DNA from: a virus
Virus record (IMG/VR): IMGVR_UViG_3300032241_003019
Coordinates: 1 to 44,716 of that record
Direction: 5' to 3' (one strand)
Length of the DNA: 44,716 bases
The position numbers and the translations under genes are program-made. Positions 1 through 44,716 of this stretch are shown piece after piece; the first letter of the stretch is position 1; every line of letters begins with the position of its first letter. Below the pieces are notes generated by a model. It did no database searches. It was not told the origin of the DNA and worked only from the letters and a program-made list of their open reading frames with translations.

Positions 1-51
1 AATGGTGGGCCCGCTCGGACTTGAACCGAGAACCAAAGGATTATGAGTCCT
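1..51. repeat. Left attachment-site repeat (attL core)
   Basis: Positions 1-51 are identical to 44666-44716. The repeat covers the 3' half of a tRNA gene on the minus strand, including the anticodon loop, T-arm and acceptor strand with CCA. Because each copy touches a window edge, the true length may exceed 51 bp. Integration into tRNA 3' ends is typical of tyrosine-recombinase phages. Confidence 0.9.
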
Positions 52-52
52 T
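3..52 (-). tRNA. tRNA(CAU) 3' remnant at the left end, not functional
   Basis: On the minus strand one can read an anticodon stem-loop with loop CTCATAA (anticodon CAU), a T-arm with CTCGG/CCGAG pairing around TTCAAGT, and acceptor strand CGGGCCC followed by A-CCA. Upstream on that strand (positions 53-80) there is no D-arm or 5' acceptor strand, so this copy is a displaced 3' half. The CTCATAATC-type loop and general sequence resemble tRNA-Ile2(CAU) as well as elongator tRNA-Met; the fragment cannot decide between them. Confidence 0.8.
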
Positions 53-175
53 CGTCCTGATTTTTCTAAATCTTCAAAATTCATAGATAATCAGCAATGA
101 CGCGGCGATTTTAATTCCCGGCTTCCATCGGTTCGGACTGGAAAAGACGTAAAAAGACAAAATTCGCGTCCGACC

Positions 176-194
176 GTAGGTAAATTGGTAGGTA
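176..194 (+). repeat. Paired GTAGGTA repeats, candidate integrase arm sites (left)
   Basis: GTAGGTA occurs at 176-182 and 188-194, 12 bp apart, and the second copy is followed by TATT. The same heptamer occurs as a 13-bp-spaced pair in the same orientation at 44624-44643, beside the other att core. In the circular form both pairs flank attP, the arrangement expected of arm-type binding sites of a lambda-type integrase. The assignment is inferred from symmetry and position only. Confidence 0.5.
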
Positions 195-222
195 TATTCA
201 TCAAAAATAAAGGCGGCTGGAA

Positions 223-378
223 TCACCAAAACCAACGCAGAATGATGAAGCCAACAATGCCAATGCAGATTGCGGCTACGATGCCAGCGACTGTGCTTTT
301 TGTTTTACCGCAATGAGGGCATTTTGATGCGCTTGAACTCATCGCGACGCCGCATTCTTTGCATTTTGTCAGGGCCAT
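223..378 (-). CDS. Small zinc-ribbon membrane protein (51 aa)
   Basis: This short minus-strand frame encodes a 51-residue protein. Residues 6-23 hold two CxxC pairs (CKEC and CPHC), a zinc-ribbon arrangement. Residues 29-47 form one hydrophobic segment ending in an aromatic, Arg-containing tail (LRWFW). A zinc ribbon followed by one membrane helix is common among small bacterial and phage membrane proteins of unknown role. There is no clear Shine-Dalgarno before the ATG at 378. It lies between attL and the regulatory genes, where lysogenic-conversion or host-interaction genes are often found. The coding call rests on the domain pattern; no function is assigned. Confidence 0.6.
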   Translation of the reverse strand: MALTKCKECGVAMSSSASKCPHCGKTKSTVAGIVAAICIGIVGFIILRWFW

Positions 379-400
379 ATTTTTTGATCACTTATTCACA

Positions 401-417
401 TGGACAGCCAATGTCCA
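401..417. promoter_or_regulatory. Inverted repeat TGGACA-N5-TGTCCA, possible operator
   Basis: A perfect 6-bp inverted repeat with a 5-bp spacer lies about 25 bp upstream of the minus-strand gene that starts at 378. It could be a protein-binding site. It has no matching copy that I noticed elsewhere in the window and no well-formed promoter beside it, so the call is weak. The rest of 379-524 shows no recognisable feature. Confidence 0.2.
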
Positions 418-524
418 AGGCTCCGGGATAATCTGATTCTTATATTGAAACTTTTTAACAGGATTGGTGTCATATCACGTGAACCAGGTTCCTCGCTCGA
501 TTCAGACAGGAAAAATGTGTATAT

Positions 525-722
525 ATGGATGCTGAATTAAAATCGAAATTGTTGCCAATGTCGGTGGATGAAAGGTTGAGGTTCATTCGCAAATTGGAGG
601 AAATAATCAGACAGACTAAAGACCTCCCTTTTTCCGGCGCTTCGAAGGCGGTGTTTTTTTCGCGCTCGCCTCGGCGACGTGTTCAGCCACCGAATCCGCC
701 AAATCTTCCGGGTTGGAATTAG
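525..722 (+). CDS. Small hypothetical protein (65 aa), uncertain
   Basis: The first 35 residues look like ordinary protein: charged and amphipathic, with a run rich in Arg, Leu, Glu and Ile that should form a helix. The last 25 residues, rich in Arg and Pro, lie antisense to the end of the convergent ribbon-helix-helix gene and look less natural. A possible Shine-Dalgarno (AGGAAAAA at about 506) is rather far from the ATG at 525. It may be a real gene whose 3' end overlaps its neighbour, or chance. No family recognised. Confidence 0.33.
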   Translation: MDAELKSKLLPMSVDERLRFIRKLEEIIRQTKDLPFSGASKAVFFSRSPRRRVQPPNPPNLPGWN

Positions 723-909
723 ATTTTGGAACTGATTCGCTCATCCCAATTTCCTTTTCCCGAGCTTCGCGAACCAGATCAGCCAGGAACGCGGAGAAAT
801 TATTTTCTTGCCCGCGCGCGGCCGCCAATTCTTCCGCCCACGTATTCACGGTAGGGCTAAAGCTCACACTTCGTTTGACAACATTGGAGATTTGGACGCC
901 GCCTTTCAT
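616..909 (-). CDS. Ribbon-helix-helix regulator, leftward member of a divergent pair
   Basis: From the ATG at 909 the protein has 97 residues. It opens with an alternating beta-type stretch (KRSVSFS) followed by two helices containing AEELAAARGQ and FSAFLADLVREARE. This is the layout of a ribbon-helix-helix (Arc/MetJ-like) DNA-binding domain. The C-terminal half is acidic, then ends in a basic tail (PPSKRRKKGGL). A longer frame with a TTG start at 945 or an ATG at 936 is possible; I chose 909 because the domain begins about 14 residues later and because a weak TTGACC-N17-TATTGG promoter would put the transcript start at about 909. It is divergent from a second ribbon-helix-helix gene at 1005. 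The pair may act as a lysogeny switch, but no classical CI-like repressor is visible to compare it with. Confidence 0.62.
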   Translation of the reverse strand: MKGGVQISNVVKRSVSFSPTVNTWAEELAAARGQENNFSAFLADLVREAREKEIGMSESVPKSNSNPEDLADSVAEHVAEASAKKTPPSKRRKKGGL

Positions 910-968
910 GTAAAAACCAATACCACTCAGTAGCATTTGGGTCAATCGTTAAAAAGTTACATTTTCGC

Positions 969-1004
969 TTGACGGGTAGTAACTGGTAGTATTTAATACT
1001 ACCA
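969..1004 (+). promoter_or_regulatory. Promoter with -10 inside a perfect 21-bp palindrome; predicted leaderless start
   Basis: TTGACG (969-974) and TTTAAT (992-997) are separated by 17 bp, a good sigma70-type match. The -10 lies inside a perfect palindrome at 984-1004, with arms TGGTAGTATT and AATACTACCA around a single central T. The palindrome ends at the base before the ATG at 1005. A start point about 7 nt after the -10 falls at or next to that ATG, so the mRNA would be leaderless. A partial half-site, GGTAGTA, precedes it at 976-982. A dimeric repressor bound here would block this promoter, consistent with autoregulation by the ribbon-helix-helix product. Confidence 0.6.
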
Positions 1005-1193
1005 ATGAACGGCACAGTAATCAGACGATCCATCACCCTGCCAAAGGAATTAGACAAATTCGTTGTCACAAAATCGAAAGCCATTGCCAAAGAGCGCGGC
1101 AATCAGAAACCAAATTATTCCGCTGTTTTGGCAGATTTCATCATCGCGGAAAAGAACAAAGCCAAATCACTGGAGGAAGCGCAACCCGCCTGA
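1005..1193 (+). CDS. Ribbon-helix-helix regulator, rightward member of a divergent pair
   Basis: The 62-residue protein is little more than one ribbon-helix-helix domain: a strand with RRSITLPKEL, a first helix with FVVTKSKAIAKERG, a turn, and a second helix with YSAVLADFIIAEK. Such proteins bind palindromic operators as dimers. The perfect palindrome at 984-1004 touches its ATG, so autorepression is the simple inference. No Shine-Dalgarno can fit between the palindrome and the ATG, in line with a leaderless message. It resembles the divergent gene at 616-909 in size and fold, and the two may derive from a duplication. It probably controls the early genes that follow. Confidence 0.68.
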   Translation: MNGTVIRRSITLPKELDKFVVTKSKAIAKERGNQKPNYSAVLADFIIAEKNKAKSLEEAQPA

Positions 1194-1199
1194 CCTGCC

Positions 1200-1388
1200 A
1201 TGGCCAAATCAATCCAATTTATCTCGGGCTATGAAATCCGCATACAGCGGAATGTTCCGAAACTGTTGGCGGATGATTTACGGCAGCCGAATGAACTGGA
1301 TTTGCTGCACGCATCTTCCTTGAAAATTTCAATTTTATGCGGTTTGGCCCTAATCGTTTTGACGTTTCTTTTTATCAGCCTCCTATGA
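1200..1388 (+). CDS. Small C-terminally membrane-anchored protein (62 aa)
   Basis: The protein has a polar N-terminal half (residues 1-41) and a hydrophobic C-terminal half (about 42-62, rich in Leu, Ile and Phe) long enough for one membrane helix. It starts 6 bp after the upstream regulator gene, and its stop codon overlaps the next ATG (ATGA at 1385-1388), which suggests translation in one chain of coupled genes. No family is recognised. Tail-anchored small phage proteins can act in superinfection exclusion or host takeover, but nothing here shows which. Confidence 0.45.
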   Translation: MAKSIQFISGYEIRIQRNVPKLLADDLRQPNELDLLHASSLKISILCGLALIVLTFLFISLL

Positions 1389-1591
1389 CCCGCCGCATTC
1401 CCATCACGTTTGTTCCAGATCATCTGGCGCTGAATGAGGTTCAGGCGTTTGAAATTCTCGGCTTGAACAATGGTCGCTCGGAAAAGGCCAAGAAAAAGGC
1501 GCTTTACCGGCTCTGCGCGGAGCATGGCATCAAGCCGTTGCCGGGCCGCGTTTTCCCACTGAAAAAACTCGAAGCAGCTTGCGCCGCCTGA
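1385..1591 (+). CDS. HTH DNA-binding protein, excisionase-like candidate
   Basis: The ATG at 1385 overlaps the preceding stop in an ATGA quartet, so I take this start (68 aa) rather than an in-frame ATG 48 bp upstream. The sequence has NEVQAFEILGL followed by KKALYRLCAEHGIKPLPG, FPLKKLEAA. This matches the general layout of the short MerR/excisionase-type winged helix: a helix, a recognition helix, a Gly-bearing wing and a final helix. Together with the integrase at the other end, it is the best candidate for the recombination directionality factor. It could instead be a small regulator. Confidence 0.5.
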   Translation: MTRRIPITFVPDHLALNEVQAFEILGLNNGRSEKAKKKALYRLCAEHGIKPLPGRVFPLKKLEAACAA

Positions 1592-1743
1592 TCACCACCA
1601 AAACTTTAATTTTTTGCCCATGAAAAAAACCCTGCGAACGTCCGTTATTTTGCACTTTTCCACCCCTTCGGTGCGGGCGCAAGTGGGGTGTTCTACCCAG
1701 TCTCAATTTTCCCGTCTCAAATAACAAAAAAACACACCAAATA

Positions 1744-2124
1744 ATGAAAAAAAACACACCAAGCGAAGCGGCTCCGGGCATTGACCGGAGTTTCCTGAAC
1801 ATCATCGAAGCGCACAAAAATGGCCGCGTCATCACGGACATTTCGGCGGCGCTGAAACAAGTCACATCCGCCGTGCAACTGACCGGCAAGGGCGGCACCG
1901 TGACACTGACTATGGCCATTGCGCCGGCATCCAAGGGCGATGCAGGCACGCTGGTTTTCCTGCCCAAGGTCAAAACCAAGATTCCGGAATCCGAAGTGCC
2001 CGGCAGCATCTTCTACGCGGATGGCGATTTCAACCTGGTTCGCGAGGATCCGAATCAGGCCAAGCTGGACCTGAAAACGGTGGAACAGGAAGTGCCTGCC
2101 AAATTGAAGGAGGTCGCAAGCTGA
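1744..2124 (+). CDS. Conserved phage-type protein upstream of DUF2303 gene
   Basis: The 126-residue soluble protein is preceded by 150 bp (1592-1743) in which I see no confident gene. A 15-bp direct repeat (A-run plus CACACCAA) lies at 1726-1740 and again at 1748-1762, straddling the start. The central part (about 25-75) contains beta-type stretches such as GGTVTLTMAIAP. No catalytic motif or membrane segment is visible. Small proteins of this kind sit directly before DUF2303 genes in other prophages, so the two probably work together, but the role is unknown. Confidence 0.6.
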   Translation: MKKNTPSEAAPGIDRSFLNIIEAHKNGRVITDISAALKQVTSAVQLTGKGGTVTLTMAIAPASKGDAGTLVFLPKVKTKIPESEVPGSIFYADGDFNLVREDPNQAKLDLKTVEQEVPAKLKEVAS

Positions 2125-2160
2125 CCATCACAAACCGGACAAACTCAAATCATCCAAATT

Positions 2161-2973
2161 ATGATTCCCAAAGAAACTCTCGACACCATTTTGGCCCTGG
2201 CCAATCCGGTCATCCAGCAACCCACCGGCGCGGTGCCGTTCGTGGTCATTCCGCAAGCGCAAAAGGTTGAATCGCTGGAGGATTATTTTCCGCCGTCGCG
2301 GATCAAGCGCACGGTGATGCTGTTGGAAGCGGGCAGCTTCATCGAATACGTCAAGCGGTTCAAGACTTCGGACACGCTGATTTTCGCCAATGTCAGCGAA
2401 ACCGGCGCGCGGTTCACCGCGATGCTGGATTATCACGGCCCGGCACCGGAATTGAAACCGGCGTATTGCAGTCACGTCGCCACGTTCGAAGCCATCGAAA
2501 CGCCCGAGTGGAAAATCTGGAAGGCGGCGAATCGCAAGACGATGAACCAGGTGGAGTTCGCCACGTTCCTTGAGGATAACCAGTCCGTGTTCGTGGAACC
2601 GACCGGCGCGGCATTGCTGGAATTGGTGCGTACACTGCATGGCCACCGCAATGCTCGGTTCAATACTTCACTGCGGCTGGACAACGGTTCCTATTCCGTC
2701 AGCTATGACGAGGAAGTGGTTGTGAAAGGCAGTAGTTCGACGGTTGGCGGAACGATGGATTTGCCGCCGATGATCGAAGCCGGTCTCGCCGTGTTCCAAG
2801 GCGCGGACAAATACAAGGTTGCGGCGCGCCTGAAATCCCGCTGTGAAGATCGCCGCCTGGTGCTGTTCTACGAGACGGTGGCGCTGCATCAGATTGTGCG
2901 CGAATCCATCATGCTTCTGGTCAAACAGATTGCCGATGGAACGGAAATCGTCCCGATGCTCGGGAATGCCTGA
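2161..2973 (+). CDS. DUF2303 family protein (YfdQ-like)
   Basis: The 270-residue protein matches what I know of DUF2303, the family of E. coli prophage CPS-53 YfdQ. Supporting stretches are DTLIFANVSETGARFTAMLDYH, LKPAYCSHVATF, the Trp-containing core around WKIWKAANRKTM, NQVEFATFLEDN and the C-terminal YETVALHQIVRESI. Length is typical for the family. The biochemical role is not established; members sit in early or recombination regions of prophages. It follows the 1744 gene with a 36-bp gap and precedes a structured-looking leader. Confidence 0.75.
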   Translation: MIPKETLDTILALANPVIQQPTGAVPFVVIPQAQKVESLEDYFPPSRIKRTVMLLEAGSFIEYVKRFKTSDTLIFANVSETGARFTAMLDYHGPAPELKPAYCSHVATFEAIETPEWKIWKAANRKTMNQVEFATFLEDNQSVFVEPTGAALLELVRTLHGHRNARFNTSLRLDNGSYSVSYDEEVVVKGSSSTVGGTMDLPPMIEAGLAVFQGADKYKVAARLKSRCEDRRLVLFYETVALHQIVRESIMLLVKQIADGTEIVPMLGNA

Positions 2974-2985
2974 TACCTGAATTGT

Positions 2986-3076
2986 CAGCGGCCCGGTTCC
3001 TCCGCCGCTGGCGAGCCTAGATGCATGGGCGGGTTGCATCCCAAACGCGGGAAAGCGTGACAGCCGGAGAGACGGC
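2986..3076 (+). other. Run of four hairpins, candidate structured RNA leader
   Basis: In the 117-bp gap before the gene at 3091, four perfect stems follow one another: CAGCGGC/GCCGCTG (2986-2992 with 3004-3010), GATGCA/TGCATC (3020-3025 with 3035-3040), ACGC/GCGT (3045-3048 with 3055-3058, loop GGGAAA) and GCCG/CGGC (3063-3066 with 3073-3076, loop GAGAGA). The last stem is followed by ACCCC and an A-run before the ATG. This could be a cis-acting leader of the pentapeptide-repeat gene. It matches no riboswitch class I can name, and GC-rich DNA gives short stems by chance. Confidence 0.35.
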
Positions 3077-3090
3077 ACCCCAAAAAAATC

Positions 3091-3657
3091 ATGCAAACCA
3101 AAACTTCAAATCAAGACGCCTCGCCATTGCGCGGCGAAAAACTGCTGAAAACGGCAGTGAATCAAATTCTCCAGCACCCCGAAACCTGGCGGCAAACGTG
3201 TTGGCATTCGGGATGTGGAACCAAGCATTGCATCGCCGGGTGGTGCCAGATTTTGTCGGGCAAAACCGCGAATGACAATACCGCCAGTTCGGACGCACAG
3301 AAGGCGATTGGAATTTCAGACGGTGAAGCTTATTGGCTCTTTGCCAGCCATCGCACGATAGGCGAAATCTATCTTTTCGCCAAAAACTTTACAGACGCCG
3401 CCGGGTTCGACCGCGACGGGAGAGACCGCGCCGGGTTCGACCGCGCCGGGAGAGACCGCGACGGGAGAGACCGCGACGGGAGAGACCGCGCCGGGTTCGA
3501 CCGCGCCGGGTTCGACCGCGCCGGGTTCGACCGCGCCGGGAGAGACCGCGCCGGGAGAGACCGCGACGGGAGAGACCGCGCCGGGTTCGACCGCGCCGGG
3601 AGAGACCGCGCCGGGAGAGACCGCGACGGAAAAAAACTGGAGCCTTTTGCCATATGA
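3091..3657 (+). CDS. CGTxxCxAGW-domain protein with 15-unit pentapeptide repeat tail
   Basis: Residues 16-100 form an N-terminal domain with the signature CGTKHCIAGW (42-51) and a helical AIGISDGEAYWLF stretch. I know this pattern from many small phage and actinobacterial proteins without assigned function. Residues 106-180 are exactly 15 pentapeptides of the form [F/R]-D-R-[D/A]-G, then a short tail. Only the first and fourth positions vary, each between two residues. At DNA level each unit uses the same codons, so the array looks recently expanded. The unit differs from the A(D/N)Lxx pentapeptide fold. The stop overlaps the next start (ATGA). Confidence 0.75.
   Translation: MQTKTSNQDASPLRGEKLLKTAVNQILQHPETWRQTCWHSGCGTKHCIAGWCQILSGKTANDNTASSDAQKAIGISDGEAYWLFASHRTIGEIYLFAKNFTDAAGFDRDGRDRAGFDRAGRDRDGRDRDGRDRAGFDRAGFDRAGFDRAGRDRAGRDRDGRDRAGFDRAGRDRAGRDRDGKKLEPFAI
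3406..3630 (+). repeat. 15-bp tandem repeat array, 15 units
   Basis: Fifteen contiguous 15-bp units, each TTC or AGA, then GAC CGC, then GAC or GCC, then GGG (GGA in the last unit). All other positions are identical, including silent ones. The array lies in frame inside the gene at 3091-3657 and ends 27 bp before its stop. The lack of synonymous variation points to slippage or recombination as the recent source. Open frames on both strands through the array are a side effect of the 15-bp period. Confidence 0.97.
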
Positions 3658-3932
3658 AAAGGCTTCGCCAATTGGAATTCCTCGTTTTTAAACGCGGTGG
3701 CGTGGCCGGTGCCATCAAACGGCTGGTGAACCGCTGGAACGGATTATTTTCATCCAGCGGACTTCGCGAGGCGTTGGCGCGGAAGTATCCATTGCTGGAA
3801 CCGGCCCCGTTTCAGATTCAAGACACGCTCGAATGGATGGAGCGTCGTAACAAAATCATCTGCGCCATGGTGAATGCCTGGGAAAAGCTTTACCGGCGCG
3901 CCCCGCAACAATTGTGGTTCAAATTCACCTGA
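3654..3932 (+). CDS. Hypothetical basic protein (92 aa)
   Basis: The ATG at 3654 overlaps the stop of the repeat protein (ATGA), which fixes the start; the frame is open further upstream only because of the tandem repeat. The 92-residue product is basic, with KRLRQLEFLVFKRGG near the N-terminus and Trp-rich helical stretches (LEWMERRNK, MVNAWEKLYRR) near the C-terminus. No family recognised. It may form or bind a complex with its neighbours, since the genes are translationally coupled. Confidence 0.6.
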   Translation: MKRLRQLEFLVFKRGGVAGAIKRLVNRWNGLFSSSGLREALARKYPLLEPAPFQIQDTLEWMERRNKIICAMVNAWEKLYRRAPQQLWFKFT

Positions 3933-3934
3933 TT

Positions 3935-4273
3935 ATGCCACTCACTGAAATAAATCCCATCAAGGCCGCGTTGCAGTTGATGCGGCAGGCGAAATACGAC
4001 GAGGCGCATGAGGTATTGGCCGATGCTTTCGAAAAAAATCCAAACCATGCGGAGGTTGGCAGGATCGCCAATCTGATTTCGCCGTGCGGCATGATTCCCG
4101 AGGCCATTGACGCGCTCCAGCGATTTGAAGGCCGGATTGAGGAATATCACGCCAATAAACCGGTTGATGATCTGTCCGGCGAGCCGCCGGTGGAACATTT
4201 GCCAGTGGCACAGAATGGCGAGGCAGTAGCACCGTCTGGCGAATTATTGGAAAACGAGTACTACCACGGCTGA
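3935..4273 (+). CDS. TPR-like small protein (112 aa)
   Basis: Starting at the ATG at 3935, two bases after the preceding stop, the protein opens with a helical pair AALQLMRQAKYDEAHEVLADAF EKNPNHAEV. Its hydrophobic spacing and NP turn resemble a tetratricopeptide-type repeat; a second, weaker pair follows around residues 45-70. The C-terminal 40 residues are acidic and low in hydrophobics. TPR units mediate protein contacts, so it may be an adaptor for the ATPase encoded 2 bp downstream. The function is unknown. Confidence 0.55.
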   Translation: MPLTEINPIKAALQLMRQAKYDEAHEVLADAFEKNPNHAEVGRIANLISPCGMIPEAIDALQRFEGRIEEYHANKPVDDLSGEPPVEHLPVAQNGEAVAPSGELLENEYYHG

Positions 4274-4275
4274 CT

Positions 4276-5721
4276 ATGAACCTAAAAATTTCAGAATCAG
4301 AATCGCTGCCGCTGGATTTTCTATCGCTTCGTAATGTCGTATATGGCGGTAGCGGTGCCGGAAAGACGGCTTTTGGTCGCGTGATTTTTGAGGAGTCCGT
4401 GAAGTGCGGCATCGTGCCAGGTGTCATCGACCTCAAAGCCGATTGGTGGGGATTGAAATCTTCCGCCGATGGCAAGAGTGATGGTTTGCCGGTCGTTATC
4501 TTTGGAGGCGACCATGCGGACGTGCCGATCCATGAGAATGGAGGCGCGGAACTGGCAGAGATATTGGCCGAACTTCGCCAGCCGTTCATCGTGGACTTGG
4601 AAAACTTCTCAAAGACCAAGCAATTGAAGTTTCTAGCGCCGTTTTTTGACCGGCTTTACGACAAGAACCGCCATCCGCTGAAACTGATTTGCGATGAATC
4701 CGACCGGTACATTCCGCAGCGGATTTTGACGAAAGACCCGAACGCGGCCATTTGCCTGGGCGCGGGCGAGGACATCGCCAAGCGCGGGCGCAAGCATGGC
4801 ATCTTCGCGATGTTCATTTCCCAACGCAACGCGGACTTGAATAAATCCGTGACGGAATTGTGTGATGTGGCGACGGTGTTTCGCACCTCGGGCCCGAATG
4901 ACCAAAAAGCGGTCAATGACTGGTTTGAGGCCAAGGGCAGTGTCATCACGTCCGAGCAACGCGAACAGGTGATGCAGGAAATCGCCGGTATGCAAAATGG
5001 CGAGGAATTCTTTTGCAGCGCGCATCCGCATTTGAAGATGTTCAAGAAGGTGCAGATTAGGATGCCATGGACATTTGATTCCAGTGCCACGCCGGAGATC
5101 GGCAAGGAATTGTTGCAGCCAAAAAAGTTCGCGAAGATTGAACTCGACAAGTTGGGCGAGCGGATGAAGGCGACCATTGAGACCGCCAAGGCCAATGACC
5201 CGGTACTGTTGAAGTCAGAATTAAAGAGGCTAAATGCAGAAATCCAGAAGTTATCGAAACAGGCTACAGCCGAAACTATAAAGACAACTGTGGAAGTACC
5301 GGTTTTGTCCGCCGAGGAAAAAAATTTACTGCGGCGCGTGGGTAGTGAATTGGAAATCATACAAGGAAAACTGCAAATAGCTTTGGCCGGATTCGAACGT
5401 GCCGGAAAACTTCACGCCGAACTTTCCCAAAAACTTGAACGAATTTCGCCGCCAAAAATGGCAGTTTCAAATATTGGCCGCCAGCCAATTACCATCCATG
5501 CGCCTACCTCCGATGGTGAGCCTATTGGAAAATGTGAGCGAGCGATCCTGACTTTTTTGGTGGACAATTATCCGAACGCATTTTCAGCCGAGGATGTCGG
5601 TCAGGCAGTCGGATATTCGCATAACAGCGGCGGTTTCAACAACGCACTTAGTCGCCTGCGAACACTTGAGCTTATTACGCGCGGACAGCCTATGAAGGCG
5701 ACCGACGAATTTTTTCAATAA
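4276..5721 (+). CDS. HerA/DUF87-like P-loop ATPase with C-terminal winged helix
   Basis: The 481-residue protein carries a Walker A motif GGSGAGKTA (24-32) and a Walker B motif LICDES (137-142). Between them lies a region typical of HerA/FtsK-fold ATPases (VIDLKADWW, FIVDLENF), and GPNDQKAV and FISQRNADLN follow in sensor-like positions. Residues about 310-400 form a coiled coil, and the last 60 residues look like a winged helix (ERAILTFLVDNYP, SAEDVGQAVGY). Such proteins translocate or remodel DNA. In a phage early operon this one may act in replication, recombination or anti-host functions. The partner is unknown, and there is no adjacent NurA-type nuclease. Confidence 0.72.
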   Translation: MNLKISESESLPLDFLSLRNVVYGGSGAGKTAFGRVIFEESVKCGIVPGVIDLKADWWGLKSSADGKSDGLPVVIFGGDHADVPIHENGGAELAEILAELRQPFIVDLENFSKTKQLKFLAPFFDRLYDKNRHPLKLICDESDRYIPQRILTKDPNAAICLGAGEDIAKRGRKHGIFAMFISQRNADLNKSVTELCDVATVFRTSGPNDQKAVNDWFEAKGSVITSEQREQVMQEIAGMQNGEEFFCSAHPHLKMFKKVQIRMPWTFDSSATPEIGKELLQPKKFAKIELDKLGERMKATIETAKANDPVLLKSELKRLNAEIQKLSKQATAETIKTTVEVPVLSAEEKNLLRRVGSELEIIQGKLQIALAGFERAGKLHAELSQKLERISPPKMAVSNIGRQPITIHAPTSDGEPIGKCERAILTFLVDNYPNAFSAEDVGQAVGYSHNSGGFNNALSRLRTLELITRGQPMKATDEFFQ

Positions 5722-5723
5722 CC

Positions 5724-6122
5724 ATGGCCGCCGCCCAAACAGAACTTTTTGAACCTACGATCGTTCAGCGGTTCGAGGCGTGGAAGGCCACGCCCGGCGG
5801 CGGCCAGATCATGGCGCGGCTTTATCGGATAACGGCGGCGTATTACGGGCGGTTCAAGCGCACCCGGCGCGGTGTGTCGCAACGGCTGCTTTGGGAAACC
5901 TTGCGGGACCGGATTGACGGCATCCGGCGCGAACTCAAACGGCGCGGCATCCATCTGCATTGCGAGCGCGGTTTTATGTTGAACGATCATTTCACGGCCC
6001 ACGCCGTCCGGCACATGGTCAAGGAACATCCCGAATGGCAGGCGATGTTTGAGCTTCGTGAACTTGGCGTTAAACGCTCGAAACGCAAGGTCATCGTAAT
6101 CGAGGAACCCTTATCCGCATGA
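5724..6122 (+). CDS. Conserved phage early protein (132 aa)
   Basis: The sequence follows a pattern I know from many phage early proteins of unknown role: an N-terminal region of LFEP...FEAWKATPGG type, a helical RGVSQRLLWETLRDRI segment, and a core LNDHFTAHAVRHMVKEHPEW (residues 90-109), followed by FELREL and a basic end. It has no membrane segment or catalytic motif. It starts 2 bp after the ATPase gene, and its end overlaps the next start (ATGA), so it belongs to the same operon. Confidence 0.62.
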   Translation: MAAAQTELFEPTIVQRFEAWKATPGGGQIMARLYRITAAYYGRFKRTRRGVSQRLLWETLRDRIDGIRRELKRRGIHLHCERGFMLNDHFTAHAVRHMVKEHPEWQAMFELRELGVKRSKRKVIVIEEPLSA

Positions 6123-6544
6123 CAAATGCCATTGCCATCATCACGGCGATCCACCTGGCCGCCCTTTCGCAGATGGAGAGCGGTGACCGCGATGCCGCCG
6201 TTGGCAGTAGCGGCGAAATCACGCGCTACCAGATCATGCCACGGGAGGCGCGGCGCGAGATTTGTGCACAGGGTTTGACAGAAGTTTTGCCGGCGGATTG
6301 GAGTTTGAATCCGGATATGTCCGCCCGGATTGCGCGCGGGCTCTGGTTAAAGCGCGTGGAAACATTTCAATATGCCCACCGCCGCAATCCGACCACCCAG
6401 GAACTTTACCTGCTTTGGCATCGGCCCGGCCGGGTGCTGAATCCGCATCCGCGTGAACTGGAACGGGCGCAACGGTTTGAAAATCTGGTTCAAGAGGCCA
6501 TGAAAACGAATCAATCAGAAAATTTATGCCCGAAACATCCTTGA
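6119..6544 (+). CDS. Lysozyme-like / SLT transglycosylase-fold protein
   Basis: Near the N-terminus the protein has AALSQMESGDRDAAVGSSGE followed by RYQIMP. This is the catalytic-Glu helix and the G-x-x-Q-x-M pattern of soluble lytic transglycosylases (Glu at residue 21). A second part has PTTQELYLLWHRPG and ERAQRFENLVQ, typical of this short phage/plasmid group. If active it would cleave the glycan strands of peptidoglycan. No clear signal peptide precedes it, and its place in the early rather than the lysis region is odd. It may serve DNA entry or be a regulated endolysin. Starts by ATGA overlap. Confidence 0.65.
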   Translation: MTNAIAIITAIHLAALSQMESGDRDAAVGSSGEITRYQIMPREARREICAQGLTEVLPADWSLNPDMSARIARGLWLKRVETFQYAHRRNPTTQELYLLWHRPGRVLNPHPRELERAQRFENLVQEAMKTNQSENLCPKHP

Positions 6545-6924
6545 TGGATACACAGGCGCGTCTGGCCACGCGAGTTCCAGACCATTCCCCATTGGTCAAA
6601 TGTGTCCGGTGCAACGATACCGGCTGGCTGGATCATATGCCGCCGCCGGGAAAACTTTCAGCGCGCCGGCGCTGCCCGGAATGCCAGCCGCCGGATGGTA
6701 GAACAGGGGCAAGACTCCCCGTGCACGTTCAAATGCCAATCCCGCTGTTTCCGGCGGCGGCGCGGGTCAGTTTTGGTGCAGCCGATGCGGCGGCGATTCG
6801 CGGCAGCATTGACGCGCTCGCGGCGGCCATCAGCGCGATCTGGCTGGATCTATCGCCAGAAGCCCAGGCGCGCGCGCTGGCCTTGGAATCCAAACTGGCG
6901 TCAGTCAGGAGGCTGGTGTCATGA
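6526..6924 (+). CDS. Zinc-finger protein, CxxC-x18-CxxC (132 aa)
   Basis: Residues 26-50 contain CVRCNDTGW and, after a basic stretch, CPEC. This is a pair of knuckles like those of DnaJ-type zinc ribbons and many phage adaptor proteins. The C-terminal half is Ala-rich and helical (residues 80-130). The frame overlaps the end of the previous gene by 19 bp, and an internal ATG (residue 7) is possible. It probably binds nucleic acid or a protein partner. Confidence 0.58.
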   Translation: MPETSLMDTQARLATRVPDHSPLVKCVRCNDTGWLDHMPPPGKLSARRRCPECQPPDGRTGARLPVHVQMPIPLFPAAARVSFGAADAAAIRGSIDALAAAISAIWLDLSPEAQARALALESKLASVRRLVS

Positions 6925-7094
6925 GCATGACGGCCCACGGAATTATTTTCACTAACCCGCTGCAGGCATTGCCATCGGAACGGTTCGCCACGGGCGGCAA
7001 GTTGCCACTGGCGATTAAACCGGCGCGGCCAAAAAGCAAACCGAAGCCCAGCAAGGCGCGGCGACGATATTACAACCCGGCGGATCGGGATTAG
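6921..7094 (+). CDS. Short basic protein (57 aa)
   Basis: The ATG at 6921 overlaps the stop of the zinc-finger gene (ATGA), and the frame runs 57 codons to TAG at 7092. The C-terminal half is rich in Lys, Arg and Pro (KPARPKSKPKPSKARRR), with an aromatic YYNPADRD end. Coupled start and coherent composition favour a real gene. A nucleic-acid-binding role is possible but unproven. Confidence 0.5.
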   Translation: MSMTAHGIIFTNPLQALPSERFATGGKLPLAIKPARPKSKPKPSKARRRYYNPADRD

Positions 7095-7112
7095 CCATAC
7101 ATACACAAAGCC

Positions 7113-7403
7113 ATGAAAACAGGAATTGAACTCATTGCCGATGAACGCGCGCGGCAGATTGCAAAAGAAGGCTGGACGCCAGAGCATGATGACCACCACA
7201 CGCGCGGCGAATTGCTGGATGCATCACTTAGCTACTGCCGCGCCGCAATCAATGTTGGCCATCCCGCGATGCAAAGGCCGCCGCGCGAATGGCCTTGGGA
7301 GGCGATTTGGTGGAAGCCATCACCCGATAAGGTGCGAAACCTGGTAAAAGCCGGGGCGCTTATTTCTGCCGAAATCGACCGCCTGCAACGCTTGTCGAAA
7401 TGA
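7113..7403 (+). CDS. Conserved phage protein, ERxRQ...EGWTPEHDD family
   Basis: This 96-residue protein has the pattern of a widespread phage family: GIELIADERARQI, EGWTPEHDDHH, GELLDASLSY, then WPWEAIWWKPS and RNLVKAGALISAEIDRL. Conserved Glu, His and Asp residues could bind metal, and the family has been compared loosely with all-alpha NTP pyrophosphohydrolases. No activity is established to my knowledge. It starts 18 bp after the previous gene, and its stop overlaps the next start (ATGA). Confidence 0.68.
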   Translation: MKTGIELIADERARQIAKEGWTPEHDDHHTRGELLDASLSYCRAAINVGHPAMQRPPREWPWEAIWWKPSPDKVRNLVKAGALISAEIDRLQRLSK

Positions 7404-8257
7404 ATCTCGACAAGCACGAATTGAAATTGCTGGTGGCGGCGCTGGCAATCTCGCCGGCGGGCGAGCCGGTGCGCACCGCGTTGCTCGTCGGGGTATTCGA
7501 CCGGCCCGCGAAATTGAATGCCTCCATCGCCAGTCTGCATCGGTGTGGCGCGGTGCTGTTTGATGCGTATCAAGGCGTGATCCGGGTCCGGGCGGATGTG
7601 ATCTGGAAAATGCTGAATGAATTCGGCGATCAAACCGAGTTGTTCACCAATGAACGGCCTTTGGATGCGGTGCTGGCCGAATTATCGTCGCGCCAGGCGT
7701 TAAATATCACTAATCCGTGTGATTTAACACGGCCCGCGTGTGAAATCACACGGGGCGCGGGCTACGATCATCCGCGTCCAAAACCGCCGGAACCGCCGCC
7801 GCCAAAACCGGCGAATCCATGCGTCACTCATGCCGTTCATGCCCCTCATGCCATGCCAGAATTCATGCCCGAACATGCCCGCCACCCGGCCAAGCCGGCG
7901 CAGCCCGCTCATGTTCATGAACATGTAATTTCTGGATCAGGTATTAAAAAATTACATGAACATGGGGGCAACCGGTCAGCGACCGGCGGCAATGGTGGCC
8001 CGTCCGGCACGGACCACAATGTAGGTGAACTTTCACGGCGGACCACGGCGGAAATGATGGCGGATATTGCCCGGCTGGCCCCGTCGCTTTCCATGGAAAA
8101 TGCCGCGCACTGGCGCGAGCGCATCGAGCATGAAGATGCCGCGCTCGTCAATTCCGTTATCCGCCAGGCGCAACTCCAGCGGGGCAGCATCCGCAATGTG
8201 GGCGGCTGGATGAATGCCTGTTATTTGAATGCTATCAAGAAAACAACCAAACCATGA
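7400..8257 (+). CDS. Putative replication initiator-like DNA-binding protein with internal origin
   Basis: Residues 1-75 look like a winged-helix domain (helices ELKLLVAALAIS, RTALLVGVFD and LNASIASLHRCG, then a beta wing ending in VIRVRADVIWKML). Residues about 120-190 are a low-complexity linker rich in Pro, His, Ala and Met. Residues 215-285 form a helical C-terminal domain. The gene DNA under and before the linker holds a large hairpin and several iteron-like repeats (7699-7964). This layout, a DNA-binding N-terminus with the origin in the linker-coding part, is known from lambda O. There is no direct match to O, so the initiator role is inference. Starts and ends by ATGA overlaps. Confidence 0.5.
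   Translation: MNLDKHELKLLVAALAISPAGEPVRTALLVGVFDRPAKLNASIASLHRCGAVLFDAYQGVIRVRADVIWKMLNEFGDQTELFTNERPLDAVLAELSSRQALNITNPCDLTRPACEITRGAGYDHPRPKPPEPPPPKPANPCVTHAVHAPHAMPEFMPEHARHPAKPAQPAHVHEHVISGSGIKKLHEHGGNRSATGGNGGPSGTDHNVGELSRRTTAEMMADIARLAPSLSMENAAHWRERIEHEDAALVNSVIRQAQLQRGSIRNVGGWMNACYLNAIKKTTKP
7699..7964. other. Candidate phage replication origin inside the 7400-8257 gene
   Basis: Three kinds of repeat cluster here. A hairpin at 7715-7753 has 11-bp arms CCGTGTGATTT/AAATCACACGG and, after one mismatch, inner arms ACACG/CGTGT around a 5-nt loop. Six CATGCC copies lie between 7829 and 7879, the first three TCATGCC units exactly 9 bp apart. A perfect 16-bp palindrome CATGTTCATGAACATG lies at 7910-7925, with CATGTAATTT (7922-7931) repeated inverted as AAATTACATG (7949-7958) around an AT-rich stretch. 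This resembles iterons next to an unwinding element. A function at the DNA level is inferred. Confidence 0.5.
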
Positions 8258-8811
8258 AAGACGCTGACGGCAAAAATAATTACGCGGTGGAACCTTTCGC
8301 GCCAGACGATGGCTTGAGCGATCGGAGCGGCGAGGAATTGTTGCACGAATGTTGCCGCGAGCTGGGCGTGAACATGGCCACGGCGGTCCAGATCATTGCC
8401 TGGGCAGACGACCGGGTGGCACCCGGTGGCGATCGTTCCGAAAAAACGGACGCCGTCCGCGCCGCGCGCGATGTGAATGCGCGGCATCGGTTGGCGTATC
8501 ACGTCCTGATTTCTTACCAAGCGAACCAGAAAACTTACGAGGAAGTTTGCGCCGCGCAGCGGGTGATGGCGCTGGTGCTTGGGTTCAAGACGGCCGCCGG
8601 CGCGGAAAACATCGCGGACCTCGCCCGCAAAACCGGCATCAGCAAACAGACGTTGAACAAGATGCGCGTCATCTTCCGGGAAAAACTCGGTTTGCCACCC
8701 GAGGACGATGAACGGTGCGAAACGGCCCGCGCCAACATGACCACGGCGCGCAAAGGACAACTCGCCAACGAAAAACATCCGGCTGGATGTATGTGCCAAT
8801 CTTGTCAATGA
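8254..8811 (+). CDS. HTH protein with C-terminal Cys motif (185 aa)
   Basis: Residues about 118-150 read ENIADLARKTGISKQTLNKMRVIF, a classical helix-turn-helix with the GISKQTLNK recognition segment. The N-terminal half (residues 25-110) is helical and contains RAARDVNARHRLAYHVL. The protein ends with CMCQSC, a possible metal site. Both its start and its stop overlap neighbouring genes (ATGA). It could be a transcription regulator or a DNA-replication accessory factor next to the putative origin gene. Confidence 0.58.
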   Translation: MKDADGKNNYAVEPFAPDDGLSDRSGEELLHECCRELGVNMATAVQIIAWADDRVAPGGDRSEKTDAVRAARDVNARHRLAYHVLISYQANQKTYEEVCAAQRVMALVLGFKTAAGAENIADLARKTGISKQTLNKMRVIFREKLGLPPEDDERCETARANMTTARKGQLANEKHPAGCMCQSCQ

Positions 8812-9680
8812 AACCCATCGTAAATACATATTTTTCCGGCGCTGGCCTAATGGATGAAGGCTTGAAGCAAGCCGGTTTGGATGTGCAGATATCCTATGAG
8901 CTAGATGAAGATTGCGTGAAAATAGCCCGTAAGAACGGCCACAATTCGCAATGCGCGGATATTACCAAAAAATTGGTTGCGAATGAACCAAAATGCCATG
9001 CCCGGTTTTTCACTTATCCCTGCCAAAAATATTCCACGATCGGGGACATTCATGGAGTTCGCACGGGCGACGAGCTTTATCTACATGCATTGCGGCATCA
9101 GGCAGTTGATCCCACGGAAATTTTTGGCGCTGAAAATGTCCCAGGGATGCGGAAATTTCCAGTGGTGATGGAGGCTTTAACAAAGCTGCATGGTTATTTC
9201 GTGACGGTATTTTGTCCGGTTCGGTCGCAGACATGGCTGCCACAAAAGCGAGACCGCCTCATAATTCTAGGTTCGCGCAAACCATTCGCATGGCGTTTGC
9301 CGGAATACCATAGGCCGCTCACTTTGGCTGAAATCCTCGAAGATGAGCCGCAGATGGAAATCCCGGATTATTTTTATAAGCGCCTCAACGGCGAGTATCG
9401 AGACCTTCCAATTGTGTGCGATCCGGCGCGGGGTGATATAGCACCAACCTGTGTAGCGCATTATGCAAAGGATGTCTCGACGCGGGTGGTAAAAGATGCG
9501 CGTTTTCCGAAAGGCGTAAGGCCGTTCACGGTTCGTGAATACGCACGTCTGCAAGGATTACGGGATGATTTTAGCTTCGATGGCGTCACAGAGAGACAAG
9601 CTTTTAGAATGATTGGCAATGGCGTCAGTATTCCAGTCGGGAAATGGATCGGCGAAGAAATCACACGTTATTTGAACTGA
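8808..9680 (+). CDS. DNA (cytosine-5-)-methyltransferase
   Basis: The ATG at 8808 overlaps the preceding stop and starts directly at motif I, so I prefer it to an upstream in-frame start. The 290-residue protein has the C5-methyltransferase motifs in order: FSGAG (9-13) for SAM binding, the catalytic Cys72 in YPCQKYS (motif IV, usually PPCQ), ENV (109-111), QKRDR (146-150), REYARLQG (motif IX) and GNGVSIPVG (motif X). All key residues are present, so it should be active. No restriction enzyme gene is adjacent, so it is an orphan enzyme that probably protects phage DNA from host restriction. Confidence 0.88.
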   Translation: MKPIVNTYFSGAGLMDEGLKQAGLDVQISYELDEDCVKIARKNGHNSQCADITKKLVANEPKCHARFFTYPCQKYSTIGDIHGVRTGDELYLHALRHQAVDPTEIFGAENVPGMRKFPVVMEALTKLHGYFVTVFCPVRSQTWLPQKRDRLIILGSRKPFAWRLPEYHRPLTLAEILEDEPQMEIPDYFYKRLNGEYRDLPIVCDPARGDIAPTCVAHYAKDVSTRVVKDARFPKGVRPFTVREYARLQGLRDDFSFDGVTERQAFRMIGNGVSIPVGKWIGEEITRYLN

Positions 9681-9683
9681 CCT

Positions 9684-10082
9684 ATGACTGCAAAAAAACC
9701 AGTTCATCGCGAGCTTTTTGAAACCAGGGCGGAACGCATGAGGAAGCAACATCCTATGATGTTCAAAATCGCGCCGATTTTTAATAGCGAATGCGAAATG
9801 GTGGTGATTGCCTACCACGGATCACGCCTGCGAGCCGGCCTGTCTCTGATAAAGGAATATTTTCGGCTTGGATTCAGCCAGCGATATTTCCATCTGGTGT
9901 TTTGGTTCTGTGACTTCATCGGGTGGACAAAACTGGTTGATATTCCCGAAACGCAAACCCATCACGCTTACAAAATGCGGCATGCCAAGAAATGCCACGG
10001 CAGCCCGAATTGTTCCCAGGACTGCATTAACTCCGCAGTTCCCAAATGGTTCCGGAAAATAACCAGAACGGATGATTTATGA
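9684..10082 (+). CDS. Hypothetical protein (132 aa)
   Basis: The protein begins 3 bp after the methyltransferase gene. It has an aromatic-rich middle (YFRLGFSQRYFHLVFWFC, residues 62-79) that might form a hydrophobic core or a short membrane-associated helix. A C-terminal His/Cys cluster (CHGSPNCSQDC, residues 104-114) could bind zinc. No family is recognised. Its position suggests a link to the methyltransferase or to the next gene, which it overlaps by ATGA. Confidence 0.5.
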   Translation: MTAKKPVHRELFETRAERMRKQHPMMFKIAPIFNSECEMVVIAYHGSRLRAGLSLIKEYFRLGFSQRYFHLVFWFCDFIGWTKLVDIPETQTHHAYKMRHAKKCHGSPNCSQDCINSAVPKWFRKITRTDDL

Positions 10083-10726
10083 TCGAATCTAAAAAAAATG
10101 GCCAGTCCGGCTCGGACATGAGCTATCCCGAGCGCGCGGGGAAGATGAGTGCGCGGGCGCGGAAGGCGGCGTGCAAAACGTTCAACAAACATTGGGTCCG
10201 CGCCAAGAAACGCGCGGATGTCATCAGTGACGAGGAAATTGGCACGGTGAATGACCTGCGTGAATGCGGGCTGGCCATCCAACAGATGTCCGGTACGCGC
10301 ACGCAGATGTTGTTCGACCTCGCGGGCAAGGAATTTTTCCGCAAGGAAATCCAGCCGTTGCTGGCACCGGGCGTGGGGCTGGAGCATGTGCAGGCGTGCA
10401 TCCACATCGCCAAGACAATCAAGGAACCGATCCGAACTCGCGAGCAATTGCAGCTCGCCAAACAGGAAATGCAACTGGCGTTCCAGGCGCTGGGCTTGAT
10501 TGATGCGCCGCGCCGGAAGGAACTCCAGAATGCGCATGCGCGGAATCTGTTCAGCGATTTCGTCAGTCGCGCCGCCGGCTTGAAGGTGCTATTCGATGAT
10601 TTGAACCGCGAGGAACCGATGGAGACCTGGCCGCCGGAAAAACTGGATGAATTTCTGGAAACCACCGTGCCGGTGGAAGCCACCATAAATCAGGCCAAGA
10701 AATTGCGGCTGGGGAAGGCCAATTAA
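10079..10726 (+). CDS. Hypothetical helical early protein (215 aa)
   Basis: The protein is almost entirely predictable as helices with many charged residues, for example ARARKAACKTFNKHWVRAKKR near residue 25-45, a central QLQLAKQEMQLAFQALGL and a basic C-terminus. It has no membrane segment or known catalytic motif. It starts by ATGA overlap, and its TAA lies within the first bases of a CGCAGAG-type dispersed repeat (10722-10753). Function unknown. Confidence 0.55.
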   Translation: MIESKKNGQSGSDMSYPERAGKMSARARKAACKTFNKHWVRAKKRADVISDEEIGTVNDLRECGLAIQQMSGTRTQMLFDLAGKEFFRKEIQPLLAPGVGLEHVQACIHIAKTIKEPIRTREQLQLAKQEMQLAFQALGLIDAPRRKELQNAHARNLFSDFVSRAAGLKVLFDDLNREEPMETWPPEKLDEFLETTVPVEATINQAKKLRLGKAN

Positions 10727-10753
10727 ACGCAGAGACGCAGAGAACAGCGTGAG
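10722..10753 (+). repeat. CGCAGAG-type dispersed repeat, copy 1 (intergenic)
   Basis: ATTAAACGCAGAG-A-CGCAGAGAAC-A-GC runs from the stop of the 10079 gene into the leader of the next. A second copy at 12049-12081 differs in a few bases. Tandem ACGCAGAGA-like sequences are common intergenic repeats in several bacterial phyla, so the phage probably picked it up from a host. Here the downstream GAGG (10751-10754) also supplies a good ribosome-binding site for the gene at 10765. Confidence 0.7.
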
Positions 10754-10764
10754 GAAAAACTACT

Positions 10765-11664
10765 ATGTCAAAAATTAAAAACTCCATCGGCTGGTGTGAT
10801 GACACCGGGAACAAGGTGATCGGGTGCGATAAAGTATCGCCGGGGTGCAAAAACTGTTACGCCGAGATCGGAACCATCGCGCGGGTGATGCGCGGGATGG
10901 GGCGCGAGACATGGGGCCCGCGCGGCCAGCGCATTCCGGTGGCGGACTTTTCCGCCAAGCTTCGGCGGTTGAACAAGCTCTGCATCTGCGATAAATGCCA
11001 TGAGACGCAGCCATTTGTGCGGGTTGGCCAGGAATGCGGGCTATGTCCGCCCGGCACTACGCTGGCCGATAACGAATGCACGGGCACATTGCGGCGCATC
11101 CGTTTTTTTGCGGATTCCAATTCCGACTGGTTGGACCGGAAATGGCCGATTGAAACCTTTGCGGAATTCATCGGTGAAATATGCCGGGCGGATCATCTGG
11201 ATATTTTGCTGCTGACGAAGCGCATTGAACAATTGCCGGACCGGATGACTGCGGTGGCCAATGGCGGCTTTGAATGCACGGGCGAAACCATGTTGCGCCT
11301 GGTGGCCAATGCGGAATGGCCGCGCCATATCTGGCTGGGTGTCAGTGTGGAAAATCAGGAGATGGCGGACAAACGCCGGCCATTCTTTGAACAGGTAAAG
11401 GCACCCGTCAAATTTGTTTCGTACGAACCCGCCCTCGAGCCGGTGAACTGGCGCGGCTGGGAATTCCTGTCCTGGATGATTGCGGGGCTGGAAAGCGGGA
11501 AGGGCCGTCGTGATGGCGGTTTGGAGTGCATCACATCCGCCGGCGAATACTGTCAGGAAATGTGCATTCCGATCTATATCAAACAGGATTGCGCTTTCAA
11601 ATCCGGCGAACAGGGCCGTATTCCAGACAAAATTTGGCGCATCAAGGAATTTCCGACCCTATGA
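10765..11664 (+). CDS. Phage Gp37/Gp68 family protein (DUF5131)
   Basis: The N-terminus has the family signature: SIGWCDDTGNKVIGC, then KVSPGCKNCYAE (residues about 23-34), where the Cys residues could bind metal. LLLTKRIEQLPDR, IWLGVSVENQEMADKRRP, FVSYEPALEPV and IAGLESGKGRR are also conserved features of Gp37/Gp68 proteins found in mycobacteriophages and many other phages. The role is unknown; a radical-SAM-like or nucleic-acid-modifying function has been suggested for the fold. A good Shine-Dalgarno (GAGG) lies about 10 bp before the ATG. The stop overlaps the ASCH gene start. Confidence 0.82.
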   Translation: MSKIKNSIGWCDDTGNKVIGCDKVSPGCKNCYAEIGTIARVMRGMGRETWGPRGQRIPVADFSAKLRRLNKLCICDKCHETQPFVRVGQECGLCPPGTTLADNECTGTLRRIRFFADSNSDWLDRKWPIETFAEFIGEICRADHLDILLLTKRIEQLPDRMTAVANGGFECTGETMLRLVANAEWPRHIWLGVSVENQEMADKRRPFFEQVKAPVKFVSYEPALEPVNWRGWEFLSWMIAGLESGKGRRDGGLECITSAGEYCQEMCIPIYIKQDCAFKSGEQGRIPDKIWRIKEFPTL

Positions 11665-12080
11665 AAGCCATTTCAGTCCGCCAGCCGTGGGCTTGGCTCA
11701 TCATGGAGGGGCACAAACCGGTGGAGAACCGGACGTGGGAAACCAAGTTTCGCGGGGACATCCAGATCCACGCGGCCAAGGGTTGCACGGAAGCGGAATA
11801 TGCAGAGGCGGTGGCCTTCGTGCGCACGTTCAATCCCAGCTTGGCGGCGCGGATTCCCGCGCTGGAAAAGCTGGAGCGCGGCGGCATCGTCGGCATTGTG
11901 ACGATCACAGATTGCGTCACGCGGCATCCCTCGCGGTTCTTTGTCGGGCCGTTCGGTTTCGTGCTGTCCAATCCGCTGCCGGTGCCGTTCAAACCCATGC
12001 GCGGAATGCTGGGGATTTTCAATACAAACGACCAAGGCGAGGCCGAAGAATTAAACGCAGAGGCGCAGAGAACGGCATGA
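11661..12080 (+). CDS. ASCH domain protein
   Basis: The ATG at 11661 overlaps the preceding stop and begins directly at the domain: AISVRQPWAWLI, KPVENRTWETKFRGDIQIHAAKG, then LERGGIVGIVTITDC. This is the hallmark of ASCH (PUA-like) proteins, which bind RNA or modified nucleosides. The last residues (ELNAEAQRTA) are encoded by a CGCAGAG-type dispersed repeat, so the natural C-terminus seems to have been replaced or extended by that repeat. It probably works with its Gp37/Gp68 neighbour; such pairs recur in phages. Confidence 0.8.
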   Translation: MKAISVRQPWAWLIMEGHKPVENRTWETKFRGDIQIHAAKGCTEAEYAEAVAFVRTFNPSLAARIPALEKLERGGIVGIVTITDCVTRHPSRFFVGPFGFVLSNPLPVPFKPMRGMLGIFNTNDQGEAEELNAEAQRTA

Positions 12081-12081
12081 G
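12049..12081 (+). repeat. CGCAGAG-type dispersed repeat, copy 2 (coding)
   Basis: TTAAACGCAGAG-G-CGCAGAGAAC-G-GCATGAG forms the 3' end of the ASCH gene and supplies the ATG of the next. Compared with the copy at 10722 it has G for A at two places and an ATG in place of GTG. Within the ASCH frame it encodes the AEAQR peptide typical of translated copies of this repeat. The two copies lie about 1.3 kb apart in direct orientation. Confidence 0.68.
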
Positions 12082-12352
12082 CACAATCTATAAAATATCT
12101 GGCTACAAAACCAGCCGTGAGTATTCACGACTGGTTGAATTAATGAAGCGTGGCGCGGTGATTTGCATTGTGGATTATGGCCGCACAAATGATTGCCGCG
12201 ACGTGGCGCATACCATTTTCGATGAATACAACCTAAGCAATCTTTGTTTTCAAATATCCGCGCGAGGAACCTGTTATGTGCATGCGTTTGATGAACTTGA
12301 TTTCATCACGCAATGCGCCCGAATTAATTGTGAGTTTATTGAACCAACCTAG
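12077..12352 (+). CDS. Hypothetical protein (91 aa)
   Basis: The ATG at 12077 overlaps the ASCH stop (ATGA). The small protein has an alpha/beta look: a first helix around YSRLVELMKRGAV, a strand ICIVDYG, a helix DVAHTIFDEY, a strand LCFQISARGTCYVH and a final helix. It contains five Cys but no paired CxxC. No family recognised. Start and spacing show it belongs to the early operon. Confidence 0.52.
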   Translation: MSTIYKISGYKTSREYSRLVELMKRGAVICIVDYGRTNDCRDVAHTIFDEYNLSNLCFQISARGTCYVHAFDELDFITQCARINCEFIEPT

Positions 12353-12375
12353 CCAGCGTGACACCGGACCCGATT

Positions 12376-12672
12376 ATGGCATATCTCAAAATTGAGCATC
12401 GCAAAACGAGCCGGGGAAATCCCGGTGAGATTGTGCGGTTTCAAATGGTGGATGTGCCGATTACACATCCGCAGGGCACTGCGAGCATTTATACGCATCG
12501 CAGTCCATCGCTTACGCTACGGTTTTATGAACGCAAAGATTTTCCGGTGCCGCATTTGAACTGTCGCGGGGACATCGCGCACCCCGAGGTTTTGGAAGCC
12601 ATGATCAAATTATTGGAAGCGGCCAAGAATCACATGCTCAATCGTGGGATTTGGAGCGATTACGAAATATGA
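12376..12672 (+). CDS. Hypothetical protein (98 aa)
   Basis: I take the ATG at 12376; a GTG start at 12358 would add six residues. The protein has beta-type stretches in its first 60 residues (EIVRFQMVDVPIT, SLTLRFYERK) and a helix at the C-terminus (EVLEAMIKLLEAAKNHML). It could be a small single-domain binding protein. No family is recognised. Its stop overlaps the next start (ATGA). Confidence 0.5.
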   Translation: MAYLKIEHRKTSRGNPGEIVRFQMVDVPITHPQGTASIYTHRSPSLTLRFYERKDFPVPHLNCRGDIAHPEVLEAMIKLLEAAKNHMLNRGIWSDYEI

Positions 12673-12983
12673 CCGCGCGCACAGCCACAACGGAGGATGA
12701 AAAGCAGGCGGTGAATTTGTTGCAACGCTGCCGGTTTGCGCCGGCATCGTGGGATAAGCGGTTTATGGGGCAATTGTCGGATGCGGAATTGTCCGAAAAG
12801 GAACGGCCCCAGGTCTGGCGTTTGTTTATCCGGTATCGCCGTCAGATCCAAGCGGCGCTGGTGATGAGCGCGAACCGGCAGACCCGGATGGAACAGGCCA
12901 CGCGGTTCCAGACTTTGCTACATCATGCCGCCATCCATGCCGCGCCGGATTTCCGGCGGCAAGCTGTCGCTGCCAAAAAATGA
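12669..12983 (+). CDS. Hypothetical helical protein (104 aa)
   Basis: The coupled ATG at 12669 is preferred to an in-frame ATG 18 bp upstream. The protein is helical and basic, with ASWDKRFMGQL, ELSEKERPQVWRLFIRYRRQIQ and a basic C-terminus. The 3' end of the gene (from 12954) coincides with a GGCGGCAAGCTG-type palindromic element that recurs at three other places in this phage. No family recognised. Confidence 0.5.
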   Translation: MTARTATTEDEKQAVNLLQRCRFAPASWDKRFMGQLSDAELSEKERPQVWRLFIRYRRQIQAALVMSANRQTRMEQATRFQTLLHHAAIHAAPDFRRQAVAAKK

Positions 12984-13438
12984 AAATATATCGGAAATTC
13001 AAAGGCGAATATCGCTGGTTTAAAGAACTTGGATTTCGAATCGCCTCAAACGATTTGCTGAACGATTTACGCCACGCCGTTGATGAATACAAAAAAGTGC
13101 ACGAAATGAAACCGCAACGCATCCAATTATCGCGCAAAAAAGGTTTCCGATTGCCACCGGATACGGTGGTGGTGGCGCGGCCATCGAAATGGGGTAATCC
13201 GTTCAAGGTGCATCAGCCAACCGGTGATCCGCAGGAAATCATGCTGGACGCCCAGCATGGGGTTTGTTTTTCGCGGGAAGCGGCGGTGAACCGCTTCCGC
13301 CGCCATATCGGCATTCCACCCTTTACCAAGAAAATCATCCGCGCGGAATTGCGCGGCAAAAATTTGGCGTGCTGGTGTCCCAGCGGCGAGCCCTGCCATG
13401 CCGACGTGCTTTTGGAAATTGCAAACGGATCCAAATGA
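12980..13438 (+). CDS. DUF4326 family protein
   Basis: After about 45 N-terminal residues of unclear origin, the protein shows the DUF4326 pattern: RIQLSRKKGFRLPP, VVVARPSKWGNPF (about residues 60-75), a middle helix with REAAVNRFRRHI, and the C-terminal LRGKNLACWCPSGEPCHADVLLE with its Cys/His cluster. The family is common in phages and probably binds metal; the reaction is unknown. The usual start would be near KPQRIQLS, so the N-terminal piece is an extension. Coupled to both neighbours by ATGA overlaps. Confidence 0.78.
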   Translation: MKIYRKFKGEYRWFKELGFRIASNDLLNDLRHAVDEYKKVHEMKPQRIQLSRKKGFRLPPDTVVVARPSKWGNPFKVHQPTGDPQEIMLDAQHGVCFSREAAVNRFRRHIGIPPFTKKIIRAELRGKNLACWCPSGEPCHADVLLEIANGSK

Positions 13439-14373
13439 GCGGTAAGAAAAAATCACGCCAGACAGATGACCGGCCCGATGCCGCGCCGGCTCGGCGCTTT
13501 GCGCGGACGCCGGAGAATATTCTGGTGGCGCTGGGGTTTCCGACGAAGCGGGAAAACAAGGCGAACCTGAAATATTGGCGGACGTTCCGGGATTTTCCGA
13601 AGCGCGAGCGCAACGGGTTCGACGTGCAAAAGCTGGTGGAATTTCTGGAACGGCATAAGGATGAATTCGCCGACCTGGCGGCGCGCGCCAAGTTCATCAT
13701 GGCCCAGCCGGTGCCGAAGAATAACGCCGGGGCGCTGACGGCCGGCGGCGGACAATCGGCGGAAGGATTGGAAAATGACGAGCCTTTGGCCCCGAACCAG
13801 ACGGCGCTGGCGGAATGGTTGAGCCGTCATTTCCAGGTGAACATCAGCAAGCAGGATATTTCCGACTGGAGCAAGGGCAAGCGGCTGGATGGCGCGCCCG
13901 CGCCACCGATCCCGGATGCGGCGCAACGCTGGCCGAAACTGGCCTGGGCGGATTGGTATCGCAAATGCAAGTTCCACGATCCCGCCAAGCTGGCGGGCAC
14001 GCCGGACCTGTTCAAGCTGGTGGAGATCGAAGGCAAAAAATCCGAACTGGAACGGTTCGAGCATGAACGCTTTTTGCGGAACAAGGAGCGCGGTCAATAT
14101 CTCGAAAAGGCGGAACACAATCGCGTACTGTCCGCGCTGGGCAATTTGGGTCGGAACACGCTTTGGGATTTGTTCGATAAATCGGCTTACGAGGAATTTG
14201 CGGTGCGTCTGTCCGGCATCGGGTTGCCCGAGGAATGGGCGCAGATGGTGATGGCGGAATTGCGCCGGCTGAATCCAGAACTTTTGCGGAAATATATGGC
14301 GACCATGGCGGCGGAAATCCAGGCGAATGAACAGGCGGTGCCTGTACCCAACAATGCCAAGGTGGAGGCATGA
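13435..14373 (+). CDS. Putative terminase small subunit
   Basis: The gene lies directly before the large terminase gene and overlaps it by ATGA. The 312-residue protein contains a helix-turn-helix-like stretch VNISKQDISDWSKGKRL (about residues 135-151) after an N-terminal basic region with a second such element (TPENILVALGF PTKRENKANLKYW). A long charged helix (KKSELERFEHERFLRNKERGQYLEKAEHNR) and a C-terminal helical region follow. Terminase small subunits recognise packaging sites with this kind of domain. It is longer than lambda Nu1 (181 aa). The assignment rests on position and the DNA-binding elements. Confidence 0.6.
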   Translation: MSGKKKSRQTDDRPDAAPARRFARTPENILVALGFPTKRENKANLKYWRTFRDFPKRERNGFDVQKLVEFLERHKDEFADLAARAKFIMAQPVPKNNAGALTAGGGQSAEGLENDEPLAPNQTALAEWLSRHFQVNISKQDISDWSKGKRLDGAPAPPIPDAAQRWPKLAWADWYRKCKFHDPAKLAGTPDLFKLVEIEGKKSELERFEHERFLRNKERGQYLEKAEHNRVLSALGNLGRNTLWDLFDKSAYEEFAVRLSGIGLPEEWAQMVMAELRRLNPELLRKYMATMAAEIQANEQAVPVPNNAKVEA

Positions 14374-16487
14374 TCGAATTCAACCCATTTCTGGCGGCAT
14401 TGACCAAGGAGAAATTCAAGGGGGAGATTTGGGAGAATGCGGCGCGGTTCAAGCTGGTGGGCAAAGGCTACGCCTCGATGCCGGCGGAACAGGACGGGCA
14501 TTTTCAGATTGAGACCGCAAACCACATGCGCGGGCCGCTCAAGGCGCTGAACGATCCGGATGTGCGCAAAGTCTATCTGTCCAAGGCTACGCAGACGTTT
14601 GGCTCCATCTGCGGCGACATCACCGTGCCATTCTGGCTGGAGCATGAGAGCGATTCCGTGTTGTGCGTGTTTGAGGATGACCCGAAGGCCAAATTGTATG
14701 TGGCCACGCGGTTAATGGATACGGTGAAGCAACATCCGGAAATCTCGAAAATGATTTCGGGCATCATGGAGGAAGATACGCAGGGACGGCACCGGATCAC
14801 ATCCACGCGCATCAAGTTCACGGCGGGGCGGTTGCTGGAGATCGGCGGGGCGAATGACGGCACGATGTCATCCTTGTCCTGGCGTTTTATCTGGGGCAGC
14901 GAGGCATGGCTATGGAAACCGGGCATGTTGGAAAAGCTGGAACGGCGCGCGGACCGGTTCGCGAACAATTGCAAAATCTTCATTGAAAGCCAGGCGGGGA
15001 TGGCCGGAGAGGATTTTGATACGAAATCCAAACTGGCGCATCGGGTGCCCTTGACGTGGGCGTGCCCCTATTGCGGCGGACGGCAGACGTGGGAATGTCC
15101 AAAGGAATATTCCATCCCGCGTCCCGGCGATTTTAAACCCATCCGCCCGCGCGGAGTATTGCCGGGTCAGATTGAGCTTTGGACGCCTCCCACGCCGGGC
15201 ACAGATGCGGGCATGAAGATACCGCCGGCGGATGCTGGCAATGGGAAGATTCTTACGCTGGAGGAACGGGCGCGGCTGGCGAAATGGGAATGTTACCATT
15301 GCGGGACGCTGATTGAGGATAATTTGAAAAATCGGAAAGCCATCGCCGATTCATACGATCAGGATTATCGCATTCCGATTTTGGACGCTAACAACCAGCC
15401 GACCGGCCGGTTTAGGACACCAAAGACTGTGCTTTTCGTGGTTCCGCGCGAGGGGAATTACACGAACAGTTTTGAATCCGGCGCGGCGAGTTATCTGGAG
15501 GCCAAGGAAGCCTTTGAATCCGGCAATCCGGTGAAGCTGGAAAACTGGTACATGAGCCAGCGCGCCATTTTTTACGAGGCGAAATTGACGCAAACGCGGG
15601 TGGAAGTCATCACCAGCACGGTGGACCTGGATGAAAAGGGCCGCATTCCAAACGAGGCATTCCGTTCCTTGAACGTGGATTGCCAGAAAGACCTGGTGGA
15701 ATCTCTCAAACAGGGCAAGGATGTGACGGGCCATTTCTGGTACACGGTTTGCGGCAATGACAAACAGGGGAACACGGTGGAATTGCAATGGGGTTACGCC
15801 ACCAGTTGGGAAATGCTATTCGGCGTGGTGACCACCAACGAAAAGGGCGAGCGCATCATCACGGGCGGCATCAAAAACAAATTCAAAATTCCCACGCGCA
15901 ACGTGGCGATCGACGGCGGCAACTGGCTGGACATCGTGAAGGAAAAGGCGGCGCATTATCGGACCATGGAACCGGCGCTGGATGACAGCGGCAAAATGGT
16001 TTGGGCCACGTGGAAAGTGATGGTGGGTGATGATGGCCGGGGCGTGAAATGGGAGGATGGTGTCTGGCGTTCCTATTGGCCGCCGAAAACGTATGTGGTG
16101 GACATCCTTGACCGGCGACCGGGCGGGGATCGCTGGCTTAAAATCAATGTGCAGGTGCATCGCTGGAGCAACCTTGCCGCCAAACAAATCCTTTACAAAA
16201 TGCGGCTGGGTTTGCCGGGCCAGCCGAAGATCACGCATACCGCCGCCGTGGATGACATCACGCGCGCCAAGGCCATCGGCCAGAAATCCTACGAGGATCA
16301 GATGAACGGTTTCGCCATCCAGAACGATCCCAAGACGAAAAAGACCCAGGTGGTGGAGTTTCATCACGAACAACATCTGGTGGATTGCCATTGCGAAAAC
16401 ATCGTTTTGAAGATGATGCACGGCACCGTGCGCGGCGAGGCGCTGGCCGCGCCGGGCACCGGGCAGGAAGCCGTCAATCCTGCGTGA
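14370..16487 (+). CDS. Terminase large subunit, GpA family
   Basis: The 705-residue protein has the layout of lambda GpA-type terminases. An N-terminal ATPase region has a deviant Walker A at SKATQTFGSICGD (about 72-84), comparable to the degenerate one of lambda gpA. TSTRIKFTAGRLLEIGGAND and FIWGSEAW follow. A zinc knuckle CPYCGGRQTWECP and a second CYHCG follow, and then a C-terminal nuclease with NVDCQKD and NVAIDGGNW. It packages phage DNA into proheads. GpA enzymes make cohesive ends, so cos packaging is expected; the cos site was not identified. Starts by ATGA overlap. Confidence 0.85.
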   Translation: MIEFNPFLAALTKEKFKGEIWENAARFKLVGKGYASMPAEQDGHFQIETANHMRGPLKALNDPDVRKVYLSKATQTFGSICGDITVPFWLEHESDSVLCVFEDDPKAKLYVATRLMDTVKQHPEISKMISGIMEEDTQGRHRITSTRIKFTAGRLLEIGGANDGTMSSLSWRFIWGSEAWLWKPGMLEKLERRADRFANNCKIFIESQAGMAGEDFDTKSKLAHRVPLTWACPYCGGRQTWECPKEYSIPRPGDFKPIRPRGVLPGQIELWTPPTPGTDAGMKIPPADAGNGKILTLEERARLAKWECYHCGTLIEDNLKNRKAIADSYDQDYRIPILDANNQPTGRFRTPKTVLFVVPREGNYTNSFESGAASYLEAKEAFESGNPVKLENWYMSQRAIFYEAKLTQTRVEVITSTVDLDEKGRIPNEAFRSLNVDCQKDLVESLKQGKDVTGHFWYTVCGNDKQGNTVELQWGYATSWEMLFGVVTTNEKGERIITGGIKNKFKIPTRNVAIDGGNWLDIVKEKAAHYRTMEPALDDSGKMVWATWKVMVGDDGRGVKWEDGVWRSYWPPKTYVVDILDRRPGGDRWLKINVQVHRWSNLAAKQILYKMRLGLPGQPKITHTAAVDDITRAKAIGQKSYEDQMNGFAIQNDPKTKKTQVVEFHHEQHLVDCHCENIVLKMMHGTVRGEALAAPGTGQEAVNPA

Positions 16488-16501
16488 CGCTGGAACCATT
16501 T

Positions 16502-16711
16502 ATGAAAAATATAGGTGAATTTATCAGGCGAAAGCTTACCGAGGCTGAAACCGCCCTAAAAATGCGCGCTGACATGCGGAAAACATGGGAGGGAGGCACG
16601 GATGAATCATGGCGCGCGGTGGGTTGCAATTTATCCAAGAGAAATCAAATCAGTGCTTCAAAATCTGGAAGCCATGCAGTCCGCCATCAAAGAACATTCC
16701 TGCGGATATAA
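16502..16711 (+). CDS. Small protein (69 aa), overlaps next gene out of frame
   Basis: The N-terminal 47 residues (IGEFIRRKLTEAETALKMRADM, then WEGGTDESWRAVGC) look like a real protein, and the Trp-Gly-Thr-Asp-Glu pattern resembles small phage proteins encoded near terminase genes. The last 22 residues are low-quality sequence antiphase to the next gene, which is coherent from the same point on. Either two genes overlap for 110 bp or one protein was split by a frameshift near 16640. The call is limited to the first part. Confidence 0.48.
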   Translation: MKNIGEFIRRKLTEAETALKMRADMRKTWEGGTDESWRAVGCNLSKRNQISASKSGSHAVRHQRTFLRI

Positions 16712-16790
16712 AATCGGACATCCCCAAATAACCACTCCCTGCCAGCTTTGCCTGTTGGAAAAAGAATTCGCCGCGCCAAGTGAACATTGA
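16602..16790 (+). CDS. Small Cys-motif protein (62 aa), overlapping start
   Basis: A perfect Shine-Dalgarno (GGAGG at 16592-16596) stands 5 bp before this ATG, so independent initiation is likely. The coherent part runs from residue 12: a helix EIKSVLQNLEAMQSAIKEH, then CGYKIGHPQ and CQLCLLEKE, a possible three-Cys/one-His zinc site. The first 11 residues are encoded antiphase to the conserved part of the previous gene. If a +1 shift joins the two frames near 16640, a single protein of about 96 residues would result. Confidence 0.52.
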   Translation: MNHGARWVAIYPREIKSVLQNLEAMQSAIKEHSCGYKIGHPQITTPCQLCLLEKEFAAPSEH

Positions 16791-17013
16791 ACCGATACCG
16801 GGCGAGCCGACGCGGTTCATTGTGCAGAGCGAGAGCCGGTCCGGGACCGCCTTCATTGTGGATCTGGATTATTCGGAGCATGGCGAGCCGGGGCATCCGG
16901 CCTGCGGTTGCGAGCAATTCATGGTGCGCGGCATCGTCTGCAAACATATCCATGCCGTCCGCGTGCGAGCCGCACGGGCATCCGCTGAAAATTTGACTGG
17001 CCGGGATGGGTAA
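16780..17013 (+). CDS. SWIM zinc-finger protein
   Basis: The start is a GTG at 16780, overlapping the preceding gene by 11 bp. The 77-residue protein is essentially one SWIM domain: CGCEQFMVRGIVCKHIHAV, that is CxC-x(n)-CxH (residues 42-58), preceded by a beta hairpin (TRFIVQSES, AFIVDLD). SWIM domains bind DNA or proteins and occur in recombination and transposon proteins; a free-standing one between terminase and portal genes is unusual. Its TAA overlaps the next ATG by one base. Confidence 0.68.
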   Translation: MNIEPIPGEPTRFIVQSESRSGTAFIVDLDYSEHGEPGHPACGCEQFMVRGIVCKHIHAVRVRAARASAENLTGRDG

Positions 17014-17288
17014 TGACCGACCGATTTGTTGGATTCACCATTGAGGAAAAGATGACGCTTTTGCGAGCCGTGCAGGAGGAAATCCTGGGCGGCCAAGTGA
17101 CGCATTCGGCCACGGCGCGCGGGGTGGAAACGAATTTCAGCAACCTGCCGACCTCGCTCAAGCTGCAATACATCACGGAATCCATCCTGATTGACCCCGA
17201 TCTGGCCACGATTGACCCGACCGGGAAACTCACGCGCCAGTTGCGCGGCGTTCTGCGTCCGGTCAGTACCACCCCGATTTTCTGTTGA
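17013..17288 (+). CDS. gpW-like head-tail joining protein candidate
   Basis: The gene sits between the terminase and portal genes, where lambda has gpW. The 91-residue protein begins with FTIEEKMTLLRAVQEEILGG, like the first helix of gpW proteins, followed by a short beta hairpin and a second helix LPTSLKLQYITESILI. gpW binds below the portal after packaging to stop DNA leakage. The rest of the protein (from about residue 65) is an extension without a clear match. Position and helix layout carry the call. Confidence 0.55.
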   Translation: MTDRFVGFTIEEKMTLLRAVQEEILGGQVTHSATARGVETNFSNLPTSLKLQYITESILIDPDLATIDPTGKLTRQLRGVLRPVSTTPIFC

Positions 17289-17291
17289 TTT

Positions 17292-19007
17292 ATGGGCGAA
17301 ATTGTTGATTGGACAGGAGCACCGGCCCGGCGGCGTTATCCAGCGCCGTTCATCGGGCTATACGACACGCCGTCGAACCGCCCGAATGAGAGCCGTCCGC
17401 GTCCGTTGCTGCGTCCGCACACGTTCCAGAACATCACCAGCTGGCAACGGTGGGAAATGACGAATTATTCGCGCGTGATCCGCGCGGGCATCCCGAACAT
17501 TGACGCGGCGTTGATGATGAAGGCGAATTTCGCCTTTGGCCGGGCCTGCCATGTGCGCAGCAAATCGTCCACGCAAAAATGGGGCGAATTGATGGCGGGG
17601 CACATCAACGATGAATTTTACCATGATTGCAACATCCTCGGGCCGGAACATGATTTTTGGACGACGCTGACGGAAATCAGCGCGGCGCTGGATTGTGACG
17701 GCGGCTATGCCGTGATGTTTGATGATGTTTCGGGCAAGGCGCAAATCATTCCGACCACGCGCATTGGCAACGGCTGGGGTTTGCAAGACACGGCCAAGGG
17801 TGACGTGGCACCGCTGGGGAAAGGCTGGAATGACTATGGCATGTGGGGACTGGCCTGGGGTGGATGGGCGAGCTATGGCGGGTTGATGTTCGGCTACATG
17901 GTCATCAACGATCCGAAAAGCCCGTTCAACGGGGCGCGCATCATTGACGGGGTGATTGTGGACCGGAACATGGTACGCATCGGCGTTCGCATCCTCGGTT
18001 TCGACGAGGACGGGAAGATGGCTTACAAGGATATTCCGGCGGCGCAAATCCATCTGAATTTTTCCAGCAAATGGAGCGACCAGATCGGTTTCATTCCCGA
18101 GCTGGCACCGCAGATCATGGCCATCGTGAACGTGCAGGACTTCGATTATTACATCAAGCAGGCGATGATTTTGAGCGCGGCCATGAGCGTGACACGCAAG
18201 ACGCGCGACGGCAAGCCGGCCAGCGGCGTTCAAGAAACGGATGTGGACGATGGTTTTGGGTTGGATCAGGAAAATCCCCTGATGCCGCGCAAGCGCAAGC
18301 AGACCAATTATCAGGAGATTGGCGCGGGGCTGGTGGAACTTTCCACGGACAATAACGAGGAAATCGAGGCGGTGAAGTTCGAGCGGCCTTCGATGAATGA
18401 GGAAGAATTTGTGCAGCGGGTGGAACGCGGCTATCTGGCCAAGCACTGGCCTTACGATTTGATTTACGCCAAGGAGATGGGCCGCGCCTTTGTGCGCGCG
18501 GTGGGGCAACAGGTGAAAACGATCATCCATGACCGGCAACGCGCGGGCAAGCGGACCATCAAATGGCTGGTGAACCGGCGCATCGCCTGGGCCATGCGCA
18601 AGGGTTTGATTCCGGAAAACAACGCGGCGGCGGACCCGTACACCTACGAAATTATCTGGCCGGCAGAATTCACCACGGACGAAGGCAATGACCGCCAGGC
18701 GGACCGGGATGATTTGAAGATGGGTTTGACCACGCGGGCGCGAATCATCCGCAAAACCGGCGGCGACCCGGACCATTTCGGCGACGAGCGCGAAAATGAG
18801 GAAGGTGATCTGGCGCAACGCGCGGAACGGCTGGCCAAGAAATATCCGTTTCTGGATGCCGGCGGCTGGCTGGAACGGCTCGATCAGCGCAGTCCGAACC
18901 CGTTGGGCAAATTGCCCGCCGAGGACATCAGCGCGACAGATGCGGATTTGGAGAATGACCCGGACGCCCCCGCGCCGGACAAAAAAGAGAAAGACAAAAA
19001 ACCATGA
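17292..19007 (+). CDS. Portal protein, lambda family
   Basis: The 571-residue protein has the length and features of lambda gpB-type portals. Near the N-terminus is YSRVIRAGIPNIDAALMMKANFAFG (clip/stem entry), in the middle a wing domain with GARIIDGVIVDRNMVRIGVRILGFD, and then the crown/stem helices with NVQDFDYYIKQAMILSAAMSVTRK. The C-terminal tail is Pro-, Asp- and Lys-rich. Portals form the dodecameric DNA gate at one capsid vertex. It follows the gpW-like gene with a 3-bp gap, and its stop overlaps the next start. Confidence 0.85.
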   Translation: MGEIVDWTGAPARRRYPAPFIGLYDTPSNRPNESRPRPLLRPHTFQNITSWQRWEMTNYSRVIRAGIPNIDAALMMKANFAFGRACHVRSKSSTQKWGELMAGHINDEFYHDCNILGPEHDFWTTLTEISAALDCDGGYAVMFDDVSGKAQIIPTTRIGNGWGLQDTAKGDVAPLGKGWNDYGMWGLAWGGWASYGGLMFGYMVINDPKSPFNGARIIDGVIVDRNMVRIGVRILGFDEDGKMAYKDIPAAQIHLNFSSKWSDQIGFIPELAPQIMAIVNVQDFDYYIKQAMILSAAMSVTRKTRDGKPASGVQETDVDDGFGLDQENPLMPRKRKQTNYQEIGAGLVELSTDNNEEIEAVKFERPSMNEEEFVQRVERGYLAKHWPYDLIYAKEMGRAFVRAVGQQVKTIIHDRQRAGKRTIKWLVNRRIAWAMRKGLIPENNAAADPYTYEIIWPAEFTTDEGNDRQADRDDLKMGLTTRARIIRKTGGDPDHFGDERENEEGDLAQRAERLAKKYPFLDAGGWLERLDQRSPNPLGKLPAEDISATDADLENDPDAPAPDKKEKDKKP

Positions 19008-19237
19008 AAATAGGCGAATACCATAAACAAATTGCGGCCATCACTAATCAGGCCGGCAAAGAGGGTGAATGCACATTGGGCGACATCCATTTTGCGCTAA
19101 CGGCGGTTTTGCGCGACGTGGAAAACGCGGCATTCGGCCCCAAACTGCCGGCCAGCGGAATTACAATATTGTCGCCAGAGCAAGCCGCCGAGATCCTTTC
19201 ACAAACGAAGCCACCGAATGGATCCCATAGACTATGA
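19004..19237 (+). CDS. Hypothetical protein between portal and protease (77 aa)
   Basis: Both ends overlap neighbours by ATGA quartets, which fixes the start. The protein is helical in its first 45 residues (YHKQIAAITNQAGK, IHFALTAVLRDVENAAF) and ends in a polar tail. No family is recognised. Its place in the head operon suggests a morphogenesis or regulatory role, but nothing in the sequence shows one. Confidence 0.5.
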   Translation: MKIGEYHKQIAAITNQAGKEGECTLGDIHFALTAVLRDVENAAFGPKLPASGITILSPEQAAEILSQTKPPNGSHRL

Positions 19238-20064
19238 AATTGCCAAAATTGCTTGAAATCCTGACGCGGACGCCGTTGCTGATGCGGCCGGAGACGGTGG
19301 AAAACATTCTGACGATGCTGCAGGAGCATCGCGACTTGTCGCGCGCGGATTTTGAGGCGAAGCGCGAGGGCAAGGATTTTTGCGGGGGCACGGTGGAACT
19401 GGAACAGATGACCATTGACGGCTCGCTGGCATTGATCCCAGTGAAAGGCCCGCTCGGCATCGGCTTGGATGCCTTTGAGAAAGGCGCGGGCGCGACGGAT
19501 TACCAGGACATCATGGACGACATCGAGGAAGCGAACGGCAACGCCAAGGTGGAAAATATTTTACTGGTGATGGATACGCCGGGCGGCATGTGGGGCGGTT
19601 TGTTGGAATGCGCCAATGCCATTCAGGACAGCGAAAAGCCAGTTTACTGTTTTGTGCCGCCGGGCGGCATGGTGGCGAGCGCCGGGATGTTCCTTGCCGC
19701 CGCGAGCGCCGGACGGTTTCTTTCGCCATCGGCCCAGGCCGGCAGCATCGGCGTGTATTGCGCCTATGTGGACACTTCGAAGATCGCGGAGGGGCGCGGG
19801 CTCAAGATCAAGGTTTTCACCAGCGGCAAATACAAGGGCATGGGAATGCCGGGCACCAGCCTGACGGCGGAACAGGAAAAGCTGATTCAGGATCAGGTAA
19901 TGGATCTGGCACAGGAATTTTACGACCACATGCGCAGCAATCTCGGGGAGATTCCGGATGATGCGATGCAGGGCCAGATGTTCCGCGCGGGCGAAGCGGT
20001 TGACCTGGGCTTTGCGGATGATGTGGTGAAAGACCTCGATACGCTCAAGGAATTCATCGGGTAA
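19234..20064 (+). CDS. S49 (SppA-like) prohead protease, gpC-like
   Basis: The protein has the S49 signature: GATDYQDIMDDIEEA, then LLVMDTPGG (strand and oxyanion loop), GGMVASAGMFLAAAS with the nucleophile Ser149, and the general-base Lys201 in SGKYKGMG. The spacing of 52 residues is the same as Ser147/Lys199 of B. subtilis SppA. QAGSIGVYCAYVD is also typical. In lambda-like phages such proteins cleave scaffold and portal during prohead maturation. It lies between portal and scaffold/capsid genes, as gpC does. Confidence 0.85.
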   Translation: MKLPKLLEILTRTPLLMRPETVENILTMLQEHRDLSRADFEAKREGKDFCGGTVELEQMTIDGSLALIPVKGPLGIGLDAFEKGAGATDYQDIMDDIEEANGNAKVENILLVMDTPGGMWGGLLECANAIQDSEKPVYCFVPPGGMVASAGMFLAAASAGRFLSPSAQAGSIGVYCAYVDTSKIAEGRGLKIKVFTSGKYKGMGMPGTSLTAEQEKLIQDQVMDLAQEFYDHMRSNLGEIPDDAMQGQMFRAGEAVDLGFADDVVKDLDTLKEFIG

Positions 20065-20078
20065 CAGTTGACTGCTTT

Positions 20079-20116
20079 GGATTTTCAGAACGCGGTAACC
20101 CCGCAACTGAAAATCC
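20079..20116 (+). promoter_or_regulatory. Hairpin directly before the scaffold candidate start
   Basis: Perfect 10-bp arms GGATTTTCAG (20079-20088) and CTGAAAATCC (20107-20116) enclose an 18-nt loop that itself contains GCGG/CCGC. The hairpin ends 2 bp before the ATG at 20119. It has no U-tract, so it is not a normal terminator. In mRNA it could hide or present the start region, or serve as a processing site that separates protease from scaffold/capsid expression. Confidence 0.45.
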
Positions 20117-20118
20117 AA

Positions 20119-20622
20119 ATGAAAATTTCCGATTTGATTGCCAAAGTGACCGGACTGGAAGCCCGCGCCGATGCCGCGTTCAAGGCTGACCTCGAAACCT
20201 TGCGCACCACGGTGAATGGCGAAATCACGCGCCTAACCACGGAACTGGCCACGGCCAATGCCAGCGTTACCAGCCTTACCACCGCCAAAACCACGCTGGA
20301 AGCGCAGGTCCAGACCTTGAACGGTCAGCTTTCCACGGCGAACAAACTGGAACTCGACCTGACTTCCTTGCTGCGCGGCCACATGGCCAAGGTGGATGCC
20401 GCCACTTTCGGCCCGAACGGCCTCAAGGCCACGGCCACATTGCTGGAACTGGCCAATGCCGAGATCAACGCCACCAATTCCGCGCTGGCTAAGACGGGCG
20501 TGGATATTTCCAAGATGCCTGCCGCCCCGGCCAGCACGGCCGCCGACCCCACCGCGCCGAAGAAATTCAAAACCTTGGATGAGGAAATTGCCTGGCGCAA
20601 GTCGCAGGCCAAAGCCGCCTAA
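20119..20622 (+). CDS. Coiled-coil protein, scaffold candidate
   Basis: I choose the ATG at 20119 after the hairpin rather than a TTG at 20068, because coherent protein (KISDLIAKVTGLEARADAAF) begins there. Residues 15-85 form a long coiled coil rich in Leu, Thr and Ala. The C-terminus is basic after a Pro/Ala linker (KFKTLDEEIAWRKSQAKAA). Scaffolding proteins of lambda-like phages lie between the protease and the capsid gene and look like this: helical, with a basic capsid-binding end. In lambda the scaffold is the C-terminal part of the protease gene; here it would be separate. Confidence 0.58.
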   Translation: MKISDLIAKVTGLEARADAAFKADLETLRTTVNGEITRLTTELATANASVTSLTTAKTTLEAQVQTLNGQLSTANKLELDLTSLLRGHMAKVDAATFGPNGLKATATLLELANAEINATNSALAKTGVDISKMPAAPASTAADPTAPKKFKTLDEEIAWRKSQAKAA

Positions 20623-20659
20623 ACCAGTCACCAAACCCTTTCAAAATTTCAATTTTTTT

Positions 20660-21916
20660 ATGAACCTGAACCTTCTTAAATCCATCGCCCGCGTGGCAGT
20701 CTTTGCCGTGGCCATCGTCCTGCTTTCTTTGCTGGCGATGTGCAAGCCGACCCTGTTTTTCATGGGGCTTTTGGTCATCGCTACTTTCGCCGGAAAATGG
20801 CGGCTGTCCGCGCGGCTGGGTGTTTATCCGAACGCCGCCGGGACCAATATCGCCTCGCTCTGGACGCCGGACATCTGGATTCGCGGGCTGAATGAAAAGA
20901 TGAATACGATGCCCTCGCTGATTTCCAGCAACATTGTGAAGCGCACGCCGGAATTTGACGCGCTGGCCGCCGGCGGTGGTGTGACGGCGAATGTGCCTTA
21001 TTTCCGCGACATCACGGATCAGGCGGACAATGTGCAGGCGGAAGGCGTGCAGCCGCAGTTGCAAGCCCTGGGCAGTGGCAAGCAAATCGCGCCGATGATG
21101 AATCGCGAAAGCGGCTTGGGCGCAACGGCGCTGGCCGCCGTGGTTATCGGTGCCGGCGAAACGCCAGTGGAAGGCATCACCAGCCAGTTGGCGGTACGCC
21201 GCCAGAAGCAACGCCAGGTGACGCTGCTTTCCATCTGCCGTGGCATTTTCGGTTTCAACAGCGCTCCCGGCGGTGCGGGCGCATTGGCCGCCGTCCGCAA
21301 TGACGTGTTTTTGGAAGCGGGCGCAAATCCGGCGGCGAACCAGTTGATCAATCCTTTCGTGTTCGCGGATACCATCGCGAAGCTCGGGGAACTGGCGGAT
21401 ACCACGCTGGGCGGCGGCATTGCGATGCACCCGATCATCCGCGCGGCGCTCATCAAACAGGATCAGATTTCGTTCACGCATTACAGCCTGCAATCGGGCA
21501 CGGTGCTGACCGGCCCCGCACCGAAGCCGGGTGAAGCGGTGGTGGAATATTACAAAGGCTACCGCGTTTTTGTGAGCAACCTGTTGTTCCGCGCGGGCGC
21601 GCAAAACGGTTATGTATTCGACACCTATGTTTTTGCGCCCGGCGTCTTTGCCTGGGGCGAAAAACCGCAGGTGGACGGCACACAGATCGTGGACGTGGCT
21701 TCGTTGAGCTATTTCAACGATAACCGCATCAATCAGAGTGAAATTTATGACCGCAGCCGGTTCCTCCTGCATCCGAACGGGCTGCGCTGGACGGGTCAAG
21801 CGGGCATTGCCGGTCAATCCCCGGCCAATAGCGAATTGATCAATGCGGCGAATTGGACGCTTGATTATACGACTGCCGACCGCGTTGGCATCGTCAGTCT
21901 CCGCACCAACGGCTAA
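20660..21916 (+). CDS. Major capsid protein with hydrophobic N-terminal extension
   Basis: From about residue 60 the 418-residue protein resembles HK97-fold coat proteins of the Gp13-like group: LWTPDIWIRGLNEKM, then IAPMMNRESGLGATALAAVV, QLAVRRQKQRQVTLLSICRGIFG, GIAMHPIIRAALI, KPGEAVVEYYKGYRVFVSN, and a C-terminal domain with YDRSRFLLHPNGLRWTG. Before this lie two hydrophobic segments (about 8-28 and 31-46), which coat proteins of this group do not normally have. The extension may be removed by the S49 protease or may target assembly to the membrane. No alternative start removes it cleanly. Confidence 0.8.
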   Translation: MNLNLLKSIARVAVFAVAIVLLSLLAMCKPTLFFMGLLVIATFAGKWRLSARLGVYPNAAGTNIASLWTPDIWIRGLNEKMNTMPSLISSNIVKRTPEFDALAAGGGVTANVPYFRDITDQADNVQAEGVQPQLQALGSGKQIAPMMNRESGLGATALAAVVIGAGETPVEGITSQLAVRRQKQRQVTLLSICRGIFGFNSAPGGAGALAAVRNDVFLEAGANPAANQLINPFVFADTIAKLGELADTTLGGGIAMHPIIRAALIKQDQISFTHYSLQSGTVLTGPAPKPGEAVVEYYKGYRVFVSNLLFRAGAQNGYVFDTYVFAPGVFAWGEKPQVDGTQIVDVASLSYFNDNRINQSEIYDRSRFLLHPNGLRWTGQAGIAGQSPANSELINAANWTLDYTTADRVGIVSLRTNG

Positions 21917-21966
21917 GCGGCAAGCTGCCGCTGGCAAATATTTAAACCGCAATCAAAATTTTTATC

Positions 21967-22608
21967 ATGGGCGACAAGCTTGAATCACCCACCGGCGTGG
22001 AAACGCCGGTTGAACATCCGGCGTTAAAACCGGATGCGCCGCTCGTCACCGATGCGCAATTGATTGCCGCGCGGACATCGCACCTGTCCGCGCTGCCGCC
22101 GAATCCGGACACGAAGAAATTGAAGTTGGAAGATGCCGGGGCGGATGATGAACCGCTGACGCTTTCCGCCGAGGACACGAAGTTTCCGAAAACGCTCAAG
22201 GCGGCGGTGGAGTTGCGCAAGGAAATCCAATCGACCCAGGCGAAATCCCCGCGCGATCAGAAGTTGAAGAATTTGCGTTTGCGCGCGCTGAATACCCACA
22301 TTTTCACGCTGGAACAGGTGCCGCAACCGCCCCCGATCATCGGGGTCAAGCATGATGCCATCGCCAATGTCCAGACGGACCACGCCAAGGCCATCCATCT
22401 TGAAACCATCGCCCGGCAATTCCCCGTGGTGCGGGAATTGTTGAATTCCAATGCGAAATTGGCTGAAGAAAATGAGGGGCGTGATGAATTTGTCCAAAAA
22501 TTTAATGCGTTGCAGTCCGAACGCAACGCGCTCGCGGCAGAGAATGCCAAATTGACCGCGAAAGTCTCCGAACTTACGGCAGAGAATGCCAAATTGACCG
22601 CGAAATAA
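21967..22608 (+). CDS. Head-module protein with C-terminal coiled coil (213 aa)
   Basis: The first half is Pro-rich and polar; residues 70-110 are basic and helical (KAAVELRKEIQS, KNLRLRALNTHIF). The C-terminus is a heptad coiled coil that ends in two near-identical 13-residue units (LTAENAKLTAK twice), matched at DNA level by a 27-bp duplication around 22535-22605. It follows the capsid gene, where head-completion or decoration genes are usual. No family recognised. Confidence 0.55.
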   Translation: MGDKLESPTGVETPVEHPALKPDAPLVTDAQLIAARTSHLSALPPNPDTKKLKLEDAGADDEPLTLSAEDTKFPKTLKAAVELRKEIQSTQAKSPRDQKLKNLRLRALNTHIFTLEQVPQPPPIIGVKHDAIANVQTDHAKAIHLETIARQFPVVRELLNSNAKLAEENEGRDEFVQKFNALQSERNALAAENAKLTAKVSELTAENAKLTAK

Positions 22609-22612
22609 ATTT

Positions 22613-23239
22613 ATGAAAAAAACCTCACTTCTTTTGACGCTGGCCGCGCTATTGATTGGCGCGCTTGCCAGCCCCGCGCAAAACATCGGCCTGTACACGT
22701 TCCCGCCATTTACCGGTGCCGGCAGCGTGGTTCAGCAGGCGCAGACCACGAACACGTTTATTTCCTACACGTTTACCAACGGCATTTGGAACGGCGTAAC
22801 GACCACGAACAGTTACCAGACGATCACCGGCGGCCCCGGCAGTTATACGAATGCTCTGACGCAATCTGTCCTTGCATACGATAATGTTGGGCTCACTTAT
22901 TTTTATCAGGCCGGTTTTGCGGATACGAATGCGCCGATCGGCATCCAGATTTATCGCTCCTACAATTACGGCGTAACGTTTGAGCCGAATCCCTGGCAGG
23001 TATGGACCAATCCCGCCGCCACCGCTGCAGCTCAATTTACCTATGCCACCAATCTTGCGGCGCAAGGTGTCACCACGCTGGGTTTCAATTTCATTAACCT
23101 GGCCACGAATGGTTATTCCAGCAACGAACTCTTTGCCGCCAATTTGAAAGCCCCCACCGCGCAATATGTGCAGGCGGGAATCTATAACGGACCGACCACC
23201 CCCACGCCGAGTGTGATCAATACGAATTGGGTGCCTTGA
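22613..23239 (+). CDS. Exported protein in the head module (signal peptide, A|Q site)
   Basis: The N-terminus is a textbook Sec signal peptide: KK, a hydrophobic core LLLTLAALLIGALA, then SPA with predicted cleavage before Gln (mature protein starts QNIGLY). The mature 185 residues are rich in Thr, Asn, Tyr and Gly, with repeated TNxFxSYTFTNG-like beta stretches, as in secreted or fibre proteins. It is the last gene before the head-operon terminator. Candidates are a decoration protein, an adhesin or a host-surface protein. Its export signal fits poorly with cytoplasmic capsid assembly. Confidence 0.68.
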   Translation: MKKTSLLLTLAALLIGALASPAQNIGLYTFPPFTGAGSVVQQAQTTNTFISYTFTNGIWNGVTTTNSYQTITGGPGSYTNALTQSVLAYDNVGLTYFYQAGFADTNAPIGIQIYRSYNYGVTFEPNPWQVWTNPAATAAAQFTYATNLAAQGVTTLGFNFINLATNGYSSNELFAANLKAPTAQYVQAGIYNGPTTPTPSVINTNWVP

Positions 23240-23286
23240 TTTCTGCCGGCCCGTTGCCGGCCGATGCCCGAGGTTGACGCATGGTT

Positions 23287-23321
23287 CCCGCCGCATTGGC
23301 AATCCAATGCGGCGGGTTTTG
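23287..23321 (+). terminator. Strong Rho-independent terminator after the exported head-module gene
   Basis: A perfect 13-bp stem (23287-23299 with 23304-23316), rich in G and C, with a 4-nt loop CAAT, is followed by TTTTG. It lies 48 bp after the stop of the exported-protein gene. A second, smaller hairpin with GCCGGC arms (23245-23250 with 23256-23261) precedes it. It should end most transcripts of the packaging/head operon. On the other strand no T-run follows, so it acts mainly rightward. Confidence 0.88.
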
Positions 23322-23353
23322 TCCTTACGGATGGTTAATTTTTTAAAATCCCC

Positions 23354-23725
23354 ATGAATGCCATTCAGAGATTGCAGATGACGGCCGGGCAGCGAAAGCA
23401 TGAAGCGTTTTTCGGTGCCAAGATGGGAATTTTTCAGGCAGACACAGACATAAATCCGTTGACGGATCCAATTCCGTGTTGTCACACGAATATCCGGGAA
23501 GATATGTTCCAGACGGGCGCTGGCATCCAAATGGCGACCATGGTTGATGCCATCACGTTTCGCGCGGATCAGTGTGGCGGCAATATCCCCACCAAGACGA
23601 CGCCGTTTACGCTATATCCGGCCAATGGTGCGTTGCCGGTCGATCTGCAGCTATGGGATGGCGGTTTGCTTCCGGACGGCTTAACGTACCAATTCAAGGC
23701 CGTGGACGCGAATTTCAAGGCGTGA
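23354..23725 (+). CDS. Phage structural-type protein (123 aa)
   Basis: The protein begins 33 bp after the terminator. It has an N-terminal helix (AIQRLQMTAGQRKHEAFFGAKMG), then a region with PCCHTN and a beta-rich second half (IPTKTTPFTLYPANG, PVDLQLWDGGLLPDGLTYQFKAV). This may be a small head-tail connector or tail-completion protein separated from the tail operon by the leftward island. The gene ends in a palindromic GGCGAGCTGCC element. No family recognised. Confidence 0.52.
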   Translation: MNAIQRLQMTAGQRKHEAFFGAKMGIFQADTDINPLTDPIPCCHTNIREDMFQTGAGIQMATMVDAITFRADQCGGNIPTKTTPFTLYPANGALPVDLQLWDGGLLPDGLTYQFKAVDANFKA

Positions 23726-23844
23726 ACGGCGAGCTGCCGGCGGCTACCAAGATAGCGATGACCAATTGCAATTCAGGCAGCCCCAAATGATCCAACCAGC
23801 GCACCAGGCCACAAACAGCCATTCCTGCCAGGTCAGTTGAGATT

Positions 23845-24108
23845 TCATTTGAAGCGCGGATCCTCTAGGAAAGCTTTGGCCCCGGCAACAGTATCCGATA
23901 ACAGATGCGCAATATCCGGCGGAATGGATTTGCCCCGCGCGATTTCAGCGCGAACCACGGCCCGCACGCGCTCGCGCAATGTTTCGCGCAGAAATTCATC
24001 CAAGGGCATGGCTTTATGCCCCGCGCCGGCGCGCTTGGCGGCCCATTGGATCGCGCCGAATTCATCCGCCGGCATGGTGGCTTTCAAATCGCGGAATTTG
24101 TCGCTCAT
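23845..24108 (-). CDS. Hypothetical helical protein (87 aa), end of leftward operon
   Basis: A mainly helical, charged protein (FGAIQWAAKRAG, LDEFLRETLRERVRAVVRAEIARG, PPDIAHLLSDTVAGAKAFL). It is the last gene of the leftward block and starts 9 bp after the preceding gene ends. Between its stop and the convergent gene at 23354-23725 lie 119 bp (23726-23844), in which I see only one palindromic element (23725-23750) and no clear terminator. No family recognised. Confidence 0.55.
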   Translation of the reverse strand: MSDKFRDLKATMPADEFGAIQWAAKRAGAGHKAMPLDEFLRETLRERVRAVVRAEIARGKSIPPDIAHLLSDTVAGAKAFLEDPRFK

Positions 24109-24117
24109 GATTCGATT

Positions 24118-24444
24118 TTAGGGTTTGGAATTGATGGTGTCCACTGGTGGATTTGGCTGCCATTGCCGCTTATTTTCATCACCATTTACCGGCAGCCATT
24201 TACCGTTTTGCTGGAGGATATTCCAATAATGATGTTTGCCTTGATGATTCCAAAGTGCTGGCGGGATATTTTTGAGCCAGCGGCTAATGATTTCGCGCCC
24301 GATATATTCGACAATTTGGCCCGCTTTTTCATCTTCCAAAGGCGCGGGATTGTGCTGGGCAAGATGCCACAGAAACGCCAGATATTCATCGTTGTAAGTG
24401 GTCAGTTGTTCGGGTTTTTCGGGCAATTCAATTTGGATGTTCAT
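24118..24444 (-). CDS. Hypothetical protein (108 aa)
   Basis: The protein starts with a short strand (NIQIELPEKPEQ) and has helices with aromatic residues (YNDEYLAFLWHLAQHNP, KAGQIVEYIGREIISRWLKNIP). A Trp-rich loop follows (HHYWNILQQNGKWLPV), and then a Pro/Asn-rich end. It resembles small phage accessory proteins, without a family match that I can name. It lies in the leftward block between the ligase and the last gene. Confidence 0.55.
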   Translation of the reverse strand: MNIQIELPEKPEQLTTYNDEYLAFLWHLAQHNPAPLEDEKAGQIVEYIGREIISRWLKNIPPALWNHQGKHHYWNILQQNGKWLPVNGDENKRQWQPNPPVDTINSKP

Positions 24445-24469
24445 ATTTGTGTTTATTTTGGGTTAAATT

Positions 24470-25126
24470 TTAAAACCGGACCAGCCAGCTTGTTTCAGTG
24501 TCTTTGCAGGGGCGCGGATCGCGGATTTTACCCCCCGCGTGCAGTCCCAAGCCTTCCACCTTGACGATGGACCCCACGCGAAATTGCCCCACGCGGTTGC
24601 GCAGCGGACAGGTGCCACGATTTTCGCCCGTTATGGCGTCCACGATGGCCGCGCCGCCCGTGGCGTAATTGATGGCGGTCACAGCGCATTGCCAGGTCTG
24701 GAGCCGTTTGCAGGCGGTCATGGCGTCATAATAGGTGGCATGGGGCAGCTTGCGCACAATGCCCTCGCCGCCGCGCGCCAGCACGCGCTGGAGGAGCGCG
24801 CCGCCGTCCTGAACCGTTTCCACCATCGGCAGCTTGAACCGCTCACAAAGCCCCACCATGGCCATAAAGCGGTCCATGGTGCCGGCCCCGCGCAAGTCCT
24901 GGCCATCGGATGCCAAACAATCCCAAACGATAATCCGGCCATCGGCCATTTTTTCCACTGTCAGGATGTTATTTCCGCCTTTCGCGCTTTCGGTCCACAG
25001 GGAAAATTCCCCGTCCAATTTTTCTTGATAGATCGCGCCGTCATTTCCCCAAGCCAAGCCAACGGCGAGCGGAACGATTTCCTTGCGCGGATGGGCAATG
25101 GCTGGGCTCGTCAGATGTATATTCAT
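24470..25126 (-). CDS. Small ATP-dependent DNA ligase-like nucleotidyltransferase
   Basis: The protein has the ligase motifs in order: motif I EKLDGE with the AMP-accepting Lys36, motif III-like IIVWDCLASDG (65-75), motif IV EGIVRK (121-126) and motif V VGSIVKVEG with Lys189. At 218 residues it holds little more than the adenylation domain, smaller than T7 ligase (359 aa), and the OB domain is reduced or missing. In motif I the usual Arg after KxDG is Glu-Phe. It should seal nicks in DNA or act in repair. Its start overlaps the stop of the upstream gene (ATGA). Confidence 0.72.
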   Translation of the reverse strand: MNIHLTSPAIAHPRKEIVPLAVGLAWGNDGAIYQEKLDGEFSLWTESAKGGNNILTVEKMADGRIIVWDCLASDGQDLRGAGTMDRFMAMVGLCERFKLPMVETVQDGGALLQRVLARGGEGIVRKLPHATYYDAMTACKRLQTWQCAVTAINYATGGAAIVDAITGENRGTCPLRNRVGQFRVGSIVKVEGLGLHAGGKIRDPRPCKDTETSWLVRF

Positions 25127-26013
25127 ACGGTTACGGTGTTTTCTTCACGGTGCATGAGGGTGGAAAGGTATTCGCCCGCGCCGCAACTCCATTCCACGCG
25201 GCAACCATTTACCCAACTCCAAAGCGCGTTTTCATTCGCAAATGATTCCGGCATGGCCACGCCATATTTGCCCGCAATGGCGCGCGCGAGGCGTTCAGCA
25301 TAGGCAAAACTCATGTGGCGGCTGGTGGTGACGTATTTTGCCCCGCCGCGCACCAGGACACAATCCGGCGAATGTGGATCGCCGATGGATTCCGGGCAAC
25401 TCCCCGCGCTGCCGCCGGTGCTTTCCGAATGTGCCAGGGACATTTCCCCATCGCGCGAAAGCCAGCGGTCTTTGCTGTATTCCATATCAATCATGCCATC
25501 AAACCCGGCAAAGCTGTAACGGCTGGTGATTTTATTCACATCGGCCCCCAGCGGTCCATCGGTCCAGCTAACGCGCACCGCGCACCCCATGGAATAGTTT
25601 TCCGAGGTTACGGAAAATTTGATTTCCGGAAAATGGCGCTTGAGCGCGGCCCGGACGCAAATAGCCGTGTCCGCCGCTGAAATATAATCGCGGCCGGTGC
25701 GCACCAGATTCCAGACATCCAACGGGGTGCGGCATTTTTCGGCGGTGATTTTGACGCGGCGGGCGAGTTTTTCCGCCGCTGATTTTTCTTTGCCCGCGAT
25801 AAACTCCGCGCAGTAATTGCGCGCGCGGGTTTCATCGGAAAAGGAGTAATAAAAATCAGGACGGGCGCGTTTGCCTGAAAATCCCTTGCACATCCATTTT
25901 CCCCCCGGCCCCGGCGGTAGCAAATAGCAGATGGCCGCGCATTTTTCGGATTGCATCACGATAGCGTCTTTGTCTTTTGGAATGTAAAATTCCCGGTCTA
26001 ATGTCAGTCTCAT
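25123..26013 (-). CDS. LPD29-domain protein (large polyvalent-protein-associated domain)
   Basis: The middle region matches the LPD29 pattern as I know it: ADTAICVRAALKRHFPEIKFSV, then RVSWTDGP, then SFAGFDGMIDMEYSK. LPD domains were defined in polyvalent proteins that plasmids and phages inject or use early in infection. Before it lies a part with IVMQSEKCAAICYLLPPG. After it come a Ser/Cys-rich segment and a C-terminal region with ERLARAIAGKYGV. I choose the ATG at 26013; the frame extends to 26046. The molecular role is unknown, with an early anti-host or DNA-protection role plausible. Confidence 0.65.
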   Translation of the reverse strand: MRLTLDREFYIPKDKDAIVMQSEKCAAICYLLPPGPGGKWMCKGFSGKRARPDFYYSFSDETRARNYCAEFIAGKEKSAAEKLARRVKITAEKCRTPLDVWNLVRTGRDYISAADTAICVRAALKRHFPEIKFSVTSENYSMGCAVRVSWTDGPLGADVNKITSRYSFAGFDGMIDMEYSKDRWLSRDGEMSLAHSESTGGSAGSCPESIGDPHSPDCVLVRGGAKYVTTSRHMSFAYAERLARAIAGKYGVAMPESFANENALWSWVNGCRVEWSCGAGEYLSTLMHREENTVTV

Positions 26014-26102
26014 ATTTTTTTTAGTTCGCCGGATCACGTCCGGCACGTTTGCGGATTATTCCCCGCGCTAGGCCGTTGGCTCTGGCCAGCGGCCCCGCGC
26101 GA

Positions 26103-26300
26103 TTAACATTCCAGTTTCATTTCTCCAGCCAGCACGGCGCGGCCCAATTCAATGGCGGCATGGTCCAGAAACATTTCGCGCGTCAAATCCACGCGCGGTT
26201 GCGGCTTGGTTTCTGGCTGGCGCAAGGTTTCCCCCGCCAGATTGAACGTATCACCGGCAAAGCCAAATTCGCGCGGCGGTTGAATAAATTTCGTTTTCAT
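26103..26300 (-). CDS. Small hypothetical protein (65 aa)
   Basis: I take the ATG at 26300, which follows the clamp-loader stop (26305) by 4 bp; an upstream in-frame start would overlap that gene. The protein is polar with a Pro-rich middle (LRQPETKPQPRVDL) and a C-terminal helix (REMFLDHAAIELGRAVLAGE). It probably depends on translation of the upstream gene. No family recognised. The following 100 bp to the next gene hold nothing I can identify. Confidence 0.45.
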   Translation of the reverse strand: MKTKFIQPPREFGFAGDTFNLAGETLRQPETKPQPRVDLTREMFLDHAAIELGRAVLAGEMKLEC

Positions 26301-26304
26301 AGGT

Positions 26305-27138
26305 TCAACGGTTTGCGGCAAAGAATTTCGCGGCCAGTTCTATTTCAGCGAGCGCGCTTTTGCGTCCGCCATCCGGCAACGCGGGAATAATTTCCGCTGG
26401 CTGGCTTTCCAGCGAGCGCGCGGCCAGTTGCGCGGCTTGCGCTTCGTCGTCCTCACGCTGGAGCCTGATTAGGGGTTCAAGCGCGGATAAAACCGAGCGG
26501 AAAGAAACATATCCGGCATCTTTCCAGCCGTCCAAATCCGCCAAACGCGGTGAATGATTGTGGCCAAGTTCCGCCTGCCAAACGTCGTCAATCAGACTTT
26601 GCGCGGCAGTTTCGGCAAGGCTTTCCGGCTGATCGAATCCGCGCGCCGGCGTCTTGAAAGCATGGACTTCGCACCGCTGTTTTAACCGGCTTTCAAATCC
26701 GGCAATGTCATTGGTGGTGAAAATCACCACAGTTTTTTCCGGCAAATGTTCCAGCACATCCAAAAATATCACGCTGGCTTGTTTGCTCATGGCGTCCGCT
26801 TCATTGCATAACAGGACTTTCCAGCCGGAACCGAAAAACGGACGATAACAAAGCGTGGTTTTGAACATCTCGCGGACGGTATCCGCATTCAGTTCGCCGC
26901 TGGCGACTTCAAATAATCCGCCGGTTGCCAGCGGTTTCACTGAAAAATCGCAACCGAGTTCTCGCGCCAGCGCATAGGCCGCGCTCGTCTTGCCACTTCC
27001 CGGCGGCCCGTGAAAGATAAAGGCTTTGCTGGTGGCTTTGCGGCAAAAGGATTGCAGCATTTTGACAATCATCGGATGGCCGCGCAAATCGGCCAAAGTT
27101 TGCGGGCGATATTTTTCAGTGAGGGATAAATTTTGCAT
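26305..27138 (-). CDS. AAA+ clamp-loader-like ATPase (RFC small subunit / DnaX type)
   Basis: The protein starts with LTEKYRPQTLADLRGH, the typical RFC/DnaX opening, followed by Walker A GPPGSGKT (44-51), a Walker B region LLCNEADAM (109-117), a sensor-1 TTNDI (141-145) and RLKQRC (151-156), which holds the arginine of the SRC motif. The C-terminal third is the helical collar. In Walker B the Mg-binding Asp is Asn112 while the catalytic Glu113 is kept. The protein would load a sliding clamp, either the host's or one not recognised here. It has no phage polymerase neighbour. Confidence 0.8.
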   Translation of the reverse strand: MQNLSLTEKYRPQTLADLRGHPMIVKMLQSFCRKATSKAFIFHGPPGSGKTSAAYALARELGCDFSVKPLATGGLFEVASGELNADTVREMFKTTLCYRPFFGSGWKVLLCNEADAMSKQASVIFLDVLEHLPEKTVVIFTTNDIAGFESRLKQRCEVHAFKTPARGFDQPESLAETAAQSLIDDVWQAELGHNHSPRLADLDGWKDAGYVSFRSVLSALEPLIRLQREDDEAQAAQLAARSLESQPAEIIPALPDGGRKSALAEIELAAKFFAANR

Positions 27139-27156
27139 GGTAAAAATGGTTTGAAA

Positions 27157-27333
27157 TTACGCGGTGATGGCTTTCAACTGAATTAGGCCGCTGGCCAAAA
27201 TGACAAGCTGGACACGATTTCCGGCGGCAAAACCAGTCTTTGCTGGCCAATTGCCTTTGATGCGGATTGCAGGGTGGATTTTATTGGCGGCAAAATCGCC
27301 GCGCGATTCAATCTTCAGGGTGCGTGAACTCAT
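27157..27333 (-). CDS. SymE-like small protein (58 aa)
   Basis: The frame runs from the ATG at 27333 to TAA at 27157. The core PAIRIKGNWPAKTGFAAGNR (residues 21-40) followed by VQLVILASGLIQLK matches the SymE family, whose signature is P-x-I-x-L-x-G-x-W-L-x-x-A-G-F-x-x-G. SymE has an AbrB-like swapped-hairpin fold; in E. coli it is an SOS-induced protein linked to nucleoid condensation and RNA cleavage. Here the first gene of the leftward operon is SymE-like, placed behind a strong promoter and about 80 nt of leader. It may be a host-takeover or addiction factor, or just a DNA-binding protein of this fold. Confidence 0.68.
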   Translation of the reverse strand: MSSRTLKIESRGDFAANKIHPAIRIKGNWPAKTGFAAGNRVQLVILASGLIQLKAITA

Positions 27334-27419
27334 AATCAGTCTTTCGTTTGCCGTGCGGCCCGGCTGGCCTTGTGGTTTGTCCTGTCCACAACCAAGGATT
27401 CATAACTGAATCTGAAATG

Positions 27420-27447
27420 AATCTAGCAGAACCCGCGCGCTTGTCAA
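27420..27447 (-). promoter_or_regulatory. Leftward early promoter with repeated GATTCA sites
   Basis: On the minus strand a perfect TTGACA (27447-27442) and TAGATT (27425-27420) are 16 bp apart. Transcription would start at about 27413, some 80 nt before the SymE-like gene. Two AGATTCA copies 11 bp apart and an inverted TGAATC cover the -10 and start region (about 27399-27424), which fits repressor sites. This is the only near-consensus -35 I noticed in the leftward block. Confidence 0.62.
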
Positions 27448-27454
27448 TCCCTAA

Positions 27455-27486
27455 CGCGCGATTTATTCAAAATAAATTCACGCGCG
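27455..27486. promoter_or_regulatory. Palindrome upstream of the leftward promoter
   Basis: ATTTATT-CAA-AATAAAT (27461-27477) is a perfect AT-rich inverted repeat, framed by CGCGCG on both sides (27455-27460 and 27481-27486, offset by three bases). It lies 8 bp upstream of the leftward -35. It may be an activator or repressor site or an AT-rich UP-like element. The sequence from 27487 to 27555 shows no further structure I can name. Confidence 0.42.
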
Positions 27487-27555
27487 AAAACGCCTTGCAA
27501 AATCAGCACAAAAACCGCTTTTGAGAATTTGAAACCGAAAATTTTGAAAAATAAT

Positions 27556-27834
27556 TTATGCCAGACCTTTGGCACGCCTGGCACGCATTAGAGCTGCCGC
27601 CGCTTCGCGCCTATCCTTGTTACACCGCGCGCATCTATATGCACCAGCACCGCGCGGATCACCACAATCCACACACAAGCCTTGCGCTTGGCGGATTGCC
27701 TTAGTCTTTCGCTCATGGATGCCTTGCCGGGTGGCCATATCGTTTAACGTATCGCAGAATAAATGCCAGTCAATCCCTAACGCCGGATGGAATACAATCA
27801 ACATCAGCCGCGCCGCGCTGCCATCTGCAATCAT
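27556..27834 (-). CDS. Zinc-ribbon protein with basic C-terminal helix (92 aa)
   Basis: The C-terminal 60 residues contain CVDCGDPRGAGAYRCARC, a CxxC-x11-CxxC zinc ribbon, followed by a basic Ala/Arg helix (REAAAALMRARRAKG). The first 32 residues are hydrophobic and aromatic. An internal ATG at 27738 would give a 60-residue protein made of the ribbon only. A promoter (TTGAGA-N18-TATAAG) ends about 20 bp upstream of the ATG at 27834 and favours the longer form. It may bind DNA or RNA and regulate the leftward operon. Confidence 0.55.
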   Translation of the reverse strand: MIADGSAARLMLIVFHPALGIDWHLFCDTLNDMATRQGIHERKTKAIRQAQGLCVDCGDPRGAGAYRCARCNKDRREAAAALMRARRAKGLA

Positions 27835-27855
27835 GCCACAAACCGCGCTAAATTA

Positions 27856-27929
27856 CTTATATCGGTAAACATTGGCGAATCTCAAAAAACAAATTCAAAA
27901 CAAGCGAAATTGCCAATGTTTTACCGATA
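27856..27929 (-). promoter_or_regulatory. Long inverted repeat covering a leftward promoter
   Basis: TATCGGTAAACATTGGC (27860-27876) recurs inverted as GCCAATGTTTTACCGATA (27912-27929), 17 of 18 positions with one extra T, around 35 bp. The left arm covers the spacer and -10 of a leftward promoter (TTGAGA at 27885-27880, TATAAG at 27861-27856). Two inverted 17-bp sites suggest DNA looping or cooperative repressor binding. The rest of 27835-28154 contains no gene I can support and no convincing rightward promoter. Confidence 0.5.
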
Positions 27930-28154
27930 AACCCACCCCCCATAAGAAATCTATTGCCCACGCAACCGTTATCGTCAGTGACGGAACGACGAAAGTCTGC
28001 CGTGAGAGATGTTTTCCGAAGCGTTTACACAAAATTAGTTTGCGTAAGTTGCATGTTTTCAACGGTTTGAAATAACAAAAATGCAATGTTTATGCGGATT
28101 TGATTGGGATTCTGTTGATTTCCAATTCCATGAAGAATTTTCAGTTTGTTCCAG

Positions 28155-28197
28155 CTCGGACAAATTTGTTTACAGATTTGTCCGAGGATGTTTTTCG
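28155..28197 (+). terminator. Terminator-like hairpin ahead of the tail operon
   Basis: Perfect 11-bp arms CTCGGACAAAT (28155-28165) and ATTTGTCCGAG (28176-28186), continued inward by a T-G wobble and TGT/ACA, are followed by GATGTTTTTCG. In RNA this gives a stable stem with a short U-tract. It stands 22-60 bp before the first tail gene start at 28219. It may stop leftover rightward transcription, or act as an attenuator that a phage antiterminator must overcome. Confidence 0.55.
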
Positions 28198-28218
28198 ATT
28201 CGACTGGCGCGGGTTTGT

Positions 28219-29043
28219 ATGGCGAGTGTGGACCTTTATTCGACGGTGGATGTTTCGGCGCTGCAGTTGGCGATTCCGAAGGTTGTGGCGTTCGGACGCC
28301 GTTCATTGCGCGAGCAATGTGTGACGTCCGCAGCGTTCATTTGTCTGGATGCACAGGCAAATACCGCAGCGGTATCGGTCGGACAGATTGATGCGGAATT
28401 GCAAGTTGAAGTCCGAAGCTTTACGGCGACGGGCCGGCCATCGAGGGCGAAACGGCCGGATCATAGGATTGCATTTTCAGCGGTTGGCGCGCGAGTACCG
28501 ATGGCGGTTTTGATTGTGATGGAGCGGATGAATCCGGATTCAGACTATAACCGGTTGACGGGCCGGCGGTGGGAATTGCCTGGCGATTTATTGCCGACCG
28601 GGCCGGGCTCGGCGTTGGCGCGGCAGGCGATGATTCAGGCACTGATCACGCAGATGGCCTCGAGTCGTCATTCTTCGACGCATTTTATTCAGCACGGTTG
28701 GGGGGCACCTATCCGGACGTTGCTGGCAGATCCGGCATACTATGCGGGGCGAAGCCGGATGAAATCGGCGGCGCAATGGAAAATCAACCCGTTGAACTCA
28801 ATGGACAATTCCGACCTGGGAAAGGCGGTGATTGATTTGAGCGGGGATCAATGTGTGGTGATGGCGGAAAATGCGATCGGTGGCGAAGGTAATGCGATTT
28901 TGGCGGAAAAACATCGGCGTGCTTTGGTGCGAGTGGGTACGCCACCACTAGAGGCGGCAGTGCGAAAGGAAGCGGTGGCGATCTATACGAAGGTTCAGGA
29001 TTATCTGGACCGTGGCATGAAACAGGATTTCTCCAATTTTTGA
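28219..29043 (+). CDS. Neck / tail-completion protein candidate (274 aa)
   Basis: I choose the ATG at 28219. The frame is open from 28081, but the upstream part has odd composition and contains the terminator-like hairpin. The protein begins MASVDLYSTVDVSALQLA and contains VVAFGRRSLREQCVTSAAFICLDAQ, IVMERMNPDSDYNRLTG, SSTHFIQHGWGAPIRTLL and a C-terminal AVRKEAVAIYTKVQDYL. Position at the head of the tail module is that of lambda FII/Z-type proteins, which complete the connector or tail. No direct family match is claimed. Confidence 0.55.
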   Translation: MASVDLYSTVDVSALQLAIPKVVAFGRRSLREQCVTSAAFICLDAQANTAAVSVGQIDAELQVEVRSFTATGRPSRAKRPDHRIAFSAVGARVPMAVLIVMERMNPDSDYNRLTGRRWELPGDLLPTGPGSALARQAMIQALITQMASSRHSSTHFIQHGWGAPIRTLLADPAYYAGRSRMKSAAQWKINPLNSMDNSDLGKAVIDLSGDQCVVMAENAIGGEGNAILAEKHRRALVRVGTPPLEAAVRKEAVAIYTKVQDYLDRGMKQDFSNF

Positions 29044-29060
29044 CTCCGCACCCTTGGCGC

Positions 29061-29612
29061 ATGGCTACCAAGTATCCTCCAGTTACAAATATTGGCTCGC
29101 AAATCGAGCGCGCGGTGCTGGCCTATTTGCAGGAGTGCTATGGCGACGATGCGGCCAAATACGAGTTTTTGTTTTCGAACGATTGGAAAACTCGGAAACC
29201 GCCTTATGTCGAAGTGATCGCGCACAAATCCACGGAAACGATCCCGCATACGCGCAATGAGTCGTTTATGGTGCGGATCGAATGGAAGTGGCGCGGCAAC
29301 AATGTGGCCGGCGAAACCAATCCGGATGTGAACTGGCAAAGCATCAATGATTTTGTCGGGGTTGGGATGGCGGGATTAAGTGTTTCGGGAGGGGATGCCC
29401 CGGATGATTTGCCCGCGACGATTGCGGCGGACATCCAGGCGGCGGCACAGGCTTTGGCGGCGGATGATCCGACCCATAAAGACCTGGCGACGTTCCTTTG
29501 TGATTTTGTGGAGTATAAGGGCGCGCAACGGGCAGAATCGGACGGACAGTCGTTTTTCATCAAAGAGGTACGCAATTTTGAAATCCACGCTGGTAACGCG
29601 CCAAGCGAATAA
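29061..29612 (+). CDS. Tail terminator / minor tail protein candidate (183 aa)
   Basis: From the ATG at 29061 the protein has an N-terminal helix ERAVLAYLQECYGD, then beta-rich stretches (YVEVIAHKSTE, ESFMVRIEWKWRG). Its C-terminus has FLCDFVEYKGAQRAESDGQSFFIKEVRNFEIHAG. A first helix followed by a sheet and a C-terminal strand pair is the layout of gpU-like tail terminators, which also follow the neck gene. The ending resembles the beta-strand close of this family, but the assignment is by position. Confidence 0.5.
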   Translation: MATKYPPVTNIGSQIERAVLAYLQECYGDDAAKYEFLFSNDWKTRKPPYVEVIAHKSTETIPHTRNESFMVRIEWKWRGNNVAGETNPDVNWQSINDFVGVGMAGLSVSGGDAPDDLPATIAADIQAAAQALAADDPTHKDLATFLCDFVEYKGAQRAESDGQSFFIKEVRNFEIHAGNAPSE

Positions 29613-29617
29613 TTTTT

Positions 29618-29896
29618 ATGGCTGACACGAACTTAAACCCGGCACCGGTGATTTCCGGCCCATCAACAGCAAAAACATCGCCAGCGCCGGGCCCATGGAT
29701 GTGCGGGATGTTGCGCGGAACTCGCAATGATTTGCTGGCGAAGATTGCCGCCAGCGGTTTGAGCGATGCGCAAAAGGCGCTGGTGTCAGAGGAAATTGGA
29801 AAAGTGCCACCGCAATTCGATCTGTTGCGGCTGGATTTTCACCGGCATTCGTTCAACTCGGGTAGCAACACGACTTTTACGTTGACGGAACTTTAA
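29618..29896 (+). CDS. Hypothetical tail-module protein (92 aa)
   Basis: The protein has a Pro/Ser-rich N-terminus (residues 1-26), a helix NDLLAKIAASGLSDAQKALVSEEIGK and a C-terminal part with LLRLDFHRHSFNSGSNTTFTLTEL. It starts 5 bp after the tail-terminator candidate. No family recognised. It may be a small structural or assembly protein. The 45 bp after it contain a palindromic GCGGC-GA-GCCGC element (29922-29933). Confidence 0.48.
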   Translation: MADTNLNPAPVISGPSTAKTSPAPGPWMCGMLRGTRNDLLAKIAASGLSDAQKALVSEEIGKVPPQFDLLRLDFHRHSFNSGSNTTFTLTEL

Positions 29897-29950
29897 GCGG
29901 TTGACTGAATCCAATTTTCGAGCGGCGAGCCGCACTGGCAAATGTATTTT

Positions 29951-30400
29951 ATGAAAAAACTTTCTCTCTCAATTTTTTTGGTGGTGACTGTGCTGATGCT
30001 GGCGTTTTCGGCACGGGCGCAGATTGTCAATGCGTATACGCCGGTGACAGGAACGAATTATTATCCCGTCTATACGGCATTTCAGATCACCAGCAACCAG
30101 ACGAGCATGGCTTTTCAAAGCCACACGCTGGTAATGACAAACATCAATACCAATGAGCAGGTTTTTGTATCTTATGGGACGGTCCCTTACGGACAGTCGC
30201 CAACGGCAGCGAATTACAACCAGTTGGTTGGTTTCTGGACGAATTTCCCAGCGAGCGCCGGATGGACAAACGGGGCGACCTGGTCTTATACAGTGCCATC
30301 ACAGTTCTATGCACCGGCCATTTCACCGGCGGCAGAGCTGTGTATCAGCAACAGCCAGTTTGCGAGCGGATCGTGCACCAATCCGACAATTTTTCAATAA
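29951..30400 (+). CDS. Exported protein in the tail module (signal peptide, A|Q site)
   Basis: From the ATG at 29951 the N-terminus is KK followed by a hydrophobic core (LSIFLVVTVLMLAF) and SARA with predicted cleavage before Gln (mature start QIVNAY). The mature protein has about 126 residues and is rich in Thr, Asn, Tyr and Ser, with beta-type stretches such as TLVMTNINTNEQVFVSYG. Composition resembles the exported protein at 22613-23239. It lies between the tail-terminator and tube candidates, a place normally held by cytoplasmic structural genes. Role unknown. Confidence 0.66.
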   Translation: MKKLSLSIFLVVTVLMLAFSARAQIVNAYTPVTGTNYYPVYTAFQITSNQTSMAFQSHTLVMTNINTNEQVFVSYGTVPYGQSPTAANYNQLVGFWTNFPASAGWTNGATWSYTVPSQFYAPAISPAAELCISNSQFASGSCTNPTIFQ

Positions 30401-30435
30401 TCTCGGCTGATATTTACCACCAATCTTAATTTTTT

Positions 30436-30891
30436 ATGTCAGATCCAAGAATCGTTCAAAGAGGCGTAGCGAAGGTGCAAACCACTGCCGGCGCGCTGGA
30501 TGCCTACGTAGGCATCGCCATTCAGACGGTCAAGGGCAAACATGCCTGGGATGGCCAGAACGTGAAGGATTTCGGCGGCTTTGAATTCGGATGGGATGCG
30601 CGGAATGCGCATATCATCATCACCCTCAGTTTTAAGCTGACGGCGGCGAGCCAGGCGCTGGCGAATGCCAATGGCGCGTTTCTATTGGAGTTGGCACAGG
30701 TGAATCTTTCGGGTTTCGATCTGCCATGGCTGAATGCCACGGGCGTGGGAGGCTATTTCACGGGTGCATGGTGTTACCATGAAGGCGGCAGCATTGACCT
30801 TTCGAACGAACAGCCGGGCGGCATGGAAATCTCGCTGCGGAAGTTCAAAGACCCGACGCAAAATGCGGCTCAATTTGCGATTCCTGCCTAA
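30436..30891 (+). CDS. Major tail tube protein candidate
   Basis: The 151-residue protein begins DPRIVQRGVAKVQT and has alternating hydrophobic strands (DAYVGIAIQTVKGKH, AHIIITLSFKLTAASQ, AFLLELAQVNLSGFDL) and a final GGMEISLRKF. It is single-domain and beta-rich, as expected of tube proteins, and it lies just before the chaperone candidate and the tape measure gene, the usual place of gpV. No direct family match is claimed. Confidence 0.52.
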   Translation: MSDPRIVQRGVAKVQTTAGALDAYVGIAIQTVKGKHAWDGQNVKDFGGFEFGWDARNAHIIITLSFKLTAASQALANANGAFLLELAQVNLSGFDLPWLNATGVGGYFTGAWCYHEGGSIDLSNEQPGGMEISLRKFKDPTQNAAQFAIPA

Positions 30892-30928
30892 ATGCGTTCC
30901 GCCTTGGCAATCATAAAAACAACATTTT

Positions 30929-31267
30929 ATGCCTATCAAATTTAAAAACGGCCGTCTGGCAAAGGAAAACGATCCGGTGGTTGGGATTGATTGGCGCGGT
31001 GCCGTGGTCAAGGGCACGGCGGTGGCCGGTGACAAGGCGAAAGGGCATGATGAATTGGTTTTCCGCCATGAGGTTTTTAAGACAATCTGCCCGAGTTTGC
31101 ACCTGGTGAATTTTCTGCACGCGGATGACGCGGTGATCAGCACGGATGGCATTCATTCGGTTACGGCCAAGGAAGCCGACAAACCGGCCAGCCCGTCCCC
31201 GACTGAACCCGCGCCGGCTCCAGTGCCGGAAAAGACTGAACCCGCGCCGGCGACTGCCGGGGCCTGA
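30929..31267 (+). CDS. Tail-module protein with Pro/Ala tail (112 aa)
   Basis: Residues 1-75 form a compact basic domain (MPIKFKNGRLAKENDPV, DELVFRHEVFKTI, LVNFLHADDAVI). Residues 80-112 are a Pro/Ala/Thr/Glu linker of repeated EPAPA type. Position before the tape measure is that of tail assembly chaperones (lambda G). The following gene is in the -1 frame, but I see no canonical slippery heptamer in the short overlap of open frames (31240-31264). Confidence 0.48.
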   Translation: MPIKFKNGRLAKENDPVVGIDWRGAVVKGTAVAGDKAKGHDELVFRHEVFKTICPSLHLVNFLHADDAVISTDGIHSVTAKEADKPASPSPTEPAPAPVPEKTEPAPATAGA

Positions 31268-31272
31268 CGGAA

Positions 31273-32013
31273 TTGCATGAGTTTACTTTCAGCGACGTAG
31301 CCTGTCCGGAACGGCACACGATTCTCGAATTGCCGATGCTCGATTTTTCTATCGGGCATCGGCTGATTCTTTTGCGCCAGCGTAATCCGCTGATCTGGAT
31401 GGCGGAAAAGGATTTTAACGAACTGGCTTTCATGGAACAGGTGCGATGGCTGCGGGCGGCGGTGAATGTATGTTCGTTGCCGATGTTTCCAAACTGGCGG
31501 ACGCGCATGGCCTGGCGCTGGCGGAATTATCTGGCGGAAATCAAGCGGTCATGGGCACCAACGGATTGGGCGCTGGAAACGGCCAAATTCAGGATTTACC
31601 TGGATTCGGCGCGGATCGTGACGGAATTCAACGCGCGACGGGAAGGTTTTCCATTTTTACCGACATTGCCAATGCCGGACGCCAGCGGGCGTTCGTTGGG
31701 CGGTCCGTATGATGCGGCCTTGCTGCAGTTTCTAATTTCGAGCGGGCTGTGCCGGACGCAAAATGAGGCATTGGAATATCCGCTGGCGATGGCGCAAATC
31801 CATTTTATGACATGGTTGGAGCGGGATGGGAATCTGCGGATCATGAATGCTTTCGAGATGGATTTTGAGGAATATGCGCATGAAACGGATTTGGCGGCGG
31901 CCAAGGCGGCGGGTTTCTCGAATGTGGCTGACTTCAAAGCCGATCTGCTTTTAAAGGCGCAAAGCGCGCGCCGCGCGGGCCAAAAAACAGAAAAGGAGGA
32001 ATCTCATGGGTGA
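31273..32013 (+). CDS. Tail assembly chaperone candidate (246 aa)
   Basis: The start is a TTG at 31273; the protein is coherent from there (HEFTFSDVACPERHTILELPML), and no ATG lies before residue 22. The body is helical and Trp-rich (FMEQVRWLRAAVNV, TRMAWRWRNYLAEIKRSW). It ends in a charged helix and overlaps the tape measure start by 8 bp. Sitting just before the tape measure, it probably keeps that protein soluble, as gpG/gpT do; this is inferred from order. Confidence 0.5.
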   Translation: MHEFTFSDVACPERHTILELPMLDFSIGHRLILLRQRNPLIWMAEKDFNELAFMEQVRWLRAAVNVCSLPMFPNWRTRMAWRWRNYLAEIKRSWAPTDWALETAKFRIYLDSARIVTEFNARREGFPFLPTLPMPDASGRSLGGPYDAALLQFLISSGLCRTQNEALEYPLAMAQIHFMTWLERDGNLRIMNAFEMDFEEYAHETDLAAAKAAGFSNVADFKADLLLKAQSARRAGQKTEKEESHG

Positions 32014-33895
32014 TTCCATCAAATTTACCATTGGCGGACAGCTTGGGGCTTCGTATCGCGGGGCATTGAACCAAGCGGTTACTGAGGCGCAATCGGCAAA
32101 TACGCGGCTGCAAAGAAGTCTCAAGCTTGACCTGGCGAAAACGAATATCGCGCTAGCGAATGCACCGGCCCGATCGGCAGAGGCATCGGCGCTGTTCATG
32201 CAGCAACAGAGTTTGATCACCCGCCTAAATTTGCTTTATGCGGCGTCGGCCAAACAAAAAGCATCATTGAACGCTTCCGAGGTTGCGGCGGTGGCGACGG
32301 CAGCCGCAGAGAAAGAAGCGGCCAACCGAGCGGCCTTGGAAAAAATTATTGCGGAGGAACGGGAGGCGGGAATTGCCTTGGCGGCGGAACAGGATGCCGA
32401 GGTTGCGGCGGTGGCAGAGGCGGAAGCGGAAAAATTAGCCATCCGTCGCAAGGCAAATTTGGAAAGCATGGTTTTGGGCCGCACCGGAAAATCAGCGGCG
32501 GCACAGGCTTATCTTGACGAGGCAGCGGCGGCGATGCGGGCCGGGTTTGCCACGCAGGAAATGGGATCAAGTGCCCATGGCGCAGAGGGCGCGGTGGTCA
32601 ATTTGCGGCGCGGTATGGCGGAATTGACGGTGATTGTGCGCGAACTGGCGGCGGGACGCGGTTTCGCGCGGGTGTTTTCATCCGGCATGCTGGCGGCGCA
32701 ATGGTTTGGTGTCGCTGTGACACGGATTTTATTTTCAATTCCAGGACTGGTGGCCATAGCGGCCATCGCGATTGGCTACGTACTGGTGAAAAGCTGGCAT
32801 GCGGCCAAGGAGGCGGCGGATGACTTCAAGGAGCATATGAGCCGGGCAAATGATGTTTTCCGGGATGGCGCAGATGCGCTGGAAAAACATCATCAGGCAA
32901 TGTTGCGAAATATCGCGGCAGCCAAGGAATTCAATGAATGGCTCACAAAACTTGGTAAAACAGAGGAATCGGCCACGGACGTACTGGATGACCGGTTGAA
33001 GGCGATGAAGGAAGAATATGCGCTGCGCCGGCAGATTGCGGAGAATCACGGGGCCACACCGCAGCAACTGGCCAAAATGGACCAGGATGAGCGGAAAAAG
33101 GAACTGGATGCCGAGCAACAGACTTTAAATAAATTGAAGGCGGATGCGGCGGCCGCCAAACAAGCGGCGGTGGATGCCCACACCAAGGCCGAAGCTAACC
33201 GCGCCAATTTGGACGATGACAAGGGCAAAAAGGATTTCGATAAGACCATCGAGGCGGTGGAATATTTCAATTCGCGGATTCCGCAGGAGGTAAAGGATAA
33301 AATCGCCGCCAACGATAAAACGATTGCGGATTACAAAGAAAAGGAAGCGAACGGGGTGCCACTGACGATCAAGGATTTTCTGCACATGAAGTATGCGCAG
33401 GATGAAAACGACAAGATGTATTCGACGGAGTACGGCAAGGAATCGCTGGTCGGTATTGGTGATGGCAAGGCGATGGTCAGTCCGGGCGAAGTGCAGGGAA
33501 TTTATCAACAGGCTTTGTCGAAACGGGCCCTGTATCTGAAACAGCAGGAGGATTTGGCCAAAGACCAGGCGGATCTGGATGCGGCGGAAAAAGACAAAAA
33601 ATCCACTGCGGAACAGCACGCGGCGGAAGTGAAACGGCTGACAAAAAAGGTGGGCGAGGATAAAGCCGCAATTGACCTGCATGACAAATATGACAGCCAA
33701 TTGACGGCCTCGGAAAAAACGCGCCCTTTGCACCTGGCGGCCACGGATTGGGAAAAGGCCGGCGGCGCTTTCGGTGGCCACGGGGTTTCGATGCTGGATA
33801 TTGGCAAGCAGCAATTGACGGAGCTAAAGGGGATTCATCATGAGGTAAAAACCAATAAGAAAAACAGCCGTGGCGTGAATTTCGGAGACCACTGA
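32006..33895 (+). CDS. Tape measure protein
   Basis: The 629-residue protein is almost all helix and coiled coil, rich in Ala, Lys and Glu (for example AEKEAANRAALEKIIAEE and KRLTKKVGEDKAAIDLHDKY). One hydrophobic segment (ILFSIPGLVAIAAIAIGYVLV, about residues 244-264) is typical of tape measures that enter the membrane during DNA injection. The family sets tail length at about 0.15 nm per residue, so a tail near 90-100 nm can be guessed. It lies between the chaperone candidate and the distal tail genes. Confidence 0.82.
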   Translation: MGDSIKFTIGGQLGASYRGALNQAVTEAQSANTRLQRSLKLDLAKTNIALANAPARSAEASALFMQQQSLITRLNLLYAASAKQKASLNASEVAAVATAAAEKEAANRAALEKIIAEEREAGIALAAEQDAEVAAVAEAEAEKLAIRRKANLESMVLGRTGKSAAAQAYLDEAAAAMRAGFATQEMGSSAHGAEGAVVNLRRGMAELTVIVRELAAGRGFARVFSSGMLAAQWFGVAVTRILFSIPGLVAIAAIAIGYVLVKSWHAAKEAADDFKEHMSRANDVFRDGADALEKHHQAMLRNIAAAKEFNEWLTKLGKTEESATDVLDDRLKAMKEEYALRRQIAENHGATPQQLAKMDQDERKKELDAEQQTLNKLKADAAAAKQAAVDAHTKAEANRANLDDDKGKKDFDKTIEAVEYFNSRIPQEVKDKIAANDKTIADYKEKEANGVPLTIKDFLHMKYAQDENDKMYSTEYGKESLVGIGDGKAMVSPGEVQGIYQQALSKRALYLKQQEDLAKDQADLDAAEKDKKSTAEQHAAEVKRLTKKVGEDKAAIDLHDKYDSQLTASEKTRPLHLAATDWEKAGGAFGGHGVSMLDIGKQQLTELKGIHHEVKTNKKNSRGVNFGDH

Positions 33896-33896
33896 T

Positions 33897-34835
33897 ATGT
33901 CACTCATACTTGATGGCCCATACAATGTGATTGCCAGCCCACGCCAGCGTGGTTTAAGCACGGCGTTTTGCCAGCGTCAAACGGGGCGCTGGAGTCCGGT
34001 GAACGGCTGGACGTTTGACCAGGAATTCAGCGGGCTATCACTCGCCGTGATGCAGAATTTGGCGAACATATATGGCGGCGCGGGCATTGAGTACGAATTA
34101 ACGTATCAGAATGGCATATCGAAGCTGACGACACGGGACACGACGGGAAATATCACGATCGACGTTTGGGAGATCAACGCGAATCAAGTGACGGTTAGCT
34201 GGCTGAAAAATCCACTGCTATTGGCGAATCTATACATCGTTGCGCAGGCATATACTGGCAGCGCGGATCAAAACGTGCTGGATTGGAATGTGACCCGTTT
34301 TTTGGGCAAAATGGCGGCTGGGATTGATAACAATTCTTCCCCGCTGGATACAACCCAGCCGGCGTCAGTGGCGGATGCTACGGGGGTTTTCTCATCGAAC
34401 AACTTTTTTGACGGGACGTTTACATTTGATTTTATCAGTTCATCGGTCTGTCTGCCCATCTTGCGGGCATACCAGCGGGCACAGGCAGGCCAGGATGTTT
34501 TTTTTGCCGACCAATACACCTTGCGCCACACGACGAGCGCGAGCAATCGCGGGTATTTCAACGTGGCAGATAGGAATGTGAATGCGCTGCAGACACAGAG
34601 CCAGTTCTACACGGAAATTACGAACGGGGGCTATTGGATTTTTCCAGCCCCGAATGAAATCATCGGGGCTTTGAACGTGATTTTTAACAGCCTGACGCCA
34701 GTTCCTGCGAATTATATGGCGGGCGCGCTCAAGGGCGGCTCGAGCCGGGTGACAGCAGCAAATAACCGGGTAAACATCGTTACGGAATACAAACTTTTTA
34801 ACTGGTCCACGGATGATTATCCGCTGGCCACCTGA
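33897..34835 (+). CDS. Distal tail protein candidate (312 aa)
   Basis: The protein follows the tape measure gene by one base. It is mixed beta-rich with stretches such as GIEYELTYQNGISKLTTRD, NITIDVWEINANQVTVSW and FTFDFISSSVCLPILRAYQRAQAGQDVFF. It ends with VNIVTEYKLFNWSTDDYPLAT. Proteins at this place form the tail tip hub or its collar (Dit-like). No known family signature is evident, so the name is positional. Confidence 0.52.
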   Translation: MSLILDGPYNVIASPRQRGLSTAFCQRQTGRWSPVNGWTFDQEFSGLSLAVMQNLANIYGGAGIEYELTYQNGISKLTTRDTTGNITIDVWEINANQVTVSWLKNPLLLANLYIVAQAYTGSADQNVLDWNVTRFLGKMAAGIDNNSSPLDTTQPASVADATGVFSSNNFFDGTFTFDFISSSVCLPILRAYQRAQAGQDVFFADQYTLRHTTSASNRGYFNVADRNVNALQTQSQFYTEITNGGYWIFPAPNEIIGALNVIFNSLTPVPANYMAGALKGGSSRVTAANNRVNIVTEYKLFNWSTDDYPLAT

Positions 34836-34838
34836 TCC

Positions 34839-35222
34839 ATGGGATTTCCACATCCACCAGTACGGCCGACCGGCACGGATTCGGAAGCTGTATTCATGCA
34901 GCGCGTTTGGGACATGTTATGGGATCCGAAATCGAGCATTTTTTGCGATAACCCGGCGCTGAATTTTGACAAAACGCCAAAAGGTTATGTGCCGAAGATA
35001 AAACGCCCTGGTTCATCACCGCCAAGTGGCAACTGGAATTATCGTGGGTATTTTGATCCGGTTGTGGGTGCCGCCGGCGGATACAATATTTACGATGTGG
35101 TTCAATACGGCGGCGGAACATCGGCTGGCGGCTATCTCTCAACGATCAACGGAAATAGCAATGTGCCTGATTCCGGCATCGGCTGGGTTCAGGTTTTCAC
35201 CGGCACAGGCGTATGGCTGTAA
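34839..35222 (+). CDS. Tail-tip protein with carbohydrate-binding-like module (127 aa)
   Basis: Residues 65-122 read WNYRGYFDPVVGAAGGYNIYDVVQYGG, then YLSTINGN and GWVQVFTGTG. The pattern W/Y-x-G-x(n)-Y-x-x-Y-D-V-V-x-Y-x-G-x-x-Y-x-S-x-x-x-x-N-x-x-x-x-x-x-x-G-x-x-W is that of small carbohydrate-binding modules seen in phage fibres and chitinases. The N-terminal half is Pro-rich with a helix SEAVFMQRVWDMLW. It may help to bind surface glycans. It overlaps the start of the large adhesin gene by 10 bp. Confidence 0.55.
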   Translation: MGFPHPPVRPTGTDSEAVFMQRVWDMLWDPKSSIFCDNPALNFDKTPKGYVPKIKRPGSSPPSGNWNYRGYFDPVVGAAGGYNIYDVVQYGGGTSAGGYLSTINGNSNVPDSGIGWVQVFTGTGVWL

Positions 35223-38200
35223 CCAATCAAAGCAAGATTCTGGTAAGCGACATGAGGCAGTTGGCGGCTGCCGCAAATGCGGCTTGCGGAGTCGGTCGTT
35301 TGTCCAGCGTAGTTTCGCCACTGTATCAGAATAATGGCGTTGATTGGGGATACCAACACGCTGATTATCTCGCCTTGGTTCCGACTGCACGCGGCACCGG
35401 CTACAAGCCTGGCGATACCATTCAGGGCTTTGGGAGCAACCTGCTGTGTACATTGCAGGTGGAAGCCGTGGATACCAATGGCGGAATCATCGGGCTTAAA
35501 ATTGTTTCACTTTTTCCCATGCCTCCGAATCTGTCCGGCATCAGCAGTCCGGCATATATAACGAGCGTGTTTGGTGGCGCAAACACCAACGGTAGCGGAG
35601 CGCAAGCCACTTATGGAATGAACGTTGCCGGACCGTCTGTGAGCTACAATTTTCCTGATTATGCCATAAACAATGGACGTATCACTGGCGTTGTGGCTTT
35701 GAAGCCTGGGACTGGCTATCAGGCTGGTGATGTTATCAAGCTGCCGTTTTCTGCCGCGAATGGCATGGCGGTGGTTTCACAGACAATCACGGTCAATACC
35801 GTGGATAGCAACGGTGGCATTCTGACGCTCACTCCGAATTATCCATTTTTGGCTTCGCAATTTGTGCCGTCAAATATCACGTCCATGTCTGGCACGGGCG
35901 GGAGCGGCAATGGCGCGGTGTTTGCGGGATTGTATCTGATGTCGGCTCCTACGTCATGGGCAAGTGAACTTTCGCGTTTGAGAACGAATCTTTCAACATA
36001 CCTGACTGCGATGGGCTATGATGCCAGCAAAACGGCCATTAGCGGGCCTTGGCCGATTTCCGGGCCGGCATGGAGCAACCACGATCAATGGTTCTGGTTT
36101 GAGGACAAGGGCGGCACAACGCCGAGTGTGACAGTCAGCGCGTCCATGAACGTGGGGTCATCATTTGGCCGGTTCACAACACAGACACTGTATTGCGAGA
36201 AAAAAATTCAGCATCGCGGTCCCGGCTATTCGGCAGCGTATTGGGACGGCACAGCCGGACAGGTTGCTTACGCCACGCCACCGCCGGACTTTGATTCCAA
36301 GTTGCCGAAAAATTATCCTAACGGAGGCCCGAGCCCAGGCGGAAACAATTACGATTTCGGCGACAACCTTTTAACATCTTATCCCTCTGGTTCTGGCGTT
36401 GGCAACGATCCTCTTTATGCGAACTACAGTGAGTACAGCATTATCATCGGCGGCAATCAGAATGTGACACTGACTGGCGTGTTTGTCATAAAACTGTATG
36501 TCATTCCCGGCGCGACACAGTATTACAAAAGCTCAGGCGGCGGCGGCGGAACTTACGGGCCATTCACACAAACATTTACGAACACCCCAGACGCTGCGGC
36601 GTCGAACCCGGCGAGCCTTTTAACCATCGGTGGAAATTTTCCGGGTACGTTTTCAACGTCATACACTCCGGGCACTGTCACAAATCCCGGAGTCATTACC
36701 CTGAAGTGGACCTGCAACCAGACAATTGCACCCGGCGAATATACCGCGACGGTGACTGTCAACAATCAGGGAAACGATTCTGACACGGACGTTTACTACG
36801 AAGGCACAAGGATGGATACCGATCCTTCGAGCAACACGTACGGCCTTCAAATACCCGATGGCGATTCAGCCACACGGACACGGACATGCGTTACAAATAC
36901 GCGAATCTACGGCATTTGGCAAAAACCCGCCTCGGGAGCCTTAGGCGAAATGTATGGGCTTACCGGAAATTTTCCGACTGTCAGCATCACTTATACGTCT
37001 TCCGTGGCAGATAACGGCATTGATGGCAATTACAACATCAAGCGAATCAATCTGCCCGAGAGTGCACAAGATAATGGTGGAACTTATCCGGCTGGCATTT
37101 ATGTGGTTCAGGTTTCGGCGGTTGACCCTCCAGGTACGCCTGGAATTTTGGCGACGTATTCAAACCTTGGACGCACGGCCACCATTGATGCTTACGGCAA
37201 CGAATATACGTCAAACAACACTTATTATTATCCGTCGCAAGCCTTCACATATACACAGGCCAATCTTGATCCGAGCGGATTTTTCGGCGGCACTTACGCG
37301 AACAACAATATCATCAGTTTGATCAGTGAGTTTCCACAGCCTTTTTTCAACATGAGGAAGGTGCTGGCAGCCGGATCGTGGGGCGTCTCGACTTCCGTGC
37401 CAGGATTCTGGACCGGCATCACACAACCGATTGCGAATATAAACGCAGTGACGGTTGATCTGATGCCGTGGAATTACGTTTGCTATAAAAACAAAACTGG
37501 CGGTGGTATTTTTCAAGAGAATCCGATGCTTTTGGGAAATCTGAACCCTGACAACATCGCCGCGAGCAACAGCTATCCGCAAACGACAAATGTTGAGTCT
37601 CAGAACGAACCGCCGCCATGGAAGGCACAGACTTGGTTTACAGTCGGTTTTGTCATCGCGGATTCGCTCGGCACAAGTTTTTTCAAATGCACGGCTGCGG
37701 GTTACAGCGGGGCCAATGAACCGAATTGGAATAAAACCAAAGGTGCGACCACAAACGAGACACACGATCCGGTGCCGACCGGCGGGACAAGCACTTGGGC
37801 GAAGTGGAATTGTATCGCGGTCGCAATCCGTCCGGCCTTGCATCGCGCCCGTCCGATTCCGCGCTATCCGTTCTACTGGCTGAGTGAGACCATAGCCGCG
37901 TTAATGCCGCCGGCAAACTCGTCTGAATCCACAAAGACAATCTGGGGCTGTGGCAATCAATGGCAAAGAAACAACTATGGTTCAGGCTCGCATCAAGCCG
38001 GTTTCCAGCAAGACAACGCGGCCAAGGGCTGGTGGATTTATTCAGTCAGCATCAACCGGATCACGGCGTTGCCGACACCAGTAGTTCCCGGCAACGGCAT
38101 GGTTGGGGCCGGTAATGGCAACGTCGGGGCTGGCGATACCACCACGGGCGCGGGCGGCGGTTCTACGGCTAACCCGGCGAGTGTGGCGGTGACGATTGGC

Positions 38201-38428
38201 TGCATCCGTAGCGGCAGTTTCGTTGCTTTCGGCACGTACAATACAGGTCAGACCGTGCAAGTGCTTTGGCCGATTTTCACTTCTGACGCCTTGGTTTACC
38301 AATGCAGTGAGCGCGTTGACATTCAGGCCGTGGCCATCCGCAACGTATCAACCGGCTTTGGCGTAAATCATCCGATCTGCGCGGCATTTTTTAACGACAC
38401 GTTCAACCTGTTACCCCTCGTACAATGA
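35213..38428 (+). CDS. Large tail adhesin / host-specificity protein candidate (1071 aa)
   Basis: This is the largest gene. It holds two copies of a GTGYxxGD-type domain: GTGYKPGDTIQGF near residue 61 and GTGYQAGDVIKLPF near 167, each ending in a VDxNGGI strand pair. A middle section is Gly/Asn/Tyr-rich (residues 320-560). A C-terminal carbohydrate-binding-like module follows: WKAQTWFTVGFVIADSLGTSFFKCT and WAKWNCIA. A Gly/Asn linker precedes a final domain. There is no signal peptide. By place and size it corresponds to lambda J or the receptor-binding complex. Its stop overlaps the next start (ATGA). Confidence 0.68.
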   Translation: MAVTNQSKILVSDMRQLAAAANAACGVGRLSSVVSPLYQNNGVDWGYQHADYLALVPTARGTGYKPGDTIQGFGSNLLCTLQVEAVDTNGGIIGLKIVSLFPMPPNLSGISSPAYITSVFGGANTNGSGAQATYGMNVAGPSVSYNFPDYAINNGRITGVVALKPGTGYQAGDVIKLPFSAANGMAVVSQTITVNTVDSNGGILTLTPNYPFLASQFVPSNITSMSGTGGSGNGAVFAGLYLMSAPTSWASELSRLRTNLSTYLTAMGYDASKTAISGPWPISGPAWSNHDQWFWFEDKGGTTPSVTVSASMNVGSSFGRFTTQTLYCEKKIQHRGPGYSAAYWDGTAGQVAYATPPPDFDSKLPKNYPNGGPSPGGNNYDFGDNLLTSYPSGSGVGNDPLYANYSEYSIIIGGNQNVTLTGVFVIKLYVIPGATQYYKSSGGGGGTYGPFTQTFTNTPDAAASNPASLLTIGGNFPGTFSTSYTPGTVTNPGVITLKWTCNQTIAPGEYTATVTVNNQGNDSDTDVYYEGTRMDTDPSSNTYGLQIPDGDSATRTRTCVTNTRIYGIWQKPASGALGEMYGLTGNFPTVSITYTSSVADNGIDGNYNIKRINLPESAQDNGGTYPAGIYVVQVSAVDPPGTPGILATYSNLGRTATIDAYGNEYTSNNTYYYPSQAFTYTQANLDPSGFFGGTYANNNIISLISEFPQPFFNMRKVLAAGSWGVSTSVPGFWTGITQPIANINAVTVDLMPWNYVCYKNKTGGGIFQENPMLLGNLNPDNIAASNSYPQTTNVESQNEPPPWKAQTWFTVGFVIADSLGTSFFKCTAAGYSGANEPNWNKTKGATTNETHDPVPTGGTSTWAKWNCIAVAIRPALHRARPIPRYPFYWLSETIAALMPPANSSESTKTIWGCGNQWQRNNYGSGSHQAGFQQDNAAKGWWIYSVSINRITALPTPVVPGNGMVGAGNGNVGAGDTTTGAGGGSTANPASVAVTIGCIRSGSFVAFGTYNTGQTVQVLWPIFTSDALVYQCSERVDIQAVAIRNVSTGFGVNHPICAAFFNDTFNLLPLVQ

Positions 38429-40071
38429 AAATCAAAATCATCCTCGCGCTATTGCTTTCATGCGTTTTTAGTGCCGAAGCACAAATCACCGCCGTTGACA
38501 CGAACACGGTTCACGCAATCGGCGGGAGGCAATATATCACTGGCGATCCAAACCCGCTCGCGTTCACGAAGATAATGGTTGATCTTTACTGGCTGCAAAA
38601 TTGGTGTGCCACCAACAGCGCGACGAATCTGGTTTTGTCTGCGAAGGTGGATAGTTTGGTTACAAACGTCGCCGCGCTGGTGACGAATACAGCATCACTT
38701 GATGGCGTGGTTTCTGTCATATCGTCACTCAATACAAACGTCTCAGCACTTGATAATCTGATAACCGCTCTGCCCGGCACAAACATTCTCGGGGGGACCG
38801 TCGCGACAAACAACTTCTCTACGGCGGCGATGGGTTACTTCGGTCTATTTCCATACACCGGAACAAATCTTGTGGATAACGGTTTTTCTACCGGAGCGGG
38901 CGGGGATGTCCCGATAGCGAACGGCGACGGCACTTGGACGTGGCAGGTTCCCGCCGGCGGCGCATCGAGCGTGACAAACTTTTCCTTGACGGTCTCGAAT
39001 CAGAATTACGCCACCAGCCCTACCACCATAGCCGTGGGCGTAACAAATGGCATAGGATATTTCATCTTCGGAGTTCCGACCAATGCGCCCAACCTGGTCA
39101 CAAATAATTATTACAACCTGTCGAATACCGTTGTTTCCAGCGCCACGCTGCTACTGATGAACACGAACTTTAATTTTGCGTACTCCAATTTCCTTGGTGT
39201 CTTCACCAACGTCTCGCGTGTGGCTGCATTAGGCCCGGTATTGGGCGGCGGCGGGTTAACTCCGGGTACCAACGCGACAACGTCGGTTTTCTATTCGCCG
39301 ACCGGCACCAGCGGTTGGACGACTAATATGCCGGCATTGCCCAACATCACCTATATCGCCGTCACAACTGTTTCTACCGGCGGCTTCGGCAAGGTTCAAA
39401 TCAACGCCATACAGAATTCCGCTGCGCGAGGGAACACGAACGATTTGACGTTCCAAACCACCTACGTTGATGATGCGGTTGATGCGCGGTCGCCAGTGAC
39501 TTACTCACAGTTTCAGTTGATGCTTGCGAACACAGCCACTTTCCAGAGCACGGGGACAAATTATGCGTGCTTCATCAACGGACAGAGAATGATTGAGGCG
39601 TTCCCACCCAACTACATATTTTCCACGAATGCCACGCTCGTCGTTGATGCTACCGGAACCAATCTGGCGTTGAGCTTTTCCACCGCGAACCTTGTGACTG
39701 GATCATTCCTGATAATGAGCACGAACTTGCTGCAATTTGGCGGCGGATTTCAGCCATACAACGGGCCGTACACGCTGACAACCGGAGGGGGCACAAGCAC
39801 GTGGACAATTCCCATGTATGCAATCAGTCCGAGCTATTCATTCTTTCAAGTGGCAGGGCTTGGCCATGGAACGCTCCAAGCGGATTACGCCATGAACTTT
39901 TACGGCGGGACAGCCTACCCCTCCAACGGATGGAGTCTGACCACCATAACCAACGCACTGGCCGCGCTTGGGCCTGGGAAACATTATCTGACGACAAGCA
40001 GTAACGGCCTTGCACTTGTCACCCTGAGCTACTCAAACGGCGTTGTGAGGTACGTACAAGCCCTTTACTGA
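38425..40071 (+). CDS. Exported fibre-like protein (signal peptide, A|Q site)
   Basis: Residues 1-19 form a signal peptide (KIKIILALLLSCVFSAEA) with predicted cleavage before Gln (mature start QITAVD). The rest has Asn/Thr/Ser-rich beta-type repeats: VSSLNTNVSALDNL and similar heptad-like units around residues 70-120, then many TNxxG elements. This is like phage fibre shafts. It lies straight after the adhesin gene by ATGA overlap. A fibre with an export signal is unexpected: phage fibres normally assemble in the cytoplasm. It may be shown on the host surface instead. Confidence 0.65.
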   Translation: MKIKIILALLLSCVFSAEAQITAVDTNTVHAIGGRQYITGDPNPLAFTKIMVDLYWLQNWCATNSATNLVLSAKVDSLVTNVAALVTNTASLDGVVSVISSLNTNVSALDNLITALPGTNILGGTVATNNFSTAAMGYFGLFPYTGTNLVDNGFSTGAGGDVPIANGDGTWTWQVPAGGASSVTNFSLTVSNQNYATSPTTIAVGVTNGIGYFIFGVPTNAPNLVTNNYYNLSNTVVSSATLLLMNTNFNFAYSNFLGVFTNVSRVAALGPVLGGGGLTPGTNATTSVFYSPTGTSGWTTNMPALPNITYIAVTTVSTGGFGKVQINAIQNSAARGNTNDLTFQTTYVDDAVDARSPVTYSQFQLMLANTATFQSTGTNYACFINGQRMIEAFPPNYIFSTNATLVVDATGTNLALSFSTANLVTGSFLIMSTNLLQFGGGFQPYNGPYTLTTGGGTSTWTIPMYAISPSYSFFQVAGLGHGTLQADYAMNFYGGTAYPSNGWSLTTITNALAALGPGKHYLTTSSNGLALVTLSYSNGVVRYVQALY

Positions 40072-40100
40072 GCCGGAATTGACTTTTTGCGGTGGGTAGC

Positions 40101-41252
40101 ATGACTGCCAGCATCCCGCGTTTATTCCAAATCTTCCTGGGCGCGCTCGCCATCCTTCTGGCCGGCGCGGCCATTGCGCCCGCTACACCAGTGGTGGGTT
40201 TCAGCACGGATGTGACCCAAGCGCCATTTGTCGGGCGGATCAATACTATCCAGTTCAAGCCGCTGGCGGTGTCCATTGGGAATGGCACAAACACAATTTT
40301 TCCATGTTCGACGGGCTATGCCACGATCACGAATGGACTTTTTGGCATCAATCTGAATCCCGGCTGGTATTACGCCAGCCCGGTTTTACTTTCCACATTC
40401 GGACCCGTCATTCACCCGATTGCCATTTATGTGCCAAACGACACAAACATCTGGCAATTCAACGCCTGTGCCAATCTGGCAAATTACGCAATCCAGACCG
40501 GCCAGACGAATATCGTCATCATCGTTACGGCGACGAACGTAAGCAACGCGAGCGGGACGAACGTAAGTTTTGAAGGGAATTTTACTGACGTTAATGGAAG
40601 CCAGTTGATTGCCGCTAATTTTATGCAGTCAGGTTCTGGCGGTTACACCCTTAACGGCAGTTACAATCCATCAACTCACGCGGGTTATGCTGCGCTCACT
40701 TTAAATGCCGCAGGGCCATATCAGGGTTTGATCGTGAACGGCGGTGCGACAATTTATGGCTTGGGTGTTCCTGCTGCATATACAACTTCGCTCGATGGCG
40801 GTGGAGTTGTCACTGACGGCAATGGCAATTTAAGCGCCGTATCGTTTACAGGAACCGGCGCGGGCGGGTTTCTGGATGGCAGCGGCGGCGGCGGGTTTAA
40901 TGAAGAATCGCCGAATGGCTATTCGGATACAGGCGGCGGCGGATTTTTTGAAGAAAGCCCTAACAACGGTGGTGGTTTTTTTAACCTCACCGGCAAGGGT
41001 GGTGTCTTTAACCATGCGGGCGGAATCACCAACGACGCGCCGGGTGGCATAGTTGAAAAATCATCGGCGGGCATCCGCATCCAGGGCGCGGGCGCACTTA
41101 CCGTTTCCAGCGGGATCATAACCAATGGCGTTGTGGTCTGGCTTACCACCAATGGACTGCCGATTTTCAGTGCGCCAAATGGTTCGCTTTGCACCCGTAC
41201 CGATACCGGACAGCTCTACGTCAGAACTAACTCAACGTGGGTTGGAAAATGA
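40101..41252 (+). CDS. Exported Gly-rich fibre-like protein
   Basis: From the ATG at 40101 the first 28 residues form a signal-like segment (FQIFLGALAILLAGAAIA), with possible cleavage after AIA or APA. The mature part resembles fibre proteins: beta-rich N-terminal domain, then a Gly-rich section with two GGGGF-x-EESPN units (about residues 255-290). It ends with LCTRTDTGQLYVRTNSTWVGK, an ending seen in many tail-fibre C-termini. Two bases of overlap (ATGA) link it to the next gene. Whether it is a virion or surface protein cannot be told. Confidence 0.62.
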   Translation: MTASIPRLFQIFLGALAILLAGAAIAPATPVVGFSTDVTQAPFVGRINTIQFKPLAVSIGNGTNTIFPCSTGYATITNGLFGINLNPGWYYASPVLLSTFGPVIHPIAIYVPNDTNIWQFNACANLANYAIQTGQTNIVIIVTATNVSNASGTNVSFEGNFTDVNGSQLIAANFMQSGSGGYTLNGSYNPSTHAGYAALTLNAAGPYQGLIVNGGATIYGLGVPAAYTTSLDGGGVVTDGNGNLSAVSFTGTGAGGFLDGSGGGGFNEESPNGYSDTGGGGFFEESPNNGGGFFNLTGKGGVFNHAGGITNDAPGGIVEKSSAGIRIQGAGALTVSSGIITNGVVVWLTTNGLPIFSAPNGSLCTRTDTGQLYVRTNSTWVGK

Positions 41253-41632
41253 AAACTATATCCACCATCTTTTTCACCGTTCTGTTGATTTGTCTTATTG
41301 GCTGCGCTTCCGCCGCACCGTTGCCGCCGGCACCGAAAACGCAGCCATTTACGGTCGGATTTACCAATCAATCCGCTCAGCCATTGCTGGCGGGCAACCG
41401 GATGTTCATGTTGCCGCCCACGTCCAGCGATTTCACCAACGGCCTGCAATCCACGAATTGGGTCTATGGCACCATCACCGGCCCCACGAACCAATTGACC
41501 TGGCCCAATCCACCGCCCGGTGCGCAATTCACCGTTTCCGCCACCGATCCGCAAGGTAACGAAGCCGTGGCGCAAGTGACCGTTTCCAACAATAACCAGG
41601 TCATCGTAGCGCCAATTCCCAAAAACCCATGA
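41249..41632 (+). CDS. Lipoprotein (127 aa)
   Basis: The ATG at 41249 overlaps the preceding stop. Residues 1-18 form a lipoprotein signal: a hydrophobic stretch ending in the lipobox LIGC, so Cys18 should be lipidated. The mature part has a Pro-rich spacer (APLPPAPKTQ) and a beta-rich domain with VYGTITGPTNQLTWPNPPPGAQFTVSATDPQG, which resembles a fibronectin-type fold. A small lipoprotein next to a membrane-anchored coiled coil suggests an outer-spanin or exclusion role, but it lacks usual spanin features. Confidence 0.62.
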   Translation: MKTISTIFFTVLLICLIGCASAAPLPPAPKTQPFTVGFTNQSAQPLLAGNRMFMLPPTSSDFTNGLQSTNWVYGTITGPTNQLTWPNPPPGAQFTVSATDPQGNEAVAQVTVSNNNQVIVAPIPKNP

Positions 41633-41949
41633 AACGCGACACCGTAAATCTCCTATTCACCGTGTTGACGCCTTTGCTTGGCATCCTCATCGCTTGGGGA
41701 TTCAATGCCAAATTGGATGGCATCAAAGCCGATGTCACCGCCCACACTGACGCCGCCGTGGCCGGGTTGAAACAGGCGAATACGGAAATTTTTGAAACGC
41801 AGGCAGCCCATTCCGCCGATATGCAAAAAATCGGCGATTGGACGCGCAAGATTCAGGATGGCGAAACCGCTACCGCCCAAAACGTTGCCGTTCTCTCCAT
41901 CCAGGTCGCCGACATGAAAAGCAAACTCACCGCCCAAAACGCCGAATAG
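41629..41949 (+). CDS. Membrane-anchored coiled-coil protein, inner-spanin-like candidate
   Basis: Residues 6-24 form one membrane helix (VNLLFTVLTPLLGILIAWGF). The rest is a soluble coiled coil (residues 28-105) with heptads such as VAVLSIQVADMKSKL. This N-in, C-out shape with a coiled coil is that of inner spanins; the neighbouring lipoprotein could be the outer partner. It could also be a holin-associated protein. It starts by ATGA overlap and is followed by the lysis/host-surface genes. Confidence 0.52.
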   Translation: MKRDTVNLLFTVLTPLLGILIAWGFNAKLDGIKADVTAHTDAAVAGLKQANTEIFETQAAHSADMQKIGDWTRKIQDGETATAQNVAVLSIQVADMKSKLTAQNAE

Positions 41950-41961
41950 GGGCAGGCACCA

Positions 41962-42249
41962 ATGAACGAAACCAACCAAGTCATTCAGATCGCGCAACAT
42001 ATCGCCACCGCCAGCGGTTATAACCTGAGCGGCTATGAAATCGCCGCCCTCTGCAGCTTGCCGCATGTCATCGCCCTGCATTTTTGGGCTGGCGTCCGGT
42101 ACTACGCTTGGATCGGCGGCTGGGATGGCATCAAGCGGTTTCTCAAGACGGGAACCATTGCGCCAACAATGGCACGGCCAGCGGTTGACGTCGCGCCTTT
42201 ACCGAAAACTGAACCCGCCGCAATAGCGGCACAACCATCGAAAACATGA
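41962..42249 (+). CDS. Small protein of lysis/host-surface region (95 aa)
   Basis: The protein has a moderately hydrophobic middle (YEIAALCSLPHVIALHFWAGVRYYAWIGG, residues 25-53) that could form one membrane-associated helix, and a Pro/Ala-rich polar C-terminus. It might be a small holin-type protein, but the helix contains charged and polar residues, so a soluble role is as likely. It starts 12 bp after the coiled-coil gene and overlaps the next start by ATGA. Confidence 0.45.
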   Translation: MNETNQVIQIAQHIATASGYNLSGYEIAALCSLPHVIALHFWAGVRYYAWIGGWDGIKRFLKTGTIAPTMARPAVDVAPLPKTEPAAIAAQPSKT

Positions 42250-42971
42250 AAAAGTTCATCGCTATTATCCTCGCCGCCGCCGCTCTGGCCATTACCAGTA
42301 ATGCTCAAATCGTCACCAACGGCTCAACAGTTGCCGCCAGCCCCCAATTGCCTGCATTAAACGCTGCCAGTTGGTTTCCCACGCCATCGGCTCCGACCGG
42401 TACAAATTCGGTTCAAAGTGCGGTCGGCAATGTTTTTGCCGCTTTCACGGGCGGTAATACGAACTGGTTTTGGGTGCCCTACGGACTTTATGCGCCGGGT
42501 TTGAAACACAAGGCTGGTGGCGGCATTGGACTTTTCTGGCCGGTCAGCCAAGGCGGCGTGGTGGATTTCTATACCGGCGTGCGAGTGGATTACGTGGACG
42601 GTGGGTTTTGGATGCCAAGCGGCAATGCCACGCTTGCCGAGCCAATCAATGTGGCTTCATGGTTCCAGATCACGCCATTGACCTATGCCGGCATCGGCGT
42701 GCCATTGAGCGGTGCCACCATCGGCAATATCAAGGTGCCCGGCCAAGCCAAGGATAACAATGGCCAGGCGACGGCGATTCTTGGTTATGGCATCAGCATC
42801 CTGATCTATCAGCCGGTAAGCCAGAGCTGGAGCATAGGATTGATCGGCGATGCAGAAAACTGGTCCGGCTTTCCGAAACAGCAATGGCGCTTCGGCGCGA
42901 ACTTGAACATGAAGCGCGGCGGCCTGTTCGGCCTGGGGCTGAAACTTGGCAAAATCGGCGGTGATTGGTGA
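42246..42971 (+). CDS. Exported outer-membrane barrel-like protein (signal peptide, A|Q site)
   Basis: Residues 1-20 form a signal peptide (KKFIAIILAAAALAITSNA) with predicted cleavage before Gln. The mature part has alternating beta-type strands with Gly turns and aromatic girdles (GGIGLFWPVS, VVDFYTGVRVDYVDGGFW, RFGANLNMKRGG). It closes with LFGLGLKLGKIGGDW, which resembles a barrel ending. Lambda likewise carries an outer-membrane protein, Lom, downstream of its tail-fibre genes. The likely role is to alter the host envelope in lysogens or block superinfection. Barrel topology should be tested. Confidence 0.62.
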   Translation: MKKFIAIILAAAALAITSNAQIVTNGSTVAASPQLPALNAASWFPTPSAPTGTNSVQSAVGNVFAAFTGGNTNWFWVPYGLYAPGLKHKAGGGIGLFWPVSQGGVVDFYTGVRVDYVDGGFWMPSGNATLAEPINVASWFQITPLTYAGIGVPLSGATIGNIKVPGQAKDNNGQATAILGYGISILIYQPVSQSWSIGLIGDAENWSGFPKQQWRFGANLNMKRGGLFGLGLKLGKIGGDW

Positions 42972-42973
42972 CC

Positions 42974-43519
42974 ATGACCGCGTCCGAATGCCATTACTTT
43001 GACCATCCGCACCGGGGCGAGGTATTGATTGGCATTTGGGCGCGCGGCCATGACCCAATGGATGCGGCTATCAAGTTCCTCACGCATGGGCGCGGCACCC
43101 ATGCGGCCTTCATTCGCGGCAACGGCAATATCATCGAAAACTTTTACCCGCGCGTGCGGGAACGCGGCTGGAATCCCGGTGAACGCGCCACGGTGGAAGA
43201 ATATCGCCTTGCCGGAACCACGCAGGAAGATTGGGCCGCGCTCGAAAGCTGGTTTGATGAACAGCTCAAAAACCCGCCGCCCTACTCCATTCAGGACTTG
43301 TTCCGCTATGCTGTGAACCTGCCGCCCGTGCCCGGAGCAACCTGCTTTTGCTCGATGTGGGTTCTAAGAGGTATCCGGCTGAAACTCTCTCCCTGCAAAC
43401 AACCCTTGGCGCGGTTGGAATATCCGGATTATGGGGATCCGCATGAATTGCGCATCTCGCCGCTCCTCATCCGCCGCCGCAAACCAAAAATCAAGCTCGC
43501 GCCGTCGTTTGCCGCTTAG
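42974..43519 (+). CDS. Permuted papain-like (YiiX/NlpC-P60-type) hydrolase candidate, endolysin or amidase
   Basis: The N-terminal part has GEVLIGIW, then IKFLTHGRGTHAAFIRG with His43, and IIENFYPRVRERGW. Near the end comes GATCFCSMWVLRGI, with Cys126 in the helix. The order, His before Cys, is that of circularly permuted papain-like enzymes of the YiiX/YaeF group. These cleave peptide or amide bonds, often in cell walls. Its position makes it the best late lysis enzyme here. There is no signal peptide, so a holin would be needed. Its 3' end overlaps the integrase 3' end by 29 bp. Confidence 0.62.
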   Translation: MTASECHYFDHPHRGEVLIGIWARGHDPMDAAIKFLTHGRGTHAAFIRGNGNIIENFYPRVRERGWNPGERATVEEYRLAGTTQEDWAALESWFDEQLKNPPPYSIQDLFRYAVNLPPVPGATCFCSMWVLRGIRLKLSPCKQPLARLEYPDYGDPHELRISPLLIRRRKPKIKLAPSFAA

Positions 43520-44609
43520 ACCGGCGCGGCAGGCAATCCGCAACCGGCTGGCGCGTGCCCGGCAGTTTCGCCACCATTTCCCGCACATGCGCATCCCGCA
43601 AATGCGAATAAGTCTTTAGCAGTGTCTTGCCACCGTCCCGATCGCCGCGCATGGCGGCGATGACATGCACCGGGATATTCGTTTCCATCGCCCGCGAACT
43701 CCAGAAATGCCGCAATGCGCCAGGCGTTATCGGCGGCTCAATGCCGGCCAGCCGGGAAGCTGTCTTGAGCGCTTGGCGCGGATCCTTTAGCGGTATGAGC
43801 GGCCCTGTGCCTTTGTGATTTTTCATCAAATCCGCCATCACCTCGTAAAGCTCATCGCTCATGGGGATGATATTGGAATCCGACTTATGCTTGATGGGCG
43901 GCCAATGGATTACCCGTTTATGCAAATCCACATGCTCGGGCAGCAATTTGCGGATGGATGCCGGCCGGTGACCCGTCAGGGCCAGAGTGCGGACAAAAGC
44001 CAGTGCATTGGCGAGCCGCTTATGCCGCCCCAGCTTTTGGATCATCATATAAAATCGTTCATCCTCCGGAAGTTTTTTGGCGTTCTGAACCACTTCCAAA
44101 GCCTTGATCTTTGCCGCCGGATTTTTGACGATCACCTCCGACTCGATGCCAATTTCAAACACTCCGCGCAAAGCCCAAAGCGCGCCGTTGGATCGCCGTG
44201 GCGAATAACGGGCGCGCAGCTTTTCCATGAGCGAAATGCAATCCTGTGGTTTGAACTCATCCAGCCGCCTATCCGCCGTCTTGCCCCAGGCGTCCAGAAT
44301 CATTTTGATGGACCGCGCCCGATATTTCACCGAAAGCTCTTTGAGTTCCCGCGCCCCGTTGAATTTCTGCGACTTGTAGATTTCAGCCCCCTCGCGGAAA
44401 GTGATATTGCCTTGCACCAGCCCGGTGCCGGCAGTGCGGATTTTGGCGATAGCTGCCGCCAGGCGCAATTTGGCCACGGATTCCTTATCCGTCTTGAGTG
44501 ATTTGTAAATGGGATATTTCACTCCGGGCCGTCGCGCCACGGCATAAAATCGGCCGCTGGCCTCATTGCGCGACATATTCGGAATGCGAGTTTTCGAGAA
44601 TCCCTTCAT
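43491..44609 (-). CDS. int: Tyrosine recombinase integrase
   Basis: The 372-residue protein has an N-terminal arm-binding/SAM-like region (residues about 60-170, with a core-binding domain around WALRGVFEIGIESEVI). The catalytic domain has box I Arg215 in LTGHRPASIRKLL, a Lys in PIKHKSDSN (240/242), box II LRH (299-301), and the nucleophile Tyr334 in KTYSHL. The usual His of HxLRH is Gly297, and the second His/Trp of box II is replaced by the RGD-type stretch at 321-323. It lies beside attR and is transcribed away from it. It integrates the phage at the tRNA(CAU) gene. Confidence 0.9.
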   Translation of the reverse strand: MKGFSKTRIPNMSRNEASGRFYAVARRPGVKYPIYKSLKTDKESVAKLRLAAAIAKIRTAGTGLVQGNITFREGAEIYKSQKFNGARELKELSVKYRARSIKMILDAWGKTADRRLDEFKPQDCISLMEKLRARYSPRRSNGALWALRGVFEIGIESEVIVKNPAAKIKALEVVQNAKKLPEDERFYMMIQKLGRHKRLANALAFVRTLALTGHRPASIRKLLPEHVDLHKRVIHWPPIKHKSDSNIIPMSDELYEVMADLMKNHKGTGPLIPLKDPRQALKTASRLAGIEPPITPGALRHFWSSRAMETNIPVHVIAAMRGDRDGGKTLLKTYSHLRDAHVREMVAKLPGTRQPVADCLPRRSKRQTTARA

Positions 44610-44623
44610 ATCGGCTTTGGAGT

Positions 44624-44643
44624 GTAGGTAAAAACCGTAGGTA
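44624..44643 (+). repeat. Paired GTAGGTA repeats, candidate integrase arm sites (right)
   Basis: GTAGGTA occurs at 44624-44630 and 44637-44643, 13 bp apart, in the short gap between the integrase start (44609) and the tRNA core. Orientation and sequence match the pair at 176-194. They may bind the integrase arm domain and could also regulate integrase transcription, since the promoter must lie in this gap. Confidence 0.5.
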
Positions 44644-44665
44644 TATTTTTCGCCAACGTCAATAA

Positions 44666-44716
44666 AATGGTGGGCCCGCTCGGACTTGAACCGAGAACCA
44701 AAGGATTATGAGTCCT
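44666..44716. repeat. Right attachment-site repeat (attR core)
   Basis: This 51-bp sequence equals positions 1-51. On the minus strand it is the 3' half of the tRNA(CAU) gene. The 5' half would lie beyond the window to the right, so in an integrated state this copy, supplied by the phage, restores the intact tRNA. Confidence 0.9.
44668..44716 (-). tRNA. tRNA(CAU) 3' part at the right end
   Basis: The anticodon loop CTCATAA, T-arm and acceptor strand with encoded CCA are all present, as at the left end. The 5' part is outside the window. If integrated, this would be the working copy. Whether it is tRNA-Ile2(CAU) or tRNA-Met cannot be decided from this part. Confidence 0.75.

Follow-up and report, generated by a model that had tools for sequence, protein, structure and literature searches.

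We found that a temperate phage of the phylum Verrucomicrobiota carries six genes whose products are strongly predicted to be exported, and that fibre-like proteins predicted to be exported also occur in several relatives infecting that phylum. Comparison of these phages revealed the export signals, their recurrence, the homology of several of the relatives' proteins to tail fibres, and their proximity to envelope genes. The DNA analysed (hereafter, the window) is a 44,716-base IMG/VR record, and the virus is a lambda-like temperate siphovirus.

Host phylum and phages compared

The terminase encoded in the window was 66% identical to one in a MAG of Verrucomicrobia subdivision 3. A search with a major capsid profile detected prophages in 5 of 388 genomes in a sample of the phylum and in 40 of 293 genomes from the order of the MAG. 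The window was compared with contigs G001, G002, and L015, prophages G340, G293, and G214, and ~10 relatives from the MAG's order. Because some of these genomes are MAGs, misbinning of single prophages is possible. A remoter capsid group (G700, G751, and others), which apparently consists mostly of small tail-less elements, was left out of the comparison. A related capsid gene, accompanied by a TM/lipoprotein pair, was observed on small elements in many genomes of the order. In this group (L115-L128; G700, G751, G863, G768, G732, G680, and G888), an integrase without recognisable tail genes was seen in most elements; they are possibly satellites.

Other features of the window were also recorded. 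A block of minus-strand genes (23845-27138), including a clamp-loader-like ATPase, is inserted between the head and tail genes of the late region, and L010 contains the same block. At 3399-3629, a 15/30-bp tandem repeat (14.7 or 7.7 copies) encodes a GRDRAGFDR-type repeat, and a similar repeat-like frame lies at the beginning of G002. Many genes of the window have no Shine-Dalgarno motif, and A/T-rich runs such as AATTTTTTTATG stand ahead of their starts.

Predicted export signals in the window

The N-termini were examined with a home-made signal-peptide scorer that applies rules for the n-, h-, and c-regions, and each was compared with 2,000 shuffles of itself. All six frames named in the preliminary description were found at their coordinates, each with a charged n-region, a hydrophobic h-region, and an AxA-type or lipobox c-region; the three regions with an AxA-type site are those of Sec/signal peptidase I (SPI) substrates. 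For each of the six, between 0 and 16 of the 2,000 shuffles scored as well, with 40101 being the weakest (Table 1). Among ~60 called genes, the only strong matches were the six and the N-terminus of the major capsid protein; 41249, which the gene caller had mis-started, was scored separately. As calibration, 11 of 1,220 shuffled host N-termini scored >5. In phage lambda, the scorer picked exactly Lom, Rz, and Bor, and in Bacteroides phage B124-14 and Flavobacterium phages FCL-2 and 11b, it picked one lipoprotein each. The starts of 22613 (no other Met) and 38425 (ATGA overlap with the preceding stop) are well supported, and alternative starts are possible at 29942 for 29951 and at GTG 40092 for 40101. 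As judged by the scorer and these controls, the six N-termini are real export signals above chance, which bears out the signal peptides first read from the sequence.

Table 1. Genes of the window and predicted exported proteins of related phages
Source	Coordinates	Strand	Feature	Evidence
Window	20660..21916	+	Major capsid protein, extra ~58-aa hydrophobic N-terminus	PHROG 247 major head protein, E 8e-40
Window	22613..23239	+	Predicted exported ~200-aa protein (signal peptide MKKTSLLLTLAALLIGALASPA↓Q or ALA↓S)	Score 6.05; 0/2000 shuffles
Window	29951..30400	+	Predicted exported 149-aa protein (MKKLSLSIFLVVTVLMLAFSARA↓Q)	1/2000 shuffles; before presumed tail-tube gene
Window	35213..38428	+	Tail-tip protein	No signal; 34% identical to last tail gene of G686
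Window	38425..40071	+	Predicted exported fibre-like protein (MKIKIILALLLSCVFSAEA↓Q)	1/2000 shuffles; directly after tail-tip gene, start overlaps tip stop
Window	40101..41252	+	Predicted exported fibre-like protein, signal MTASIPRLFQIFLGALAILLAGAAIAPA, C-terminus ...APNGSLCTRTDTGQLYVRTNSTW	16/2000 shuffles
Window	41249..41632	+	Lipoprotein, lipobox LIGC, proline-rich; o-spanin-like candidate	0/2000 shuffles
Window	41629..41949	+	Single N-terminal TM and coiled-coil-like region; i-spanin-like candidate	Sequence
Window	41962..42249	+	Small membrane protein, holin candidate	Sequence
Window	42246..42971	+	Predicted exported beta-rich protein (MKKFIAIILAAAALAITSNA↓Q), ends in Trp; outer-membrane-barrel candidate	1/2000 shuffles
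Window	43058..43519	+	Papain/NlpC-like small enzyme, possible endolysin	Sequence; no Pfam match
G002	25907-26845 and 33106-34335	Reverse	Predicted exported fibre-like proteins	
L015	13211-16075		Predicted exported protein, 954 aa	
G340			Predicted exported protein, 654 aa	SGNH-like sequence by reading
G293			Predicted exported proteins	676-aa protein and a beta-helix-like one
G686			Predicted exported protein, 840 aa	BNR_2 domain, 3.6e-9
G214			Predicted exported protein, cut off at contig end	Weak laminin-G match

Four of the six had been described as cleaved at A↓Q, recalling the Q-rule, which is described as specific to Bacteroidetes (PMC5837995). A↓Q was the best-scoring site in 29951 and 38425 only; two sites compete in 22613, namely ALA↓S and SPA↓Q, and likewise in 42246, where they are ALA↓I and SNA↓Q. 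Gln at position +1 was predicted in 2 of 5 window proteins by the best-site rule and in 4 of 5 by a lenient rule accepting any nearby A↓Q site. In the subdivision 3 MAG, the corresponding predicted counts were 9/54 and 12/54; a second host genome gave 2/21, and flanking samples gave 3-6/24. Gln at +1 therefore occupies about 10-25% of predicted host SPI substrates, against a background of about 4% in mature regions. We rejected the Bacteroidetes-type rule, since the host belongs to Verrucomicrobiota and Gln at +1 marks a minority of SPI substrates. The A↓Q sites of the window are best read as an enrichment common to phage and host.

Two genes, the major capsid gene and the one after it, lie immediately upstream of 22613. 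A homologue with a signal peptide (38% identical) occupies the same slot in G001, and similarly sized exported proteins are predicted there in G745, G812, and G784c, so that the slot is filled in this way in five phages. Homology of 22613 to the latter three is weak (hhalign E 0.007-0.05; controls, 0.2 or above). The proteins of G812 and G784c are 82% identical, with dN of 0.22 and dS of 0.84 in the signal region, indicating that this region is translated and under purifying selection. The AlphaFold model of the family (pLDDT 46) was too poor for a fold search. The homologue search with 29951, whose mature part contains two Cys, gave none. The seventh hydrophobic N-terminus, that of the capsid protein, was absent from the preliminary list. 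This extension (20660-20830) has two hydrophobic segments; it is absent in G001, G002, and G616, and a similar signal-like one is present in L015.

At the other end of the region, 41249, 41629, 41962, and 43058 look like an ordinary lysis cassette. A lipobox was seen in 41249, which has the i-spanin-like candidate as its neighbour and is itself a candidate o-spanin. The signal-bearing 42246 resembles an outer-membrane protein, and in lambda Lom has a comparable position. No homologue of 42246 was found, including among close relatives in viral contigs, and its AlphaFold model (pLDDT 33) was too poor to support a barrel or to use in a fold search. By sequence, 41249 and 42246 fit an ordinary lysis/envelope cassette, with counterparts in spanin-like lipoproteins and Lom. 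The initial suggestion that all six proteins form one system was thus not sustained.

For 38425 and 40101, "fibre-like" refers to position, composition, and C-terminal motif. Family searches, fibre families included, gave no match for either, and searches of viral contigs gave no close relatives. A protein of G002 with a signal peptide aligned weakly to 40101 (32% across the alignment; tblastn E 0.012). By eye, neither protein showed a recognisable signal for sorting beyond the outer membrane. A shared N-terminal domain of 40101 and the exported protein of G686 was considered and rejected, as hhalign scored it no better than an unrelated control; the sole match in a search with the tail-tip protein was an actinophage, which was judged irrelevant.

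Fibre-like proteins in related phages

Fibre-like proteins with predicted signals were found in six relatives: two each in G002 and G293 and one each in L015, G340, G686, and G214. Three of these phages link the signals to known tail families. The L015 protein matched PHROG minor tail (8.5e-16) and tail fiber (8.7e-8) profiles and was 60-66% identical over ~100 aa to minor tail proteins of Gordonia phage (an actinophage). A G293 protein matched a PHROG tail fiber profile (2e-6) and was 54-63% identical over ~60 aa to the tail fibres of Rhizobium phage RHph_N3_13 and HMO-2011, and the G340 protein matched a PHROG tail protein profile (2.6e-10). By homology, these proteins are tail fibres or tail proteins, and in this lineage the Sec signal thus sits on real tail-fibre sequence. 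All four homologues from outside Verrucomicrobiota that were read start without a signal peptide. Domains of a surface-glycan type also occur among the relatives' proteins: BNR_2, a weak laminin-G match, and, by reading, SGNH-like sequence in G340 (without a Pfam match) and beta-helix-like sequence in G293.

The preliminary description had raised the export of fibre- or adhesin-like proteins from a virion operon, and conservation in phages of the same phylum supports it. Nine other tail-bearing relatives (G616, G784a-c, G834b-c, G740, G812, and G745) had no exported fibre, indicating that export is not essential to the lineage. When the phylum was scanned with a single tail PHROG, 2 of 378 genomes were hit, too few to measure generality.

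Possible roles and known counterparts

The reading that we prefer, with confidence about evenly balanced, is that late-made exported proteins of fibre or depolymerase type act on the envelope of the infected cell itself. The late operon would encode the lysis/envelope cassette together with Sec-exported fibre- or lectin-like proteins (38425 and 40101) and the exported post-capsid protein (22613), and signal peptidase I or II would cleave their predicted Sec signals. From the packing of the operon, in which the genes are interleaved with virion and lysis genes, we infer late synthesis; if so, the proteins would build up outside the cytoplasm before lysis. They would then act on the envelope or surface glycans of the infected cell, where they would block the phage receptor, strip it off, or loosen surface polysaccharide. 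As a result, progeny would leave without re-adsorbing, and superinfection would be excluded. In G002, G340, G293, G686, and the window, exported genes adjoin lipoprotein and holin-like genes.

The strongest rival, which we consider rather unlikely, holds that the exported fibres are virion parts, folded in the periplasm and joined to tails lacking fibres either upon collapse of the inner membrane by the holin or after lysis. The slot after the tail-tip gene contains an exported gene in the window and G002 and, as read from the sequences, a cytosolic fibre in G616, G834b, G740, and G812; these four phages have no exported fibre. This pattern, with the homology of three relatives' proteins to tail fibres, favours completion of virions outside the cytoplasm. 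However, the exported fibres of L015, G340, G293, and G686 and one of those of G002 lie between head and tail genes, mostly beside envelope genes rather than the tip, and no conserved tail-docking domain was detected among the exported fibres. Cys residues are few (one each in L015 and G293), so disulphide folding offers no general reason for a periplasmic route. With virion completion, the slot shared with cytosolic fibres would make sense, but the position next to the lysis cassette would not. That the lineage exports receptor-binding fibres via Sec and completes its virions outside the cytoplasm, the periplasmic fibres being attached to fibreless tails at lysis, is, in our estimation, unlikely.

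It is less probable again that the hydrophobic N-termini are uncleaved anchors, which would hold virion components at the inner membrane during assembly with none released. The hydrophobic N-termini of the capsid proteins of the window and L015 could be trimmed off by a head protease, and signal-bearing capsid proteins of Porphyromonas gingivalis phages are interpreted as anchored in this way (PMC10367356). Yet the c-regions of the six proteins are of the AxA or lipobox type and stand as far from the h-region as in signal peptides, and the capsid N-terminus is variable among relatives. Ordinary prophage cargo (morons), changing the lysogen with no tie to virions or lysis, is a slightly poorer prospect. 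Lambda Lom is exported and encoded between J and the side-tail-fibre genes, and 42246 and 41249 would fit such a role well, but the co-directional packing of the late operon, the overlapping starts and stops (38425/35213 and 41249/40101), and the occupied post-capsid slot in five phages argue against it. Chance hydrophobic N-termini or wrong start codons, conceivable because short signals can arise randomly and 40101 scored weakly, are very improbable and already largely refuted by the shuffles, control phages, and comparative evidence.

In the textbook view, tailed-phage assembly is wholly cytoplasmic, and exported phage proteins are a few lysis or lysogenic-conversion factors. The literature searched, covering few subscription journals or preprints, contained no report of exported tail fibres. 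To this extent, the early statement that no such system is described stands; it does not extend to signal-peptide genes, since P. gingivalis phages with such genes, some obeying the Q-rule, and with signal-bearing capsid proteins have been published (PMC10367356). Like the window, these 'Nixviridae' are tailed and temperate and have several signal-peptide genes; for five of these, exposure of an N-terminal Gln is predicted. They differ in their Bacteroidetes host and true Q-rule, and the accessible text calls the five genes unknown and describes no exported fibres.

Lambda Lom and Bor are likewise exported proteins of a lambdoid phage. Unlike the fibre-like proteins, Lom is a barrel and Bor a lipoprotein, with one per locus rather than several in a virion operon. 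The adjacent lipoprotein 41249 and single-TM protein 41629 resemble the Rz/Rz1 spanins, although 41249 is longer than Rz1, its gene is separate rather than embedded, and the order is reversed. The exported proteins of L015, G293, and G340 match tail-fibre or tail families and differ from the fibres and depolymerases of tailed phages in their Sec signals, which the four homologues checked in other phages lack. Such signals on fibre homologues recurring in one phylum would mean either a second life for fibres outside the cell or virions finished outside the cytoplasm. The second life would consist of hiding the receptor that the phage itself uses or stripping it off, much as neuraminidase does for influenza. 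Llp of phage T5 is a receptor-blocking lipoprotein, and the role proposed here is likewise to mask the phage's receptor on the cell it has infected; Llp is small and the window candidates are fibre-like, so the likeness lies in the proposed role.
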